Source of the DNA: Microglena sp. YARC
Lineage: Eukaryota; Chlorophyta; Chlorophyceae; Chlamydomonadales; Chlamydomonadaceae
NCBI GenBank assembly: GCA_022414725.1
Contig: JAJSRW010000264.1
Location: 1-64,000 of the forward strand
Reading direction: 5' to 3'
Length of the DNA: 64,000 nucleotides
Both the position numbers and the translations under genes were made by a program. This document shows positions 1 through 64,000 of the stretch, in pieces. The notes under the pieces were generated by a model. The model had not been told where the DNA came from. It was given only the letters and a program-made list of their open reading frames with translations, and did not search any database. Within the stretch, counting starts at the first letter, position 1; each line of letters begins with the position of its first letter.

Positions 1-3000
1 TCAATGCCAACACTCCTTTTTTTCATTACCCCTCCCCACAACGGAGATTGTGCATGGAGACAATTGCTGTGGCCACTGGGATGGTGTTTCGGAGCTTGAT
101 ATCATATCACCAGTCGATCATCTACTGCCTTGTACAATTTATAGATTTAGTCGTGTATGAGTGAGGTATCTTTGGTGGTAGGTTATAGGTGTAGTTATAA
201 TGTGCTAGGGGCCTACTTTTGGTTACCTAAACTTCCTCTCCCCTTCCCCACAGCAGAACATCCTGTCCTCTGGGCGCACGCGAGCTAGTTGTGATGGAAG
301 ATAGGCTGATGGGATGAGTTCAAGCTGGAGCACACCCACTGCCATTGTTCGTAATTAATCACCCCTGCCTGTACAATCTATAGAAAGGAGGCTTTACAAC
401 ATAGGCATAGTTCATGTAGTAGTAATGTAGGGGTATAACTAACTCCTTCCTTTCTGCCCCACAGGCGGAACTCCTTTCCTCTGGGACAAGCAGCGGAGAT
501 GTGTAATGGAAGGACCAATGCTATGGGATGAGTTTAATGCATTTGACAACACATCTATCGTCTACTGACCTGTACAACGATAGAATAAAAAGTGTGATAT
601 AGGTTTAAGGTAATAACGCCTTGTCGCTCGTGTTGTAGATTCAAACTGAACTCCTTCTCTTTCTCCACGAGGTCAAGAACTTCTGATCCAGGCTGGGAGA
701 GTGAGCGGTAGATTGTGATCGGAGACAAGGCTGAAGAGCAATGAGTTCAAAGATTGAATCACAGCCCATTGTCTTTAAACGACAGATTGGCCTGAATTCG
801 CGCTATACATATATTTCAATTTCTCGGTATAATAAACTCCTATCCCTTCTCCACAGGCGGAACTTCTGTCCTCTGGACGAGCAGCAGAGATTGTGATGGA
901 GACAAACGGCTAGTGGGTCATGAGTTTAACGCTAGAAACTCAGTCGATGCGGGGATACAGAAGGAGGGCTTGGCTGACTATCGCTAACTTTCCTTGGAGC
1001 CTGACCTCCCTCTTGATTGTGTCAGAAAAGCATTCCAGCATGTGAAGGTGCTGTTTTGTGCGCGGGAGGCCTGTGGGTGTGTGCGGGGGGGGGGGCTGGC
1101 GATGGGGTGGGGGCTGACCTCCCTCCTCTGATTGTGATTTGGGAGGAGATGATCCAGCATGGTCAGCCTGTGGTTGTGGGGGTGCTTTGTTGCACTGGCA
1201 TGAGGAACTTGATCAAAGCGTCGGTTTGTTGTGAAGCCTTTTGTTGTGTGTGTGTGGTGGGGGGGGAGGGCTGTGGGGGCGGCGGCTGACCTCCCTCCTC
1301 TGATGTTGTCAGAGGAGATGATCCAGCATTGTGGAAGTGTTGAGGGGCCTGATGTCGGGGGGGTCTTAGTACCAAAGCCTGGCAGGGTTTGAGTGTCATT
1401 TGGTGTGTGTGTGGTGCTGGGGGTGGGGGGGGGCTTGTTTTTGTACTGTGGGGGGAAGGGAGCCGTGGCGGTGGACTGGCCACCCTCCTCTGATGCTCAG
1501 ATGGTCGTCGGGAGTGAATTGATGACAGTCAGGTTGTAAGTGTGGGGGGGCCCCGGTGTCTTATAGGTTGTGGGCGCTTGTACCGAGGCTTGAGATTTGT
1601 TTGTGGGAGCCTGTGTAGGGCGGCTTGGATAACCTTTAGAACTCTTCCCTGCGTTGTGTCAGAGGAGTGGATGATCGAAGCATGTGAAGTCACTTGGCGA
1701 GCGGGTGACTTGGTTAGCACGAAGATGGTTGGGATTCGTTTTCAATATCGTCTGTTTTGCTCAGATGAATTTGTCAGGAAGCTGATGATTCGGCATGTGA
1801 AGGGTCAAGTTGGGGAGGCAGGTACTTTTGTAGCCACGGGCCCAGGTTGTAAGATTCACGTTTTCAATCTGTTCTTTGCTCACTATGAATGGTCAGAGGC
1901 AAGGATAATCCGAGCACATAGGTGTAACGCGTCAGCTGCATAGTTGTAAAGGGTCAATTGAGGCACAGGTACTTCGTAGCACGATGGGGCCTTTGTGGGT
2001 ATTCGTTTTCTTCAATTCTACTTTTTGCTCAATGAATTGTCAGAGGACAGAATGGATTCGACGGCATGGTGAAGGGTCAGTTTGGGAGGCAATTGTATCT
2101 TGTAGCACGGTGATTGGGTTCTGTTTTCAATCTGTTTTTTGCTCAATGAATTGTTCAAGAGGACGCAGATGATTCGACCATTGTGCTAAAAAGGTCAGTT
2201 TGCGGAGGCAGAGGGTACTACTGTAGCCCACGTGTGTTGGGAATTCGTTTTCAATCTGCTTTGTTGCTCAATGATGGTCAGAGGAGCATGCATCGAGCGA
2301 TGTGAAGGTCAGATTGGGGGGGCAGGACTTGTAACATACGGTAATCTCCCGTTTTCGTTAACGATTGGCTCAAATGGTTGAGTTCGTTCGGTGAAATCGG
2401 GCAAAAGGGTTGCAGGATTAAGGTTTGGATCCCTTTGGGAGGTGCACATTCGCGTTTTGTCCTGTGTGTCACTGGCTTGTCAACATGCTCATAGTTAGCA
2501 CTGTGTGCTCCAGTAAATAGTAGCAAGCCCGTTCTTCTAGTTGCCGTTAAGACAGGGCTCTTAATCCCACGCCCACCAGGCATTATCAGCTCACCTGTTG
2601 TAACATGGCGTTGGAGTAGTATTGGGGTTTGTTGCCGGGGCTTGATGAAACTAGCTTGCGATTTTTGGGAATATGAGTATTCTCAATATGTTTACTTGGC
2701 GGGTGAAGGGGGGAGAGGGGGAGGCAGGGTGGAGCACGTCGGGGGAAGGGGGAGGGGGGAGGGGCGGAGGGGGGGGGGGGGACTTGTAGGTGTATGAAAG
2801 GGGAGGGTCCAGGATGGGGGGATTGTAATAGGATGAAACGGGGGGGGCGGGGACTTGTCGTTGCAATAGATTCATGAACGGAGTTGGAGGGGGGGGGCTG
2901 TAGAGGGAGCGGCCCTTGTTAGGAGAAATGAACGGGCAGAGCGCAGGGGGGGGACCTTGCGGATAGAAGGAGTGTCGGGATGGACGGGGTGGATCGTCGG

Positions 3001-4917
3001 GACGTAGTTGCCGGGGGCGGACTTGGTGGAAATGAACGGTAGTATGGACGGGGCGTGGATTGGGGTATTGTAGGATGGCGGGGAATCGGGGAGGGGGTGG
3101 GGACTTGGCTAGAGTATGAGCGGGGAGATGGGGGGGGGACTTGTTAGGAGATGAACGGGGGAGGTGGCGGGGGGACTTGTATAGGGAGGTAGAACAGAGG
3201 GTATTGGGGACATGATAGGGATGACCGGGCGGTGACGCATGAAATAGGAGGGGAGGACTGGGTAGAATGAACTGGGAATAAGTCGAGAGGGGGGCGGACT
3301 TACCGTCAGGTTAGGAGGGGGGACTTTTCGGTATATGTAGAGTGATGAGCGGGGGGAGGGGAGGGGACTTGTTTAGGGATGAACGGGGAGGACGGGACTT
3401 GAGGCAGTAGGTAATCTTCGGCGGGAAGGAGGGGGGGGAATTTCTAGGCATGACACGAGCCGGACGGGGGGGGACTTGTCTAGGTTCTATGAACGTGGGG
3501 AGGGCGAGTGGGGACTTTGGTCCCTATCATAGGGGATGAGCGGCTCGGGCCGGTATCCCCGATTGGGAGGGGGGAGACTGTTAGATGATGCTTGTCTTCC
3601 TGTCGCGGTGTAGGTGATCTCGGAATCCTCCAAGCCCGTGTCGCTGTGCACTGGATATTTTGAATTTGCACTTGAATTGTGGTTGCCTAATGCCCCCCAG
3701 GAAACAATGCCCGAGCTATCCAGGAGAAACCAGAAGAACGCTACTCGGCCTGGGCCCTGACCCCTCGCTCCTCCGACCACTGCTCTATTCCTACAGCTGC
3801 GCTGACCTTTAAGACCTCAGCGGGCTGTTTTGACTGGGTGTCATCGACACTCCGGATTACTGGTTCTCGTATACCGACTCGTCGTGGGCGGGCTCTTTGG
3901 CAGATCAGTAAGACGGTCGGATATACAAGGCTACACTGATTTTGGCAGTCTTAAGACCGCATTCATCAAAATGGAATCATAATCTGCATGACCGCGCGAG
4001 TGACGTGAATGGAAAGGCCTACTGCAAACGGTGAGAGTTCCTTCATGTTCGTAGTAGTTGTGTTGTGTGAGTTGAGTTCGGTGGTGGGTATCATTGCAGC
4101 TGGGAAGTGAATACTTAAACCTCGCGGGCTGTTTATGGGTGTCATACGATGCCGGTATGTGGCAGATAAGACCGCATTCAACTGAGATCATGGTGGACGT
4201 GATGGCGGCAATAAAACTACGACAAAAGATGAAGAGTCTCAAAGCCCTGTGTGTGTGGTTGTAGTGTGATTCTAGCTCTTCATGCGGGTAGCTCCGTCCT
4301 ATGCTCGTGGGGCGGCCGGGGGGCTTAACGGGGGGCGGGGGGGTGGGATGCTCTCTCGTGGGGGTCCTCTTAAACTGAATGACAGCAGATCTAATGATCA
4401 ATGATTATACCATTTGGTTAGAACTTGCCAGATAACAGTCTCTTTGATAGTACTTGCTTACTGGGGCCATTCCACACTACTCTGGAACTCAATTTCAACT
4501 GAATTACCGAAACATGTTCAACGAACTCATGACAGGCACCCAGTTCATACGCTGAGTGAATTAACGTCTATGAGACCATGTTCAACATGAATACCAAGAA
4601 GCATCTTTTTTAGGGTGTGATTGTATTTTGATGATGATGATTGATGAATGATGCCCAAGTAGTCTGTAGATACATAGACTTAGAAGGAGGGCAGCCTTCT
4701 TTCGGGGGACCCCCCCGGCGTCCCCCCCCGCCCCCGCCTCCCTCCCACCCCCCCCCTCCCACGCCCGGCCGACCCCCACACCCCCACCGCCCCCACCCCC
4801 TCCCGCCGCCCCGCCCTGGGCCTCACCGCACTCACTCCATTCTGGAGACGTCCTCTTAAGCCTACAGCCCCCCCCCCCCCCCCCCCTCTCCCCCCCCCCG
4901 CCCCCTCCCCCCCTCCA

Positions 4918-4950
<33 letters not shown>

Positions 4951-7900
4951 TTCCCCCCCCCCACTCCCTCCCCCTCCCCCCACACCGCCCCCCCCCCCCT
5001 CCCCCCCCCTTCGTGTTTCTCTCTTTTGTGTCCGTTTGATGTCACTTTTGAAAATCATCACAATTGTCAAAAAATTCCAACCATACCACAATTGTTGATG
5101 ATGACTACTACTATGGAATGGCGGCCATGGCGCAACGTGAAAGGCCCCCCCTTAGCTTCCATTGCCGTATGATGATCAACGTGAGCATTACAAATATGTC
5201 AAATCATTAAATCAAATTTCTGTTGATGACTCCACATGATGGAGCAAATGGACAACTGGAAGGCCTCCCCTGCTTCCAATTGTCGTGATTTGATTTTGCA
5301 TCACACAAGTTGATTGATGAATCACATGGGGGCAATGGGCAACTGGAGGACCCCCTGTCCATTGCCGTGATTGTCATTGAACATTACAATTGTCAAAAAT
5401 CAAACATTCCCAATTGTGATTGAATATTCATTGATGGGAAATGGTAAAGTGGCAGTCACACCTGCTTCCATTGCCCTATTTTTGTTTGCCATCCTTAACA
5501 TAGTCATCTTGCAGTGTGTGTGTTTTACATTTCATGCTTTGTGAGCTTTAGACTGTATTCGCACTCAATACTTCTAGGGTGGGGGTTGCCAAGAAAAAAG
5601 TGCTGTACTGCATCTCGCTTTGGATAGAGCTACTATCTGCCGTTTAAACAAACAAAAAAAAAGCCAAAAAAAAAAGTTGTAAAAAAAGTTAGAGGGTCTA
5701 GAGGGTTCAAAAGGTTTTTTCACCCAAAGCGGCCCCCGGTATTTTTCTTAAAAACCTTTTTTCCCCCTATAAATCCCACGTTTTGAGCAATCTTACAAAG
5801 ATGGTAGAGCATACTGGAATGGGCACGAAAGATCCTTTCGAAATGAAACCCATTTAAGGGGGGTAGCGGTGAGTATCGGGTTTTAGGAGGCGCGGGGGGG
5901 TAAAAAAAAAAACTGTTCTTCAACCTTATTTTTCAACTTTCTTCAACTTTATTTTCCTCCAGTGTGTATGACAACCTCCACCCAATTCCACACTCTCCCA
6001 TCATGTCAACTCGGGACACCATATTTGAATAAACATGCGGTGCTCCAATAATGCACTGTTCTCTCCTGCCCCCCCTGCAATCAATGGTATGAAGTAAGTT
6101 CATTAACAGCGTATATCTGGTATATCAAAATAAGCTGCATATATTTTATTTTCTTACCAACAGTTGTGTATGACAACTAAGCTGTTAGATATTTTATTTT
6201 CTGTATAAACAGTCATTACCAAATAGCTGTAGAATTGCTTTTTTATTAAACAGCTTATGTACATAATAGCTGTAAATATTTATTTACTTATAATCAGTTA
6301 CATAACTCAAAGTAAAAGCTGTAGATACTTTTAGCGTTTACCATTCACTAGAACAGTATGTTTTCTCACGTTGTATAGAAAACTAAGCCTGTGGGATGTT
6401 TTAGTTGTTAATTATGAATAGTTACATTACAAAATAAGCTTCTATCAAGTAATTTTTAAATTTATAAACAGTTAACAATCATTATGTTCTTATTGTAACC
6501 ATTACGCAGTATGCGTGTATTTAATTCACCTGCAGGATAAGAAGATGGGTTTGGACGAGGTCTGAACGGTCACACCCGTGCCTTTGCTGAGATGATTTCC
6601 TCATTAGCGATGGCACCCATTAGCGGAGATTGGAAAATGACATCCTCCCAGAGCTACTTGAGGCAAGGCCAATGCCAAGGGAGTCAAAGGTGGGATAAAC
6701 ACACAACAAGCAACACCACAACACATAGCACCATAGCACATAGCACACACACACAGACTACACATATATACTGATTAAACACAACACACAATACACACAC
6801 TTCACAACACACAAACACCAGAGCTACTTGAGGCATGCCCCAATGCCCAAGGGAGTCAAGTGGAGAATAAACACACAAACACACAACACAGAGCACTGTA
6901 ACACACCACACTCACAATCACAATATATATGATTAAACACAACACAACAAACCACGACTACATGATGGGCAGGTCCAATGCCAGGGGCAGTTGAAGGTGG
7001 AAAAACACACAACACAACAGCACCCACAACGAGCACACACCAAACAACACAACCACACAACTCACAACTACTATGAGGGCCGAAGGCCACAATTCCCAAG
7101 GGCGTCAAGGGGATACACACACATACCACATGATATCTGCACATACAGGCACATTGAACATAGACACGCACAGGAACAGTATAAAACCCATGCACACGCA
7201 CGAGCACACAAGACGCGCACACATGCCCATACCACTCTCAAACGCGCCACGCACACACACATCATAAGAAACACTCTCAATCACACACGCACCACACACA
7301 CACATGCGCCCAGACCACTCGCAAACGCGGCACACGCCACACACACATGCACCAGAACACTCTAAATCACACACACAACACACACATGCACCAGACCACT
7401 CTCAAACGCGGCAACACGCACACACACATTCATAGAACACTCTTCAATCACACACACACACACACACACTATGCACCCAAAACACTCTCAATCACCACGC
7501 ACACACACATCACTAGACCACTTGCAAACTCGCAACGCACACACACAGCACCAGAACACTCTAAAACGCACCACATGTTACCAAACTTGCACCATAACAC
7601 TCTCAAACGCACACACACATGCACACAAGCACCAGACCACTCTCAAACGCGCACACACCACACACACAAGCACCAGACCACACTCAAACGGCGCACACAA
7701 ACAGAACACCCACAAGCGACACAGCGACCCAAAACACCTGACAAAACTTACAAACACCACAAACATACATACAAACAACACACAAAATATGCACTTCAAA
7801 ACACACGCACAAAACACTTCACACACACATATATACACACAAACGTAATAGTTATCACATACTCATGACGTATTGAAAAAAACGAATTGTATACCGTGCT

Positions 7901-8475
7901 TTCAAATCAAGATCCGCAGGGAAAACAATTCAAATCCCCAAATCCCCAAATCCCAACCTCACAAACCCCAAAACCCAAAACCAAAACACCAAAGACCGAA
8001 CCAACCCAAAATCAAATTCCAAAACAAAAATCCCCAACAAAATCCAGGACTATTAATCGACAGAAGGGTCTCATCAATTGATTCAAACTCTGTGTGGATG
8101 CAACCCAAATATGATTGCTTTCCAGGTTGAGGTCTTCAAATCCCCGAACTCCAGACCTGAAATCCCCAAACTCAAATCCCCAAATCCCAAACCTCAGAAC
8201 CCTAAACCCTAAATCCATAATCAGAAATCAAAACAAAATACCCAAAACCCAAAAACGCAGGACTACACGACAAAAAGGGTCTCATTACCATGATCACACG
8301 AGGCGCCATCATCGAAATTGATCACCACTGTGTTTGATGCCAACGCAAAAGCACTGGCGGAGTATAGGGGGCAGACCAACTCCAAGGTTCTTGAGGGCCA
8401 GTGCATGCGCTATGAGTAAGGAGGGTGAACCCCGCCCTCATGAAGGAGTTGCTCATGAAGAAGTTGGACGAGTGA
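1..8475 (+). CDS. gatB: GatB, organellar Glu-tRNA(Gln) amidotransferase subunit B, 3' part, multi-exon
   Basis: GatB is the subunit of the GatCAB amidotransferase that works with GatA to convert misacylated Glu-tRNA(Gln) to Gln-tRNA(Gln); in eukaryotes it acts in plastids and mitochondria. Five exon blocks occur in the order of the GatB protein. They carry, allowing single-base indels, the helix ending METRLWDE (857-935), the signature LADYR plus EPDLPPL (945-1047), PELPEK-like residues (3701 on), the middle domain KKMGLDEV to PELLEA (6536-6689), and the YqeY-like tail from DANAKALAEYRG to NPALMKELLMKKLDE and a stop (8261-8475). The catalytic-core exons lie before the window. Frames break inside several exons, so this is either a noisy consensus or a decayed gene; order and conservation favour a real gene. 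Almost every exon edge is tandemly duplicated into the adjoining intron. Confidence 0.8.
30..940 (+). repeat. gatB: About 205-bp tandem array of a gatB exon (METRLWDE exon), 5 copies
   Basis: Five diverged units start near 36, 254, 465, 670 and 857. Most have a pyrimidine-rich tract and ccacag acceptor, then an exon reading approximately AELLSSGRAAEIVMETRLW before DEF. The last unit (857-935) is the most intact and is taken as the exon in use; it still has an indel after the ATG GAG ACA codons. The spacer between units is intronic. Divergence between units argues against a simple assembly stutter. Confidence 0.7.
945..1047 (+). CDS. gatB: gatB exon with YRYFPEPDLP-type signature
   Basis: The exon reads GGLADYR, a short indel, then LEPDLPPL and a SEE..IQHVK-like tail, ending at gtgaag before a GT. 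LADYRYFPEPDLPPL is the diagnostic GatB signature at the end of the catalytic cradle domain, which makes this the strongest single piece of evidence for the gene. Later copies of its second half follow downstream. Confidence 0.75.
1048..2335 (+). repeat. gatB: Tandem copies of the gatB EPDLPPL..SEEMIQHVK exon end
   Basis: At least eight further diverged copies occur near 1109, 1286, 1474, 1639, 1757, 1877, 2026, 2138 and 2264. The first ones keep the reading ADLPPLIVIWEEMIQH. Later ones shorten to a core like ELSEEMIRHVKGQ followed by a gtcag-type donor and a roughly 120-bp intronic spacer ending in a cgttttcaatctg motif. The period drifts from about 180 to 120 bp along the array, as if a subunit had been re-amplified. 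Confidence 0.6.
2363..2592 (+). mobile_element. tRNA-derived SINE, copy 1
   Basis: A tRNA-like head has an A-box-like tggctcaaatggttgag and a B-box-like ggtttggatccc (2422-2433). The body contains agacagggctctt and ends at cacgcccaccaggcatt. The same body and tail recur at 10,100, 29,800, 32,161 and 42,280, which defines the family. Confidence 0.6.
2640..3530. repeat. G-rich degenerate minisatellite in gatB intron
   Basis: Irregular units of about 35-60 bp centre on ggacttgt, then atgaacgg, then a run of G. No coding frame is supported. The unit has no visible exon piece, so it appears purely intronic. Confidence 0.7.
3701..3835 (+). CDS. gatB: gatB exon after the EPDLPPL exon (PELPEK region)
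   Basis: After a ccccccag acceptor the sequence reads ETMPEL and then, with indels, PEKRRTLLGLGLTPR. This matches the GatB linker helix MPELP..RR.RYL..GLS that follows the signature exon. Downstream residues resemble ALTFKTSAG..FD and are too corrupted to delimit. A partial second copy (tcgcgggctgttt...tggcagataagaccgcattc) lies at 4117-4180. The exon end is approximate. Confidence 0.55.
3836..4690. other. gatB intron with one partial exon duplication
   Basis: It contains the imperfect repeat of the exon 3' end described above (3816-3985 against 4117-4180). From 4190 to 4690 I see no gene, tRNA or clear repeat. Confidence 0.5.
4690..5020. repeat. Poly-C / CCCCG low-complexity tract
   Basis: About 330 bp of C runs with occasional G, A and T, including one nearly pure C stretch at 4920-4970. 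Open frames on both strands here follow from composition only. Confidence 0.9.
5095..5500. repeat. Tandem repeat of about 100-120 bp, 4 units
   Basis: Units begin near 5108, 5228, 5313 and 5430. Each contains a gatg-rich start, a ggcaatgg..aactggaggcc core, ccattgccgtgatt, and an acattacaattgtcaaaa end. No exon match was found. Confidence 0.6.
5501..6110. other. Intronic sequence, no gene seen
   Basis: Unique AT-rich sequence with several poly-A tracts (5650-5690, 5900-5915). Nothing coding is supported. Confidence 0.5.
6120..6480. repeat. AT-rich tandem repeat, about 55-60 bp unit
   Basis: About six diverged units share agctgtagatattttatttt followed by tataaacagttacat. It lies immediately 5' of the next gatB exon. 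Confidence 0.6.
6536..6689 (+). CDS. gatB: gatB middle-domain exon
   Basis: After a tcacctgcag acceptor it reads DKKMGLDEV, then (indel) AFAEMIS, a region matching LIADGTISGKIGK, then PELLEA and NAKGVK before a GT. In GatB this segment links the helical domain to the YqeY-like tail. At least two single-base indels are needed to keep frame. Confidence 0.7.
6650..7112 (+). repeat. gatB: Four copies of the 3' end of the gatB middle-domain exon
   Basis: The exon end (agctacttgaggca, then aatgccaagggagtcaa) recurs at 6820-6862, 6955-6996 and 7066-7112, each followed by a G-GTGGA or similar donor and CA-rich intron. The second copy reads LLEACPNAQGSQ. Copies decay with distance from the exon. Confidence 0.65.
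6690..7865. repeat. CA-rich minisatellite, about 40-bp unit
   Basis: Units of the type caccagaccactctcaaacg plus (CA)n fill the intron after the middle-domain exon. Both strands have long frames only because stop codons are rare in CA/TG repeats. Confidence 0.8.
7870..8260. repeat. Two-unit repeat rich in aaatcccc, with a decayed copy of the last gatB exon start
   Basis: Two units of about 230 bp each contain repeated aaatccccaaatccc and end with ggacta, a cgaca(g/a)a core and agggtctcat. In the second unit this is the start of the terminal gatB exon (8261); in the first (8041-8080) it is a broken duplicate. Confidence 0.6.
8261..8475 (+). CDS. gatB: gatB terminal exon (YqeY-like tail domain) with stop
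   Basis: The exon reads KGLIT with a shifted TDEAAI..IV region, then DANAKALAEYRG, then (indels) GQCMR and SKG, then VNPALMKELLMKKLDE and TGA at 8473-8475. The GatB tail consensus YRGGKTK..GF..GQVMK...G.ANP.L...LL.KKL matches throughout. The tail binds the tRNA elbow. The acceptor is the cgcag at 8256-8260. Confidence 0.75.
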
Positions 8476-8599
8476 AGCAGTTACATAGTAGTCCCGAACA
8501 GAGCCGGTAAGAGTGTTAAGGACAACCCGAAAAATATGTTATTGAAAAAAACAAATTGTTTGCAAAGGTCTAGGGTAGCTCAGATAGATATGTATTGAG

Positions 8600-9955
8600 T
8601 GAATGCCTAATCAGCCTCCAGAGTCCTGGTGGTGCGATATGAAGTAAGGAGGATGCACCTCCCGCCCTCATGAAGAGCTTCTGTGGAAGAAGTGGACAGT
8701 GAAGTCGCGTACACATGGTTACCCTTAAGCCTATTTGGCCTAACCCTGGACTGTACATGCAGACTGGGGTACTGGGTTAAGTGTAATCAGTTGCACTAGG
8801 GTCAAGCTCTACGGTCGGCTGTGTATAGACATTGCCCGCATTTATGTTGTCAGTTACACGGTTGCAAGTCTGGATGCTCAGAAGATCCTGGGTGTTGTAG
8901 AATTAACATTATCACTGTAGCACGAACTCCAGCCCCCTCCGTCCGCGTTTCTTATAAAAACATTGTTTGGGGCTCAGTTTCATCAGATGTCTTTTTCTTT
9001 TAAGCCCTTCATATACGAGTTGTGCAAGTCCCTTAGCCTATTTGGCCTACCCCTGGAGCTGTAAACACAATACATAACATACGGTGAGTGCATGGATCTA
9101 ATAGCCTCCAGGTTTGATGTGCCGTGAGTGCAGAGGAGGGTTGAAGTGGTGAGACCCTGCACCTCATGGAGGAGCTTCTGTTGAAGAAGTTGGACGAGTG
9201 AAGCAGTTACAGTGCAGTCCCGAACAGAGCGGTAAGAGGTGTAAAGACAACCTGTAAATATGTTATTGAAAACAAATGTTGCAATGATGCAAGTCTGTGT
9301 AGCTCAGATAGATCTGGGTTGAGTGAATGGCCTATCAGCCTCCAGGAGTCCTGGTGGTGCGGATGAGTAAGGGGAGGATGCACCCCGCCCTCATGAAGGA
9401 GCTTCTGTGGAAGAAGTTGGACGAGTGAAGCAGTCACTGTGTAGTCCTGAACATAGAGCGGCTAGGAGTGTAAGACATCCCCCAAAATATGTTATTGAAA
9501 AACAAAATGTTGAAATTAGATACAAGGCCTGTGTAGCTCAGATATATCTGTATTATTGGAGTGCATTGGTCAATGCAGCCTCCATGTGATGCACAATGAG
9601 TGAAGAGGAGGGAGGGTGAACTCCGCCCTCATGCAGGAGCTGCTGTTTTTGAAGGAAGTTGGACGAGTGAAGCTTACCCATAACTGGTCCTGGGTTAAGT
9701 GTAAGTGTGTTATTAACCGCCAAGTTTGCACTAAGGTCAAGTAAAGCATGGAGGTCACCGGTGTAAAGAGTTAAAGACATGCCCACATTGTGTTGTTGCC
9801 AGACGGTTGCAACTTGCAAGTCTGGGTTGATCAGATAAATTTGGGTTGTGTGCATGGTCTAACAGGCTCCAGGTGGTGCAGATGAGTACGTCGGGGGGGG
9901 GGACCTCGCCCTTATGAAGGAGTTGCCTGTCGGAAGAAGTTGACGAGTGAAGCAG
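8600..9955 (+). repeat. gatB: About 235-bp tandem copies of the gatB terminal exon end, each with acceptor and stop
   Basis: Five further copies (near 8620, 9111, 9346, 9582 and 9868) carry a cag-type acceptor, cctccag, a region readable as RMSKG with indels, then HPALMKELL and KKLDE before TGA. The linker includes ccgaacagagcggtaagagtg, atgttattgaaaa, and gtagctcagatagatctg. Each copy would supply an alternative last exon. Confidence 0.7.
8903..9070 (-). mobile_element. Dispersed repeat R2, long copy
   Basis: This matches, in reverse, the copy at 35,768-35,930 over about 165 bp. It runs from atcactgtagcacgaactc through catcag and aagccctt to agcctatttggcctacccc. A short fragment also lies at 8724-8760. 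It interrupts the gatB terminal-exon array. Confidence 0.6.
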
Positions 9956-10099
9956 TTACAAGTGTAGTCGTCCGAACACAGCACGGTAGGAGGGCTGTAA
10001 AGCCATCCCCAAACATGTTATATTGGAAAAACAACAACATGATAGGCGGTAACAAGTCTGGATTAGGTCAGATGATCTACATCGATCGCTATGAACTAA

Positions 10100-10260
10100 T
10101 CGAAATCCCGTTTCGGCGGAATGGTTCGTGGATCATTTATTCTTTTGTTTCGCGCTGGACTGAAGTAGGTGTTGGGTTCGAATCCCTATGGGTGCGCCTT
10201 AATCTGATACAGAGTTACGGTCTAAGGTCATACAAAGCTCGGGGCAGGTTGCGCGGTTAG
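10100..10260 (+). mobile_element. tRNA-derived SINE, copy 2
   Basis: A canonical B-box ggttcgaatcc lies at 10,175-10,185. It is preceded by aatggttcgtggatcattta and ctggactgaagtaggtg, which match copy 4 at 32,161 in reverse. It ends near gcgcggttagg. Confidence 0.65.
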
Positions 10261-11005
10261 GAGGAGCAATTTTTAATTGGTTGGATTTAATTGTTAATGG
10301 TTACATGTTTTACAGCCAATCTGGGCTGAATGGAGATGGTTCACGGATCACCATCTTTAAAGTTACAAGTCCAAGTCCCAAGAGCAAGCGGAGGGTTGTT
10401 CACTGGTCCACACTGTCCATTATTACTTTTTGTTAGGAGAGCTCAGAGGGCTTTCATGGAGACCAAAGATGTACAAACACACTATATTCAAAAGGTGTAT
10501 GATATCTGCTCGTTGAGCAGGACAGAATGCTCGTCCCGCCCCCCCCCCCGCAGACTCCCCCCCCCCCCCACCGCCCCCACCCCGGTACAGACGCACGCAT
10601 TCCGCACTCGAACAGCACGCACGCACATGTGCGCACGCAACCACACACACCCCATACACCACGACCACAAACCCGAACGGCTTACAAAATGTTCAGAAAA
10701 TAAGCAACACACAATTTGTTCAATTTTACCTTCGCAAGACAGCCGTACTGCTGAACGTAACTTGAGTAAATCCTTTCACTTGCAGCATGCATCAAATTTT
10801 GACCACGCGTTACGTTCTAAGTTTTTTCTATATGTGCTGGGTTTGCTTTAGCTGCTTGCCCTGACCGGGATAGACGTGAATTGTGGGGAATTAAGTTCAG
10901 ATTTGGGGAGAGTAAAGGGGACTCCCGCCCCTTTCTCCCACCGGTATTTTGCTAGCCAAGAAACCCTAAACCCTAGCCAAGAAAGCGGGCTTGTCAGATT
11001 AAATT
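10261..11005. other. Intergenic, no gene seen
   Basis: Contains a short C-rich tract (10,538-10,582) and a CA-rich stretch (10,590-10,680). No coding region, RNA gene or further repeat is supported. Confidence 0.5.
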
Positions 11006-11007
11006 GG

Positions 11008-14000
11008 ATTGTTACGGACCTGCTGCCGTGGTGGCATTGTATCGGCCCTGCTGCCTGCTGCCCTGCGTCTGCTGCCGTTGTTACGGCCCTGCTTTGCTGC
11101 TGCCTTTGTTACGGTCCCTGCTGCCAACTGCTGCCCCTGCTGCCGTTGTTACGGCCTATTCGCTTGCCTGCTGCGCTGCTGCCTTGTTATGGCGCTGCTG
11201 CCTGCTGCGTTATGTTACGGCCCTGCGCTGCCCTGCCTGCTGCACTGCTGCCGTTTACATTTACATTTACATTACATGTTAAAGTCTACTTTGACAGTAC
11301 CGCGAGGGGTGTAAATGAGACTCTGTGCTTTTTAAACAAAAAAAAAGCACCGCCACAAAGAAAAAAAAAACCATTACATCAGGGGTGTGTGTCGTTGTTA
11401 CAGCCCTGCTGCCCTGCTGCCCTGCTGCCCGTTGTCTACGGCCCTGCTGCCTGCTTGCCCTGCTGCCCGTTTACGGCCTGCGCCCTGCTGCCGTTGTACG
11501 GCCCGCCTGCCGACTATGCTGCCTATCTGCTGCCCTGCTGCGCTTGTTTACGGCTGCTGCCCTGCTGCCCTGCGCCTGCTGCCGTTGTTAAGCGGCCCTG
11601 CGTCCCTGCTGGCCTGCTGCCCTGCTGCTTGTTAGAGGTGCTGCCCTGCTGCCTGTGCACTGCTTGGCCTGTTGTTGTTACGGCCCTGCTGCTGCCCTGC
11701 CTGCCGTTGTTACGGCTGCTGCCCCTTGCTAGGCCCTGCGTGCCTGCTTGCCCTGACTAGTTGTTACCGGCCCTGCTGGGCTGCCCCATGTCTGCCGCCG
11801 TTGTTTCAGCTGCTGCCCTGCTGCTGCTGCCTGTTGCTGGGGTTTACGGGGCTCCCTTATCCCTGGTTGCTTGTTTGGCGGCCACCCCGCCGATCTGCTG
11901 CCCCTGCTGCGTTTCTACTGCCGTTGTTCGGCGCTGCTGCCTGTTCTGCGTTGTTACGGCCTCTGCCCTGCTGCCGAATGTTACGCCCTGCTGCCCTGCT
12001 GCCCTGCTGCGTTTGTTAGGCCTGTCGCTTGCATTGTTACGGCCTGCTGCCTGCTGCCCTGCTGCCGCTGCTGCCTGCTGGCCGGCCTGCTGCCTGCTGC
12101 CTGCCCTGCTTGTTTAACCCTGCTGCCCCTGCTGCCTGTTGTTAACGAGTCTCCTGTGTGCCCTGGCTAGCAAACTGCTCCCGGGTGCCCTGCTGCTTGC
12201 TTACAACCTGTCTGCGGCCGCCCTGCTGCTGCTATGTTACGGCCTGCTGCTGTCTGCCCGTTGGGTGGCCACTTGTCTAACTTGCTCTGCTGCCCGATGC
12301 CTAGAAACCGCTGTGGGTTGTTACGGCCTCTTCTTGCCTGCTGGTTACGGCCCTGCTGCCTGTGGCTGCTGCTGGCCCTTTAGGCTCTGCTGCCTGCTGA
12401 CTGGCTGCCTAGTTGATTAGGCTGCTGTAGCCTGTGCGTTGCTTTATTGCTGGCACCTGCTGCCCTTGTGCCATGTACGGCCCTGCTGAGCTGGCCGTTG
12501 CTGCCCTGCTGCCGTTGTTACGCCCCTGCTGCCCTGTGCCTGCTGCACGTTGTTTACGCCCCTACGGCATGCTGCCTGCTACTGTTGTACGGCCCTGCTC
12601 CTGCTTGACTGCCTGTGTTGTGCTGGTGTATACGGCCCTGCTGCCCTGCTGCCTGGCTGCTCCTGCTGCCGTATGTGTTACGGCCCTGCTGCCCTGCAAG
12701 TGCCGTCGCCCTGCGCTTTTTACCGTTGTTACGGCCGCTGCAGCCCTGCTGCCGTTGTTGCTGCGCATGCTGCCCTGCTGCCTGCTGCCCTGCTCGTTGT
12801 TAGGCGCACCCTGGCTGCGTTGTTACGGCCTGCTCCTGCTGCCTGCTGCCTTTTAAACAATAGCCGGTTAGGTTAGGCGGCCGCTGCTGCCCCTGCTTGC
12901 TTGCTGCTGCCCTGCTGCCTTGTGAGGGGGGGAAGAGGAGGATCCCCTGCTGCTCTGCTGTACGCCCTGCTGCCCTTGCTGCCGTTGTTACGGCCCTGTG
13001 CGCGCTGCTGCCGTTGTTACGGCCTGCTGCGGTGGCTGCTGCCGTTGTTACCTCTGCTGCCTTGCTGCTTCCTTGCTGTTGTTACGAGTACTAGCCCTGC
13101 TTGTGCTGGCACAGTTACGCTGGCCCTGCTGCCGCTGCTGCCCTGCTGCTGCTGCCCTGTACTGTTGTTAACGGCCGCTGCTGCCCTGCTGCCGTTTTAC
13201 GCGCCCTGCTTGCCCTGCTGCCCTTGCTGCCCTGTCTGCTGCTGGGTCTGTTAGGCCCTCGCTGCCCTGCATTTTGCGTTGTTTACTCGGCCCTGCTGCC
13301 CTGCCTGCCCTGCGCCTGCTGCCCTGCTGTCCGTGTTACGTCCTGTTGCCCGTTGGTTAACTGCCCTGCTGCCCTGCCTTGCCCTGCTGCCGTTGTTACG
13401 GCCCTGCTGCCCTGCTGCGTGATGCACTTGCTGCCGTTGTTACGGCCCTGCTGCCCTGCCCGTTGTTACGGCCCTGCTGCCCTGCTGCCCTCAGCTGACC
13501 TGCTGCCGGTTGTTACGCCCTCTGCTTGCCCTGCTGCCGTTGTTAGACGCGCCTGCTGCTCACCACGCCCTGCTGCGACGTGTTAGCGTTGTTCGACAGC
13601 CCTCATTGCTGCCTCAGGGAGCCTGCCCTGCTGCCCTGCTGCCCTGCTACAGTGCATTGTTACGGCCCTGCGCCCTGGGCTGCTTGTTAATATAGGCCTA
13701 GATCTGCTGCCCTGCTCAGACCTGTGCGTGTTGGGGCCTGCTGCCCTGCTGCCGTTGTTACGGCCTGCTGCCTGCTCGCTCTCTCCCTTGTTACGGCCTG
13801 CTGCCCTGCTACCGTCTTTGTTACGCGCCTGCTGCCTGCTGTTGTTTATGGCCTGCTGCTGCCCTGCTGCCCTGCCTGGCTGCCACCACTCTTGTTACCC
13901 CCTGCTGCCTGACTGCCGTTGTTACGGCACTTTCTGCTGCTCTGCTGCTCTCTGCTGCCCTGCTGCCGTTGTTACTGGCCCTGCTGCCCTGCTGCCGTTT

Positions 14001-15355
14001 TTATCGGTCCTGCCCTGCTGCTGCTCTGCTGCCTCTCTCAACTCTCTGCTTGCTTCCTGCTGGGACTGCTACCGTTGTTTCAAGGCCCTGCTGCCCTGCT
14101 GCTGTTGTGGCCCTTTCTGCTGCCCTGGCTGCTTTGTTCTGCTGCTGCCTTGTTACCTGGCCCGTTGCTGCTGCTCCTGCTGCCGGTGCTGCGCGTGGTG
14201 TTACGGCGGCTGCTGGCCCTGCTGCTGCTTGCCTCTGCTGGGGCCGTTGTTAGCGGCCTGCTGGGCTGCTGCCGTTGTTCGGCCCTGCTGCCTGCTGTTA
14301 ACTCACTGCTGCCTGCTGCCCTGCTGCCTTGTTACGGCCTGCTGCCCTGCTGCCGTTGTTACGGCCCTGCTGCCCCCTGCTGCCGTTGTTACGTGCTGCC
14401 CTGCTGCCCTGCTGCCGTTTGTTACGGCCCTGCTGCCACTGCTGCCCTGCCGTCGTTACGGCCCTGCTGCCTGCTGCCTGCCCTGCTGCCCTGCTGCGTG
14501 TTGCGGCCCTGCTGCCTGCTGCCGTTGTTAACGGCCCTGCTGCCTGCTGCGTTGTTCGGCCCTGCTGCCCTGCTGCCCTGCTGCCCTGCTGCCGTTGTTA
14601 CGGCCCTGCTGCCCTGCTGCCCTGCTGCCCCTGCTGCCTGCTGCCACTGCTACCGTTGTTACGGCCCTGCTGCCCTGCTGCTTGTTACGGCCAGCCTGCC
14701 TGCCTGTTGTTACGTGCTGCCCTGCTGCCTGCTGCCGTCTGCGTTGTGTACGGCCTGCTGCCCCTGCTGCCCCTGCTGCTGCTTTGTTATGGCCCTGCTG
14801 CCCTGCCCGTTGTTACGGCCCTGCCTGCTCTGCCTTGCTGCCGTTGTTACGGCCCTGCTGCCCTGCTGTTGTTGTTTACGGCCCTGCTACCGTGCTGCGT
14901 GCATACGGCCCCTGCTGCCCTGCTGCCCTTGTTGTGTACGGCTGCTGCCTGCTGCCCTGCTGCCCTGCTGCTTTGCTGCGTTGTTACGGCCCTGCTTGCT
15001 TCCGTTGTTACGGCCTGCTGCCCTGCTGCCCTGCTGCCTTGTTACGGCCTGCTGCCTGCTGCTGTGTTACGGCCCTGCTGCCGCTGCTGTGCTGCCCTGC
15101 TGCCGTTGTTTCGGCCCTGCTGCCCTGCTGCTGTGTTACGGCCCTGTGCAACTGCTGCCGCTGCCTGCTGCCGTTGTTACGGGCCCTGCTGCCCTGCTGC
15201 CCTGCTGCCCTGCTCCTGCTGCTGTGTTACGGCCCTGCTGCCCTGCTGCCGTTGTTACGGCCCTGCTGCCCTGCTGCCCTGCTGCCCTGCTGCTGTTGTT
15301 ATGGCCCTGCTGCCCTGCTGCCGTTGTTACGGCCCTGCTGCCGTTGTTACGGCCC
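11008..15355. repeat. 4.3 kb CTGCC-rich minisatellite
   Basis: Units combine ccctgctg blocks with a ccgttgttacgg spacer. The number of ccctgctg blocks between spacers varies from one to four, giving a variable higher-order pattern. Open frames occur in all three + frames (Leu/Pro/Cys/Ala-rich), which is a composition effect. One insertion (11,253-11,399) is a LINE 3' end. Many single-base deletions suggest consensus noise. Confidence 0.9.
11253..11399 (-). mobile_element. 5'-truncated LINE copy (3' end only)
   Basis: It matches the 3' untranslated end and tail of the LINE at 36,892-37,040. Shared blocks are the tacatt-rich tail, catgttaaagtctact, ccgcgagggtgta, gagactctgtgcttt and cattacatcaggggtgtgt. 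It is inserted in the minisatellite in the same orientation as the full element; 'cgtt' occurs on both flanks as a possible short target duplication. Confidence 0.8.
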
Positions 15356-16311
15356 GTGTGCGATCTACCCTTATCTGTTAGCTAATCATACAAGGGTGTG
15401 AGATGATTCACCCTAGTTATGTTTCCCAGGAAGGGCGCATGAAAAGGACTACATGAGCTGGTCCAAAACAAGGGCGAGAAACGTGACTGGGTCCTGTGAG
15501 GAAGCATAGCGGTACATGGCAGTATGGCACTGTACACATGATCATTGCACGTTTTTCACCACGCTTATGGAAGGCAAAGAAGCGATGAAATGTGACGAAG
15601 AAAAAATAAGATACCGATAGTTATTTAATTATCTGACATGCGGGATATATGTCAAACCGATTCCGTTATTCAGGCACAGCTTAGCTACCGTAACTCGGAT
15701 GACTGATTCGAGTTGGGACTTGGGACTGGGGGGTAAAGAAACAAAAAATCCACGATGTGCTCGGATGTGCTCGTCGGGAAAATGGGAGGGCATGTTGAGG
15801 ATAGAGCGGGCTAGACGTTGCAGGTGCGAACGAGGCTCGTCGGCTTCCAGGAACTAGAACCAGGAAGTGGATCCTTCTCGATCCTGCTCGATCCTGTTCG
15901 GAACTTCGGCAAGGGCGGGGGCCCGCCCGGGGGCCAGCCCCGGCCAGCTCCGGGGGCGGGGGGCCATGACGGGCCATGACGGGCCATGACGGGCCATGAC
16001 GGGCCATGACGGGCCATGATGGATTTTGTTGCGCGAGCGCACCAACGCAACTCCTTAGATTCTATTTACTCAATTATACGTCACCGATTCTACGTCAAGA
16101 ACCCGGCCAGGCCAGGCCAGGCCACGCCACTTCTCATTCCTTTCCTGTATTACCTATCCTCGCTCTGTCGCCCGGGCGATTCACGCATCCCTCGGCGCCT
16201 CATTTGGCGATACAGATAACAAGTTAACTCTGACCTGAAGTAGACACAGCCGCATTCGGTTCTTTTATTCGGAATACCTGCACAGAACCTCCCACCTTCG
16301 ACCGAAATTCA
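15356..16311. other. Intergenic / 5' flank of the C2orf81-like gene
   Basis: No coding region is supported. It holds a GC-rich segment (15,910-15,965), a 10-bp repeat (15,961-16,020) and ggccaggccaggccac at 16,105-16,130. No recognisable promoter motif was found. Confidence 0.5.
15961..16020. repeat. 10-bp tandem repeat gggccatgac, 6 copies
   Basis: Six head-to-tail copies of gggccatgac, the last ending in gat. It lies 290 bp before the start codon of the next gene. Confidence 0.95.
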
Positions 16312-17028
16312 ATGTCGAAAGACAAGGGGATCCCCCCACCTCCAGAATTCGACGATGCTGGATTCGACGGCCCTGAATGCATCCCCAACGAGCAGCTTCA
16401 GCAGAGTCTGTCTCTGTTGTTCCAGCAGATGATGCCCCTTGCGAATGTCGTGGACAGCCAGAAGCGCTGCGCGCTCGATGCTGTGAACGCTGCCATCGAG
16501 TCTTCACTCACGGCCGTTGACATGTGTTACATAGAGAGGGACCCCGAGGCAGTGACTGAGATATCTAAGTCTGACTTTAGTTGGGTGGTGGAACCGGTGC
16601 CCCCACCATGTAGGATGGACACCTGGCTGAGGGCTGCCATCCCAGAAGCCAACATGGCCTCATTGCCACAATCCTTTTCCATGGCCCGCTTCCTCAACAC
16701 CCAAGCTAGCAGTCATAATTTGGCGAGGCCAGGCGGTGGGAGAAAGTCCCGACCAGCAAGTGGGGAGTCAGCACGGAGTTGTGTGGCTTCACCTAAACGA
16801 GCGGCCCCCCCTGTGCCTGGCCTGGAACGGCACAAAATGGGTGGGCTTGCCGAGGTAATGGCAGCACAGGCAAGCCAAAATAGGCTACGGGAGGAGCTGG
16901 CTCTCAGAAAGGCTCAAGAGCAGCTGGTTAAGGACCAGGAGGCAAAGGATGAGGCTGATAAAGCCCGCCTCATAGCTTTGCAGAAGGAGTTGAAGGGCAA
17001 GGAATACACATATGACCACAAGGGCCAG
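16312..17028 (+). CDS. C2orf81-like exon 1
   Basis: 239 codons open from ATG to the donor CAG/GTGAGT, phase 0. It encodes the acidic/proline start MSKDKGIPPPPEFDDAG, a helical region, EPVPPPCRMDTWLRAAIP, a Ser/Arg-rich linker and a charged coiled-coil segment ending EYTYDHKGQ. Codon use and the absence of indels contrast with the gatB exons. Confidence 0.8.
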
Positions 17029-20000
17029 GTGAGTGTTGACCCTCGTGTCATATGTGGTGGTGGTGGTGGTGGTGTGTGTGTGGGGGGTGGGAGGGGTGGG
17101 GGGAAGGGGATGGGTGGGTGGGGGTGGGGGTGGGGGGGGTAGAGATGGAATACACATATGACTACATTGGGCCAGGTGAGTGTTGACCCTTGTGTCACAT
17201 GTGTGTGGTGGTGGTGGGTGGTGGTGGGGGGTCGTGGGTGTGGGTGGGGGTGTGGGTGGGGGTGTGGGCGGGTGGCGTGGGGGGGATGGTGGATGGGTAG
17301 GGATGGAAATACACATATGACCACATGGTCCAGGTGAGTGTTGACCCTTGTGTCATATGTGTGGTGGGTGGTGGGTGGGTGGTTGTGGGGTCGTGTGTGT
17401 TGTGTGTGGGTGTGTGTGTGGGGGGGAGGAACGGGAATACACATGACCACTATGGGCCAGGTGAGTGTTGACCCTTGTGTCATATGTGTGGTGGGGGTGG
17501 GGGTGGGGGTGGGTCGTGTGTGTGTAATGTGTGTGTGTGTGTGTGTGTGTGTGTGGGGGGGGGGGGGATGGTGGGGGGGGGGTAGGGATGGGAATATCAT
17601 CTATGACCACATGGGCCAGGTGAGTGTTGACCCTTGTGTCGTCTGTGTCACCCTCACCCAACCCACCCCCACCCACCCATCCACACCCTACCCTCACCAT
17701 CTCCCCCACCCCTCACCCACCCCCACCTCCCCCACCACCCACCCACCCACCCCACATCCACACACCAGCCCACCCCACCCACCATCCACCACCTCACCAT
17801 CTCACACCCACCCACCCACCCCCATCCACCACCCCACCCGCCACCATCAACCCCGCCATTCCACCACCACCACCACCATCCCCACCACCCACCACCACCC
17901 CACCCCACCCCCTCAACCCCCCACTCACCCATCCACCACACCACCACCATCATCCCCCCCTCCCACCCCATCCACCACCACCCCACCCACCATCCCACCA
18001 CCACCCACCACACTGACCATCCCCCACACCACCCATCATCCCCCCCCCTCCCCCACCATCCCCCCCCCCCACCCACCCACCCACCCACCCACCACCCATC
18101 CCCCACCACCCCACCATCCACCACCCCACCCCACCACCACTCACCATCCACCACCCCACCCATCATCCCCCCCCCTCCCCACCATCACCCCCCCCACACA
18201 CACACCCCCCCCCACCATCCACCCCCCCCCACACCCACCATCCACCACCCCACCCCACCCACTCACCATCCACCACACCACCCATCATCCCCCCCCCCAT
18301 GCACCCCACCCACCATCCACCACCCCACCCACCCACCATCCACACCCCACCCCACCCCCACTCACCATCGCACCACACCACCCATTATCCCCCCCCCTCC
18401 CCACCATCAACCCCCCCACCCACCCACCCACCATCCACCACCCACCACCCCACTCACCATCCACCAACCCACCCATCATCCCCCCCCCCCCCCACCCACC
18501 ATCCCCCCCACCACCACCCCACTCACCATCCACCACACCCACCCATCATCCCCCCCCTCCCCCACATCAACCCCCCCCCCCCCCCACCCACCCACCCACC
18601 CACCCACCACCACCACACCATCCCCCCCCCACCATCCACCTCCACTCACCATCCCCCCCCCCCCCCCACCATCCCCCCCACCCACCATCCACCCACCCAC
18701 CCCACCCACCATCCACCACCCCACCCCACCCCACTCACCATCCACCACACCACCCATCATCCCCCCCCCTCCCCACCATCAACCCCCCACCCCACCCCAC
18801 CCACCCACCATCCACCACCCACCCCACCCACCATCCACTACCCCCCCCCCCCCTCACCATCCACCACACCAACCACCATCCCCCCCCCCCCCCCCCCCCT
18901 CACCCCCCCACCCCTCCACCCCACCACCCACAATCCACCCCACCCCACCCCACCATCCACCCCTCCACCCATCATCCACCCCTTTAAACCATCCCCCCCC
19001 CCCACCCACCATCCCCCCCCCCTCCCCCCCCACCCACCCACCGCCTCCCCCCCCCACCCCATCCACCCTCCAGCCCCCCCCACCCACCCACCCACCCACC
19101 CACCCCATTCCCCCCCCCCCACCCACACACCCACACACCCTCCAATCCCCCCCACCCCCCACTCCCCACCCACCCACCCACGCTACACCCCCCCACCCCA
19201 GGTTGTGGTGATGAGTACATTTAATGCGGATGCCAATCCCCAAGCACCAACGGGGGCAGGCTTTAGAGTAGCTAACCCTGGTGCTGATGAGGAGGAGATG
19301 AAAAACAACAAAGGTAAGGGTAGTAAAGGACGAGGAAGCAGCAAGACATCAGATGCAAGCGGCCCAAGCCCCCCCTCGTACCCAGCTGACACTGCAGAGG
19401 TGGCAGTGCCTTTGGGCGCAGACCCCAAGAAAGCGACGGCAGGTGGCGTGGACCCGCCTAAAGCACCTGCGGAGAAGAGTGAGGCTAATGGCAAAGGTGA
19501 ATTGATGATGATGATTATGATGATGAGGAGGAAGATGATGATGTTGGTGCTGGTGCTGATGGTGGTGGTGATGATGATGATTATGAGGAGGAGGAGGATG
19601 ATGATTGTAGGTGCTCTGCTTGCTGATGGTGGTGGTGATGATGATGATTATGAGGAGGAGGAGGAGGAGGAGGAGAATGGGGCTGATGCTGATGGTGGTG
19701 GTGATGCTGATGTGGAGGAGGAGGAGGAGGAGGAGGATGCTGGTGCTGCTGATGATGATATGGGGCTGGTTTGCATTTGTATGTAGTATACATTTCTCAT
19801 ATGATGCTGTTTTGCATTGTTATGTAGCATACATAACACAATTCTGATATGAGGCTATTTTTAATTTGTATGTTTTATACATTTCTTATATGATGCTGTT
19901 TTGCATTGTTATGTAGCATACATAACACAATTCTGATATGAGGCTATTTTTAATTTGTATGTTTTATACATTTCTTATATGATGCTGTTTTGCATTGTTA

Positions 20001-23000
20001 TGTAGCATACATAACACAATTCTGATATGAGGCTTTTTTTAATTTGTATGTTTTATACATTTCTTATATGAGGCTGTTTTGCATTGTTATGTAGTATGCA
20101 ATTCTCATATGAGGCTGATTTGCATGTTCTGCATTTGTATGTAGTATACATGTATGGTATGAGGTTGATTTGCAAGCTCTGTATTTGTAGGTTGTATACA
20201 TTTCTCATGTGAGGCTGTTTTGCATGTGTATGTACATTTCTGATATGGGGCTGGTTTGCATGCTCTATATTCGTAGGTTGTACACATTTCTCATATGAGG
20301 CTGATTTGTATTTGTATGTAGTATACATTTCTCATGTGAGGCTGTTTTGCATGTGTATGTACATTTCTGATATGGGGCTGGTTTGCATGCTCTATATTTG
20401 TAGGTTGTACACATTTCTCATATGAGGCTGATTTGCATTTGTATGTAGTATACATTTCTCATGTGAGGCTGTTTTGCATGTGTATGTACATTTCTGATAT
20501 GGGGCTGGTTTGCATGCTCTATATTCGTAGGTTGTACACATTTCTCATATGAGGCTGATTTGTATTTGTATGTAGTATACATTTCTCATGTGAGGCTGTT
20601 TTGCATGTGTATGTACATTTCTGATATGGGGCTGGTTTGCATGCTCTATATTCGTAGGTTGTACACATTTCTCATATGAGGCTGATTTGTATTTGTATGT
20701 AGTATACATTTCTCATGTGAGGCTGTTTTGCATGTGTATGTACATTTCTGATATGGGGCTGGTTTGCATGCTCTATATTCGTAGGTTGTACACATTTCTC
20801 ATATGAGGCTGATTTGTATTTGTATGTAGTATACATTTCTCATGTGAGGCTGTTTTGCATGTGTATGTACATTCCTGATATGGGGCTGGTTTGCATGCTC
20901 TGTATTTGTAGGTTGTATACAATTCTCATATGAGGCTGTTTTGCATTTGTATGTAGTTTACATTTCTCATATGAGGCTGTTTTGCATGTGAATGTACATT
21001 TCTGACATGGGGCTGGTTTGCAATCTCTCCATTTGCATGTAGTATACATTTCTCATGTGAGGCTGTTTTGCATGTGTATGTACATTCCTGATATGGGGCT
21101 GGTTTGCATGCTCTGTATTTGTAGGTTGTATACAATTCTCATATGAGGCTGTTTTGCATGTGTATGTATTATGCATGTATGATATGAGGCTGTTCTACAT
21201 GCTCTGCATTTTTGTGTCGTATACAATTCTGATATGAGGCCGTTTTGCATTTGTATGTAGTAAACAATTCTCGTACGGGGCTGTTTTTCATGTGTATGTT
21301 TTTCATGTGTATGTAGTACACAATTCTCATATGGGGCTAGTTTGCATGCTCTGCATTTTTATGTAGTATGCAATTCTGATATGAGGCTATTTTTCTGTGC
21401 AGGTGGTGGACTTCGAAAGGGAAATGCAAAAGAGAGGAAGTTGGTGACTGACTTTAGAGAGCAGAAGTCTGGTGCTCAACCGAACGCACTAGATACTCTC
21501 AATCCCAATGCTGGCGTTACCTTGCGTCAGGTAAGCTCAGTTGTTTTGACACTTTTATTGCTGGCGTCACCTAACTCAGTAGGTGTGTTTGTGTGTGTGT
21601 GTGTGTGCGTCAGGTAAGCACAGCTGTTTTGACACTTTTGTTGTGTGCTCAACCTAACGCACTAGATACTCTCAATCCCAATGCTGGCGTCACCTTGCGT
21701 CAGGTGTGTTAGGGTGTGAGTGTTTGGGTGTGTGTGTTTTGGTGTGTGTGTAAGGGTGTTTGGGTGTGTGTGTATGGGTGTTTGGGTGTGTTTTTCGGTG
21801 TGTGTGTATGGGTGTTAGGGTGTTTGTGTGTGTGTGTTTGGGTGTTTGGGTGTTAGTGTGTGTGTGTGTGTGCGCCAGGTAAGCACAGTTGTGTTGACAG
21901 TTTTGTTGCTGGTGTCACCTAATGCACTAGATACTCTCAATCCCAATGCTGGAGTCAACGTGCGTCAGGTGTGTGCTTGGGTGTTAGTGTGTGTCTGTGC
22001 GCCAGGTAAGCACAGTTGTGTTGACAGTTTTGTTGCTGGTGTCACCTAATGCACTAGATACTCTCAATCCCAATGTTGGCGTCAATGTGCGTCAGGTGTG
22101 TGTTTGGGTGTGTGTTTGGGTGTATGTGTGTGAGTGTTTCGGTGTTTCGGTGTGTGTGTATGGGTGTTTGTGTGTTTGTGTTTCGTTGTTTCGGTGTGTG
22201 TGTATGTGTGTTTGGGTGTCTGTTTGTGTGTGTTTCGTTGTTTCGGTGTGTGTGTATGGGTGTTTGGGTGTCTGTTTGTGTGTGTTTCGTTGTTTCGGTG
22301 TGTGTGCATGGGTGTTTGGGTGTTTGTGTGTGTGTGTGTTTCGTTGTTTCGGTGTGTGTGTATGGGTGTTTGGGTGTCTGTGTGTGTGTGTATCGGTGTT
22401 TGGGTGTGTGTGTGTATGGGTCTTTGGGTGTTAGTTTGTGTGTGTGCGCCAGGTAAGCACAGTTGTGTTGTCAGTTTTGTTGCTGATGTCACCTAATGCC
22501 CTAGATACTCTCAATCTCAATGCTGGTGTCACCTTTCATCTGGTGTGTTTGTGTGTGTGTTTGGTTGTTTGTGTGAGGGTGATTGGGTGTATTTGTGTGT
22601 GTGCATCAGGTGTGGTGGTGTGTGTGTGTGTGTGTGTGTGTGCGCCAGGTAAGCACAGTTGTTTTGTCAGTTTTGTTGCTGGTGTCACCTAATGCCCTAG
22701 ATACTCTCAATCTCAATGCTGGCGTCACCTTGCATCAGGTGTGTGTGTTTGTGTGTGTGCGTGCGTGTGCGTCAGGTAAGCACAGCGTTTTTGACACTTT
22801 TGTTGCTTGCGTCACCTAACTCACGAGATACTCTCAATCTCAATGCTGGCGACACCGTGCATCAGGTGTGCGTGTGTGTGTGTGCGTGTGCGTCAGGTAA
22901 GCACAGCCTTTTTGACACTTGTGTTGCTTGCGTCACCTAACTCACGAGATACTCTCAATCCCAATGCTGGCAACACCGTGCATCAGGTGTGCGTGTGTGT

Positions 23001-26000
23001 GTGCGTGTGCGTCAGGTAAGCACAGCCTTTTTGACACTTTTGTTGCTTGCATTACCTAACTCACTAGATACTCTCAATCCCAATGCTGGCAACACCGTGC
23101 ATCAGGTGTGTGTGCGTGTGCATGTGTGTGTGTGCGTCAGGTAAGCGCAGTTGTGTTGAACAGTAGCGACCCCCCCTCCACACACACACCCTATACTGCC
23201 ACAGTACAGAAGAAAGCACCAGTATTGACTGAATCTTGTCTCACACATTTTAAACTTCACCCTATCCATGTCTCACACATTTCACACTTCACCCTTTCCA
23301 TTTCTCACACTTTTCACACTTTACCCTTTCCAGGGAGCAATGACTAAGCAAGGCCCCCAACGACCCAAAGCAGTACAAATGTCACGGGATGAATATTTGA
23401 AGTACATATCCAAGAAGAGGGCGGCCGAGGAGCAAAAGAATTCAAAAGCAAACGGTAGGGCACTTGTGTTTTTCTTTTGTTCAACGCGTCGCAAATTGAG
23501 CAGCTGGGTGCAACCCCAGTGCAACGCGCTGCCCCCCCAAGCCCAGTGTAATGCTTATGCTTTTTTTTTTTTTTTTTTTTGCTTATGGGAGGTAGAAACT
23601 CCTGATGAAGGACTCCAATCGATTGGGAATCGGTGCAACCCCAGTGCGACGCGCTGCCCCCCCGAGCCCAATGTATTGCTTATGGGAGGTAGATACTCCT
23701 GAGGAAGGACTCCAATCGATTGGGAATCGGTGCAACCCCAGTGCAACGCGCTGCCCCCCCGAGCCCAGTGTATTGCTTATGGGAGGTAGAAACTCCTGAT
23801 GAAGGACTCCAATCGATTGGGAATCGGTGCAACCCCAGTGCGACGCGCTGCCCCCCCGAGCCCAGTGTATTGCTTATGGGAGGTAGATACTCCTGAGGAA
23901 GGACTCCAATCGATTGGGAATCGGTGCAACCCCAGTGCGACGCGCTGCCCCCCCGAGCCCAGTGTATTGCTTATGGGAGGTAGATACTCCTGAGGAAGGA
24001 CTTCCAATCGATTGGGAATCGTGCAACACTAGTGCAATGCGCTGCCCCCCGAGCCAGTGTATTGCTTATGGGAGGTAGATACTCCTGAGGAAGGACTCCA
24101 ATCGATTGGGAATCGGTGCAACCCCAGTGCGACGCGCTGCCCCCCCGAGCCCAGTGTATTGCTTATGGGAGGTAGATACTCCTGAGGAAGGACTCCAATC
24201 GATTGGGAATCGGTGCAACCCCAGTGCAACGCGCTGCCCCCCCGAGCCCAGTGTATTGCTTATGGGAGGTAGATACTCCTGAGGAAGGACTCCAATCGAT
24301 TGGGAATCGGTGCAACCCAGTGCAACGCGCTGCCCCCCGAGCCCAGTGTATTGCTTATGGGAGGTAGATACTCCTGAGGAAGGACTCCAATCGATTGGGA
24401 ATCGGTGCAACCCCAGTGCAACGCGCTGCCCCCCCGAGCCCAGTGTATTGCTTATGCGAGGTAGATACTCCTGAGGAAGGACTCCAATCGATTGGGAATC
24501 GGTGCAACCCCAGTGCGACGCGCTGCCCCCGACCCCCCCGGGGCTCCTTGCAGATGATCCTGGCTTCTACAGGGGGGAGTCATGTTGGCTGCAAGGGACT
24601 TGCCCCACCATGTCGGTGGTGGGTGGTGTTTGGTGGGTGGTCATGTAGGTATGTATGTTACAGTACAGGGGTAGGCCAAATAGGCTAAATGGGCTTGCCC
24701 AACTGTGACAGGAAGGGCTAACAAGAAAAAGCACCGATGAACTGATGTGTGTGATTAACATGTTGATGGGCTCATATGTTGATTCCTTTGCAAAGGTACC
24801 GCACCCACTGAGGCTGCCACATGCTCCCAGACAACACCATCCACAGCCCCTAATGCTGGTGCTGGTGCACACCTGTTGAGTCCTGTTACTATGTTGTTAC
24901 TGTGTTGTTACTGTGTTGTTACTGTGTTGTTACTGTGTTGTTACTGTGTTGTTACTGTGTACACAAGATGTATTGATTCCCATGCACAGGTACTGCACCC
25001 TCTGATGACGTCACACGCCCCCATACAACAGCATCCACAGCCCCTCACACTAACGCTGGTGCTCATGCTGGTGCACACCTGCTGCTTCCTGTTCCTGTGT
25101 TGTTCCTGTTTACATGATATGAGTGTGACTAACCTGTTGATTCCTTTCCACAAGGACTGCACCGTCTGAAGCCGCCACACACCCCCTGACAACATCGTTG
25201 ACAGCCCCTCATGCTCGTGCTAGTGCTGGTGCTGGTGCACACCTGCTGCTTCCTGTTCCTGTGTTGTTCCTGTGTACATGACATGTGTGACTAACCTGTT
25301 GATTCATATGCACAGGTACTGCACCCTCTGAGGCTGCCACACGCCCCCAAACAACAGCATCAACAGCCCCTCATGGGGGTGCCGGTGCTGGTGCACACCT
25401 GCTGGTTCCTGTTCCTGTGTTGTTCCCGTGTAAATAAGATGTCTTGATTACCATGCACAGGTACAGCACCCTCTGAGGCCGCGACACGCCCCCAAACAAC
25501 AGCATCAACAGCCCCTCACGCTAACGCCGGTGCTGGTGCCGGTACTGGTGCTGGTGCTGGTGCTGGTGCACACGCAGGAGATGGCAGTGAAGGTGGGGGA
25601 TCTGAAGGAACCTCCCCTCCTAGTGCCTATGCTGCCTCCGAGATGCCAGCCCTCATGCAGGGGTCTAAGCCCAAGGATCGGGTCCCCACCCCTCCCAAGC
25701 CGGTCACCCCTGATGTCAACTTGCATCTCACGTCAGCGGCGGACTGGGGCACTGGTGGGGGTGTGGGGGGATTTGGAGGCTCCCTGGAAGATTCCCTCCC
25801 TGTCACAAAGCCTACGGAGCGGCAGCGAGAACTTGAAGGTGACACACCGTTTTCGTTTCAATATTATCAATAGTTGTCATACAATAAAACAGAGAAAGCG
25901 TCAACTTGCACCTCACGTCGGCGGCAGACTGGGGCACTGGTGGTGCTGGGGAGGGGGATATGATTTTGAGGCCTCCAGGGAGATCCCATCCCTGTCACAA

Positions 26001-27191
26001 AACGAAACCTAATGAGTGGCAGAGCAAACTTGAAGGTGAGACATGGTTTCGGGTCAATAGTTGCCATACAATAAAACAGAGATAGCGTCAACTTTCACCC
26101 CCCGTCGGCGGCAGACTGGGGCACTGGTGGGGGAATATGATTTGGAGACCCCTCCCTGTCACAAAGCCTACTGAGCGGCAGCGAGAACTTGAAGGTGAGA
26201 CACGGTTTTCGTTTCAATATTTTCAATATTTGCCATACAATAAAACAGAGATAGCGTCAACTTTCACCTCACGTCGGCGGCAGACTGGGGCACTGCTGGG
26301 GGGGTGGGGGAATATGATTTGGAGGCTCCCTGGGAGACCCCCTCCCTGTCACAAAGCCTACTGAGCGGCAGCAAGAACTTGAGGGTGAGACAAGGTTTTT
26401 ATTTCAATATTGTAAATATTTGCAATATTTTCATGCAATAAAACAGAGATAGTGTCAATTTGCACCTCACGTCGATGGCGGACTGGGGCACTGGTGGGGG
26501 GATATGATTTGGGGGCTCCCTGGGAGACCCCTTCCCTGTCACAAAGCCTACTGAGCGGCAGCGAGAACTTGAGGGTGAGACCCGGGTGAGACAAGGTTTT
26601 TATTTCAATATTGTAAATATTTTCAATATTTCCATGCAATAAAACAGAGATAGTGTCAACTTGCACCTCACGTCGATGGCGGACTGGGGCACTGGTGGGG
26701 GGATATGATTTGGGGGCTCCCTGGGAGACCCCTTCCCTGTCACGAAGCCTACTGAGCGGCAGCGAGAACTTGAAGGTGAGGCACGGTTTTCATTTCAATA
26801 TTTTCATTATTTTTCATGCAAGAAACAGAAATAGCACCTCACGTCGGTGGCAGACTGGGACAGGGTACTACATTTTGTCAAATTGGTCAGCGCTTAAAGC
26901 GCACAAACGCCAAATTGGTCAGCGCTTTGTAGTGCAAATAGCGCAAAAACTGAGCGCTGCGCCCACAGGGGGTTGGAAAAGCTGTGCGAAACGCGCAGTG
27001 GACCTCAAAAAGCGTGCGCGAAACCCTGGACTTCCCTTTAGTACCCTGGACTGGGGCACTGGTGGGGGGATATGATGTTGAGGCTCCCTAGAAAACCTCC
27101 TCCCTGTGACAAAGCCCACTGAGCGGCAGCGAGAACTTAGAGGTGAGATTTTTCTTTTCTAGCGAAGAAACTGCGCAGGATTACATGGTAG
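16312..27191 (+). CDS. C2orf81-like (DUF4639) protein, six exons
   Basis: Exons: 16312-17028, 19202-19496, 21403-21530, 23334-23454, 25461-25838 and 27163-27191. Phases fit at every junction (0, 1, 0, 1, 1), giving about 555 residues. The N-terminal part has a conserved-looking core with EPVPPP and MDTWLRAAIP, then a basic linker and a coiled-coil-like AEVMAAQASQNRLREELA. Then come KGKEYTYDHKGQ, a Lys/Ser/Pro-rich region, NPNAGVTLRQ, MSRDEYLKY and a WGTGG segment. The order D-W-R-x-P, EYTYD-GQ, NPNAGV and EYL is what I recall for the poorly characterised C2orf81/DUF4639 family, found mostly in organisms with motile cilia. Function is unknown. The first ATG is used because 41 in-frame bases upstream give no better start. 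Confidence 0.55.
17029..17640 (+). repeat. Exon-1 end plus donor, 5 tandem copies in GT-rich intron
   Basis: GTGAGT donors preceded by an EYTYDHKGQ-coding exon end occur at 17029, 17176, 17334, 17461 and 17620. Each is followed by gttgacc, tgtgtcatatgtg and then expanded GGT/GT microsatellite. Spacings are 147, 158, 127 and 159 bp. Copies 2-5 keep aatacacatatgaccac with small changes. Confidence 0.9.
17641..19200. repeat. C-rich (CCACCCACC / CACCATCC) minisatellite
   Basis: About 1.55 kb of CCA/CCC-rich repeats, with cccaccatccaccacccca as a frequent unit. It runs directly into the exon-2 acceptor. Strand composition flips abruptly from G/T-rich to C/A-rich at about 17,645. Long frames here have no coding support. 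Confidence 0.9.
19202..19496 (+). CDS. C2orf81-like exon 2
   Basis: From acceptor ccccag to AAA-G/GTGAAT, phase 0 in and phase 1 out. It begins VVVMSTFNADANPQAP and continues FRVANPGADEEEMKN, then a low-complexity Lys/Gly/Ser and Pro/Ala region. It joins EYTYDHKGQ to VVVMSTFN without a frame change. Confidence 0.75.
19497..19780 (+). repeat. GAT/GAG trinucleotide-rich block at exon-2 donor
   Basis: Three diverged units of (GAT)n(GAG)n separated by gctgatggtggtggt. One frame gives Asp/Glu-rich runs with GADGGG spacers, but it is not the frame leaving exon 2. Splicing at 19,497 to exon 3 keeps frame without it. It could be an optional acidic exon or an intronic microsatellite. Confidence 0.6.
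19781..21395. repeat. tgaggctg-ttttgcat satellite with exact 127-bp higher-order unit
   Basis: The basic unit of about 40 bp contains tatgaggctg, ttgcat, tgtatgtag and tacatttctca. Between 20,204 and 20,960 three basic units form a 127-bp higher-order repeat: ctcatgtgag occurs at 20,204, 20,331, 20,458, 20,585, 20,712 and 20,839. A roughly 77-bp dimer dominates 19,790-20,090. It is the intron before exon 3. Confidence 0.9.
21403..21530 (+). CDS. C2orf81-like exon 3
   Basis: Acceptor tgtgcag, donor CAG/GTAAGC, phase 1 in and 0 out. It encodes GGLRKGNAKERKLVTDFRE and ends ALDTLNPNAGVTLRQ. Confidence 0.8.
21531..23150 (+). repeat. Exon-3 end plus donor, 9 copies in total
   Basis: Copies of the ALDTLNPNAGVTLRQ-coding end finish at 21530 (the exon), 21703, 21968, 22095, 22542, 22738, 22865, 22986 and 23105, each followed by GTGTGT. 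Between copies are long (TG)n runs and a second stub, cgtcag or cgccag, before GTAAGCACAG. Spacing varies from 119 to 447 bp through TG expansion. Confidence 0.9.
23334..23454 (+). CDS. C2orf81-like exon 4
   Basis: Acceptor ccctttccag, donor AACG/GTAGGG, phase 0 in and 1 out. It reads GAMTKQGPQRPKAVQMS, then RDEYLKYISKKRAAEE. The RP-KA..MS..EYL motif is the second recognisable family block. Confidence 0.75.
23500..24545. repeat. 97-bp satellite, about 10 copies
   Basis: The unit contains ttgcttatgggaggtaga, tactcctgaggaaggactcc, aatcgattgggaatcgg, tgcaaccccagtgcgac and gcgctgcccccccgagccc. The period is 97 bp between well-kept units (23771, 23868, 23965). Copies are more than 95% alike by eye. 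It lies in the intron before exon 5. Confidence 0.95.
24653..24750 (+). mobile_element. Dispersed repeat R2, about 95-bp copy
   Basis: It starts at tgttacagtacaggggtagg and continues ccaaataggctaaatggg, cttgcccaactg, aggaagggct and aagcaccgatgaactga. The same blocks occur at 8903, 30,930 (reverse), 35,768 and 49,062. Confidence 0.75.
24796..25460 (+). repeat. Exon-5 start plus acceptor, tandem copies
   Basis: Acceptor plus the 5' part of exon 5 occurs at 24796, 24990, 25155 and 25316, before the full exon at 25461. Each copy encodes a TAPSEAATRPQTT-like peptide, runs through TAP and a GAGA-rich part, and changes into an intron with cacacctgctg, tgttcctgtgt and cttgatt. The copy at 25155 begins gactgc, with the acceptor shifted by two bases. 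An 11-bp repeat (tgttgttactg) lies at 24,889-24,960. Confidence 0.85.
25461..25838 (+). CDS. C2orf81-like exon 5
   Basis: Phase 1 in and out. It begins TAPSEAATRPQTT, has a Gly/Ala repeat, then MPALMQGSKPKDRVPTPPKP, then NLHLTSAADWGTGGGVGG and KPTERQRELE before GAAG/GTGACA. Both ends are tandemly duplicated into the flanking introns. Confidence 0.8.
25839..27142 (+). repeat. Exon-5 end plus donor, 7 copies in total
   Basis: Copies of the AADWGTGG..KPTERQRELE end finish at 25838 (the exon), 26035, 26194, 26384, 26574, 26775 and 27142, each before GTGAG. The spacer contains gttttcgtttcaatatt and acaataaaacagagatag. Period is about 160-200 bp apart from the last, which contains a MITE. Several copies lost bases in the gly-rich part. 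Confidence 0.9.
26861..27048. mobile_element. hAT-like MITE with 8-bp target duplication
   Basis: 188 bp with perfect 10-bp terminal inverted repeats: cagggtacta at the left and tagtaccctg at the right. The flanks gactggga and gactgggg are an 8-bp target duplication with one change. Target size and the CAGGG terminus fit the hAT superfamily. The inside has two copies of aaattggtcagcgctt and no coding capacity. It splits the last exon-5 copy. Confidence 0.85.
27163..27191 (+). CDS. C2orf81-like exon 6 (terminal)
   Basis: Acceptor ttcttttctag, phase 1 in. It completes Ala and adds KKLRRITW before TAG. The nearest donor copy (27143) would leave an intron of only 20 nt, so splicing from an upstream donor copy is more likely. 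An imperfect copy of the exon end (gattagattctagcactcc) lies at about 27,857. This terminal exon is the least certain of the gene. Confidence 0.45.
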
Positions 27192-27299
27192 CACGCTTAT
27201 CTCACCTCTGGTCTGCATGTGTGTGGTGACAGGGTATAAGCTTCTTATGTGTGGAATTATGCTGGTGATTGAGTATGCGACATGAATAGGCTGAAGGGT

Positions 27300-27400
27300 G
27301 TCTTTAATGTTTTGTTTTTTTACAATAAAGATTTTCGGTAACAAATGGATTTACAATAAAGGTTTTCGGTCATTAGGCTGTCTTTTTGCTTTGCTTTCAC
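27300..27400 (+). promoter_or_regulatory. Possible polyadenylation region of the C2orf81-like gene
   Basis: Two copies of acaataaag followed by ttttcggt (27,322 and 27,351) contain AATAAA, about 130-160 bp after the stop. Placement is suggestive only. Confidence 0.3.
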
Positions 27401-27420
27401 AAGAAGAATTTTTCACCTCT

Positions 27421-27840
27421 GGTCTGAGTGGGTGGTGCGGGTGGGTGGGGTGGGTGGTGGGTGTGGGGGTGTGTGTGTGGTGGTGTGGTGGTGGGTGTGG
27501 TCTGTGGTGTGTGGTGGGTGGTGGTGTGTGTGTGGTGGTGTGGTGGTGTGGGTGGGTGGGTGGTTGTCTGGGTGGTGTGTGGGTGGGTGTGGTGGTGTGG
27601 GTGGGTGGTGTGGGTGGGTGGGTGGGTGGTGGTGTGGGTGGTGGTGTGGGTGGGTGGGTGGTGGGTGTGGTGTGGGTGGTGTGGGGGGGGTTGGAGGTGT
27701 GGGTGTGTGTGGGGTGGGATGTATGTGTGGTCTGGGTGGTGTGGGTGTGGGTGGGTGGTGTGGGTGGGTGGTGGGTGTGGTGGGTGGGGTGGGTGGGTGG
27801 TGGTCACCTCTGGTCTGGGTGGGGTGGGTCTCCCTACTGT
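27421..27840. repeat. GGTGGTGTGGGTG minisatellite
   Basis: 420 bp of G/T-only repeats bounded on both sides by the sequence cacctctggtctg.gtggg. Confidence 0.9.
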
Positions 27841-27977
27841 AGACCTTGACTCGTAGGATTAGATTCTAGCACTCCTATCTCACCTCTGGTCTACCTAATC
27901 CCTGGTGTAGAGTAGGTATACTAGCTGCATGACTGCCTCAGTGCTTGCTAGGTCATGTCACAAAGTGTAACGTGACA

Positions 27978-28345
27978 CTCTTATGGGGAGCGGCAGGTAG
28001 CCCTAACCGCAGCCAAAAGTAGGACTAAGAGTCCTAATAGCTGGTTTAGTCCTAACAGCTGGGAGCTAACTTAGCCAAATGTAGCCATTGAAAATTTTAC
28101 CATGAGAAAGGCTAGGTCGCGACAGGCTCCGGGTTACCTTGCTGTATGAACGGAATCTCGCTTCGCGAATGCGAAATTCGGATTCCTTGTGAAAAGCTAT
28201 GCAAAATCGGTACCAAATAGCAACTTTGAGGACAAGTTACCGACATTAATAGCTCTAAACCAGCGATGGGTATGCGAGCACGGCAGGTAGCGCTAGGTAG
28301 CGATACCCAGCTACCCCCTCCCCCTGCCGCTCCCTACACTCTTAG
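27978..28345. mobile_element. Possible MITE with ggagcggcagg inverted ends
   Basis: ggagcggcagg at about 27,987 is mirrored by cctgccgctcc at about 28,322-28,333, about 350 bp apart. The left flank has ctcttat and the right acactcttag. No target duplication is clear. The inside has gtaggactaagagtcctaat and no coding frame. Confidence 0.3.
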
Positions 28346-28419
28346 CTAACCTGTGGGGAAGAGACCAGCTCATGTATCTGAAGCAATGCTACTGAAGAGT
28401 GCATGAGATCATGTTGGTC

Positions 28420-29700
28420 AGGCCATTCGATTGCAGAGATAACGGAACATGACATACTGTAATAACATAACAAAACTTATCTTGACATGACAAAACGTAA
28501 CATGACATGACATGACAAAACATAATTCCTGACTCTCCTTCCCTTGATCGTCACAGTTGTGCGACATAACATAACTTAACACGGGAGTATTAAAAAAAAG
28601 AAGGGAGGCACCTATCCCTAAAAAAACTGAGGGGGCTACCCCCCCCCCCACACACACACACACATTTAAATCGAAAATCCCCTTTTTGAAAAACTTAGAT
28701 ATGGATTGTGGGGGGTTACAGTATGGCACACATAATGGCATCCTCGGAATTCCCACACAGAGATTGTCTGATAGTCAAAATTCAGTTTTTCAACCCCCTT
28801 TGGGTTTCCCAAGTTCTCTAGTCACCCTTAGCCTTCGCAGGGGAAAAAACATGAGGAGGGCTGACCCATTCACCCCACCCACCACCCAAGGGTAGATACT
28901 TATTGCATAAGGTCCAAAATGGTGCCAATGGACTGCCCTTTGCCAAGGCCTACTCTAGGGTGGTCTCAGAATGTCATTTGGAGGTTTGAGTAAAAAGTTA
29001 GAAAACAAACTGAGGAGGGCTGACCCCATTCACCCACCCACCCACCCACCCAAGGGGTAGATGCTTATTGCACAAGGTCCAAAGTGGTGCCAATAGACTG
29101 CCCTTACCAAGGCCTACTCTAGGGTGGTCTCAAAATGTTATTTGGAGGTCTGAGTAAAAAGTTAGAAAAAACCTGAGGAGGGCTGACCCCCCCCCCCCCC
29201 CCCCCCCTAAATGAGGTGCTCAGAATGACCTGAAAAATGTCTCATAATATCGCAATGATACATGCGCTTATGGCCCAAGTATCAGAAAAATCGATCGGCT
29301 GAAGTAAACATTTGGAGGCCTTGACACCTCCTGCTTAACATAATATTATATAATGTATATAATTAATTATATGTAATATATGTAATTTCTGGCTCTTCTT
29401 CCCATTCTTGTCTCAGTTAGGCGACATAACTTAACATAACACTGCACAACATAACAAAACATAATTTCTGACTCTTAATCCCTTTCTCGCCATAGTTGTG
29501 CGACATTACTTAACATATCTTAACATACCATAGTTTCTGACTCTTCTTCCCTTTCTCGTCACAGTTGGGCGACATAACTTAACATAACATAATTTATGAC
29601 TCGTCATCCCTTGCTCGTCACAGTTGGGCGATATAATATACCATAACATAATATCTGACTCTTAATCCCTTTCTCGTCACAGTTGGGCGCTTAGTACGAA
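28420..29700. repeat. Interleaved tandem repeats (about 70 bp and about 160 bp)
   Basis: A unit with gactcttcttccctttctcg, tcacagttgggcgacataac and ttaacataaca occurs once at 28,525 and about five times at 29,390-29,690. Between them lie two and a half units of about 160 bp (from 28,852) with gaggagggctgaccc, tgcataaggtccaaa and ggcctactctagggtgg. No gene is seen. Confidence 0.7.
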
Positions 29701-29742
29701 TGCCTCGAGATAGGACCGCCAACCAGGCAACTAGTACCCCCG

Positions 29743-30565
29743 GTCTAGTCCCAGTGAGGAGTTCACATTCAAGGCGATAACTTCAAGGAGTTACAAAAAC
29801 GCCTGGTGGGGCGCGAGATAAAGAGAGCCAGTCGCTCGGAGATTGAGTACGGGCAGCTAACTGACCTGGACGTAGCTACCACGGCGGTCGACAGCGACCG
29901 CGAGTGCTCAGGCGCAACGTAGGGATTCGAACCCTGCACCTGCGTCGTCGAGATGAATGGCCAACCAGTCCACCATTCATCGAAACAGGAGTGCAGCTGG
30001 TGCCCCCGGCCTTTTCCCGGTGTTTTTCGTTAAGCCCTTACATGTGTTTTTTCTTTGGCTTTTAAGGCCAGCCTCTGGACCTCCTGGACCAGGTTCTGAC
30101 TTCTGAGGGTTGTTGTCTAAACTCTCACTGTTATAAAACTGCCCAGCTGCCCCGGCGCTGTTAAGTCTCGACATCGTTTCTTGTACTTTTTGCAGAAGAT
30201 TGAATATGTAACAATATCCTCTCTCTCTCTTTTGAGGTTACCTCCTGGGCCAGGTTCTGAGGGCAATTTTGCCTAAACCCGCACTGTTATAAAACTGTCT
30301 AGCTGCTCCGCGCTGTTCGGTCTCGGCATTGATTTTTGCCGAGTACAGTGTGTAACAATATCCTTCCTTCCAGTGAAGAGTGTACATTGAAGGCGATGAG
30401 CTTCTTTTTGGCTCCTTGAACTTGAACTTGGTTACACGGCGCCAGCCAGCAATTTAGCTGCTCGCCGTTTTAAGCGGTAAAAACAATTACCAGCAAAAAT
30501 GTAAACGCGAGCACAGGAGCTTATCGCCTTGAATGTGCACTCTTCACTGGGAGTAGACCGGGGGC
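29743..30565. mobile_element. Element with about 45-bp terminal inverted repeats and a nested copy
   Basis: The left end (29,743-29,788: cccccggtctagtccc, agtgaggagt, cacattcaaggcgataa) is mirrored at 30,518-30,565. A third end in + orientation at 30,372-30,404 pairs with the same right end over 33 bp, forming a nested 180-bp element (30,372-30,551). The interior has two copies of cactgttataaaactg followed by ctgctcc/cgctgtt. No coding frame. Confidence 0.6.
29800..29984 (-). mobile_element. tRNA-derived SINE, copy 3
   Basis: The reverse strand carries a B-box ggttcgaatcc (complement of 29,923-29,933) preceded by a tRNA-like ggactggttggccattcat. The body includes ccgtggtagctacgtccag and the family tail gcgccccaccaggcg. 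It lies inside the inverted-repeat element, close to its left end. Confidence 0.7.
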
Positions 30566-30925
30566 GTTTTCGCTTTAGCCCCCTCTGGACCCCCCAGGGG
30601 TCCCGGGGCTGAAGCCCCAAGTTCCCCCCGTGTCTCTCTCCGCCGTCTGTCCGTCTCTCCATCTATCTGTCCGTCTGTCCGACAGCTGTCCAGGCGTTTG
30701 AACGATTCCGACTACCTCCGCACCCACCATTTTTGCTCATAGTTGGAGTGCGCATGACTAGAGTTGTCAGCATCGCAGCGGTCAAAATCCTTCGCAAAAG
30801 TTGTTCAATGTTTGTAGCTCTATTCGGCTACGAGTGCCTACTTTCTCCACTACTTCCGAAACTCCCTGCCGGTGACTGCTGAAGCGATTTTCCGTGTCGC
30901 TTGCGACACGCTCTTAGAACTTATC
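30566..30925. other. Unassigned sequence with one GC hairpin
   Basis: agccccctctggaccccc at 30,575 can pair with ggggtcccggggct at 30,597, forming a GC-rich stem. A gtctgtccgtctctcc repeat follows at 30,630-30,680. No gene is supported. Confidence 0.4.
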
Positions 30926-30929
30926 AGTT

Positions 30930-31003
30930 CATCGATGCCTTTTCTGTTCAGCCCTTCCTGTCACGCTTGGCCTATTTGGCCTACCCCTGGACTGTAACAT
31001 AAA
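30930..31003 (-). mobile_element. Dispersed repeat R2, reverse copy
   Basis: It runs atcgatgccttttctg, ttcagcccttcctgtc, then ttggcctatttggcctaccc and ctggactgtaacat, the complement of the 24,653 and 35,768 copies. Confidence 0.7.
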
Positions 31004-31007
31004 CACA

Positions 31008-31073
31008 CGTCGCAGGACGCAACGGACCCTTCCTTCTAGTCAACGGACCCCCCCCGCGTTGCGTCCTGCGACG
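31008..31073. repeat. Perfect 17-bp inverted repeat
   Basis: cgtcgcaggacgcaacg (31008-31024) and its exact complement (31057-31073) are separated by 32 bp. It can form a hairpin. acgcaacggaccctt then repeats on both sides. Confidence 0.85.
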
Positions 31074-31359
31074 CAACGGACCCTTCGACGTTGCTTCTGC
31101 AACTTGAACGTGAACTTGGTTGCGTAGCTTCTGCAACGGAGGACGCAGCGTCTTGAACAACCCTGATGTTGCCAGCCTTCAGATGTCAAAGATTTCAACT
31201 AGGGCTTCCAAGCCTTGAAGTACACGCTCCTCACTCCTCACTCCCTCAGGTTTCAGCATAAACACCAATTGGGACTGATTGATATCTTGCGTAGTTGCGT
31301 TTTATTGCTGTTCTTATCCTTGTACATTTCTTGCTCCAAGAGCGCGTTGCCGAAATTCC

Positions 31360-31521
31360 ATGTCGCAGCTGGATGAGATCTTGGAACAGAATAAGGGAAA
31401 TCTTCTGCTAAGATGCAAGGATGGGGAATTGCTGGTGCACAAGGATGTATTGGCCATGGCATCGAACAAAGTGGCAAGATATTTAGATACCGAAGCGGCT
31501 GCGGTGCAGCCCCAATTATGG
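31360..31521 (+). CDS. BTB gene exon 1
   Basis: 54 codons from the ATG to TGG/GTAAGT. The D-G-E-L-L-V-H-K-D-V-L-A pattern is the BTB core (strand then HKxVLA helix). An earlier in-frame ATG at 31,279 would add an unconserved Cys-rich leader, so the later start is preferred. Confidence 0.7.
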
Positions 31522-34500
31522 GTAAGTAAAACAGAATACTGTACGAGGAAGCAGGGGTAAAGTAGCACAGCAATTACGTAGCTAAGCCGAATAAAGCATT
31601 AAAAGAGCTGCCATATCCAGGGCTTCAAGTAATATTTGCGATATCTTTCCCCCCTATTGTTTTGAAGTGTGCTCGTCCTCGTTTTGTGTCGCTAGTTAGT
31701 GTCGGGAGACTCACCTGATCCCTTTTACAACTTAAAAAACAATCCTCAATCCGAGGCATCCTACGATCAATCTAGCTGCTGCATGATATCCGACCATAAT
31801 TATTTCTTGGCTATCCTTAGTTCAGCAGAGGACAAATCAGAAACTGACCATGCTGCCGTAGTTACTTGCCGGATATATTGGCTGGGGGATGTGACTCTCC
31901 CTGGGACTCAATTGAACTGCTTGAACTCCTTGCAGGTCTCCACGGATACTGTCGCACAGTGGAAGCTGGTGCTGGGGCAGCTGTATCCTAGTAGGTTCCG
32001 ATAGGCTGTTGGGCACACGCACACAGTGGATGTTTTAGTTCCCTAATCCAATAATTAGGCTTCCTGCAATTGTGTCCATGGAAAATCATACCAAGCTATC
32101 AAATCGTCATATTAATAATTAATTACTGCATCTCATAAGCCCCAGAAGATCCAGGTGGTCCCAGTAATGATCACGCTTGGTGGGGCGTGGTATTAAGGGA
32201 GCCCTGTCTTACGGCGGCTGAGAGCGGGCTGCTACTTTACCGACCGCGACCATTAATGCTCACCCGTTGGGATTCGAACCCGGCACCTTCTTCAGTCCAG
32301 TGAAATGGTCAACCATTGAATGACAGTGTGATCCTTGTAACAACAATGGTATCAGGGAGCGTCATGAATCCTCGTTAGACAGTCATGGCGCCATAGTAAT
32401 TTAGGGGAGCATCAGCCAGCAGGGTGGATATGGTTTCGTTATCCTACCTACGCCGTGCCAAATTGATTTAGGGAGGCGTCAGCCAGCAGGGTGAATATAG
32501 CTTCGGTATCCTCCGCCCTTCGCCGTGCCGAAGTAATTTAGGGGGGGCGTCAGCCAGCAGGATGAATCTAGCGTCTGTATCCTACACCGTGCCAAAGTGA
32601 TTTCGGGGGGCGTCAGCTTGTAGGTTGAAAATAGCTTTGGAATCCTACGTGTGATGGTGCCGAAGTGATTTAGGGGGGGCGCCCGGGGGCGCCAGCCAGC
32701 AGGGTGGATCAGAGATCCTCTGGGGTGGATATAGCTTAGGTATCCTACGCCGTGCCAAAGTGATTTAGGGGGGCGTCAGCCAGCAGTGTGAATATAGCTT
32801 CGGTATCCTACGTGTGATGGTGCCAAAGTGATTTAGGGGGGCGTCAGCCAGCAGGGTGAATATAGCTTCGGTATCCTACGTGTGATGGTGCCTAAGTGAT
32901 TTAGGGGGGCGTCAGCCAGCAGGGTGGATATAGCTTCGGTATCCTACGTGTGCTGGTGTCTAAGTGATTTAGGGGGGCGTCAGTCAGCAGAGCGAATATA
33001 GCTTCGGTATCGTATGTGCGATGGTGCTAAAGTTATGTAAGGGGGCGTCAGCCAGCAGGGTGAATGTAGCTTCGGTATCCTTCCTAGCAATATGGTTTAC
33101 CATAGTTGAACCGGTAGATCTGGGAAATCTTTACATCATCATGGATTTGCATCAACACATGAGAGGAGGATAAAGGGAGAAAAAATAATGGTCTATAGCA
33201 TGAGGACAATGTAATGTGATGTTATGTAACATAGTGCAATGTAATGTAATGTAATGTAATGTAATGTAATGTAATGTAATGTAATGTAATGTAATGTAAT
33301 GTAATGTAATGTAATGTAATGTAATGTAATGTAATGTAATGTAATGTAATGTAATGTAATGTAATGTACGAAAATACTAGTGGTGCGCATCTGCAATATA
33401 GTTTATTCATGATTCATTCTACAATGTTTATTTTCTGCACCGTGGTTCAATTATTGTATGAATGATGATAAATATGATGTTTCTCACCCAATCAATCAAT
33501 ATCCTTCCTTTGGCTTTGGAATCTGTCTCTTATGTAGTTATGTGTTATCAATTTACACTAGCATCTGAGCCCGTCGTACCGACGGGCGGACCAACCCCGT
33601 GGCCACGTCAGCGACAGGTCTCGGAAAATCGAGATCCGAAAACGGGTAACTCCGAAACGGGATATCCCGAAACCAATGCCCCTGGCCACGTCAGCGAATG
33701 GCAATCAGCGAGCGGGCAAGAGTGCGTGAGAGCGCAGGAGAAGGCCAAGGGAATGCTGCGACGGGGGGAGCTGCACGCGAAGTTATTGACAGGGGCAGCG
33801 AAATGTGTGGGAAAGAGTTTGGGCAGATAGACAAAGGGAGGCTACACCGTTGAATATCGGGGGACTCAGGCAGCGAGCACCGAAAATAGCAGAAGTGCGA
33901 AGGAAAATTCGCGTATCATAACGGCTAGGCTCAGGAAATGCAAGAGAATTTCACGGAGGAGCAGTGAGAAGGAGTCGAAAACGACACCGGCTTCATGCAT
34001 TAGAGCAGCGCAAACTGCAAAGCAGCGTAGGGGGTGAACAGGTCGGCGCAGGAAAATTCGGGCACCACTCAAGCCGGGTAACCTTGGGCGGGTGCGGGTG
34101 CAGGTAAGTGGTCGGCAGACAGGCAATCGTTCCTGTGGCTGCGCCGAAAAATCGAGATCCCAGACTGGCTGCCACCTGGGCGACAGGTCGGCAAGATATG
34201 GAACCAAACCCCCAAGCGGCTAGGCCAAAAGGGGTCGACCACGCGCCGGGCACGCGCTATACCCTCGACGCTCTTACTACATGCAACTATTATAAATAGG
34301 ATTACATTACATTACGTTGTCACCAACAGGCCATTGTTGACCCAAGACAATCTGGCTCCACAACATGCATCCGGGTGGGGTTTTCCAAATCATCCTCAAA
34401 ATCAGATGGGCAGTATTGCAGCAAGCAAGCTACTGTTATGTTGAATTCCTGCACCCCTGCAGTATGCCCTAGGCCTGAGCTTGCGCTCTTCGAGCTTGGA

Positions 34501-36890
34501 GAAATGATTCAGGTTCTTGGCATCGCACACGAGGTAACGTTGTGTCGAACGTTAAAATGTATAATGGACAGTCAACAATGTTGGATGGTTGATTACGCGT
34601 CTCGCTATCTCAGATACAAATAACAAGTAATGGAGCATGAATGGAAGTAACAAAAATACATGTAACTACGTAATTAAGTATACAGTATACCGGTACATGA
34701 TACATGATCACACTGATAGAAGTAACAACAATACATGTAACTATGTAATTAAGTACACCGTGTGCATGATACATGATCACACTGATGGAAGTAACAACAA
34801 TACATGTAACTATGCAATTAAGTATACCTTGTACATGATACATGATCACACTGATGGAAGTAACTACAATACATGTAACTACGTAATTAAGTACACCGTG
34901 TGCATGATACATGATCACACTGATGGAAGTAACAACAATACATGTAACTACGTAATTAAGTATACAGTATACCGGTACATGATACATGATCACACTGATG
35001 GAAGTAACAACAATACATGTAACTATGTAATTAAGTACACCGTGGGCATGATACATGATCACACTGATGGAAGTAACAACAATACATGTAACTACGTAAT
35101 TAAGTATACAGTATACCGGTACATGATACATGATCACACTGATGGAAGTAACAACAATACATGTAACTATGTAATTAAGTACACCGTGTGCATGATACAT
35201 GATCACACTGATGGAAGTAACAACAATACATGTAACTATGCAATTAAGTATACCCTGTACATGATACATGATCACACTGATGGAAGTAACAACAATACAT
35301 GTAACTATGTAATTCAGTATACCCTGTACATGATACATGATCACACTGATGGAAGTAACAACAATACATGTAACTATGTAATTCAGTATACCCTGTACAT
35401 GATACATGATCACACTGATGGAAGTAACAACAATACCTGTAACTATGTAATTCAGTATACCCTGTACATGATACATGATCACACTGATGGAAGTAACAAC
35501 AATACATGTAACTATGTAATTAAGTATACCCTGTACATGATACATGATCACACTGATGGAAGTAACAACAATACATGTAACTTAGCTTACAAATTGGCCA
35601 TCTGGCACATCTGCCGCCCTTACTTACAATGCAATAAGGGTGCCTATAGAAAGCTTACACTCATGTCTCAATCGCAGGCATACACTCCCGCGTACCAGGA
35701 CTGTTGTAGTCATGTTATTTCCGGTATTCTCTGTGCCATTGTTTGTGCACTTTGCTGATTCTGTTGTATGTATGTTACAGTCCAGGGGTAAGCCAAATAG
35801 GCTAAAGGGACTTGCCCAACCATATAGGAAGGGATTAAAAAGAACAAGCACTGATGAACTGAGCCTCAAACAATTGTTTAATCGACGGGGGCCCTGAGTT
35901 CGTGCTACAGTGATAATTTTATTCAACAATATTATTAAAATCATCATCTCAGCTGGGATGATAATTTTATTGTGCGATTATTATCTGTTGATTGGAAGAT
36001 CGACCCCTTTCACTTGCTTGGGTGAAAATCCGTTCAATACAAAAGGGTAAAAGCAAAGCATGCCAGCCCCCATGTGTTCATTCTGCAGTGGGAGCTAACC
36101 AAGTTGCGGTCCCATGTATTGTCTTCCTTGGTGGTGAAGCTTCCACCCAGCTTCACCATGGACACGGAAAATGTCCTTGAGTGGCTTTTCCCTGCTGAAG
36201 AGATCCATGGGAAGGAGTTCACGGATGCCTGCCTGTTGTTTTTGAGTAAGCTGCGCAGCCCATCTTTCCAGGGCCAGGCTGCAGCTGGCGAGGTGGACCA
36301 CGAATTGGCCCAAGGTACTCGGGTGAAGATTATTTCTGTGGGGACCTCAATCTCCTCATCAGGGGCTTTCAAAGCTGCAGCTGGGTGCATTGGCGATACA
36401 TGGAATTTTCTACGTGCCACGCGCTTGTGGATGTTTCTGGTTGGTGTATGGTCTTCTGTGCTAAGATACTTTACCTCACAGAAGAAGCCACAAAGGGTGT
36501 TGCTGTTTTGCGTTTCCATTCTGTTGGTCACATTTTGCATTGGCATTATTGCCCGTCCCCAAGCAGTCCATGAGCGACCAGCTTTCTTCAAAGACGACAC
36601 CAAGAGTCCCCAAGCAGTCCATGAGCGATCAGCTTTCGTCGAAGACGACAACAAGAGTCCCCAAGCAGTCCATGAGCGACCAGCTTTCGTCGAAGACGTC
36701 ACCAAGAGTCCCCAAGCAGTCCATGAGCAACCAGCTTTTGTCGAAGACGTCACCAAGTGTGAACCAAGAGCCCTAACTGTCCTGCAGCCTGGGATGGAGC
36801 TGCGAGCTCCCAACTGCATCCGCTCAGAAAATGCTGATTTTGTTGGGTGCATGCAAGCGGACGGCAACTTTGTGCCGAGAAATAAGAATC
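31360..36890 (+). CDS. BTB-domain membrane protein with bulb-lectin-like tail, interrupted
   Basis: Exons 31360-31521, 31936-31990, 34463-34533 and 36089 to about 36,890 join in phase (0, 1, 0). Exon 1 carries the BTB start with GELLVHKDVLAMAS. Exon 2 gives the helix TVAQWKLVLGQLYP. Exon 3 gives PELALFELGEMIQVLGIAHE. Exon 4 begins WELTKLRSHV and continues into a BACK-like AEEIHGKEF..ACLLFL region. A hydrophobic segment VLLFCVSILLVTFCIGIIA (about 36,496-36,552) is a likely transmembrane helix. Four 17-residue repeats follow, then LQPGMELRAP and MQADGNFV, typical of bulb-type lectins. A LINE then breaks the domain. BTB domains mediate dimerisation and often recruit Cullin-3; coupling to a lectin across a membrane is unusual. 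Confidence 0.7.
31936..31990 (+). CDS. BTB gene exon 2
   Basis: Acceptor tccttgcag, donor GTAGGT. It reads VSTDTVAQWKLVLGQLYP and matches the BTB helix that ends in LYP. An alternative upstream acceptor (31,695) opens a 103-codon frame starting LVSGDSPDPF, also plausible as BTB, so the 5' boundary is uncertain. Confidence 0.55.
32161..32328 (-). mobile_element. tRNA-derived SINE, copy 4
   Basis: The reverse strand carries aatggttgaccatttc, ggactgaagaaggtg, the B-box ggttcgaatcc (complement of 32,270-32,280), the body agacagggctccctt and the tail cacgccccaccaagcg. It lies in a BTB-gene intron, antisense to the gene. Confidence 0.75.
32380..33085. repeat. 68-bp satellite, about 10 copies
   Basis: The unit contains gtgatttaggggggcgtcag, ccagcagggtgaatatagc, ttcggtatcctacg and tgtgatggtgcc. 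The period is 68 bp between 32,774, 32,842, 32,910 and 32,978; earlier units vary. No exon sequence is recognised in it. Confidence 0.9.
33234..33368. repeat. (TGTAA)n pentanucleotide microsatellite
   Basis: About 25 uninterrupted copies. The LINE tail at 36,892 is the complement of the same pentamer, but the flanks here do not match the LINE 3' end, so it is listed as a simple repeat. Confidence 0.95.
33558..34275 (-). mobile_element. Candidate non-autonomous Helitron
   Basis: Read on the minus strand, the element ends with an 8-bp-stem hairpin (complement of 33,569-33,587, stem gcccgtcg, 3-nt loop), seven bases, then CTAG followed by T. Hairpin plus CTRR before a T is the Helitron 3' signature. 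The interior is GC-richer than its surroundings, with repeated subterminal motifs (aaatcgagatcc, cacgtcagcga). The 5' TC end was not located, so the right boundary is approximate. No Rep/helicase coding is seen. Confidence 0.5.
34463..34533 (+). CDS. BTB gene exon 3
   Basis: Acceptor ctgcacccctgcag, donor GAG/GTAACG. It encodes CPRPELALFELGEMIQVLG then IAHE, the closing helices of the BTB fold. It joins exon 4 WELTKL in phase 0. Confidence 0.65.
34625..35585. repeat. 69/75-bp satellite, about 14 copies, open on both strands
   Basis: The unit has gaagtaacaacaatacatg, taactatgtaattaagta, tacc-tgtacatgatacat and gatcacactgatg. The period is 69 bp (75 in three units with an added ggtaca). Both lengths divide by three, so one frame on each strand is open over about 310-370 codons. 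The frames consist only of the repeated 23-25-residue unit. Confidence 0.95.
35768..35930 (+). mobile_element. Dispersed repeat R2, long copy
   Basis: It starts tatgttacagtccagggg, then taagccaaataggctaaagg, aggaaggg and aagcactgatgaactgagc, then the extended part ending gagttcgtgctacagtgat, shared only with 8903-9070. Confidence 0.7.
36089..36890 (+). CDS. BTB gene exon 4
   Basis: Acceptor cattctgcag. Open from WELTKLRSHV through a BACK-like helical region, a Gly/Ser linker (VGTSISSSGAF), a membrane segment and the 17-residue repeats, into a lectin-like start. The last confident residues are MQADGNFVPRN; beyond that the frame reads the LINE's pentanucleotide tail. Confidence 0.75.
36557..36765 (+). 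repeat. 51-bp coding minisatellite, 4 copies
   Basis: Exact 51-bp period, in frame, encoding PQAVHERPAFVEDVTKS with changes (FFKDD, ERSAF, EQPAF). It lies just after the membrane segment, so it would form a charged stalk between membrane and lectin. Confidence 0.95.
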
Positions 36891-37191
36891 GTTACATTAC
36901 ATTACATTACATTACATTACATTACATTACATTACATGTTAAAGTCTACTTGACACCGCGAGGGTGTATGAGACTCTGTGCTTTAAACAAAAAGAAAAAA
37001 CACCCACAAAGCAAAAAACCCCATTACATCAGGGGTGTGTCGAGGACAAACAAACCAAACTCCCAACCACCGTTTTGGTGGCGTAGGTATTAAACCCCTT
37101 AGAGCAGGACCCAGATCTCAACCACTTGCAGTGGCGGAGGTAAGAAGCTAACAAATGAGAAGTCTCAAGAAGAAAAAAAAGGGATAATAAA

Positions 37192-37773
37192 TTACGGTGC
37201 CACTAAGCAGTCCAGGGCTTCCTGTCTTGCTCTTCTACAAGTAGAAAGATAGTCGGCTAGGTTGCTCCAAAAAGACTTAGTGCCATTTCCATTCATAAAG
37301 GTTCTGAATGTGGAATCGCAGAATTCCACATTCCATACGGTTAAGTCGGTATCCTCATGGACATGCCTATAAATATCTGTAAACAGATTCTGGTAGCGGA
37401 GGCGAATATCATTATAAAAAGGGCACTCAAACATATGCATTTCATCCTCAGTTTTTTGGAACCCACACATTTGACAGTGTCTCATTGAGCGAGGGATGTG
37501 TGCTCTATCCACCACCCTCATTCTTTCTGTGTTCAGCCAATGGGAACCCATTCTAAACTGTGCTATAGAACGAATCTGATCCTGCTTATGTAAGGCGGAT
37601 GTAAAGGGAATCAAGCCATTCTCATCATTGCTGTTGGCTGCGAACCATTTTTGGTATCGGAGGCGTTTAAAGCCAACCCTTCTCTCATCAGGGATGTCTC
37701 TAACTGCATTGGTGTCACTTGGGTACTTAAACCTCCATGACTTCAAAAACTTCAGACATAATACCTTCGACAT
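37192..37773 (-). pseudogene. LINE C-terminal zinc-knuckle region
   Basis: The frame contains HIPRSMRHCQMCGFQKTEDE, then MHMFECPFYNDIRLRY, a C-x2-C...H-x4-C arrangement common at the C-terminus of non-LTR polyproteins. It ends at 37,192, 235 bp before the 3' tail. Confidence 0.8.
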
Positions 37774-38273
37774 CGACAGCCTCCAAAATGTTGATGTTTT
37801 TACTGGATCCTAGCTTGTGGAGAGCACAACGCAAGTCATGAACCCAGCCAGTGTTGGAGTCAAAAGATTCCTCAAGAGCCATTCTAATGAGATCCTCAGG
37901 TTCTTTATGTATGGTCTTGTTCCAGAAGCGCAAAGCTTGTTTAAGCCAAGCAAAACACAACGGGGTTCTACCCAGCTCTTCCATGATAATATTAGATGTA
38001 GTAGATTGGCAAACACCCAACATTTGTTTAAGTATACCTCTATGCCATTTCTCACAAGCATGGTCATTTGAGATAAGTGTGTTGTTCAGAATAAAAGGAG
38101 CCCACACCTCACAGCCAAAATTCAGGATAGGTTGTACAAGAGAATCAAACAGGTGGGTGAGAATATCAATATTGTATATCTCCATAGTATGGCATCGCCT
38201 ACGAAGCATGTGGTGTGCCTTTTGGGCCTTAGTGAGCATCCTAGAAAAAGCAGCTTTTGCACGATTGCTTGAG

Positions 38274-39374
38274 TCACCATCCACAAAGAGGGGATCCCAA
38301 GTAGATAAAAGATAACTTTGTAGAAAGTTGTGCTCCATCATAGACAAATCTGTAATCAGGATCCATGCGGGCCTCATCACAGAATTGTTTGTTGAAAACG
38401 ACAATCTCAGTTTTCTTTATATTCACAGCCATCTTAGTAGCCTCGCAGAAATCTCTCAGGCAGTCAAGCATCGCTTGCATATCTGCCGGGGATTCTGCCA
38501 TTATAGCTAGGTCATCAGCATAAAGTAACAGTTGCAGAATCTTTCCCCTAAGCTCAGCCCCTACATTTGGGAGCTTGGATTGGAGGAACGATTCAATTCT
38601 ATCAATGAACAGACCGAATAGGAGTGGGGATAGGGGGTCTCCTTGTTTAACTCCTACAAGGGATGGAAAGGAGGATCCAATGTCCCCATGTAGGCGAACT
38701 TGGAAAACAACATGATTATACATGGACTTCAGAATACTGAGATAGGGGTCCTTGACTCCTAGCCTTGCTAAGCAATCCCATAGCAAGTCTCTGTTGACCC
38801 AATCATAAGCCTTCTTGAAATCAACAAAAGCCACAAAGAGTGGTTTTTTCTTTTCTCTATATTTATCTACAATATGGTTAAGAATGAATGATGCATCAGC
38901 AGTACCCCTACCACTTCTAAATCCATATTGGCCAGCGGCTCTAAGGTTGAATTCTTCTGACCAATCATCTAGTCTACGTAGCATGCAAAGGGAGAAGATC
39001 TTTCCTATGGAGTTGCTCACCGCAAGACCTCGATAGTTGTCCTTGTCATACACACTGCCTTTGGATTTGGGTACGGGTACCAAGGCAGCTGCAGCCCATT
39101 GGCTAGGGTAAGAAGTCTTCCAGATGAGATTAAACAGGTTAGTCATAGCTTGTACAAATCGGGAGTTGGCCTCATGGGAAGCAAATCTGTACCATTCTGC
39201 AGGGATACCATCTACCCCGGGGGAGGAGTTTTTCCGTAGGGATTGGAGAACAGAAAACACCTCCTGGGTGGTAAAGTCTTGACATAACCATGTTGGTGCG
39301 GCCTCTATCTGAGGTCCATCAGCTTGAGGGACAAAGTCCCTAGCATCCAGACTTGGATCAATACCTACTTGCAC
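38274..39374 (-). pseudogene. LINE reverse transcriptase frame
   Basis: 367-codon frame holding the RT palm: DGIPAEWYRF, YRGLAVSNSIGKIFS, GFRSGRGTADA, FVDFKKAYDWVN, GVKQGDPLSP and the catalytic YADD. All recognisable RT blocks are present and collinear. It enters and leaves by frameshift relative to the flanking frames, so the polyprotein is broken as sequenced. Confidence 0.9.
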
Positions 39375-40351
39375 ATCAAAGAGGTCTGCAAATAATCAGT
39401 CCAATCATGAATTGTGATATCTGCCGTAGTGGCCTTGTTAGGCTCACGCACGTCTTTCCAAAAACTTTTCGGATTATGCCGAAGATTCGTATGAAGGTTC
39501 TCCATGCGTGTTTCTAGCCACTTCCTCTTCTTTCTTCTGAGAATCCTCTTGTACTCCTTGTGCATAGAACCAGCCAAGTCAGAGCTAGAGCCATGTTGAT
39601 GTTCTGCTTGGCTTGCTGCCTGTCTAGCACGATTGCATTCATCATCATACCATGCGTTCACGGGCCCGTGCTTACGCTTAGCTACAGGTTTGTGACATGG
39701 TGTGCATTTGCTTATGGCTAGTTCAATAGCACTAGCAATCCCCTTCTCTGAATCTTCCATAGATGAGCTATGGAGTGCATTGTCAAGTAATCGGTTAACG
39801 TCTGGATCACGCTTAATTGTGTGTGCATACATCTGGACATAGTTGTCTTTCCATTTCAGTTTGGGCGAAGGTTTACCACCAGCAGGTGTACTAATAGTAC
39901 CTTGAGAAGGCCTAAGGGCAGCATCTGGTATGTGGAGTGTGATAGGCATGTGGTCAAACTTTCCACCCCCGGGCCTGAGAGGGCAGTCATGCTTGGGAGC
40001 CACACTAAACTTGACTCCTGGGGTGTTGAGAAGACTAGGGGCGGCTAGCGCATAATCAATGACAGATTTCTTGTCCATGCCATCTGCAAAGAAGGTATGT
40101 GCACCTTGCATATCACCTTCTGTTCTACCGTTAAGGATGATAAGACCAGTTACTACACATAGCTGGAGTAGGGCCCCCCCCAATCGATTGGGGGGAGCTG
40201 TGTCGTGAGTATTGGTCCACCGGTAGCCCTGGCAAGGGCTATAGTCCCTATCGTATAGCAATGCAGCATGACGGCAATTTGGTTGTGTATGCAAATGGCT
40301 GTGCCACATGAGAATCTGGTACCATGGGGCAGTACGGTGCATACATGGCAC
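39365..40351 (-). pseudogene. LINE endonuclease C-terminal half and linker
   Basis: The frame includes LLQLCVVTGLIILNGRTEGD, HTFFADGMDKKSVIDYALA and GGGKFDHMPITLHI, the S-x-IDY and DH blocks of APE-like endonucleases. The N-terminal GDFN block is not found further upstream, so the copy is 5' truncated or rearranged. A basic linker (RRKKRKWLETRME) precedes the RT. Confidence 0.8.
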
Positions 40352-40984
40352 TGCATGGGGACGGGCGCTGGGTGATGTACAAATGTGGAGTGGCTGTCTG
40401 GTCTATACGGGGTGTATATGGCTAATTTGTGTGTGGCTTGACAACAGCAGACAAGCTCCTTTGCCAGGTCGGTAGGGGAATGTGACGAGTGTCATGTCCT
40501 GATGCCTTTGATCAAAGGCTGCGACAAGGCAACGGGCACTGCGTTTCTGTTAGGTGAGAACTTAGTTAGTTCTCTTAATCGCAAAGGGGAAGTCGACAGA
40601 TCTAGCTAAGCTATGGGTTAGAAAGGGATGTCAGGTGCGAGAGCTTAGTTCGATACACATGGAGTATCGTCCTGGAGGCTCGCACCATTCTATATAGGTG
40701 AGGTCAGTCAGCAGTACAGACGTGGCAGTACTATGTGGAAGTACTGCCTATGTGTAACGGTACGCCTAAGCATAACCAACTCTGTGACTCACCGAACCTT
40801 GTTCCGGATAGGATAGCTAGCTCCGCTCCTCTTCCGGGACATTACTCCGCTCCGGGACGTCAGAGACTTCCGCCGGACAGCACCCTAGCTCCGGACCAGT
40901 AAGGCGCTGAACCGTAGCTCCGGGACACTTGTGTTCCGGCGAACGAACCTGCAACGGGAGTTCTCCCGTTACAGTTTCAACTGA
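40352..40984. other. Unassigned, between LINE and lectin-like fragment
   Basis: No coding frame supported. From 40,795 to 40,980 it is rich in ctccgggac-type motifs. It may be LINE 5' sequence, another insertion, or BTB-gene intron. Confidence 0.4.
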
Positions 40985-41150
40985 TTTCAACTGATTTCAG
41001 ATGTTGAATATGAGAGGGCTGAACACATTTTTCAATTTCCATACAACGATGGAGTGGCTCACTGGTCCACAGGTGTGTATGGGTCGTCACCAAGCCCTGA
41101 TGATATTTGCTCGAAAGGGTCCTCAGTTCCTCACCCTAGAAGGCGGGAGC
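40985..41150 (+). CDS. Probable remainder of the bulb-lectin-like domain
   Basis: One frame reads NDGVAHWSTGVYGSSPSP. This resembles the middle of a bulb-lectin repeat (avWaTgT.g..P) that should follow MQADGNFV at 36,880. It is separated from it by the LINE. A ttacag or tttcag acceptor lies just before. The frame ends in the hairpin element at 41,151. Either the LINE sits in an intron or it has split the exon. Confidence 0.45.
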
Positions 41151-41243
41151 CTGTTAGCGTGAACTACTAGGACACGTGTGCCTGATTGGCATCTGATTCA
41201 GATACCAATGATGCGCCCGAGTCCTAGTAGTACACGCTAACAG
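41151..41243. mobile_element. 93-bp near-perfect hairpin (foldback MITE or hairpin RNA)
   Basis: ctgttagcgtgaactactag at the left pairs with ctagtagtacacgctaacag at the right, and pairing continues inward (attggcatctga with tcagataccaat) to a loop of only a few bases. About 8 mismatches in 45 pairs. The flanks share agc, a possible 3-bp target duplication. Confidence 0.75.
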
Positions 41244-42025
41244 AGCCATTGCACAAAACAGCGACTAGAGGACAGCGAGAAAGGTGCAACATTTCTTTTG
41301 GGGGCTATACATGTCAGCTTCCAGCCAGCTTTATAGGGCAAGGGATACTAGGTGATGACAAACCACCTTGTTAGCAGATAATGATCCATTGTACAAACAA
41401 GTCATCGAAAAGGTATAGCCAGGAGACCCACGGCCAGAGAGCGACAGCAGAGGTGGTGGTGTGTGTGTGTGTGTGTGGTGGTGGTGGTGGTGGTGGTGGT
41501 GGTGGTGGTGGTGGTGGGACACCAGTCCTGCAAGGAAAGTGAGGACCTCAGTAGGTCCTCGGCCCCTACGCTTTAAACTGACGAAGAAGGTTACAAGGGG
41601 CTCATGTCCTATCCTACCAGTGATACAACACCGCCCTATAATCGGAAGGGAAAACACAACATTGTCCACGTTGACATTTTCCTAGTAAATTTATTTGTAC
41701 TGCCAAAGACAGCAAGTAGCAAAATTTATGGCTAAAGCTTAGTAACCAGAGTGTTTAAGTTCAACTTCTTGGGAAGGGGTCAGGCATGAGCACATGAAAA
41801 ATGGACTTGCATTACATGCATGCTTGGTGTTATGTTTCATATTCGAATTGCACGTCAAAAATCAGTTGATGAAGGGGTCGTTCAATTTTAATGCCTTCTA
41901 ACCCATGTAACAATTCAAATTCATACTGAGCAGAACCGAAGAGGCTCTAGATGAGCAATCGAATCAAATAGGCATTCAAATTCAAGTCCATACAAATAAA
42001 ATGAGCGTAACCACTGGGAAACGAG
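41244..42025. other. Unassigned with GT and GGT microsatellites
   Basis: (GT)n then (GGT)n, about 13 copies, lie at 41,458-41,517. The rest is unique and AT-rich after 41,690. No coding region supported. Confidence 0.5.
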
Positions 42026-42202
42026 CAAGGTACTACATTGTGTCATTTTGGGTTTCGTAAAAAACGAAGATGGGGGTCTTCAAATTACTTTCTGGACGTA
42101 TTTGGCACTTAACTGTGGGTCTTCAAGCCTTGCCGTTTTTAAAATGTGATTCACGTAGGTGGGCTCCACAAGCTTAAGTGCTAGTAGAAGTGTAGTACCT
42201 TG
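42026..42202. mobile_element. hAT-like MITE, second family member
   Basis: 177 bp with 12-bp terminal inverted repeats (caaggtactaca at the left, its complement at the right). The first 20 bases match the left end of the MITE at 26,861 (ggtactacatt.tgtca). Interiors differ. No clear target duplication. Confidence 0.6.
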
Positions 42203-42279
42203 AACACAAACACGGCGTGCAGCCAAATTGCTGGCTGAAGCTATGCAACCAAGTTCAAGTTGGTTGTATAGCTTACCCT

Positions 42280-42394
42280 GAGTAAGGTCGTCGTCTACCG
42301 CGATGGTAGCTTGTCCAGTTGAGTTAGGAGACCGCTCCCCAACCGCGTACGACGGGCTCCCTTAACACCGCGCCCCACCAGGCGTTATCATTAC
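42280..42394 (+). mobile_element. tRNA-derived SINE, copy 5 (5' truncated)
   Basis: Body ccgcgatggtagcttgtcc, then gacgggctcccttaacac and tail gcgccccaccaggcg match copies 3 and 4. The tRNA-like head is missing. Confidence 0.6.
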
Positions 42395-42487
42395 CCTGAG
42401 TACCCTAAACACGAGTTCTTTGCTATGACAGCCTTGCCTCTGCGTGCCCTGCTAAGTATGATCCCAGGTTTCGTGGGTATCGCATGA

Positions 42488-42838
42488 GTGGACTTGGACT
42501 TGGAAAGATTGAGCAGCCCAGAGTCGGCTGAACAAATCCTCGGTGTGTCGCAAGCAACGCAGAAAATTGGCGGAGAGTGTTTGCTATCGGATGTGACAGG
42601 TGGCCCCGGAATCGATTGCTGCAGACTTAAGCCAGGGTTACCGACAGGGCTAGGGGCCAGTAAGGGCCAGGGTTGTGTACAGGCAACACGACAGAAGCAA
42701 CCGGATAACGGGGTGACTCTGGGGGCTCCCACCCCCCAGAAGCGGGAGCTCCGTCCCAAAACATCTAAGAATCCAATCCAATCTAATCTTGCCTCTGACA
42801 CCAACTCAACTTCAGAAACCATTATTGTGGTCAATTAA
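42488..42838 (+). CDS. Unrecognised 116-codon frame
   Basis: Begins MDLDLERLSSPESAEQILG and ends with TSETIIVVN and TAA. An adjacent frame (42,385-42,489) reads KHEFFAMTALPLRALLSM, ends at TGA and could belong if an indel is present. A 147-codon antisense frame overlaps. AATAAA lies 34 bp after the stop. Could be a last exon or a transposon remnant; no family recognised. Confidence 0.3.
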   Translation: MDLDLERLSSPESAEQILGVSQATQKIGGECLLSDVTGGPGIDCCRLKPGLPTGLGASKGQGCVQATRQKQPDNGVTLGAPTPQKRELRPKTSKNPIQSNLASDTNSTSETIIVVN

Positions 42839-42889
42839 TCAAAAATAATGAAATTGTGAGGACACTTTCCAATAAAATATAAGGTATAC

Positions 42890-42968
42890 TGCGACGCAAG
42901 CCTGATTTCAGGATTGTGGCACCCTACACCGTGCTACGCCACAATTCCGAAATCAGGCTCGCATCGCA
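42890..42968. mobile_element. Foldback element, 31-bp arms
   Basis: Arms 42,890-42,920 and 42,938-42,968 pair with 4 mismatches (left tgcgacgcaagcctgatttc..., right ...gaaatcaggctcgcatcgca), loop 17 bp. A half copy (gacgcaagcctgat, ggattgtggca, tagcaccgta) lies at 51,172-51,215. It overlaps the last codons of the membrane-protein gene. Confidence 0.7.
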
Positions 42969-43356
42969 ACATTTGGTGCACAACCGGACCTAGAGAAATC
43001 TGAAGAAGAGAAAAAATCCTCATGGATAGTTTGTGGATAGAGGGGGTCCCATAAGAGGGGGCCTGCCGGTTGGGGGTTGGCCATGGGGGGCAGCCGGCCG
43101 TTGGCAGGCATCGGAGTTGGTGCCTGTAATGCCGGGTGCACGCCTCCAGGGTTGGGCATAGCCCCCCCAGGGGTAGCTTGGCCTGGTGCAGCAGCAGACT
43201 GTTGTGCTGTCCCGTACGGCATCTGACCACCGGCAGGTTGCCCAGGCTTGGCTGTTTCGGGGGGGCCTGGTGAGGAGGCTGAGGGGGATACTGTACTGCT
43301 GCTTCTACCCCTGCAGCATGCCCATATGACGCCTGCTATCATGGCTACAGCAACGC
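42953..43356 (-). CDS. Membrane-protein terminal exon
   Basis: Acceptor (minus) ctacctccccag. It starts by completing Gly, then VAVAMIAGVIWACCRGR, then a tail rich in Pro, Gly, Ala and Gln (AKPGQPAGGQMPYGTAQQ). The final residues NVAMRA and the stop fall in the foldback element, so the original C-terminus was probably different. Confidence 0.6.
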
Positions 43357-46300
43357 CTGGGGAGGTAGAGGGGAAGGGAGGGGGTGAGAGGGGGGGGGGG
43401 GGGGGGGGGTAAGGCGGAGAGGGGGAGGGGTAAGGGGGATGCCTTACTGTTGCTCCTACCCCTACAGCATGCCCAGATGACACCTGCTATCATGGCTACA
43501 GCAACGCCTGGGGAGGTAGAGGAGAAGGGAGGGGGAGAGGGGGAGAGGGGGTGAGGGGGTGGGAGGGATGAGGGGAAGAGAGGTGGGGAAGGGGGGTGAG
43601 GGGGTGAGAAGAATGAGGGGAAGAGAGGTGGGGAAGGGGAGGGTGATGAGATGAGGTGAGGGGGTAAGGGGGGGTAAGGGGGTGAGAGGGGGGGTGAGGG
43701 AGGGGAGGGGAGGGTGAGGGGAAGGGAGGGGGTGAGGGAAAAGGGGGGTAAGGGGGAAGGGTAAGGGAGGGGGTGAAGGGGGTAAAGGGTGAGGGCAAGG
43801 GAGGGGGTGAGGGAAGAGGGGGGTAAGGGTGAAGGGTAAGGGAGGGGGTGAAGGGGGGTAAAGGGTGAGGGCAAGGGAGGGGGAGGGGGAGGGGGGTAAG
43901 GGGGGGGAGAGGAATGGAGAGGGGGGGAGGGTGAGGGGGAGGGGTGAGAGAGAGAGAGGGGGGGGGGGGGGGGGGGGGGGGCATGTGAAATAGTAGGGGG
44001 CCCTGGCGGGTCCCCTGGAGATCGGCCCTGGGGGTGGGGTATGGAACACGATGGCTTCTGGATTTGTAGTTCAGTTGTCTAAAATTGTTACATTTGTTGT
44101 TGAATGTTGAAAAATATGACAAAGTTGTCCACGTGGGTATGCCAGGGTGAAACGACGTGCAGCGGGATACATTTGCTAATTGCAACCGCCAACAACTTGA
44201 TTGTTTGACAAATTTAACGTAGATTGTAATGTTATGTTTTATGTCTAGGCTTGGCATCCAATGGTATGCTTTTACTTGTAGAACCTGGAGAACTGTGAGA
44301 GCGCCGCCACGTATTTGTCATTTATTGTACCAGGTGTGTGAATGCAGTTGAGGCGCGTGCCTTCTTTCTTGGGCTGTTTCTGATGGATGTGGAACATGGT
44401 TTCCGTGTGTCTACGATAAGAGCTTGTTAGTCAGCTGTTGTGTTGGACTTGCTCCAGGTCCCTAGATTGAGTCCACAGGGCAGGAGGGAAACGAAAAATG
44501 AAAACACCGCGTCTACAGTCTGCAACCCTGAGATCCGTACGCGAAGAAGTGCTGTCCGGGGCAAGCTTTCGACAGCAGGTTGGTTCCCAAAGTGCACCAT
44601 TTTGCCGCAGGCACAGCAACTCCCAAGGAAGTTGAGAAGCGAAGTTGCTCTTCGAACATTGGAGTTGCTTTGCGGATATTGAACTTGCTTTCAGCCTATC
44701 CAAACTGCTTTGCGACTATTGGGCGTGCGAGGCTTTGAATGTACTGGTGTTGCGACTATTCAACTTGCTTTGCGACTTTGGAAATCTACAGCCCTGAGAT
44801 CCGTCCGCGAATAAGTGCCCTTAGAGAAATTAACACGGGTCGATTCCATGCGAAAGAAGTCGGTTTAACCGTTTTCTTGGGAAAGTTGAAGATGTGAAGA
44901 TGTGACGATGTGAAGATTTGAAGATGTGAAGATTTCGTGGGAAGTATCGCATAGGTCTGTCCCCAGAAGGAGAAGAGGAAAGGAGAGAGAGAGACATCAC
45001 AACATACCCCATCCCACCCTACCGCACTGGGATGGTGACGCGTTGTCAAACATAAAAAATAGTTCCACTAACCTCCAGCAACTAATGCAATTGCAATGAT
45101 AAGAGTTTCCAGCTCATCAGCCACGTCATCGGGTGTGTCAAGGTGTGTGTGTGGGGTGGGGGTGTGTGTGTGGGGGGTCATGCGCTGCCATGCGACGACA
45201 GAATGGCAACGCATTGATGAAAAGAAAGAACAATGCTACTAACCTCCAGCAACTGATGCCATAGCAATGATGAGAGTTTCCAGCTCATCAGCCACGTCAT
45301 TGGGAATGTCAGGGGGTGGGGGTTGAGCACCATTGCCCAAAGTGATGGGGCCCAATTCTGCCCCTACTGCAGGAAAGTTGGCGGCCCTGAGTGCTTGGAT
45401 GAAACTCCCGGACTCAATCGAGCGAGACAGCCTAGCAGGGGGTGGTAGGTGGTGGTGGTGGTGGTGAGTGTGTGTGTGTGGGTTGGGTGTGGTGGTGGTG
45501 GTTGGTGGTGGTGGTGGTGGGGTGGGGTATGGTGGGGGGGGGGTGGGTGGGAAACTGGTGGGCTGGAATGGGTAGGTGGGTGGGTGGGTGGTGGGGGTGG
45601 GTGTTGGGTTGAGTCCATTGCCCAAAGTGATGGGGACCCCCAGTTCTGCAACCCAGTGCAAGAAAGTTGGCGGCCCTGGGTGCTTGGATGAAATTCCCGG
45701 ACTCAATCGAGCGAGAAAGCCTGGCAGGGGGTGGTGCGAGGTGGTGGGTGGGAATGGTGGGTTGGGTGTGGGTGGTGGGGGTGATGGTGGGTTGGGGTGG
45801 TGGTGGGGCTGGGGGTGGGTTGGGGTTGGGTTGGGTTGGGGTTAGTGGCGTGGGTGTGGGTGGGTGGTATGGTAGGTGATGGATTGGTTGGGGCAGATGG
45901 GGTAGCTGGTGGATGGTGGGGCGGGGGTTTACAGAGCGCCATTGCACCCAAGATGGTGGTGAGGTGATGGGGCCCAGTTCTGCACCCAGTGCAGGAAAGT
46001 TTGCGGCCCTGAGTGCTTGGATGAAACTCCCGGACTCAATTCGAGCGAGGACAGCCTGGCAGGGGGTGGTGGGGCCGTGGGGTGTGTGGTATGGGGGGGG
46101 TATGGTGGGGAGAAGGTGGGAGATGGTGGGTGATGGGTGGTGGAGGGGAAGTGATGGTGGGGTGATGGTGAGTTGGGTGGTGTGGTGGTGGTGGTGTGTG
46201 TTGGTGGTTGTGTGTGTGGGTGTGTGGGGTGTGGGGTATGGTGGGGGTGGGGTGTGGGGGGGTATTGGTGGGTGATGGTAGGTGATGGTGGGGTGATGGC

Positions 46301-49300
46301 GGATGGGTGGGTGATGGGTGGTGATGGTGGGTTGGAAAGATGGGTGTGGGTGTGTGTGGGGTGTCTGTGTGTGTGGGGGGGTATGGAATGGGCACTGGTG
46401 GTGGGGGGGGGTGATGGTGGTCAGGTGGTGGTGGTTGGTGGTAGGGGTGATGGCGGATGGGTAGGTGATGGTGGGTGATGGTGGGTTGGGATGGGTTGGG
46501 TGTGTGTGGGGTGTGTGTGTGTGTGTGGGGGGGGGGGGGGGGTATGGTGGTGGTGGTTGGGGGGGCTGGTTGATGGTGGTGGGGGGGGGTGGGTGGTGGT
46601 GTGGTGGTAGGGGGGGCGGGGGGGGGGTATGGTGGGTGGGTTGGGTTGGGGTTGGGGGGGGGCAAGGCTGCTGGTGGGATTGGGGTGGGTGGTTGGTGGG
46701 GGGGGGGGGGGTTGAGCACCATTGCCCAAAGTGACTGGGACCCAGTTCTGCCCCCAGTGCAGGAAGGTTTGCGGCCCTTGAGTGCTTTGATGAAATTCCC
46801 GGACTCAGTCGAGCGAGACAGCCTGGCAGGGGGGGTGGGAGGCTGTGGGGGTGGGGGGTGATGGTGGGAAGGGGGTGGTGGTTGTGGTCGTGTGGGGCCC
46901 GTTGAGAAATGTGCCACCCTTACCCAAAGTGCATGGGACCCAGTTCTGAACCCCCAGTGCAGGAGAGGTTTAGGCGGCCCTGAGTGCCTGGATGAAAACT
47001 CCCGGACTCAATAATTCGAGCGAGACAGAGCCTGGCAGCGGGGGTGGGACGGTGGAGGGTGGTGGAGGTGGTGAGTGGAGGTGTGGGCGGGGGTGGGAGG
47101 TTAGGATGGGTTGGGTTGGGTCTGGGTTGGCGTGGGTGCCGGTGGTGGGGGTGGGAGTATGGTGGGCGATGATATAGGTGATGGTGGGTGTTTGGCGGAC
47201 CGAGCAGTCGCGTCGATGAGTACCTGCTGGTGATGGTGAGGTGATGGTAGGTTGAGGATGGTTGGGGGTGGGTGGGTGGTGGCTGGGTGGTGGGGTATGG
47301 TGGGGTGATGGTAGGTAGGTGGTGATGGTGGGTGATAGAGTGTGGGCGGAAAAGGGCTGATGGAGTGTGTGATGGCGGATGGGTGGGTGTTGCGTGGGGA
47401 GTGGTGGTGCAAACAGGGCCGGGAAGGTATTAGGTGGGTGATGCAGTGTGATTGGCGGGAGATGGGGTGTTAGGTCGTAAATCGATGGTGGTGTAGTGGG
47501 TTGTGGCCTGGAAGATGAGATGGCAGTGGGGCGGCATGGGTGGGTGAGTGGTGGGGATGGTGGGGGGAGTGGTATTGGTGCGATGAGATTAAAGTGGGTG
47601 GTCATGCAGTGTGATGGCGGATGGGTGGGTGATTGGTGGGAGATGGTTGGGGGTGCGCTCCTACACGGGTATTGGTGTGGTGTGAATGGTGTGGAGATGG
47701 TGGGTGAACATTGGAATTGGTGGGAGATGGTGGGTGATGGGCATGTGATGGCGGATGGTGGGGTGGTGGGGGCGTTCGAATGGGTGAATAACGATGATGC
47801 GTAGGTGATGGTGGGTGATGGTGGGTGATGGAGTGTGATGGCGGAAGGTGGGCGTTGGTGAAGGGAGATGGTGGTGGGGGGTATTGGTGGGAGATGGTGG
47901 GTGATGCAGTGTGATGGCGATGGGTGGGTGTGGTGGGATGATGGTGGGTGGGTGGGTATTGGTGGGAGATCACTGGTGGGTGATGCAGTGGTGATGGCGG
48001 ACCCCTGGGTGGGTGTTGGGTGGGAGATGGTGGGTGGGTGGGTATTGGTGGGAGACTGGTGGGTGATGCAGTGTGATGGCGGATGGGGTGGGTGTTGGTG
48101 GGAGATGGTGGGTGGGGGGGTATTGGTGGGAGATATCGGTGGGACCCGGGGGATGATATGGCATGTGATGGCGGCATGGGTGGGTGGTGGGGTATGGTGG
48201 GTGATGGTAGGTGATGGTGGGTGATGGTGGGTGATGGAGTGTGATGGCGGAAGGGTGGGCGTTGGTGGGAGATGGTGGGTGGGGGGGTATTGGTGGGAGA
48301 TGGTGGGTGATGCAGTGTGATGGCGGATGGGTGGGTGTTGGTGGAGATGGTGGGTGTGGTGTTATTGGTGGGAGATGGTGAGTGATGGCATGTGATGGCG
48401 GGGTGATGGTGGGTGATGGTGGTTGATGGTGGGTGGGTGGGTGCTGGTGGGAGATGGTGGGTGTTATATGTTTTCTCCTCGATATGTTTCGAACAATTCT
48501 ACTCCCAAACCTATGTGTGCGCACATGTTTGGATGGTACAAAATTTGGAAATGTTGAACACAATGTAACCCGATAATTGTAGCTTTTGGCACACACAAAA
48601 AATTATATCCTTTTCTTCAATTGCGATGCTCAGATGTGTTGTCGTGAGAAAAAACTCACCTGGCACCAGTAAAGGCAGCTTCTGAGTCGGAGACAATGCC
48701 CTCTAGGTTAAAGTTGGCATGCGCTATAGGTGATGGTGGGTGGGTGGGTGTTGGTGAGTGATGGTAGGTGGGGGCAAGCTCACCTGGCACCAGTAAAGGC
48801 AGCTTCTGAGTCGGAGACAATGCCCTCTAGGTTAAAGTCGGCGCGCGCTTTAGGGACGACCTGAAGCAGCGATCGAAGGCCAGTCATAGGGTAGGGAGGG
48901 AAGCTGTGGGCTGGCACCTCCCCGGCCTGAGTTCGTCCGTAGCCCCCCATAGCTTCTAGCAGCCCCCTCCTGCGGGTCCCGGTGGCATCCACGATTTCTC
49001 GGATTCGCATCTGCAGAAGTTGGGTCAGGGTTACTGGTGTGGGTGAGCCTTTGGGTATGCAAGTGTGTATGTTACAGTCCAGGGGTAGGCCAAATAGGCT
49101 AAATAGATTTGCCCAACCGTGTGGGTAAAGGATATGGGAGAGCCTTCGGATAAAAGATGTGGGTAAAGGATGAAGTGAGGTTTGGGGCAGGTTTTACGTC
49201 AGGGTTAAGAGTGTGGGTGAGTCTTTGGGTAGGGGATGTGGGTAAAGGATGTGGGTAGAGGATGTGGTGAGGTTTGGGGCAGGATTGGGGTGAGGTTTGG

Positions 49301-52300
49301 GTCAGGTTTTGTGTCAGGGTTACGGGTGTGGGCGAGCCCTTGGGGTAAAGGATGTGGGTACAGGATGTGGTGAGGTTTTGGGTAGGGTTTGGGTCAGGGT
49401 CATGGGTGTGGGTAAGCCTTGGGGTAAAGGATGCGGTTAGGTTTTGAGCAGGGTTACGGGTGTGGGTGAGCCTTCGAAGGTAAAGGATGTGGTGAGGTTT
49501 TGGGTAGGTTTTGGGCCAGGTTCACGGGTGTGGGTAAGCCTTTGGGTAAATGATGTGGGCAGAGGATGTGGATAAAGGATGAGGTGAGGTTTTTGGCAGG
49601 GTTTGGGTCAGGGTTACGGGTGTGGGTAAGCCTTGGGGTAGAGGATGTGGGTTGATGATGTGGGTAAAGGATGTGGTGAGGTTTGGGGCAGAGTTTGGGT
49701 CAAAGTTACAAGTGTGGGTGAGCCTTGGGGTAAAGGATGTGGTGAGTTTTGGGGCAGGGTTTGGAACAGGGTTACAGGTGTGGGTGAGTCTTTGGGTAAA
49801 TGATGTGGGTAGAGGATGTGGGTAAAGGATGAGGTGAGGTTTTGGGCAGGGTTTGGGTCAGGGTTACGGGTGTGGGTAAGCCTTTGGGTAAGGGATGTGG
49901 GTAGAGGATGTGGTGAGATTTGGGGCAGGGTTAAGGTCAGGGTTAAGGGTGTGGGTGAGCCTTGGGGTAAAGGATGTGGGTAGAGGATGTGGGTAGAGGA
50001 TGTGGGTAAAGGATGTGGTGAGGTTTGGGGCAGGATTGGGGTCAGGGTCACAGGTGTGGGTAAGCCTTTGGGTAGAGGATGTGAGTAAAGGATGTGGTGA
50101 GGTTTGGGCTTGTTTGGGGTCAGGGTCACAGGTGTGGGTAAGCCTTGGGGTAAAGGATGTGGTGAGGTTTTGGGAAGGGTTCCGAGTGTGGGTGAGTCTT
50201 TGGGTAAGGGATGTGAGTAAAGGATGTGGTGACGTTTTGGGCAGGATTTGAAGCAGGGTTACGGGTGTGGGTTAGCCTTGGGGTAAAGGATGAGGTGAGG
50301 TTTGGGGCAGGTTTGGGGCAGGGTCACGGGTGTGGGTAAGCCTTGGGTAAAGGATGTGTGTAGAGGAAATGGTGAGGTTTTGGGCAGGATTTGGGTCAGG
50401 GTTACGGGTATGGGCAAGCCTTTAGGTTTAGGATGTGGGTAAAGGATATGGTGAGGTTCTGGGTAGGGTTTGGGTCAGGGTTACAGGTGTGGGTAAGCCT
50501 TGGGGTAGAGGATGTGGGTAAAGAAAATGGTGAGGTACTGGGTAGGTTTTAATTCAGGGTTGCGGGTGTGGGTAAGCTTTGGGGAAAGGAGATGGTGAGG
50601 TAGGGGACAGGGTTTGCGTCAGGGTTACGGGTGTGGGTAAGCATGTGAGTAAAGAATGTGGGTAGAGGATGTGGATAGAGGAGATGGTGAGGTTTTGGGC
50701 AGGGTTTGGGTCAGGGTTACGGGTGTGGGTGAGCCTCGGGTAAAGGATGTGGTGAGGTTTTGGGTCAAGGTTAAGGGTGTGGGTGAGACTTGGGGTACAG
50801 GATATGGGTAAAGGATGAGGTGAGGTTTGGGGTGAGGTTTGGGCATGGTTTGGGTCAGGGTTATGGGTGTGGGTGAGCCTCTGGGGTAAATGATGTGGTG
50901 AGGTATTGGGCAGGGTTTGGGACAGGGTTACAGGTGTGGGTAAGCCTTGGGGTAAAGGATGTGGGTAAAGGAAATGGTGAGGTTTTGGGCAGGGTTTGGG
51001 ACAGGGTTACGGGTGTGGGTGAGCCTTTGGGGTAAAGGATGTGGTGAGGTTTTGGGCAGGATTTGGGTCAGGGTTATGGGTGTGGGTGAGCCTTGGGGTA
51101 GAGGATGTGGTAGTTTGGGGGAAGTGGGTACCCCCTTTTTTCTGAAGGTCCAGTTGTGTAGCAAAAGTTGTGACGCAAGCCTGATCGCGGGATTGTGGCA
51201 TAGGCGCATAGCACCGTATTAAGCAGACAACAGAGCTCGGAGCCTGGGGGGGTCGGGGGGCAGCACGCTCATACATGCACTAGGCTTGCATCGAGTCGCA
51301 CGCTCAATTTGCGATGCATCGCATACACAAATAAACAGTGAGTGGTTCAGCATTGGGTCGGGGGGCGTTGGTGATTCTCGGGGCTAGGGATTTGGGTGAT
51401 TGTATGGGGGAGAGTGTGTGGATGGATGTTTATTGGGAGTATGTGTGCGTGTAAATACATAGTGTGCAAAACTAGTGGTCATTCACCAAACTGAATCACT
51501 AATAAAGGCCAGGAAGCCTGGAGACCCAAAGTTAGTTGGAAAAAGCTAGTCCGAAAAACAAAACAGTGCACTCACCGAACTGATCACATATCCAGGGAAT
51601 CCAAAGGCCTCCGCTGTCGTGACGTTGCGTCAAAAAAAAAACTGCAAAACTAGTGCTCACTCACCCGAACTCACTCACACAAAAAAAAACTAAGCCTGAA
51701 GACCCAAAGTTAGTTGGAAAAAGCCAGTCGGAAAACAAACAGTACACTCATCGAAGTAATCACCTATCCAGGGAATCCGAAGGTCTCCGCTGTTGCGATG
51801 TTGCGAAACAATATACATGTTTCGCAAAACTAGGGGTCACTTGGTCACTCGTGTTCCTTAAGATATCCACTCACCGAACTGATCACAAATCTTGGGAATC
51901 CAAAGGCCTCCGCTGTTGTGACGCCAAAGAAAAAAGACATTTCGCAATACTAATGGTCACTCAGCGAACTGAATCACTTAGAAAAAACCACTTAACCTGG
52001 AGACCCAAAGTAAGTCGGGAAAAGCTAGTCCGAAAACAAAACACTGCACTCAAAACTAGTGGTCACTTAGGTCCCTGAAGATAAACACCCACCAAACTAA
52101 TCACATATCCAGGGAATCCAAAGGCCTCCGCTGTTGTGATGTTGCCAAAAATATAATTATATTTCTCAAAACTAGTGGTCACTTAGGTCCCTGAAGATAA
52201 ACACTCACCAAACTAATCACATATCCAGGGAATCCAAAGGCCTCCGCTGTTGTGATGTTGCCAAAAATATAATTATATTTCTCAAAAAACTAGTGGTCAC

Positions 52301-55300
52301 TTAGTCCCTGAGATAAATCACCAAACTAATCACATATCCAGGAATCCAAAGGCCTCCGCTGTTGTGATGTTGCCAAAAATAAATTATATTTCTCAAAACT
52401 AGTGGTCACTTAGGTCCCTGAAGATAAACACTCACCAAACTAATCACGTAGCCAGGGAATCAGGCCTCCGCTGTTGTGATATAATTATATTTCTCAAAAA
52501 CTAGTGGTCACTTAGTCCCTGAAGATAAAACACTATAGTGGTCTGAAGATAAAACACTCACCAAACTAATCACATATCCAGGGAATCCAAAGGCCTCCGC
52601 TGTTGTGATGTTGCCAAAAATATAATTCATATTTCTAAAACTAGTGGTCACTTAGGTCCCTGAAGAAACACTAAAACACACATCAGGAATCCAAACCTCC
52701 GCTGTTGTATTTGCCAAAAATATAATATTTTCTCAAAACTATGGTCACTTAGGGTCCACCAAAGGCCTCCGCTGTTGTGATGTTGCCAAAAATATAATTA
52801 TATTTCTCAAAAACTAGTGGTCACTTAGGTCTGAAGATAAACACTCACCAAACTAATCACATATCCAGGGAATCCAAAGGCCTCCGCTGTTGTGATGTTG
52901 CCAAAAATATAATTATATTTCTCAAAACTAGTGGTCACTTAGGTCCTGACTGAGATAAACACTCACCAAACTAATCACATATCCAGGGAATCCAAAGGCC
53001 TCCGTGTTGTGATGTTGCCAAAAATATAATTATATTTCTCAAAACTAGTGGTCAACTTAGGTCCCTGAAGATAAACACTCACCAAACTAATCACATATCC
53101 AGGGAATCCAAAGGCCTCCGCTGTTGTGATGTTGCCAAAAATATAATTATATTTCTCAAAACTAGTGGTCACTTAGGTCCCTGAAGATAAACACTCACCA
53201 AACTAATCACATATCCAGGGAATCCAAAGGCCTCCGCTGTTGTGATGTTGCCAAAAATATAATTATATTCTCAAACTATGGTCACTTAGGTCTGAAGATA
53301 AACACTCACCAAACTAAACATATCCAGGGAATCACAAAAACCCTGGAATCCAAAGGCCTCCGCTGTTGTGATGTTGCAAAACAACTCAGTGGTCACTTAG
53401 TCCCTGAAGATAAACACTCACCAAACTAATCACATATCCAGGGAATCCAAAGGCCTCCGCTGTTGTGATGTTGCCAAAAATATAATTATAATTTCTCAAA
53501 ACTAGTGGTCACGTAGGTCCCTGAAGATAAACACTCACCAAACTAATCAACATATCCAGGAATCAAAGGCCTCCGCTGTTGTGATGTTGCCAAAAATATA
53601 ATTATATTTCTCAAAACTAGTGGTCACTTTAGTCCCTCACTTAGGTCCCTTACTCGATAAACACTCACCAAACTACACATATCCATCCGCTGATGTTGCC
53701 AAATATAATTTATTTCAAAAACTTAGTTAAGGTCCCTGAAGATAAACACTCACCAAACTAAATACATATCCAGGGAATCCAAAGGTCCCTGTTGTGATGT
53801 TGCCAAAAATATAATTATACTTTCTCAAAACTAGTGGTCACTTAGGTCCCTGAAGATAAACACTCACCAAACTAATCACATATCCAGGGAATCAACCTCC
53901 TGCTGTTGTGATGTTGCCAAAAATATAATTATATTTCTCAAAACTAGTGGTCACTTAGGTCCCTGAAGATAACACACTCACCAAACTAATCACATATCCA
54001 GGGAATCCAAAGGCCTCCGCTGTTGTGATGTTGCCAAAAATATAATTATATTTCTCAAAACTAGTGGTCACTTAGGTCCCTGAAGATAAACACTCACCAA
54101 AACTAATCACATATCCAGGGAATCCAAAGGCCTCCGCTGTTGTGATGTTGCCAAAATCTGTGGTCACTTAGGTCCCTGAAGATAAACACTCACCAAACTA
54201 ATCACATATCCAGGGAATCCAAAGGCCTCCGCTGTTGTGATGTTGCCAAAAATATAATTATATTTCTCAAAACTAGTGGTCACTTAGGTCCCTGAAGATA
54301 AACACTCACCAAACTAATCACATATCCAGGGAATCCAAAGGCCTCCGCTGTTGTGATGTTGCCAAAAATATAATTATATTTCTCAAAACTAGTGGTCACT
54401 TAGGTCCCTGAAGATAAACACTCACCAAAAAAACTAATCACATATCCAGGGAATCCAAAGGCCTCCGCTGTTGTGATGTTGCCAAAAATATAATTATATT
54501 TCTCAAAACTAGTGGTCACTTAGGTCCCTGAAGATAAACACTCACCAAACTAATCACATATCCAGGGAATCCAACGGCCTCCGCTTGTTGTGATGTTGCC
54601 TTAAAAATATAATTATATCCTTCTCAAATTAACTATCCAGTGGTCACTTAGGTCCAAAACTGTAAACACTCACCAAACTAATCACATATCCAGGGAATCC
54701 AAAGGCCTCCGCTGTTGTGATGTTGCCAAAAATATAATTATATTTCTCAAAACTAGTGGTCACTTAGGTCCCTGAAGATAAACACTCACCAAACTAATCA
54801 CATATCCAGGGAATCCAAAGGCCTCCGCTGTTGTGATGTTGCCAAAAATATAATTATATTTCTCAAAACTAGTGGTCACTTAGGTCCCTGAAGATAAACA
54901 CTCACCAAACTAATTCACATATCCAGGGAATCCAAAGGCCTCCGCTGTTGTGATGTTGCCAAAAATATAATTATATTTCTTCAAAACTAGTGGTCACTTA
55001 GGTCCCTGAAGATAAACACTCACCAAACTAATCACATATCCAGGGAATCCAAAGGCCTCCGCTGTTGTGATGTTGCCAAAAAATATAATTATATTTCTCA
55101 AAACTAGTGGTCACTTAAGGTCCCTGAAGATAAAACACTCACAAACTAATCACATATCCAGGGAATCCAAAGGCCTCCGCTGTTGTGATGTTGCCAAAAA
55201 TATAATTATATTTCTCAAAAACTATGGTCACTTAGGTCCCTGAAGATAAAACACTCACCAAAAACTAATCACATATCCAGGGAATCCAAAGGCCTCCGCT

Positions 55301-58300
55301 GTTGTGATGTTGCCAAAAATATAATTATATTTCTCAAAACTAGTGGTCACTTAGGTCCCTGAAGATAAAACACTCACCAAACTAATCACATATCCAGGGA
55401 ATCCAAAGGCCTCCGCTGTTTGTTGATGTTTGCCAAAAATATAATTTTCTCATAGTGGTCACTTTCCCTCACTCAAAACTATCCAGGGAATGGTCCGCTG
55501 TTGTGATGTTGCCAAAAATTATATTTCTCAAAACTAGGGTTCCTTAGCTGAAGATAAACACTCACCAAACACTAATCACATATCCAGGGAATCCAAAGGC
55601 CTCCGCTGTTGTGATGTTGCCAAAAATATAATTATATTTCTCAAACTAGTGGTCACTTAGGTCCCTGAAGATAAAACACTCACCAAACTAATCACATATC
55701 CAGGGAATCCAAAGGCCCTCCGCTGTTGTGATGTTGCCAAAAATATAATTATATTTCTCAAAACTAGTGGTCACTTAGGTCCCTGAAGATAAACACTCAC
55801 CAAAAACTAATCACATATCCAGGGAATCCAAAGGCCTCCGCTGTTGTGATGTTGCCAAAAACTATAATTATATTTCTCAAAACTAGTGGTCACTTAGGTC
55901 CCTGAAGATAAACACTCACCAAACTAATCACATATCCAGGGAATCCAAAGGCCTCCGCTGTTGTGATGTTGCCAAAAATATAATTATATTTCTTCAAACT
56001 AGTGGTCACTTAGGTCCCTGAAAGATAAACACTCACCAAACTAATCACATATCCAGGGAATCCAAAGGCCTCCGCTGTTGTGATGTTGCCAAAAATATAT
56101 ATTATATTTCTCAAAACTAGTGGTCATTAGGTCCCTGAGATAAACACTCACCAAACTAATCACATATCCAGCCAAAGGCCTCCGCTGTTGTGATGTTGCC
56201 AAAAAATATAATTATATTTCTCAAAACTAGTGGTCACTTAGGTCCCTGAAGATAAACACTCACCAAAACTAATCCCATATCCAGGGAATCCAAAGCCTCC
56301 GCTGTTGTGATGTTGCCAAAAATATAATTATATTCTCAAAACTAGTGGTCACTTAGGTCCCTGAAGATAAACACTCACCAAACTAATCACATATCCAGGG
56401 AATCCAAAGGCCTCCGCTGTTGTGATGTTGCCAAAAATATAATTATATTTCTCAAAACTAGTGGTCACTTAGGTCCTGAAGATTAAACACTCACCAAACT
56501 AATCACATATCCAGGGAATCCAAAGGCCTCCGCTGTTGTGATGTTGCCAAAAATATAATTATATTTCTCAAAACTAGTGGTCACTTAGGTCCCTGAAAGA
56601 TAAAACACTCACCAAACTAATCACATATCCAGGGAATCCAAAGGCCTCCGCTGTTGTGATGTTGCCAAAAAATATAATTATATTTCTCAAAACTAGTGGT
56701 CACTTAGGTCCTGAAGATAAACACTCACCAAACTAATCACATATCCAGGGAATCCAAAGGCCTCCGCTGTTGTGATGTTGCCAAAAATATAATTATATTT
56801 CTCAAAATAGTGGTCACTTAGGTCCCTGAAGATAAACACTCACCAAACTAATCACATATCCAGGGAATCCAAAGGCCTCCGCTGTTGTGATGTTGCCAAA
56901 AATATAATTATATTTCTCAAAAACTAGTGGTCACTTAGGTCCCTGAAGATAAACACTCACCAAACTAATCACATATCCAGGGAATCCAAAATCAATAGGC
57001 CTCCGCTGTTGTGATGTTGCCAAAAATATAATTATCCATTTTCTCAAAACTAGTGGTCACTTAGGTCCCTGAAGATAAACACTCACCAAAACCTAATAAA
57101 TCCACATCCATCCAGGGATCCAAAGGCTCCGCTTTGTGATGTTGCCAAAATATAATTATATTTCTCAAAACTAGTGGTCACTTAGGTCCCTGAAGAATAA
57201 AAATTAATTATATTTCTCACTCACCCTGAAGATAAACACTAATCACATATCCAGGGAATCAAAGGCCTCCGCTGTTGTGATGTTGCCAAAAATATAATTC
57301 TTATATTTCTCAAAACTAGTGGTTCCTTAGGTCCCTGAAGATAAACACTCACCAAAACTAATCACATATCCAGGGAATCCAAAGGCCTCCGCTGTTGTGA
57401 TGTTGCCAAAAATATAATATATTTCTCAAAACTAGTGTCACTTAGGTCCCTGAGATAAACACTCACCAAACTAATCACATATCCAGGGAATCCAAAGGCC
57501 TCCGCTGTTGTGATGTTGCCAAAAATATAATTATATTTCTCAAAACTAGTGGTCACTTAGGTCCCTGAAGATAAACACTCACCAAACTAATCACATATCC
57601 AGGGAATCCAAAGGCCTCCGCTGTTGTGATGTTGCCAAAAATATAATTATATTTCTCAAAAACTAGTGGTCACTTAGGTCCCTGAAGATAAACACTCACC
57701 AAACTAATCACATATCCAGGAATCCAAAGGCCTCCGCTGTTGTGAAAAATGTTCACTTAGCCAAAAACATACATAATTATATTTCTCAAAACTAGTGGTC
57801 ACTTAGGTCCCTGAAGATAAACACTCACCAAACTAATCACATATCCAGGGAATCCAAAGGCCTCCGCTGTTGTGATGTTGCCAAAAATATAATTATATTT
57901 CTCAAAACTAGTGGTCACTTAGGTCCCTGAAGATAAATACACTCACCAAAAACTAATCACATATCCAGGAATCCACTTATTCTAAAACTAGTGTCACTTA
58001 GGTCCCTGACTCATATTATCCAGGGAATCCAAAGGCCTCCGCTGTTGTGATGTTGCCAAAAATATTAATTATATTTCTCAAAACTAGTGGTCACTTAGGT
58101 CCTCTGAAGATAAAACACTCACCAACTAATCACATATCCAGGGAATCCAAAGGCCTCCGCTGTTGTGATGTTGCCAAAAATATAATTATATTTCTCAAAA
58201 ACTAGTGGTCACTTAGGTCCCTGAAGATAAACACTCACCAAACTAATCACATATCCAGGGAATCCAAAGGCCTCCGCTGTTGTGATGTTGCCCAAAAAAT

Positions 58301-61300
58301 ATAATTATATTTCTCAAAACTAGTGGTCACTTAAGGTCCCTGAAGATAAACACACTCAAAAAAACTAATCACATATCCAGGGAATCCAAAGGCCTCCGCT
58401 GTTGTGATGTTGCCAAAAATATAATTATATTTCTCAAAACTAGTGGTCACTTAGGTCCCTGAAGATAAACACTCACCAAATAATCAATATCCAGGGAATC
58501 CAAAGGCCTCCGCTGTTGTGATGTTGCCAAAAATATAATTATATTTCTCAAAACTAGTGTCACTTAGGTCCCTGAAGATAAACACTCACCAAACTAATCA
58601 CATATCCAGGGAATCCAAGGCCTCCGCTGTGGTGATGTTGCCAAAAAATATAATTATATTTCTCAAAACTGTGGTCACTTAGGCTCCCTGAAGATAAACA
58701 CCCACCACCAAAACTAATCACAAACTATCCAGGAATCATGGTCAAGGCCTTCCGCTGTTGTGATGTTGCCCAAAAATATAATTATATTTCTCAAAACTAG
58801 TGGTTCACTTAGGTCCCTGAAGATAAACACCCACCAAACTAATCACATATCCAGGGAATCCCAAAGGCCTCCGCTGTTGTGATGTTGCCAAAAAATATAA
58901 TTCATATTTTCTCAAAAACTAGTGGTCAACTTAGGTCCCTGAAGATAAACACTCACCAAACTAATCACATATCCAGGGAATCCAAAGGCCCTCCGCTGTT
59001 GTTGATGTTGCCAAAATGTTATAATTATATTTTCTCAAACTAGTGGTCACTTAGGTCCCTGAAGATAAACACTCACCAAACTAATCACATATCCAGGGAA
59101 TCAAAGGCCTCCGCTGTTGTGATGTTGCCAAAAATATAATTATATTTCTCAAAACTAGTGGTCACCTTAGGTCCCTGAAGATAAACACTCACCAAACTAA
59201 TCACATATTCCAGGGAATCCCAAGGCCTCCGCGTTGTGATGTTGCCAAACAATATAATTATATTTCTCAAAAACTAGTGGTCACTTAGGTTCCCTGAGAT
59301 AAAACACCCACAAACTAATTCACATATCCAGGGACAAAAAGGCTGTGTGATGTTGCCAAAATTATTGCCTTAGGTCCTGAAGGGGAATCCAAAGGCTTGT
59401 TTGTGATGTTGCGTGGATAAACACTTATGCCTGAGAGGATAACAAAGGGAATACCAAAGCCTCAAACCCTAAAGATTAAACTGTACTATGTTTCTGCCAA
59501 ACCGGTAATTATCATATTTCAAAACTAGTGGTCACTTAGGTCCCCTGAAGTATCTGCGCCCGCCAGGCGGTTATGTATGCCACTCCCAAACATCCACCAT
59601 AATTAAAACTTCTACTAGTGGTCACTTAGGTCCCTGAGATAAAACACTCACCAAACTTAATCACATATCCAGGAGGAAATCCAGAAAGGCCTCCGCTGTT
59701 GTGATGTTGCCAAAAATATTAATTATTCATTTCTTCAAACTTAGTGGTCACTTAGTCCTGAAGATTAAACCTCCCAAACTAATCACATATTCCAAGGGAA
59801 TCCAAAGGCCTCCGCTGTTGTGATGTTGCCAAAAATATAATTATTTTCTCAAAACTAGTGGTCAAACTAATCCACATATCCCAGAATCTCAAAATTCTAA
59901 TCATTCCAGGCCAATTGGCCTCCGATGTTGTGATGTTGCAAAAATATATTATATTTCTCAAAAACCTTCCGCTGGTGAAAAATCACCCACCAAACCATTA
60001 AGGGCTGAAAAAATCATCGTTTGCAGGTAATAATCAAAAACTAGGGGAATACCAAAAGGAGACCTCCGCAAGTGGTCCATCTTGATGCGCCCCAAAATTA
60101 TAATAGTACAAGATAAACTCAAAACTAGTGGTCCACAACCACCTGAAGATAAACACTCACCAAACTAATCCATACTTTTTCTCAGGGAATCCAAAGGCTC
60201 CGTGTTGTGATGTTGCCTAATCTAATAGTATTATTTATATCTCTCCAAATGGTATTAGGTCTAAGATAAACAGTCACAACTCAATCAATATCCATGGGAT
60301 ATCAAAAGGCTCCCTGTTGTGATGCTTGCCAAAATATAATTAGTATTTCTCAAACTAGTGGTTCCCTAGGTCCTGAGATAAACCTCACCAAATAATAATT
60401 CCAGGAATCTCCGCTGTTTGTGGTTGCCAAAAATATATTATATTTCTCAAAACTAGTGGTCATTAAGGTCCCTGAAGATAAACATCAAAACTCAATTCAA
60501 TATCAGGGAATCAAAGGCCTCCGCTGTGTGATGTTGCAACAATATAATTCTATTTTTCAAAACTAGTGGTCCTTAGGTCCTGAAGATAACACTCACAAAC
60601 TAATCACAATCAGGGAATCCAAAGGCCTCCGTGTTGTGATGTTGCAAAATATAATTAATATTTCTCAAACACATAGTGGTCACTTAGGTCTGAAATAACC
60701 CACCAACTTCACATTCAGGGGAATCAAGGCCTTCCGCTGTTGTGAATTTGCAAAATCAATTTATTTTCAAAACTAGTGGTCAATTAGGTCCTGAAAGATA
60801 AACACTTCAACAAACTAATCAACACTATCAGGGAATCAAAGCTCGTGTTTGTGATGTTGCAAATATAATTATATTTCTCAACTCGTGGTCACTTAGGTTT
60901 TGATACGATAACACTCCACAACTAATACATATGGGAATCTCAAAGGCCTCCGCTGTTGTGATGTTGCCAAAAATATATTATATTTCTCAAAACTAGTGGT
61001 CACTTTAGGTCCCTGAAGATAAACACCCACTCAAATAATCACACATATATCCAGGGTAATCCAAAGGCCTCCGCTATTGCTTGTGATGTTGCCAAACATA
61101 TAATTATATTTCTCAAAACTAGTGGTCACTTAGTCCCTGAAGAAAAACACTCACCCAACTATCAATCATATCCCAGGATCCAAAAGTGCACCCCGCCTGT
61201 TGTGATGTTGCCCAAAATATAATCCCATATATCTCTCAAAACTAGCGTCACTCTACAGCGTCACCTGCGAGCAAGAACAACCACTCCACCAAAACTCTAA

Positions 61301-64000
61301 TTCCACATCATCCCAGGGACCATCCCAAAGGCCCTCCATGCACCTGCTTGTGATGTTGCCAATAAAATATAATTATATACTTTCTCCTCCAAAAACCTAG
61401 AGTGGTTCCACCCTTACGCGTCATCCTGAAGGGACTCCCAACAGCCCCCACCCATGCTGTGATGCTTGCAAACAAAACCTATCACTTTATATCTTCCATC
61501 AAACCACAACCGTCAAAACCAAAACTAATCACTATTATCCAGGGAATCCCAAGGCGCCTCCCGCCGTAAAGGCCTCACCGCTGTTGTGAACTGTCTGTTG
61601 CCACTCCGAAAAATATCAATATATTCTCAAAAAACTAGTGGTCCCACTTAGGTCCCCATGAAGCCCACCATAAACCACCTCACCCAAACTAATTTACACA
61701 TAATCCCCAGGGAATCCAAAGGCCCCTCCTCCGCTGATCCTGATGTTGGCTATACCTATCTTCTCATTCCAACTAGTGCTTCACTTAGTCCCTGAAAGAA
61801 TAACACACCCTCACCAACAACTAATCACCCCATCTCACCAGGCGGAGAACTCTCCAATACGCCTCCTCAACATGCTGTCTTGATGTTGCCACAAAATATC
61901 ATTAATCTCCATTCTCCCCCAAAACTGCCACTCTACCAGCGTCCCTGCAAAGATAAACACCCACCAAACCAATCACTATCAGGAATCAAAGGCCTCCCGC
62001 TGTTGTGATTGTTGCCTAAAAATATAATTATATTTCTCAAAAACTAGTGGTCACTAGGTCCCTGAAGCAAAACATCACCCAAAACTAATCACATATCCAG
62101 CCTGTCTTAGTGGACTCCAAAGCCTTCCGCTGTTGTGATGTGCAAAATACTTAATTAATATTTCTCAAAAACTAGTGGTCACTTAGAGGTCAGATAAACT
62201 ACACGCTCACCGAAACTTCATCACATATCCAGCCAGTCCAAAGGCCTCCGCTGTTGTGACTGTTGCCAAAAAATATTAATCTATATTTCTCAAACATAGT
62301 GAATAAACAACTCATTAATCACATATCCAGGAATCCAAAGCCTCCGCGCTGGGGGGGTCCTATTGTGATGATTGCCCAATACATATCACAATTATATTTG
62401 TTTCCAAAACTAGTTGATCACTTAGGTCCCTGAAGACATAAGCGACGGCCAGCTAATACACATATCACCATTCGGTCAAACTATGTTTGCCAAAAATATT
62501 AATTATATTTCTCACAAACTCTCTAGTTGGTCACTTATGGTCCCTGAAGATAAAACCCACCAGAACTAATCAGCATATATCCAGGGAATCCAAAGGCCTC
62601 CGCTGTTGTGTATGTTGCCAAAAATATAATTATATTTCTCAATTTTTCAAAACTAGTGGTCACTTAGGTCTCCCTGAAGATAACTATGCTCCACCAAAAC
62701 TAATCACATATCCAGGGAATCCAAAGGCCTCCGCTGTTGTGATGTTGCCCCACAATAAAAATATAATTATATTTCTCTCAAAACCTAGTGGTCACTTAGT
62801 CCCTGAAGTACACAACCTACACTTAAAACACCACCACCACCCGCTTCACATCCAGGGAATCTAAAGGCCTCCATGTGCCAAGGCTCCGTGTTGTATTATA
62901 ATTATATTTCTCAAAACTAGTGGTCAACTTAGGTCCCTAAGAATAAACACTCACCAATTCTAATCAATTCTCCACGGCGCAATTCCAGGCTCTTCCGCTG
63001 TCTCTGTCGATGTCGCGAAAAATTATAATTTTATTCTTTCTCAAAAACTAGGTGCCACTTTAGGTGCCCCTGAGATCAAACACCTACCAAACTAATCACA
63101 AAGATCATATCCAGGGAATCCAAAGGCCTCCGCTTTGATGTTGCCAAAAAATATAATTATAATTTCTCAAAACTAGTGGTCACTTAGTCCCTGAAGATAA
63201 ACACTCACCCAAACTTAATCACATATATCCAGGGGAAATTCCAAAGGGCCTCCGCTGTTGTGATGTTGCCAAAAATATAAATTATATTCTCAAAACTAGT
63301 GGTCACTCTAGGTCCCTGAAAGGATTAACACCCACCCAAACTAATCACATATCCAGGGAATCCAAAAAGGCTCCGCTGTTGTGATGTTGCCCAAAAATAT
63401 TAATTTATATTTCTCCAAAACTTAGTGTCACTTAGGTCCCTGAAGATAACACTCACCAAACTAATCACATAATATCCAGGGAATCCAAAAGGCCTTCGCT
63501 GTTGTGAATGTTTGCCAAAAATAATTATATTTCTCAAACTAGTGTCACTTATGCCCTGAAGATAAAACACTCACCAAACTAATCACATTATTCCAGGGAA
63601 TCCAAAGGCCTCCGGCTGTTGTGATGTTGCCAAAAATATAATTATTATTTCTCAAAACTAGTGGTCACTTAGGTCCTGAAGATAAACACTCACCAAACTA
63701 ATCACATATCCAGGAATCAAAGGCCTCCGCTGTTGTGATGTTGCCAAAAAATATAATTTATATTTCTTCAAAACTAGTGGTCACTTAGCGTCCCTGAAGA
63801 TAAACACTCACCAAAACTAATCACATATCCAGGGAATCCAAAGGCCTCCGGCTGCTTGTTGATGTTGCCAAAAATATAATAATATTTCTCAAAACTTAGT
63901 GGTCACTTAGGTCCCTAGATAAACACTCACAACTAATACATATCCAGGGAATCCAAAGGCCTCCGCTGTTTGTGATGTTGCCAAAAATATAATTATAATT
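42953..64000 (-). CDS. Single-pass membrane protein with satellite-filled introns, partial
   Basis: Read on the minus strand, exons join in consistent phase: a 38-nt exon (for example 51613-51576, EAFGFPGYVISS), 49010-48784, 45431-45244 and 43356-42953. The second begins MRIREIVDATG and ends SDSEAAFTGA. The third begins LSRSIESG and ends in a hydrophobic LIIAMASVAG that continues into the fourth, GVAVAMIAGVIWACCRGR, forming one transmembrane helix with a basic stop-transfer end. A Pro/Gly/Ala/Gln-rich cytoplasmic tail follows. The 5' exons lie beyond 64,000. I do not recognise the family; a cell-surface receptor-like protein is a guess. All four exons have tandem copies of themselves or of one edge. 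Confidence 0.6.
43365..43985. repeat. GGGGAGGG / GGTGAGGG minisatellite
   Basis: Purine-rich (G, A, few T) repeat with units like gggtgaggggaagggaggg, ending in a run of G at 43,958-43,981. It surrounds the duplicated TM-exon start. Confidence 0.9.
43440..43507 (-). repeat. Second copy of the TM exon start, with acceptor
   Basis: It repeats the acceptor and VAVAMIAGVIWACCRGR-coding start of the terminal exon, changing only a few bases. It lies 151 bp upstream (minus direction) of the exon in use, separated by G-rich (C-rich on minus) minisatellite. Confidence 0.85.
43986..45070. other. Intron with two short repeats
   Basis: A degenerate repeat of about 30 bp (aacttgctttgcgactattg) lies at 44,640-44,785, and a gatgtgaa repeat at 44,887-44,940. 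No exon of the membrane-protein gene is identified here. Confidence 0.45.
45073..45141 (-). repeat. Duplicate of the 3' part of the DELETLIIA exon, with donor
   Basis: The minus strand reads PDDVADELETLIIAIALVAG before G/GTTAG, the same end as the exon at 45,244. It is followed upstream by GTGTGT microsatellite. Confidence 0.85.
45244..45431 (-). CDS. Membrane-protein juxtamembrane exon
   Basis: 188 nt, acceptor ccccctgctag, donor GAG/GTTAGT (minus). It encodes LSRSIESGSFIQALRAANF, then LGPITLGNGAQPPPPDIP, then NDVADELETLIIAMASVAG. Its final hydrophobic residues form the first half of the transmembrane helix. Confidence 0.7.
45610..47031 (-). repeat. Acceptor plus 5' part of the juxtamembrane exon, four further copies
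   Basis: Copies end at acceptors (minus strand) at 45,721, 46,056, 46,823 and about 47,031. Each encodes an LSRSIESG..FIQALRAANFP-like peptide and TLGNGAQ before changing into GGT/GGG-rich intron. The last two carry 1-3-bp insertions. With the complete exon there are five copies. Confidence 0.85.
47040..48465. repeat. GGTGGGTGATGG minisatellite, about 110-bp higher-order unit
   Basis: Recurring blocks are gatgcagtgtgatggcgg, atgggtgggtgttggtggg, agatggtgggtggg and tattggtgggagatggtg. No exon sequence recognised. Confidence 0.85.
48660..48735 (-). repeat. Duplicate of the SDSEAAFTGA exon end, with donor
   Basis: About 75 bp copy of the 3' end of the exon at 48,784, with the same CCAG/GTGAG donor (minus) and one A/G change in the part readable as ANFNLEGIVSDSEAAFTGA. 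The flanking sequence at 48,466-48,655 is unique. Confidence 0.85.
48784..49010 (-). CDS. Membrane-protein exon MRIREIVD...SEAAFTGA
   Basis: 227 nt, acceptor acttctgcag, donor CCAG/GTGAG (minus), phase 0 in and 2 out. It encodes MRIREIVDATGTRRRGLLEA, then a Gly/Tyr-rich part, PPYPMTGLRSLLQVVPKARA, then LEGIVSDSEAAFTGA. No indel is needed and the codons look normal. Confidence 0.7.
49011..51130. repeat. 2.1 kb minisatellite (gtgtgggtaagcc / aaaggatgtggtgagg)
   Basis: About 25 units of 68-95 bp with gggtcagggttacgggtg, tgggtaagccttggggtaa, aggatgtgg and tgaggttttgggcaggg. It begins directly at the exon's acceptor side. An R2 fragment (49,062-49,115) is inserted near the start. Confidence 0.9.
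49062..49115 (+). mobile_element. Dispersed repeat R2, fragment
   Basis: tatgttacagtccagggg, then taggccaaataggctaaat and ttgcccaaccgtg. Confidence 0.7.
51131..51480. other. Unassigned, with half foldback element
   Basis: Contains gacgcaagcctgat to agcaccgta (51,172-51,215), related to the foldback at 42,890. No coding region. Confidence 0.5.
51480..64000 (-). repeat. 116-bp satellite of a 38-nt exon with both splice sites, roughly 105-110 copies
   Basis: The + strand unit is actagtggtcacttaggtcc, ctgaagataaacactcacca, aactaatcacatatccaggg, aatccaaaggcctccgctgt, tgtgatgttgccaaaaatat, aattatatttctcaaa (116 bp; for example starts at 54,272 and 54,388). On the minus strand it reads as intron ending atcacaacag, then the 38-nt exon readable as EAFGFPGYVIS, then the donor GTGAGT. 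The exon ends in phase with the next exon of the gene (49,010). Three diverged, longer units at 51,540-51,930 look like founder copies (exon 51,576-51,613). The array runs past the window end. From about 59,330 to 63,100 the consensus is heavily corrupted. Confidence 0.9.

Follow-up and report, generated by a model that had tools for sequence, protein, structure and literature searches.

Introns largely made of tandem arrays that take in many of the tested splice junctions in the green alga Microglena sp. YARC

Introduction

Introner elements, which form one dispersed family, are an example of repetitive DNA that shapes many introns of one genome. Human IFI6 (6-16) carries a minisatellite with a 12-bp unit at a splice donor. 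The tandem arrays described here resemble both, since many introns are shaped by repeats and since tandem repeats contain a splice donor. They differ from introners in being local to each junction, and from the IFI6 case in that the latter concerns a single gene and so short a unit.

A tandem duplication across an intron boundary has been described in the RdRp gene of potato (PMC4974935), in a paper that cites ATP2A1 and the fission yeast gene SPOG_01682 as further cases. As these cases are presented there, the duplicate spans either an intron–exon boundary or an AGGT within an exon, and its surplus copy is turned into intron, with several tandem copies in SPOG_01682; in these respects they are like the arrays of the present study. 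They appear in that account as isolated events that create a new intron, whereas here around one third, or more, of the junctions that were tested are affected and the introns are mostly lengthened. In human segmental duplications, internal tandem repeats have been reported at exon–intron boundaries (PMC2812944), and there too the expansion of a minisatellite over the boundary alters gene structure. The units summarized in that source average 30 bp in four copies and belong to recently duplicated genes, whereas the units here reach 100–300 bp and also occur in conserved single-function genes such as those of CCT.

The stretch of DNA analysed here, referred to as the window, is 64,000 nucleotides long. 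Minisatellites at exon–intron boundaries with units that span the splice junction were found both in the window (6 of 15 junctions) and in CCT genes elsewhere in the genome (17 of 46), and duplicated exon sequence within introns, as in intron gain by tandem duplication, was found in both sets. The genome of Cymbomonas tetramitiformis is repeat-rich with a GC content of 51–52%, and the portions of its two accounts considered here do not describe this array pattern (PMC5741210, PMC10675990). A first-pass annotation of the window had stated that no described genome is known to have such a general pattern. Isolated cases have been published, as outlined above; a report of a genome-wide pattern of exon-edge arrays was not found among the top-ranked matches in the openly licensed literature.

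Genes of the window

Three genes and a retroelement are listed with the arrays in Table 1. The C2orf81-like gene (C) is supported by eight homologues of exon 1 in a protein search, one of which (P0008) contains PF15479; exon 1 alone gave no match in Pfam. P0008 has further matches to exon 3 (E 0.003) and, at a weak E value of 0.066, to exon 5; exons 4 and 6 were placed by our own reading of P0008 against the DNA.

The membrane-protein gene (M) was read as identical to EukProt P0129 over residues 1–76, 94–133 and ~132–231, three blocks that correspond to the three exons. The last exon has a frame break relative to P0129 inside a C run, and the joined protein gave no match in Pfam. Between exons 1 and 2, in a zone of arrays, P0129 departs from M and looks as if two array copies had been combined into a hybrid, through splicing or as a prediction artefact. 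Since P0129 begins at M.A1, this site may be a start codon rather than an acceptor.

The gatB gene was identified from exon pieces that were joined by hand before the profile and structure searches. The joined pieces matched PF02637 with 27.2 bits (cut-off 27) and PDB 2df4_B with an E value of 3.8e-4. Single exon pieces gave no match, and the gene was missed in whole-frame scans of Pfam, PDB and NCBIfam in which stops were read as X. Genome-wide, PF02637 has three matches, each of them located on contig C2317 and interrupted by stops, and the gatB pieces of the window are absent from them. A search of the window against Rfam returned nothing at gathering thresholds. A segment of the retroelement (37529–38895) matches chromosome C1 with 96% identity over 1.4 kb; therefore, the window contig and the chromosomes belong to the same genome.

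Table 1. Positions of genes, junction arrays and other repeats in the window. D, donor; A, acceptor.
Feature	Position	Strand	Details
gatB acceptor-plus-exon array	228..912	+	228-298, 441-523, 649-732, 831-912
gatB middle array	1301..2345	+	6 copies besides query, two marginal
gatB donor-edge array	6645..7123	+	6645-6712, 6818-6878, 6952-7014, 7061-7123; then degraded CA-rich repeats
gatB last-exon copies	8406..10013	+	8406-8537, 8605-8704, 9103-9252, 9330-9490, 9596-9673, 9863-10013
C2orf81-like gene (C)	16313..29782	+	six exons, end of last exon not fixed
C exons	16313-17028, 19202-19496, 21403-21530, 23334-23454, 25461-25838, 29683 on	+	
C.D1, exon 1 end and donor	17001..17647	+	copies 17147-17208, 17308-17364, 17434-17491, 17591-17647
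C.A2, intron 3' edge array	19772..21402	+	26 hits; stops 2-3 bp before exon
C.D3, exon 3 end (x8) and its donor (x9)	21470..23159	+	GT microsatellite between
C.A3, 32-bp intron-edge repeats before exon 4	23239..23331	+	without exon bases
C.A4, acceptor and exon 5 start	24779..25540	+	copies 24779-24868, 24965-25063, 25123-25232, 25285-25394
C.D5, exon 5 end and donor	25700..27146	+	6 copies 25900 to 27146, sixth partial
C.A5, acceptor and 7 bp of last exon	28516..29690	+	5 copies
Non-LTR-type retroelement with reverse transcriptase	37192-40402	-	hits carry PF00078
Membrane-protein gene (M)	42960..49010	-	exons 48784-49010, 45244-45431, 42960-43356; last end approximate
M.A3, acceptor and exon 3 start	43270..43521	-	one copy 43425-43521
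M.D2, exon 2 end and donor	45054..45320	-	one copy 45054-45147
M.A2, acceptor and exon 2 start	45330..47042	-	copies 45620-45734, 45964-46069, 46720-46833, 46920-47042
M.D1, exon 1 end and 5-8 bp of intron	48652..48870	-	one copy 48652-48730
Array of stretch just upstream of M.A1	49198..51110	-	intron edge or upstream of start
116-bp satellite	51540..64000	.	runs beyond window end

Arrays at exon edges

Fifteen junctions were defined in C and M. Each was searched with a 120-bp probe centred on the junction for copies on the same strand within 6 kb, and a strict call was made where a copy had at least 12 bp on each side of the junction and a score of at least 60. Strict crossing copies were found at 6 of the 15 junctions: C.D1 (4 copies), C.A4 (4), C.D5 (5), M.A2 (4), M.D2 (1) and M.A3 (1). 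With a complexity filter the count is 5 of 15. Weaker arrays that are less shared on one side lie at C.D3, C.A5 and M.D1, while those at C.A2, C.A3 and M.A1 consist of the intron edge only. C.D2 gave low-complexity hits only, and the same junction test found no array at C.A1 and C.D4. The first-pass annotation had counted at least ten exon edges with arrays, a number that is reached if the weak and gatB arrays are included and that shrinks to six in C and M under the strict call.

Relative to the working edge, copies of the C and M families show 3–25% substitutions, plus gaps. Decay with distance from the working exon, which had been described as frequent, is clear in C.D3 and C.A5 only. Adjacent copies are closer than non-adjacent copies in six of seven families, two of which are the exon and donor parts of one array (C.D3). 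The difference is negligible for M.A2 (0.060 vs 0.066) and C.A5 (0.162 vs 0.164), and C.A4 has the reverse trend, its adjacent copies not being the more alike. As judged from copy similarity, the pattern fits local duplication that took place repeatedly, or unequal exchange.

The four gatB arrays lie in noisier sequence and, not counting the query, have 3, 3, 5 and 6 copies. They were compared with 40–60 mononucleotide shuffles, and two of the six copies in the middle array barely exceed the shuffle maximum.

Tandem repeats across the window

Tandem Repeats Finder covered 30594 of the 64000 bases of the window. In C and M, tandem repeats cover 64% of intron (10844/16971) and 9% of exon (219/2550) bases. 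When sampled positions with a crossing copy were compared with dinucleotide shuffles in 500-bp blocks, 41–69% were observed against 0–7.3% in six stretches, and shuffles of the whole stretch gave 0 such positions. Arrays also occur away from exon edges. A 97-bp array of 10 copies (23579–24536) lies wholly within C intron 4 and contains no exon edge, a 164-bp unit likewise forms purely intronic arrays, and intergenic DNA carries arrays as well. The sole repeat found in a long open reading frame is a 51-bp unit in four copies (36555–36757), a multiple of three that is in frame.

The largest array of the window has a unit of 116 bp, with 101 copies aligned between 51.4 and 64 kb, 86 of them over at least 100 bp and 6 perfect. 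Copies at 52–58 kb differ by 0.1–1.1% in substitutions and 2.7–7.7% in indel bases, and those at 60–62 kb by 3.4–3.9% and 14–22%, respectively. Being dominated by indels, these differences look like raw long-read error. On the minus strand, the unit has a 38-bp block between AG and GT. No protein support was found for this block, and a tie to an exon is unproven. The earlier figure of up to about 108 copies of an exon edge is corrected to these 101 aligned copies. Genome-wide, a 30-mer of the unit has 40 occurrences, every one in the window contig (C1146, 65,152 bp), which bears out the claim that arrays derive in each case from the local exon rather than from a shared repeat.

One dispersed family over many genes was looked for with this single 30-mer genome-wide and by comparing the window with L010–L025, and was not found. 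In sampled small contigs and chromosome stretches (L009–L021), tandem-repeat cover ranges from 0 to 76% and the observed/expected CpG ratio from 0.26 to 1.11, with repeat-rich samples tending toward low CpG. A 69-bp array of ~13 copies (34684–35582) in the window is apparently intergenic and has long open frames on both strands.

CCT genes outside the window

The assembly has 2390 contigs that add up to 568 Mb, and its chromosomes reach 195 Mb. A genome search with PF00118 produced 64 exon-level matches, which by our own count form ~12 clusters of two or more. Four compact CCT clusters were chosen from the match table before any sequence was viewed (L022–L025, on C5, C1, C2 and C3). Of their 46 junctions, 45 were defined by reading frame and splice signals and one by eye (L024 D2). 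Two overlong "introns" probably hold unmodelled exons, in L024 (5070–7198) and L025 (near 2701–2812).

Crossing copies were found at 17 of the 46 junctions under the strict call and at 20 under a loose one, in four genes on four chromosomes. Exon-edge arrays are a general feature of this genome. The strict copies of L022 are distributed over acceptors A2 (4), A3 (1), A4 (5) and A5 (2) and donors D5 (6) and D6 (2). In CCT, the divergence of copies from the working edge amounts to 13% in substitutions, so that the reported variation among copies is upheld in both gene sets. Tandem repeats cover 44–57% of intron and 4–26% of exon bases at the CCT loci. L022 and L025 are similar CCT genes whose amplified edges are partly different. 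An intron of L022 (7297–9103) holds copies of both flanking exon edges, and its paralogue L025 is continuous at that place (near 5816–5820). Recent intron gain in L022 and loss in L025 would be equally possible.

Junctions compared with intron and exon interiors

In the window, with the complexity filter, crossing copies were found at 5 of 15 junctions, at 926 of 1900 places in intron interiors (a set that takes in the stretch above M.A1, which is maybe not intron) and at 31 of 200 in exon interiors. The corresponding counts for CCT are 17 of 46, 1217 of 2607 and 82 of 351. Whichever of the six settings was used, junctions were lower than intron interiors in the window as well as in CCT, and there is no junction enrichment by this measure, in which the intron interiors are partly edge copies themselves and so no independent yardstick. 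Of the exon-interior positions, 14–17% in the window and 19–25% in CCT have copies. Among the edges of the window genes, a fraction of 0.87 have copies at places just within the intron, and a smaller fraction, 0.40, at the junction itself. The earlier expectation that arrays are tied to junctions was not upheld: within introns, their placement is roughly random relative to junctions, an outcome that the first-pass annotation, with the whole genome in view, had listed as a refutation.

Splice dinucleotides are intact in 34 of 35 copies in the window, where the null gives 26.9 on average (P 0.027), and in 43 of 55 copies in CCT compared to 41.3 expected (P 0.42), which is no excess preservation. 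The CCT result is the more trusted of the two because the window families were hand-picked. From these counts, the copies are read as probably neutral and not functional.

An unbiased model was then considered in which short introns grow to their observed lengths by tandem duplication at uniform positions, only duplications that span both junctions being rejected. Its variables are the start length and the share of growth left to microsatellites. The model mean for junctions with a crossing copy is 4.1–12.8 of 14 in the window (observed, 6) and 13.5–34.0 of 42 in CCT (observed, 16). Since this range covers the observed counts, an unbiased process suffices. Over most settings the model yields as many crossings as observed or more. 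If minisatellite units supply all of the growth, the model predicts clearly more crossings than are seen, and the real process would therefore start more often inside introns or be pruned at junctions.

Discussion

Tandem arrays make up a large part of the introns of the tested genes and enclose roughly one in three, or more, of the splice junctions examined. Arrays are present in seven genes and are fewer in exon interiors. These features are probably best explained by a genome in which short-range tandem duplication is frequent, is tolerated in introns and is filtered by purifying selection on exons. Such a genome would have a high rate of duplication of units of ~25–300 bp, often adjoining microsatellites, with slippage or unequal exchange as the presumed cause. 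Duplications within exons would mostly be eliminated by selection, while those wholly within introns would persist. A duplication over one junction would also persist if the exon-joined copy stays usable and is the only one used, since the extra copies of the exon edge would become intron. Over repeated rounds, introns that were once short would then have grown into arrays of their own edges, kilobases in length. Units above ~95 bp cross junctions and units of 20–41 bp mostly do not, a split that geometry predicts. The purely intronic and intergenic arrays and the in-frame 51-bp repeat also speak for this explanation. Against unbiased duplication stands the step at the window junctions, which the model does not predict and which calls either for additional selection on crossing duplications or for arrays with an origin inside introns. 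The model is also permissive, exon interiors are not free of copies, and splice dinucleotides in the window were kept more often than other positions.

The first-pass annotation had proposed repeated re-amplification seeded at splice sites. The repeated part is compatible with local duplication or unequal exchange; the aim at splice sites is not borne out. Edges might be re-amplified preferentially if DNA breaks or slips where junctions are transcribed or in the GT-rich or C-rich tracts that flank them, and many arrays do begin at a junction, with splice dinucleotides nearly always intact in the window copies. This is an unlikely account, as junctions are not enriched at any of the six settings in either set, the unbiased model suffices, the preservation of dinucleotides is not replicated in the CCT set, and purely intronic and intergenic arrays exist. 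The same preservation could be expected if copies were kept as spare or alternative splice sites or as recursive splicing points of long introns. AG/GT is intact in many arrays (5 sites at C.D1 and 10 at C.D3, working site included), and the hybrid-like P0129 could reflect splicing if it is not a prediction artefact. A role of this kind is nevertheless improbable, given the substitutions and gaps that the copies have accumulated and the absence of excess preservation in CCT.

Errors of reads or assembly, as raw long-read error or misjoined repeats, might account for the indel-dominated differences of the 116-bp array, the noisy gatB copies and the frame break in the C run of the last exon of M. 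As an explanation of the whole pattern this is very improbable, because substitutions dominate the divergence of the C, M and CCT arrays and the same pattern is present on chromosome-scale contigs. Hardly any credence can be given to a mobile element or introner family inserting at exon edges. Similar arrays do recur across introns of different genes, but their units are made of the local exon and the satellite 30-mer is confined to its contig. The window has 14 matches to L010–L025. The retroelement is the longest of them, and no match overlaps a copy of a junction array; one (26861–27028) lies between C.D5 copies.

A broader proposition is that introns are born and lengthened genome-wide, and still now, by serial junction duplication, with gain of the Rogers type, mostly known from isolated cases, as a main route of intron evolution. 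This seems doubtful, although it retains some plausibility; if true, the L022 intron at 7297–9103 would be one of the products.

A genome of this kind would let intron growth be measured. It would also be a place to ask by what means so many nearly perfect decoy sites are passed over by the splicing machinery, and whether new introns arise through tandem duplication. For practical work it carries a warning, since genes of this structure may be collapsed or misjoined in gene prediction and in assembly from short reads; the hybrid-like P0129 may be an instance.

As a minor observation, C intron 1 (17029–19201) has a GT/GGGT-rich start and a CACCC-rich end, and RNA pairing between them could bring its splice sites together.
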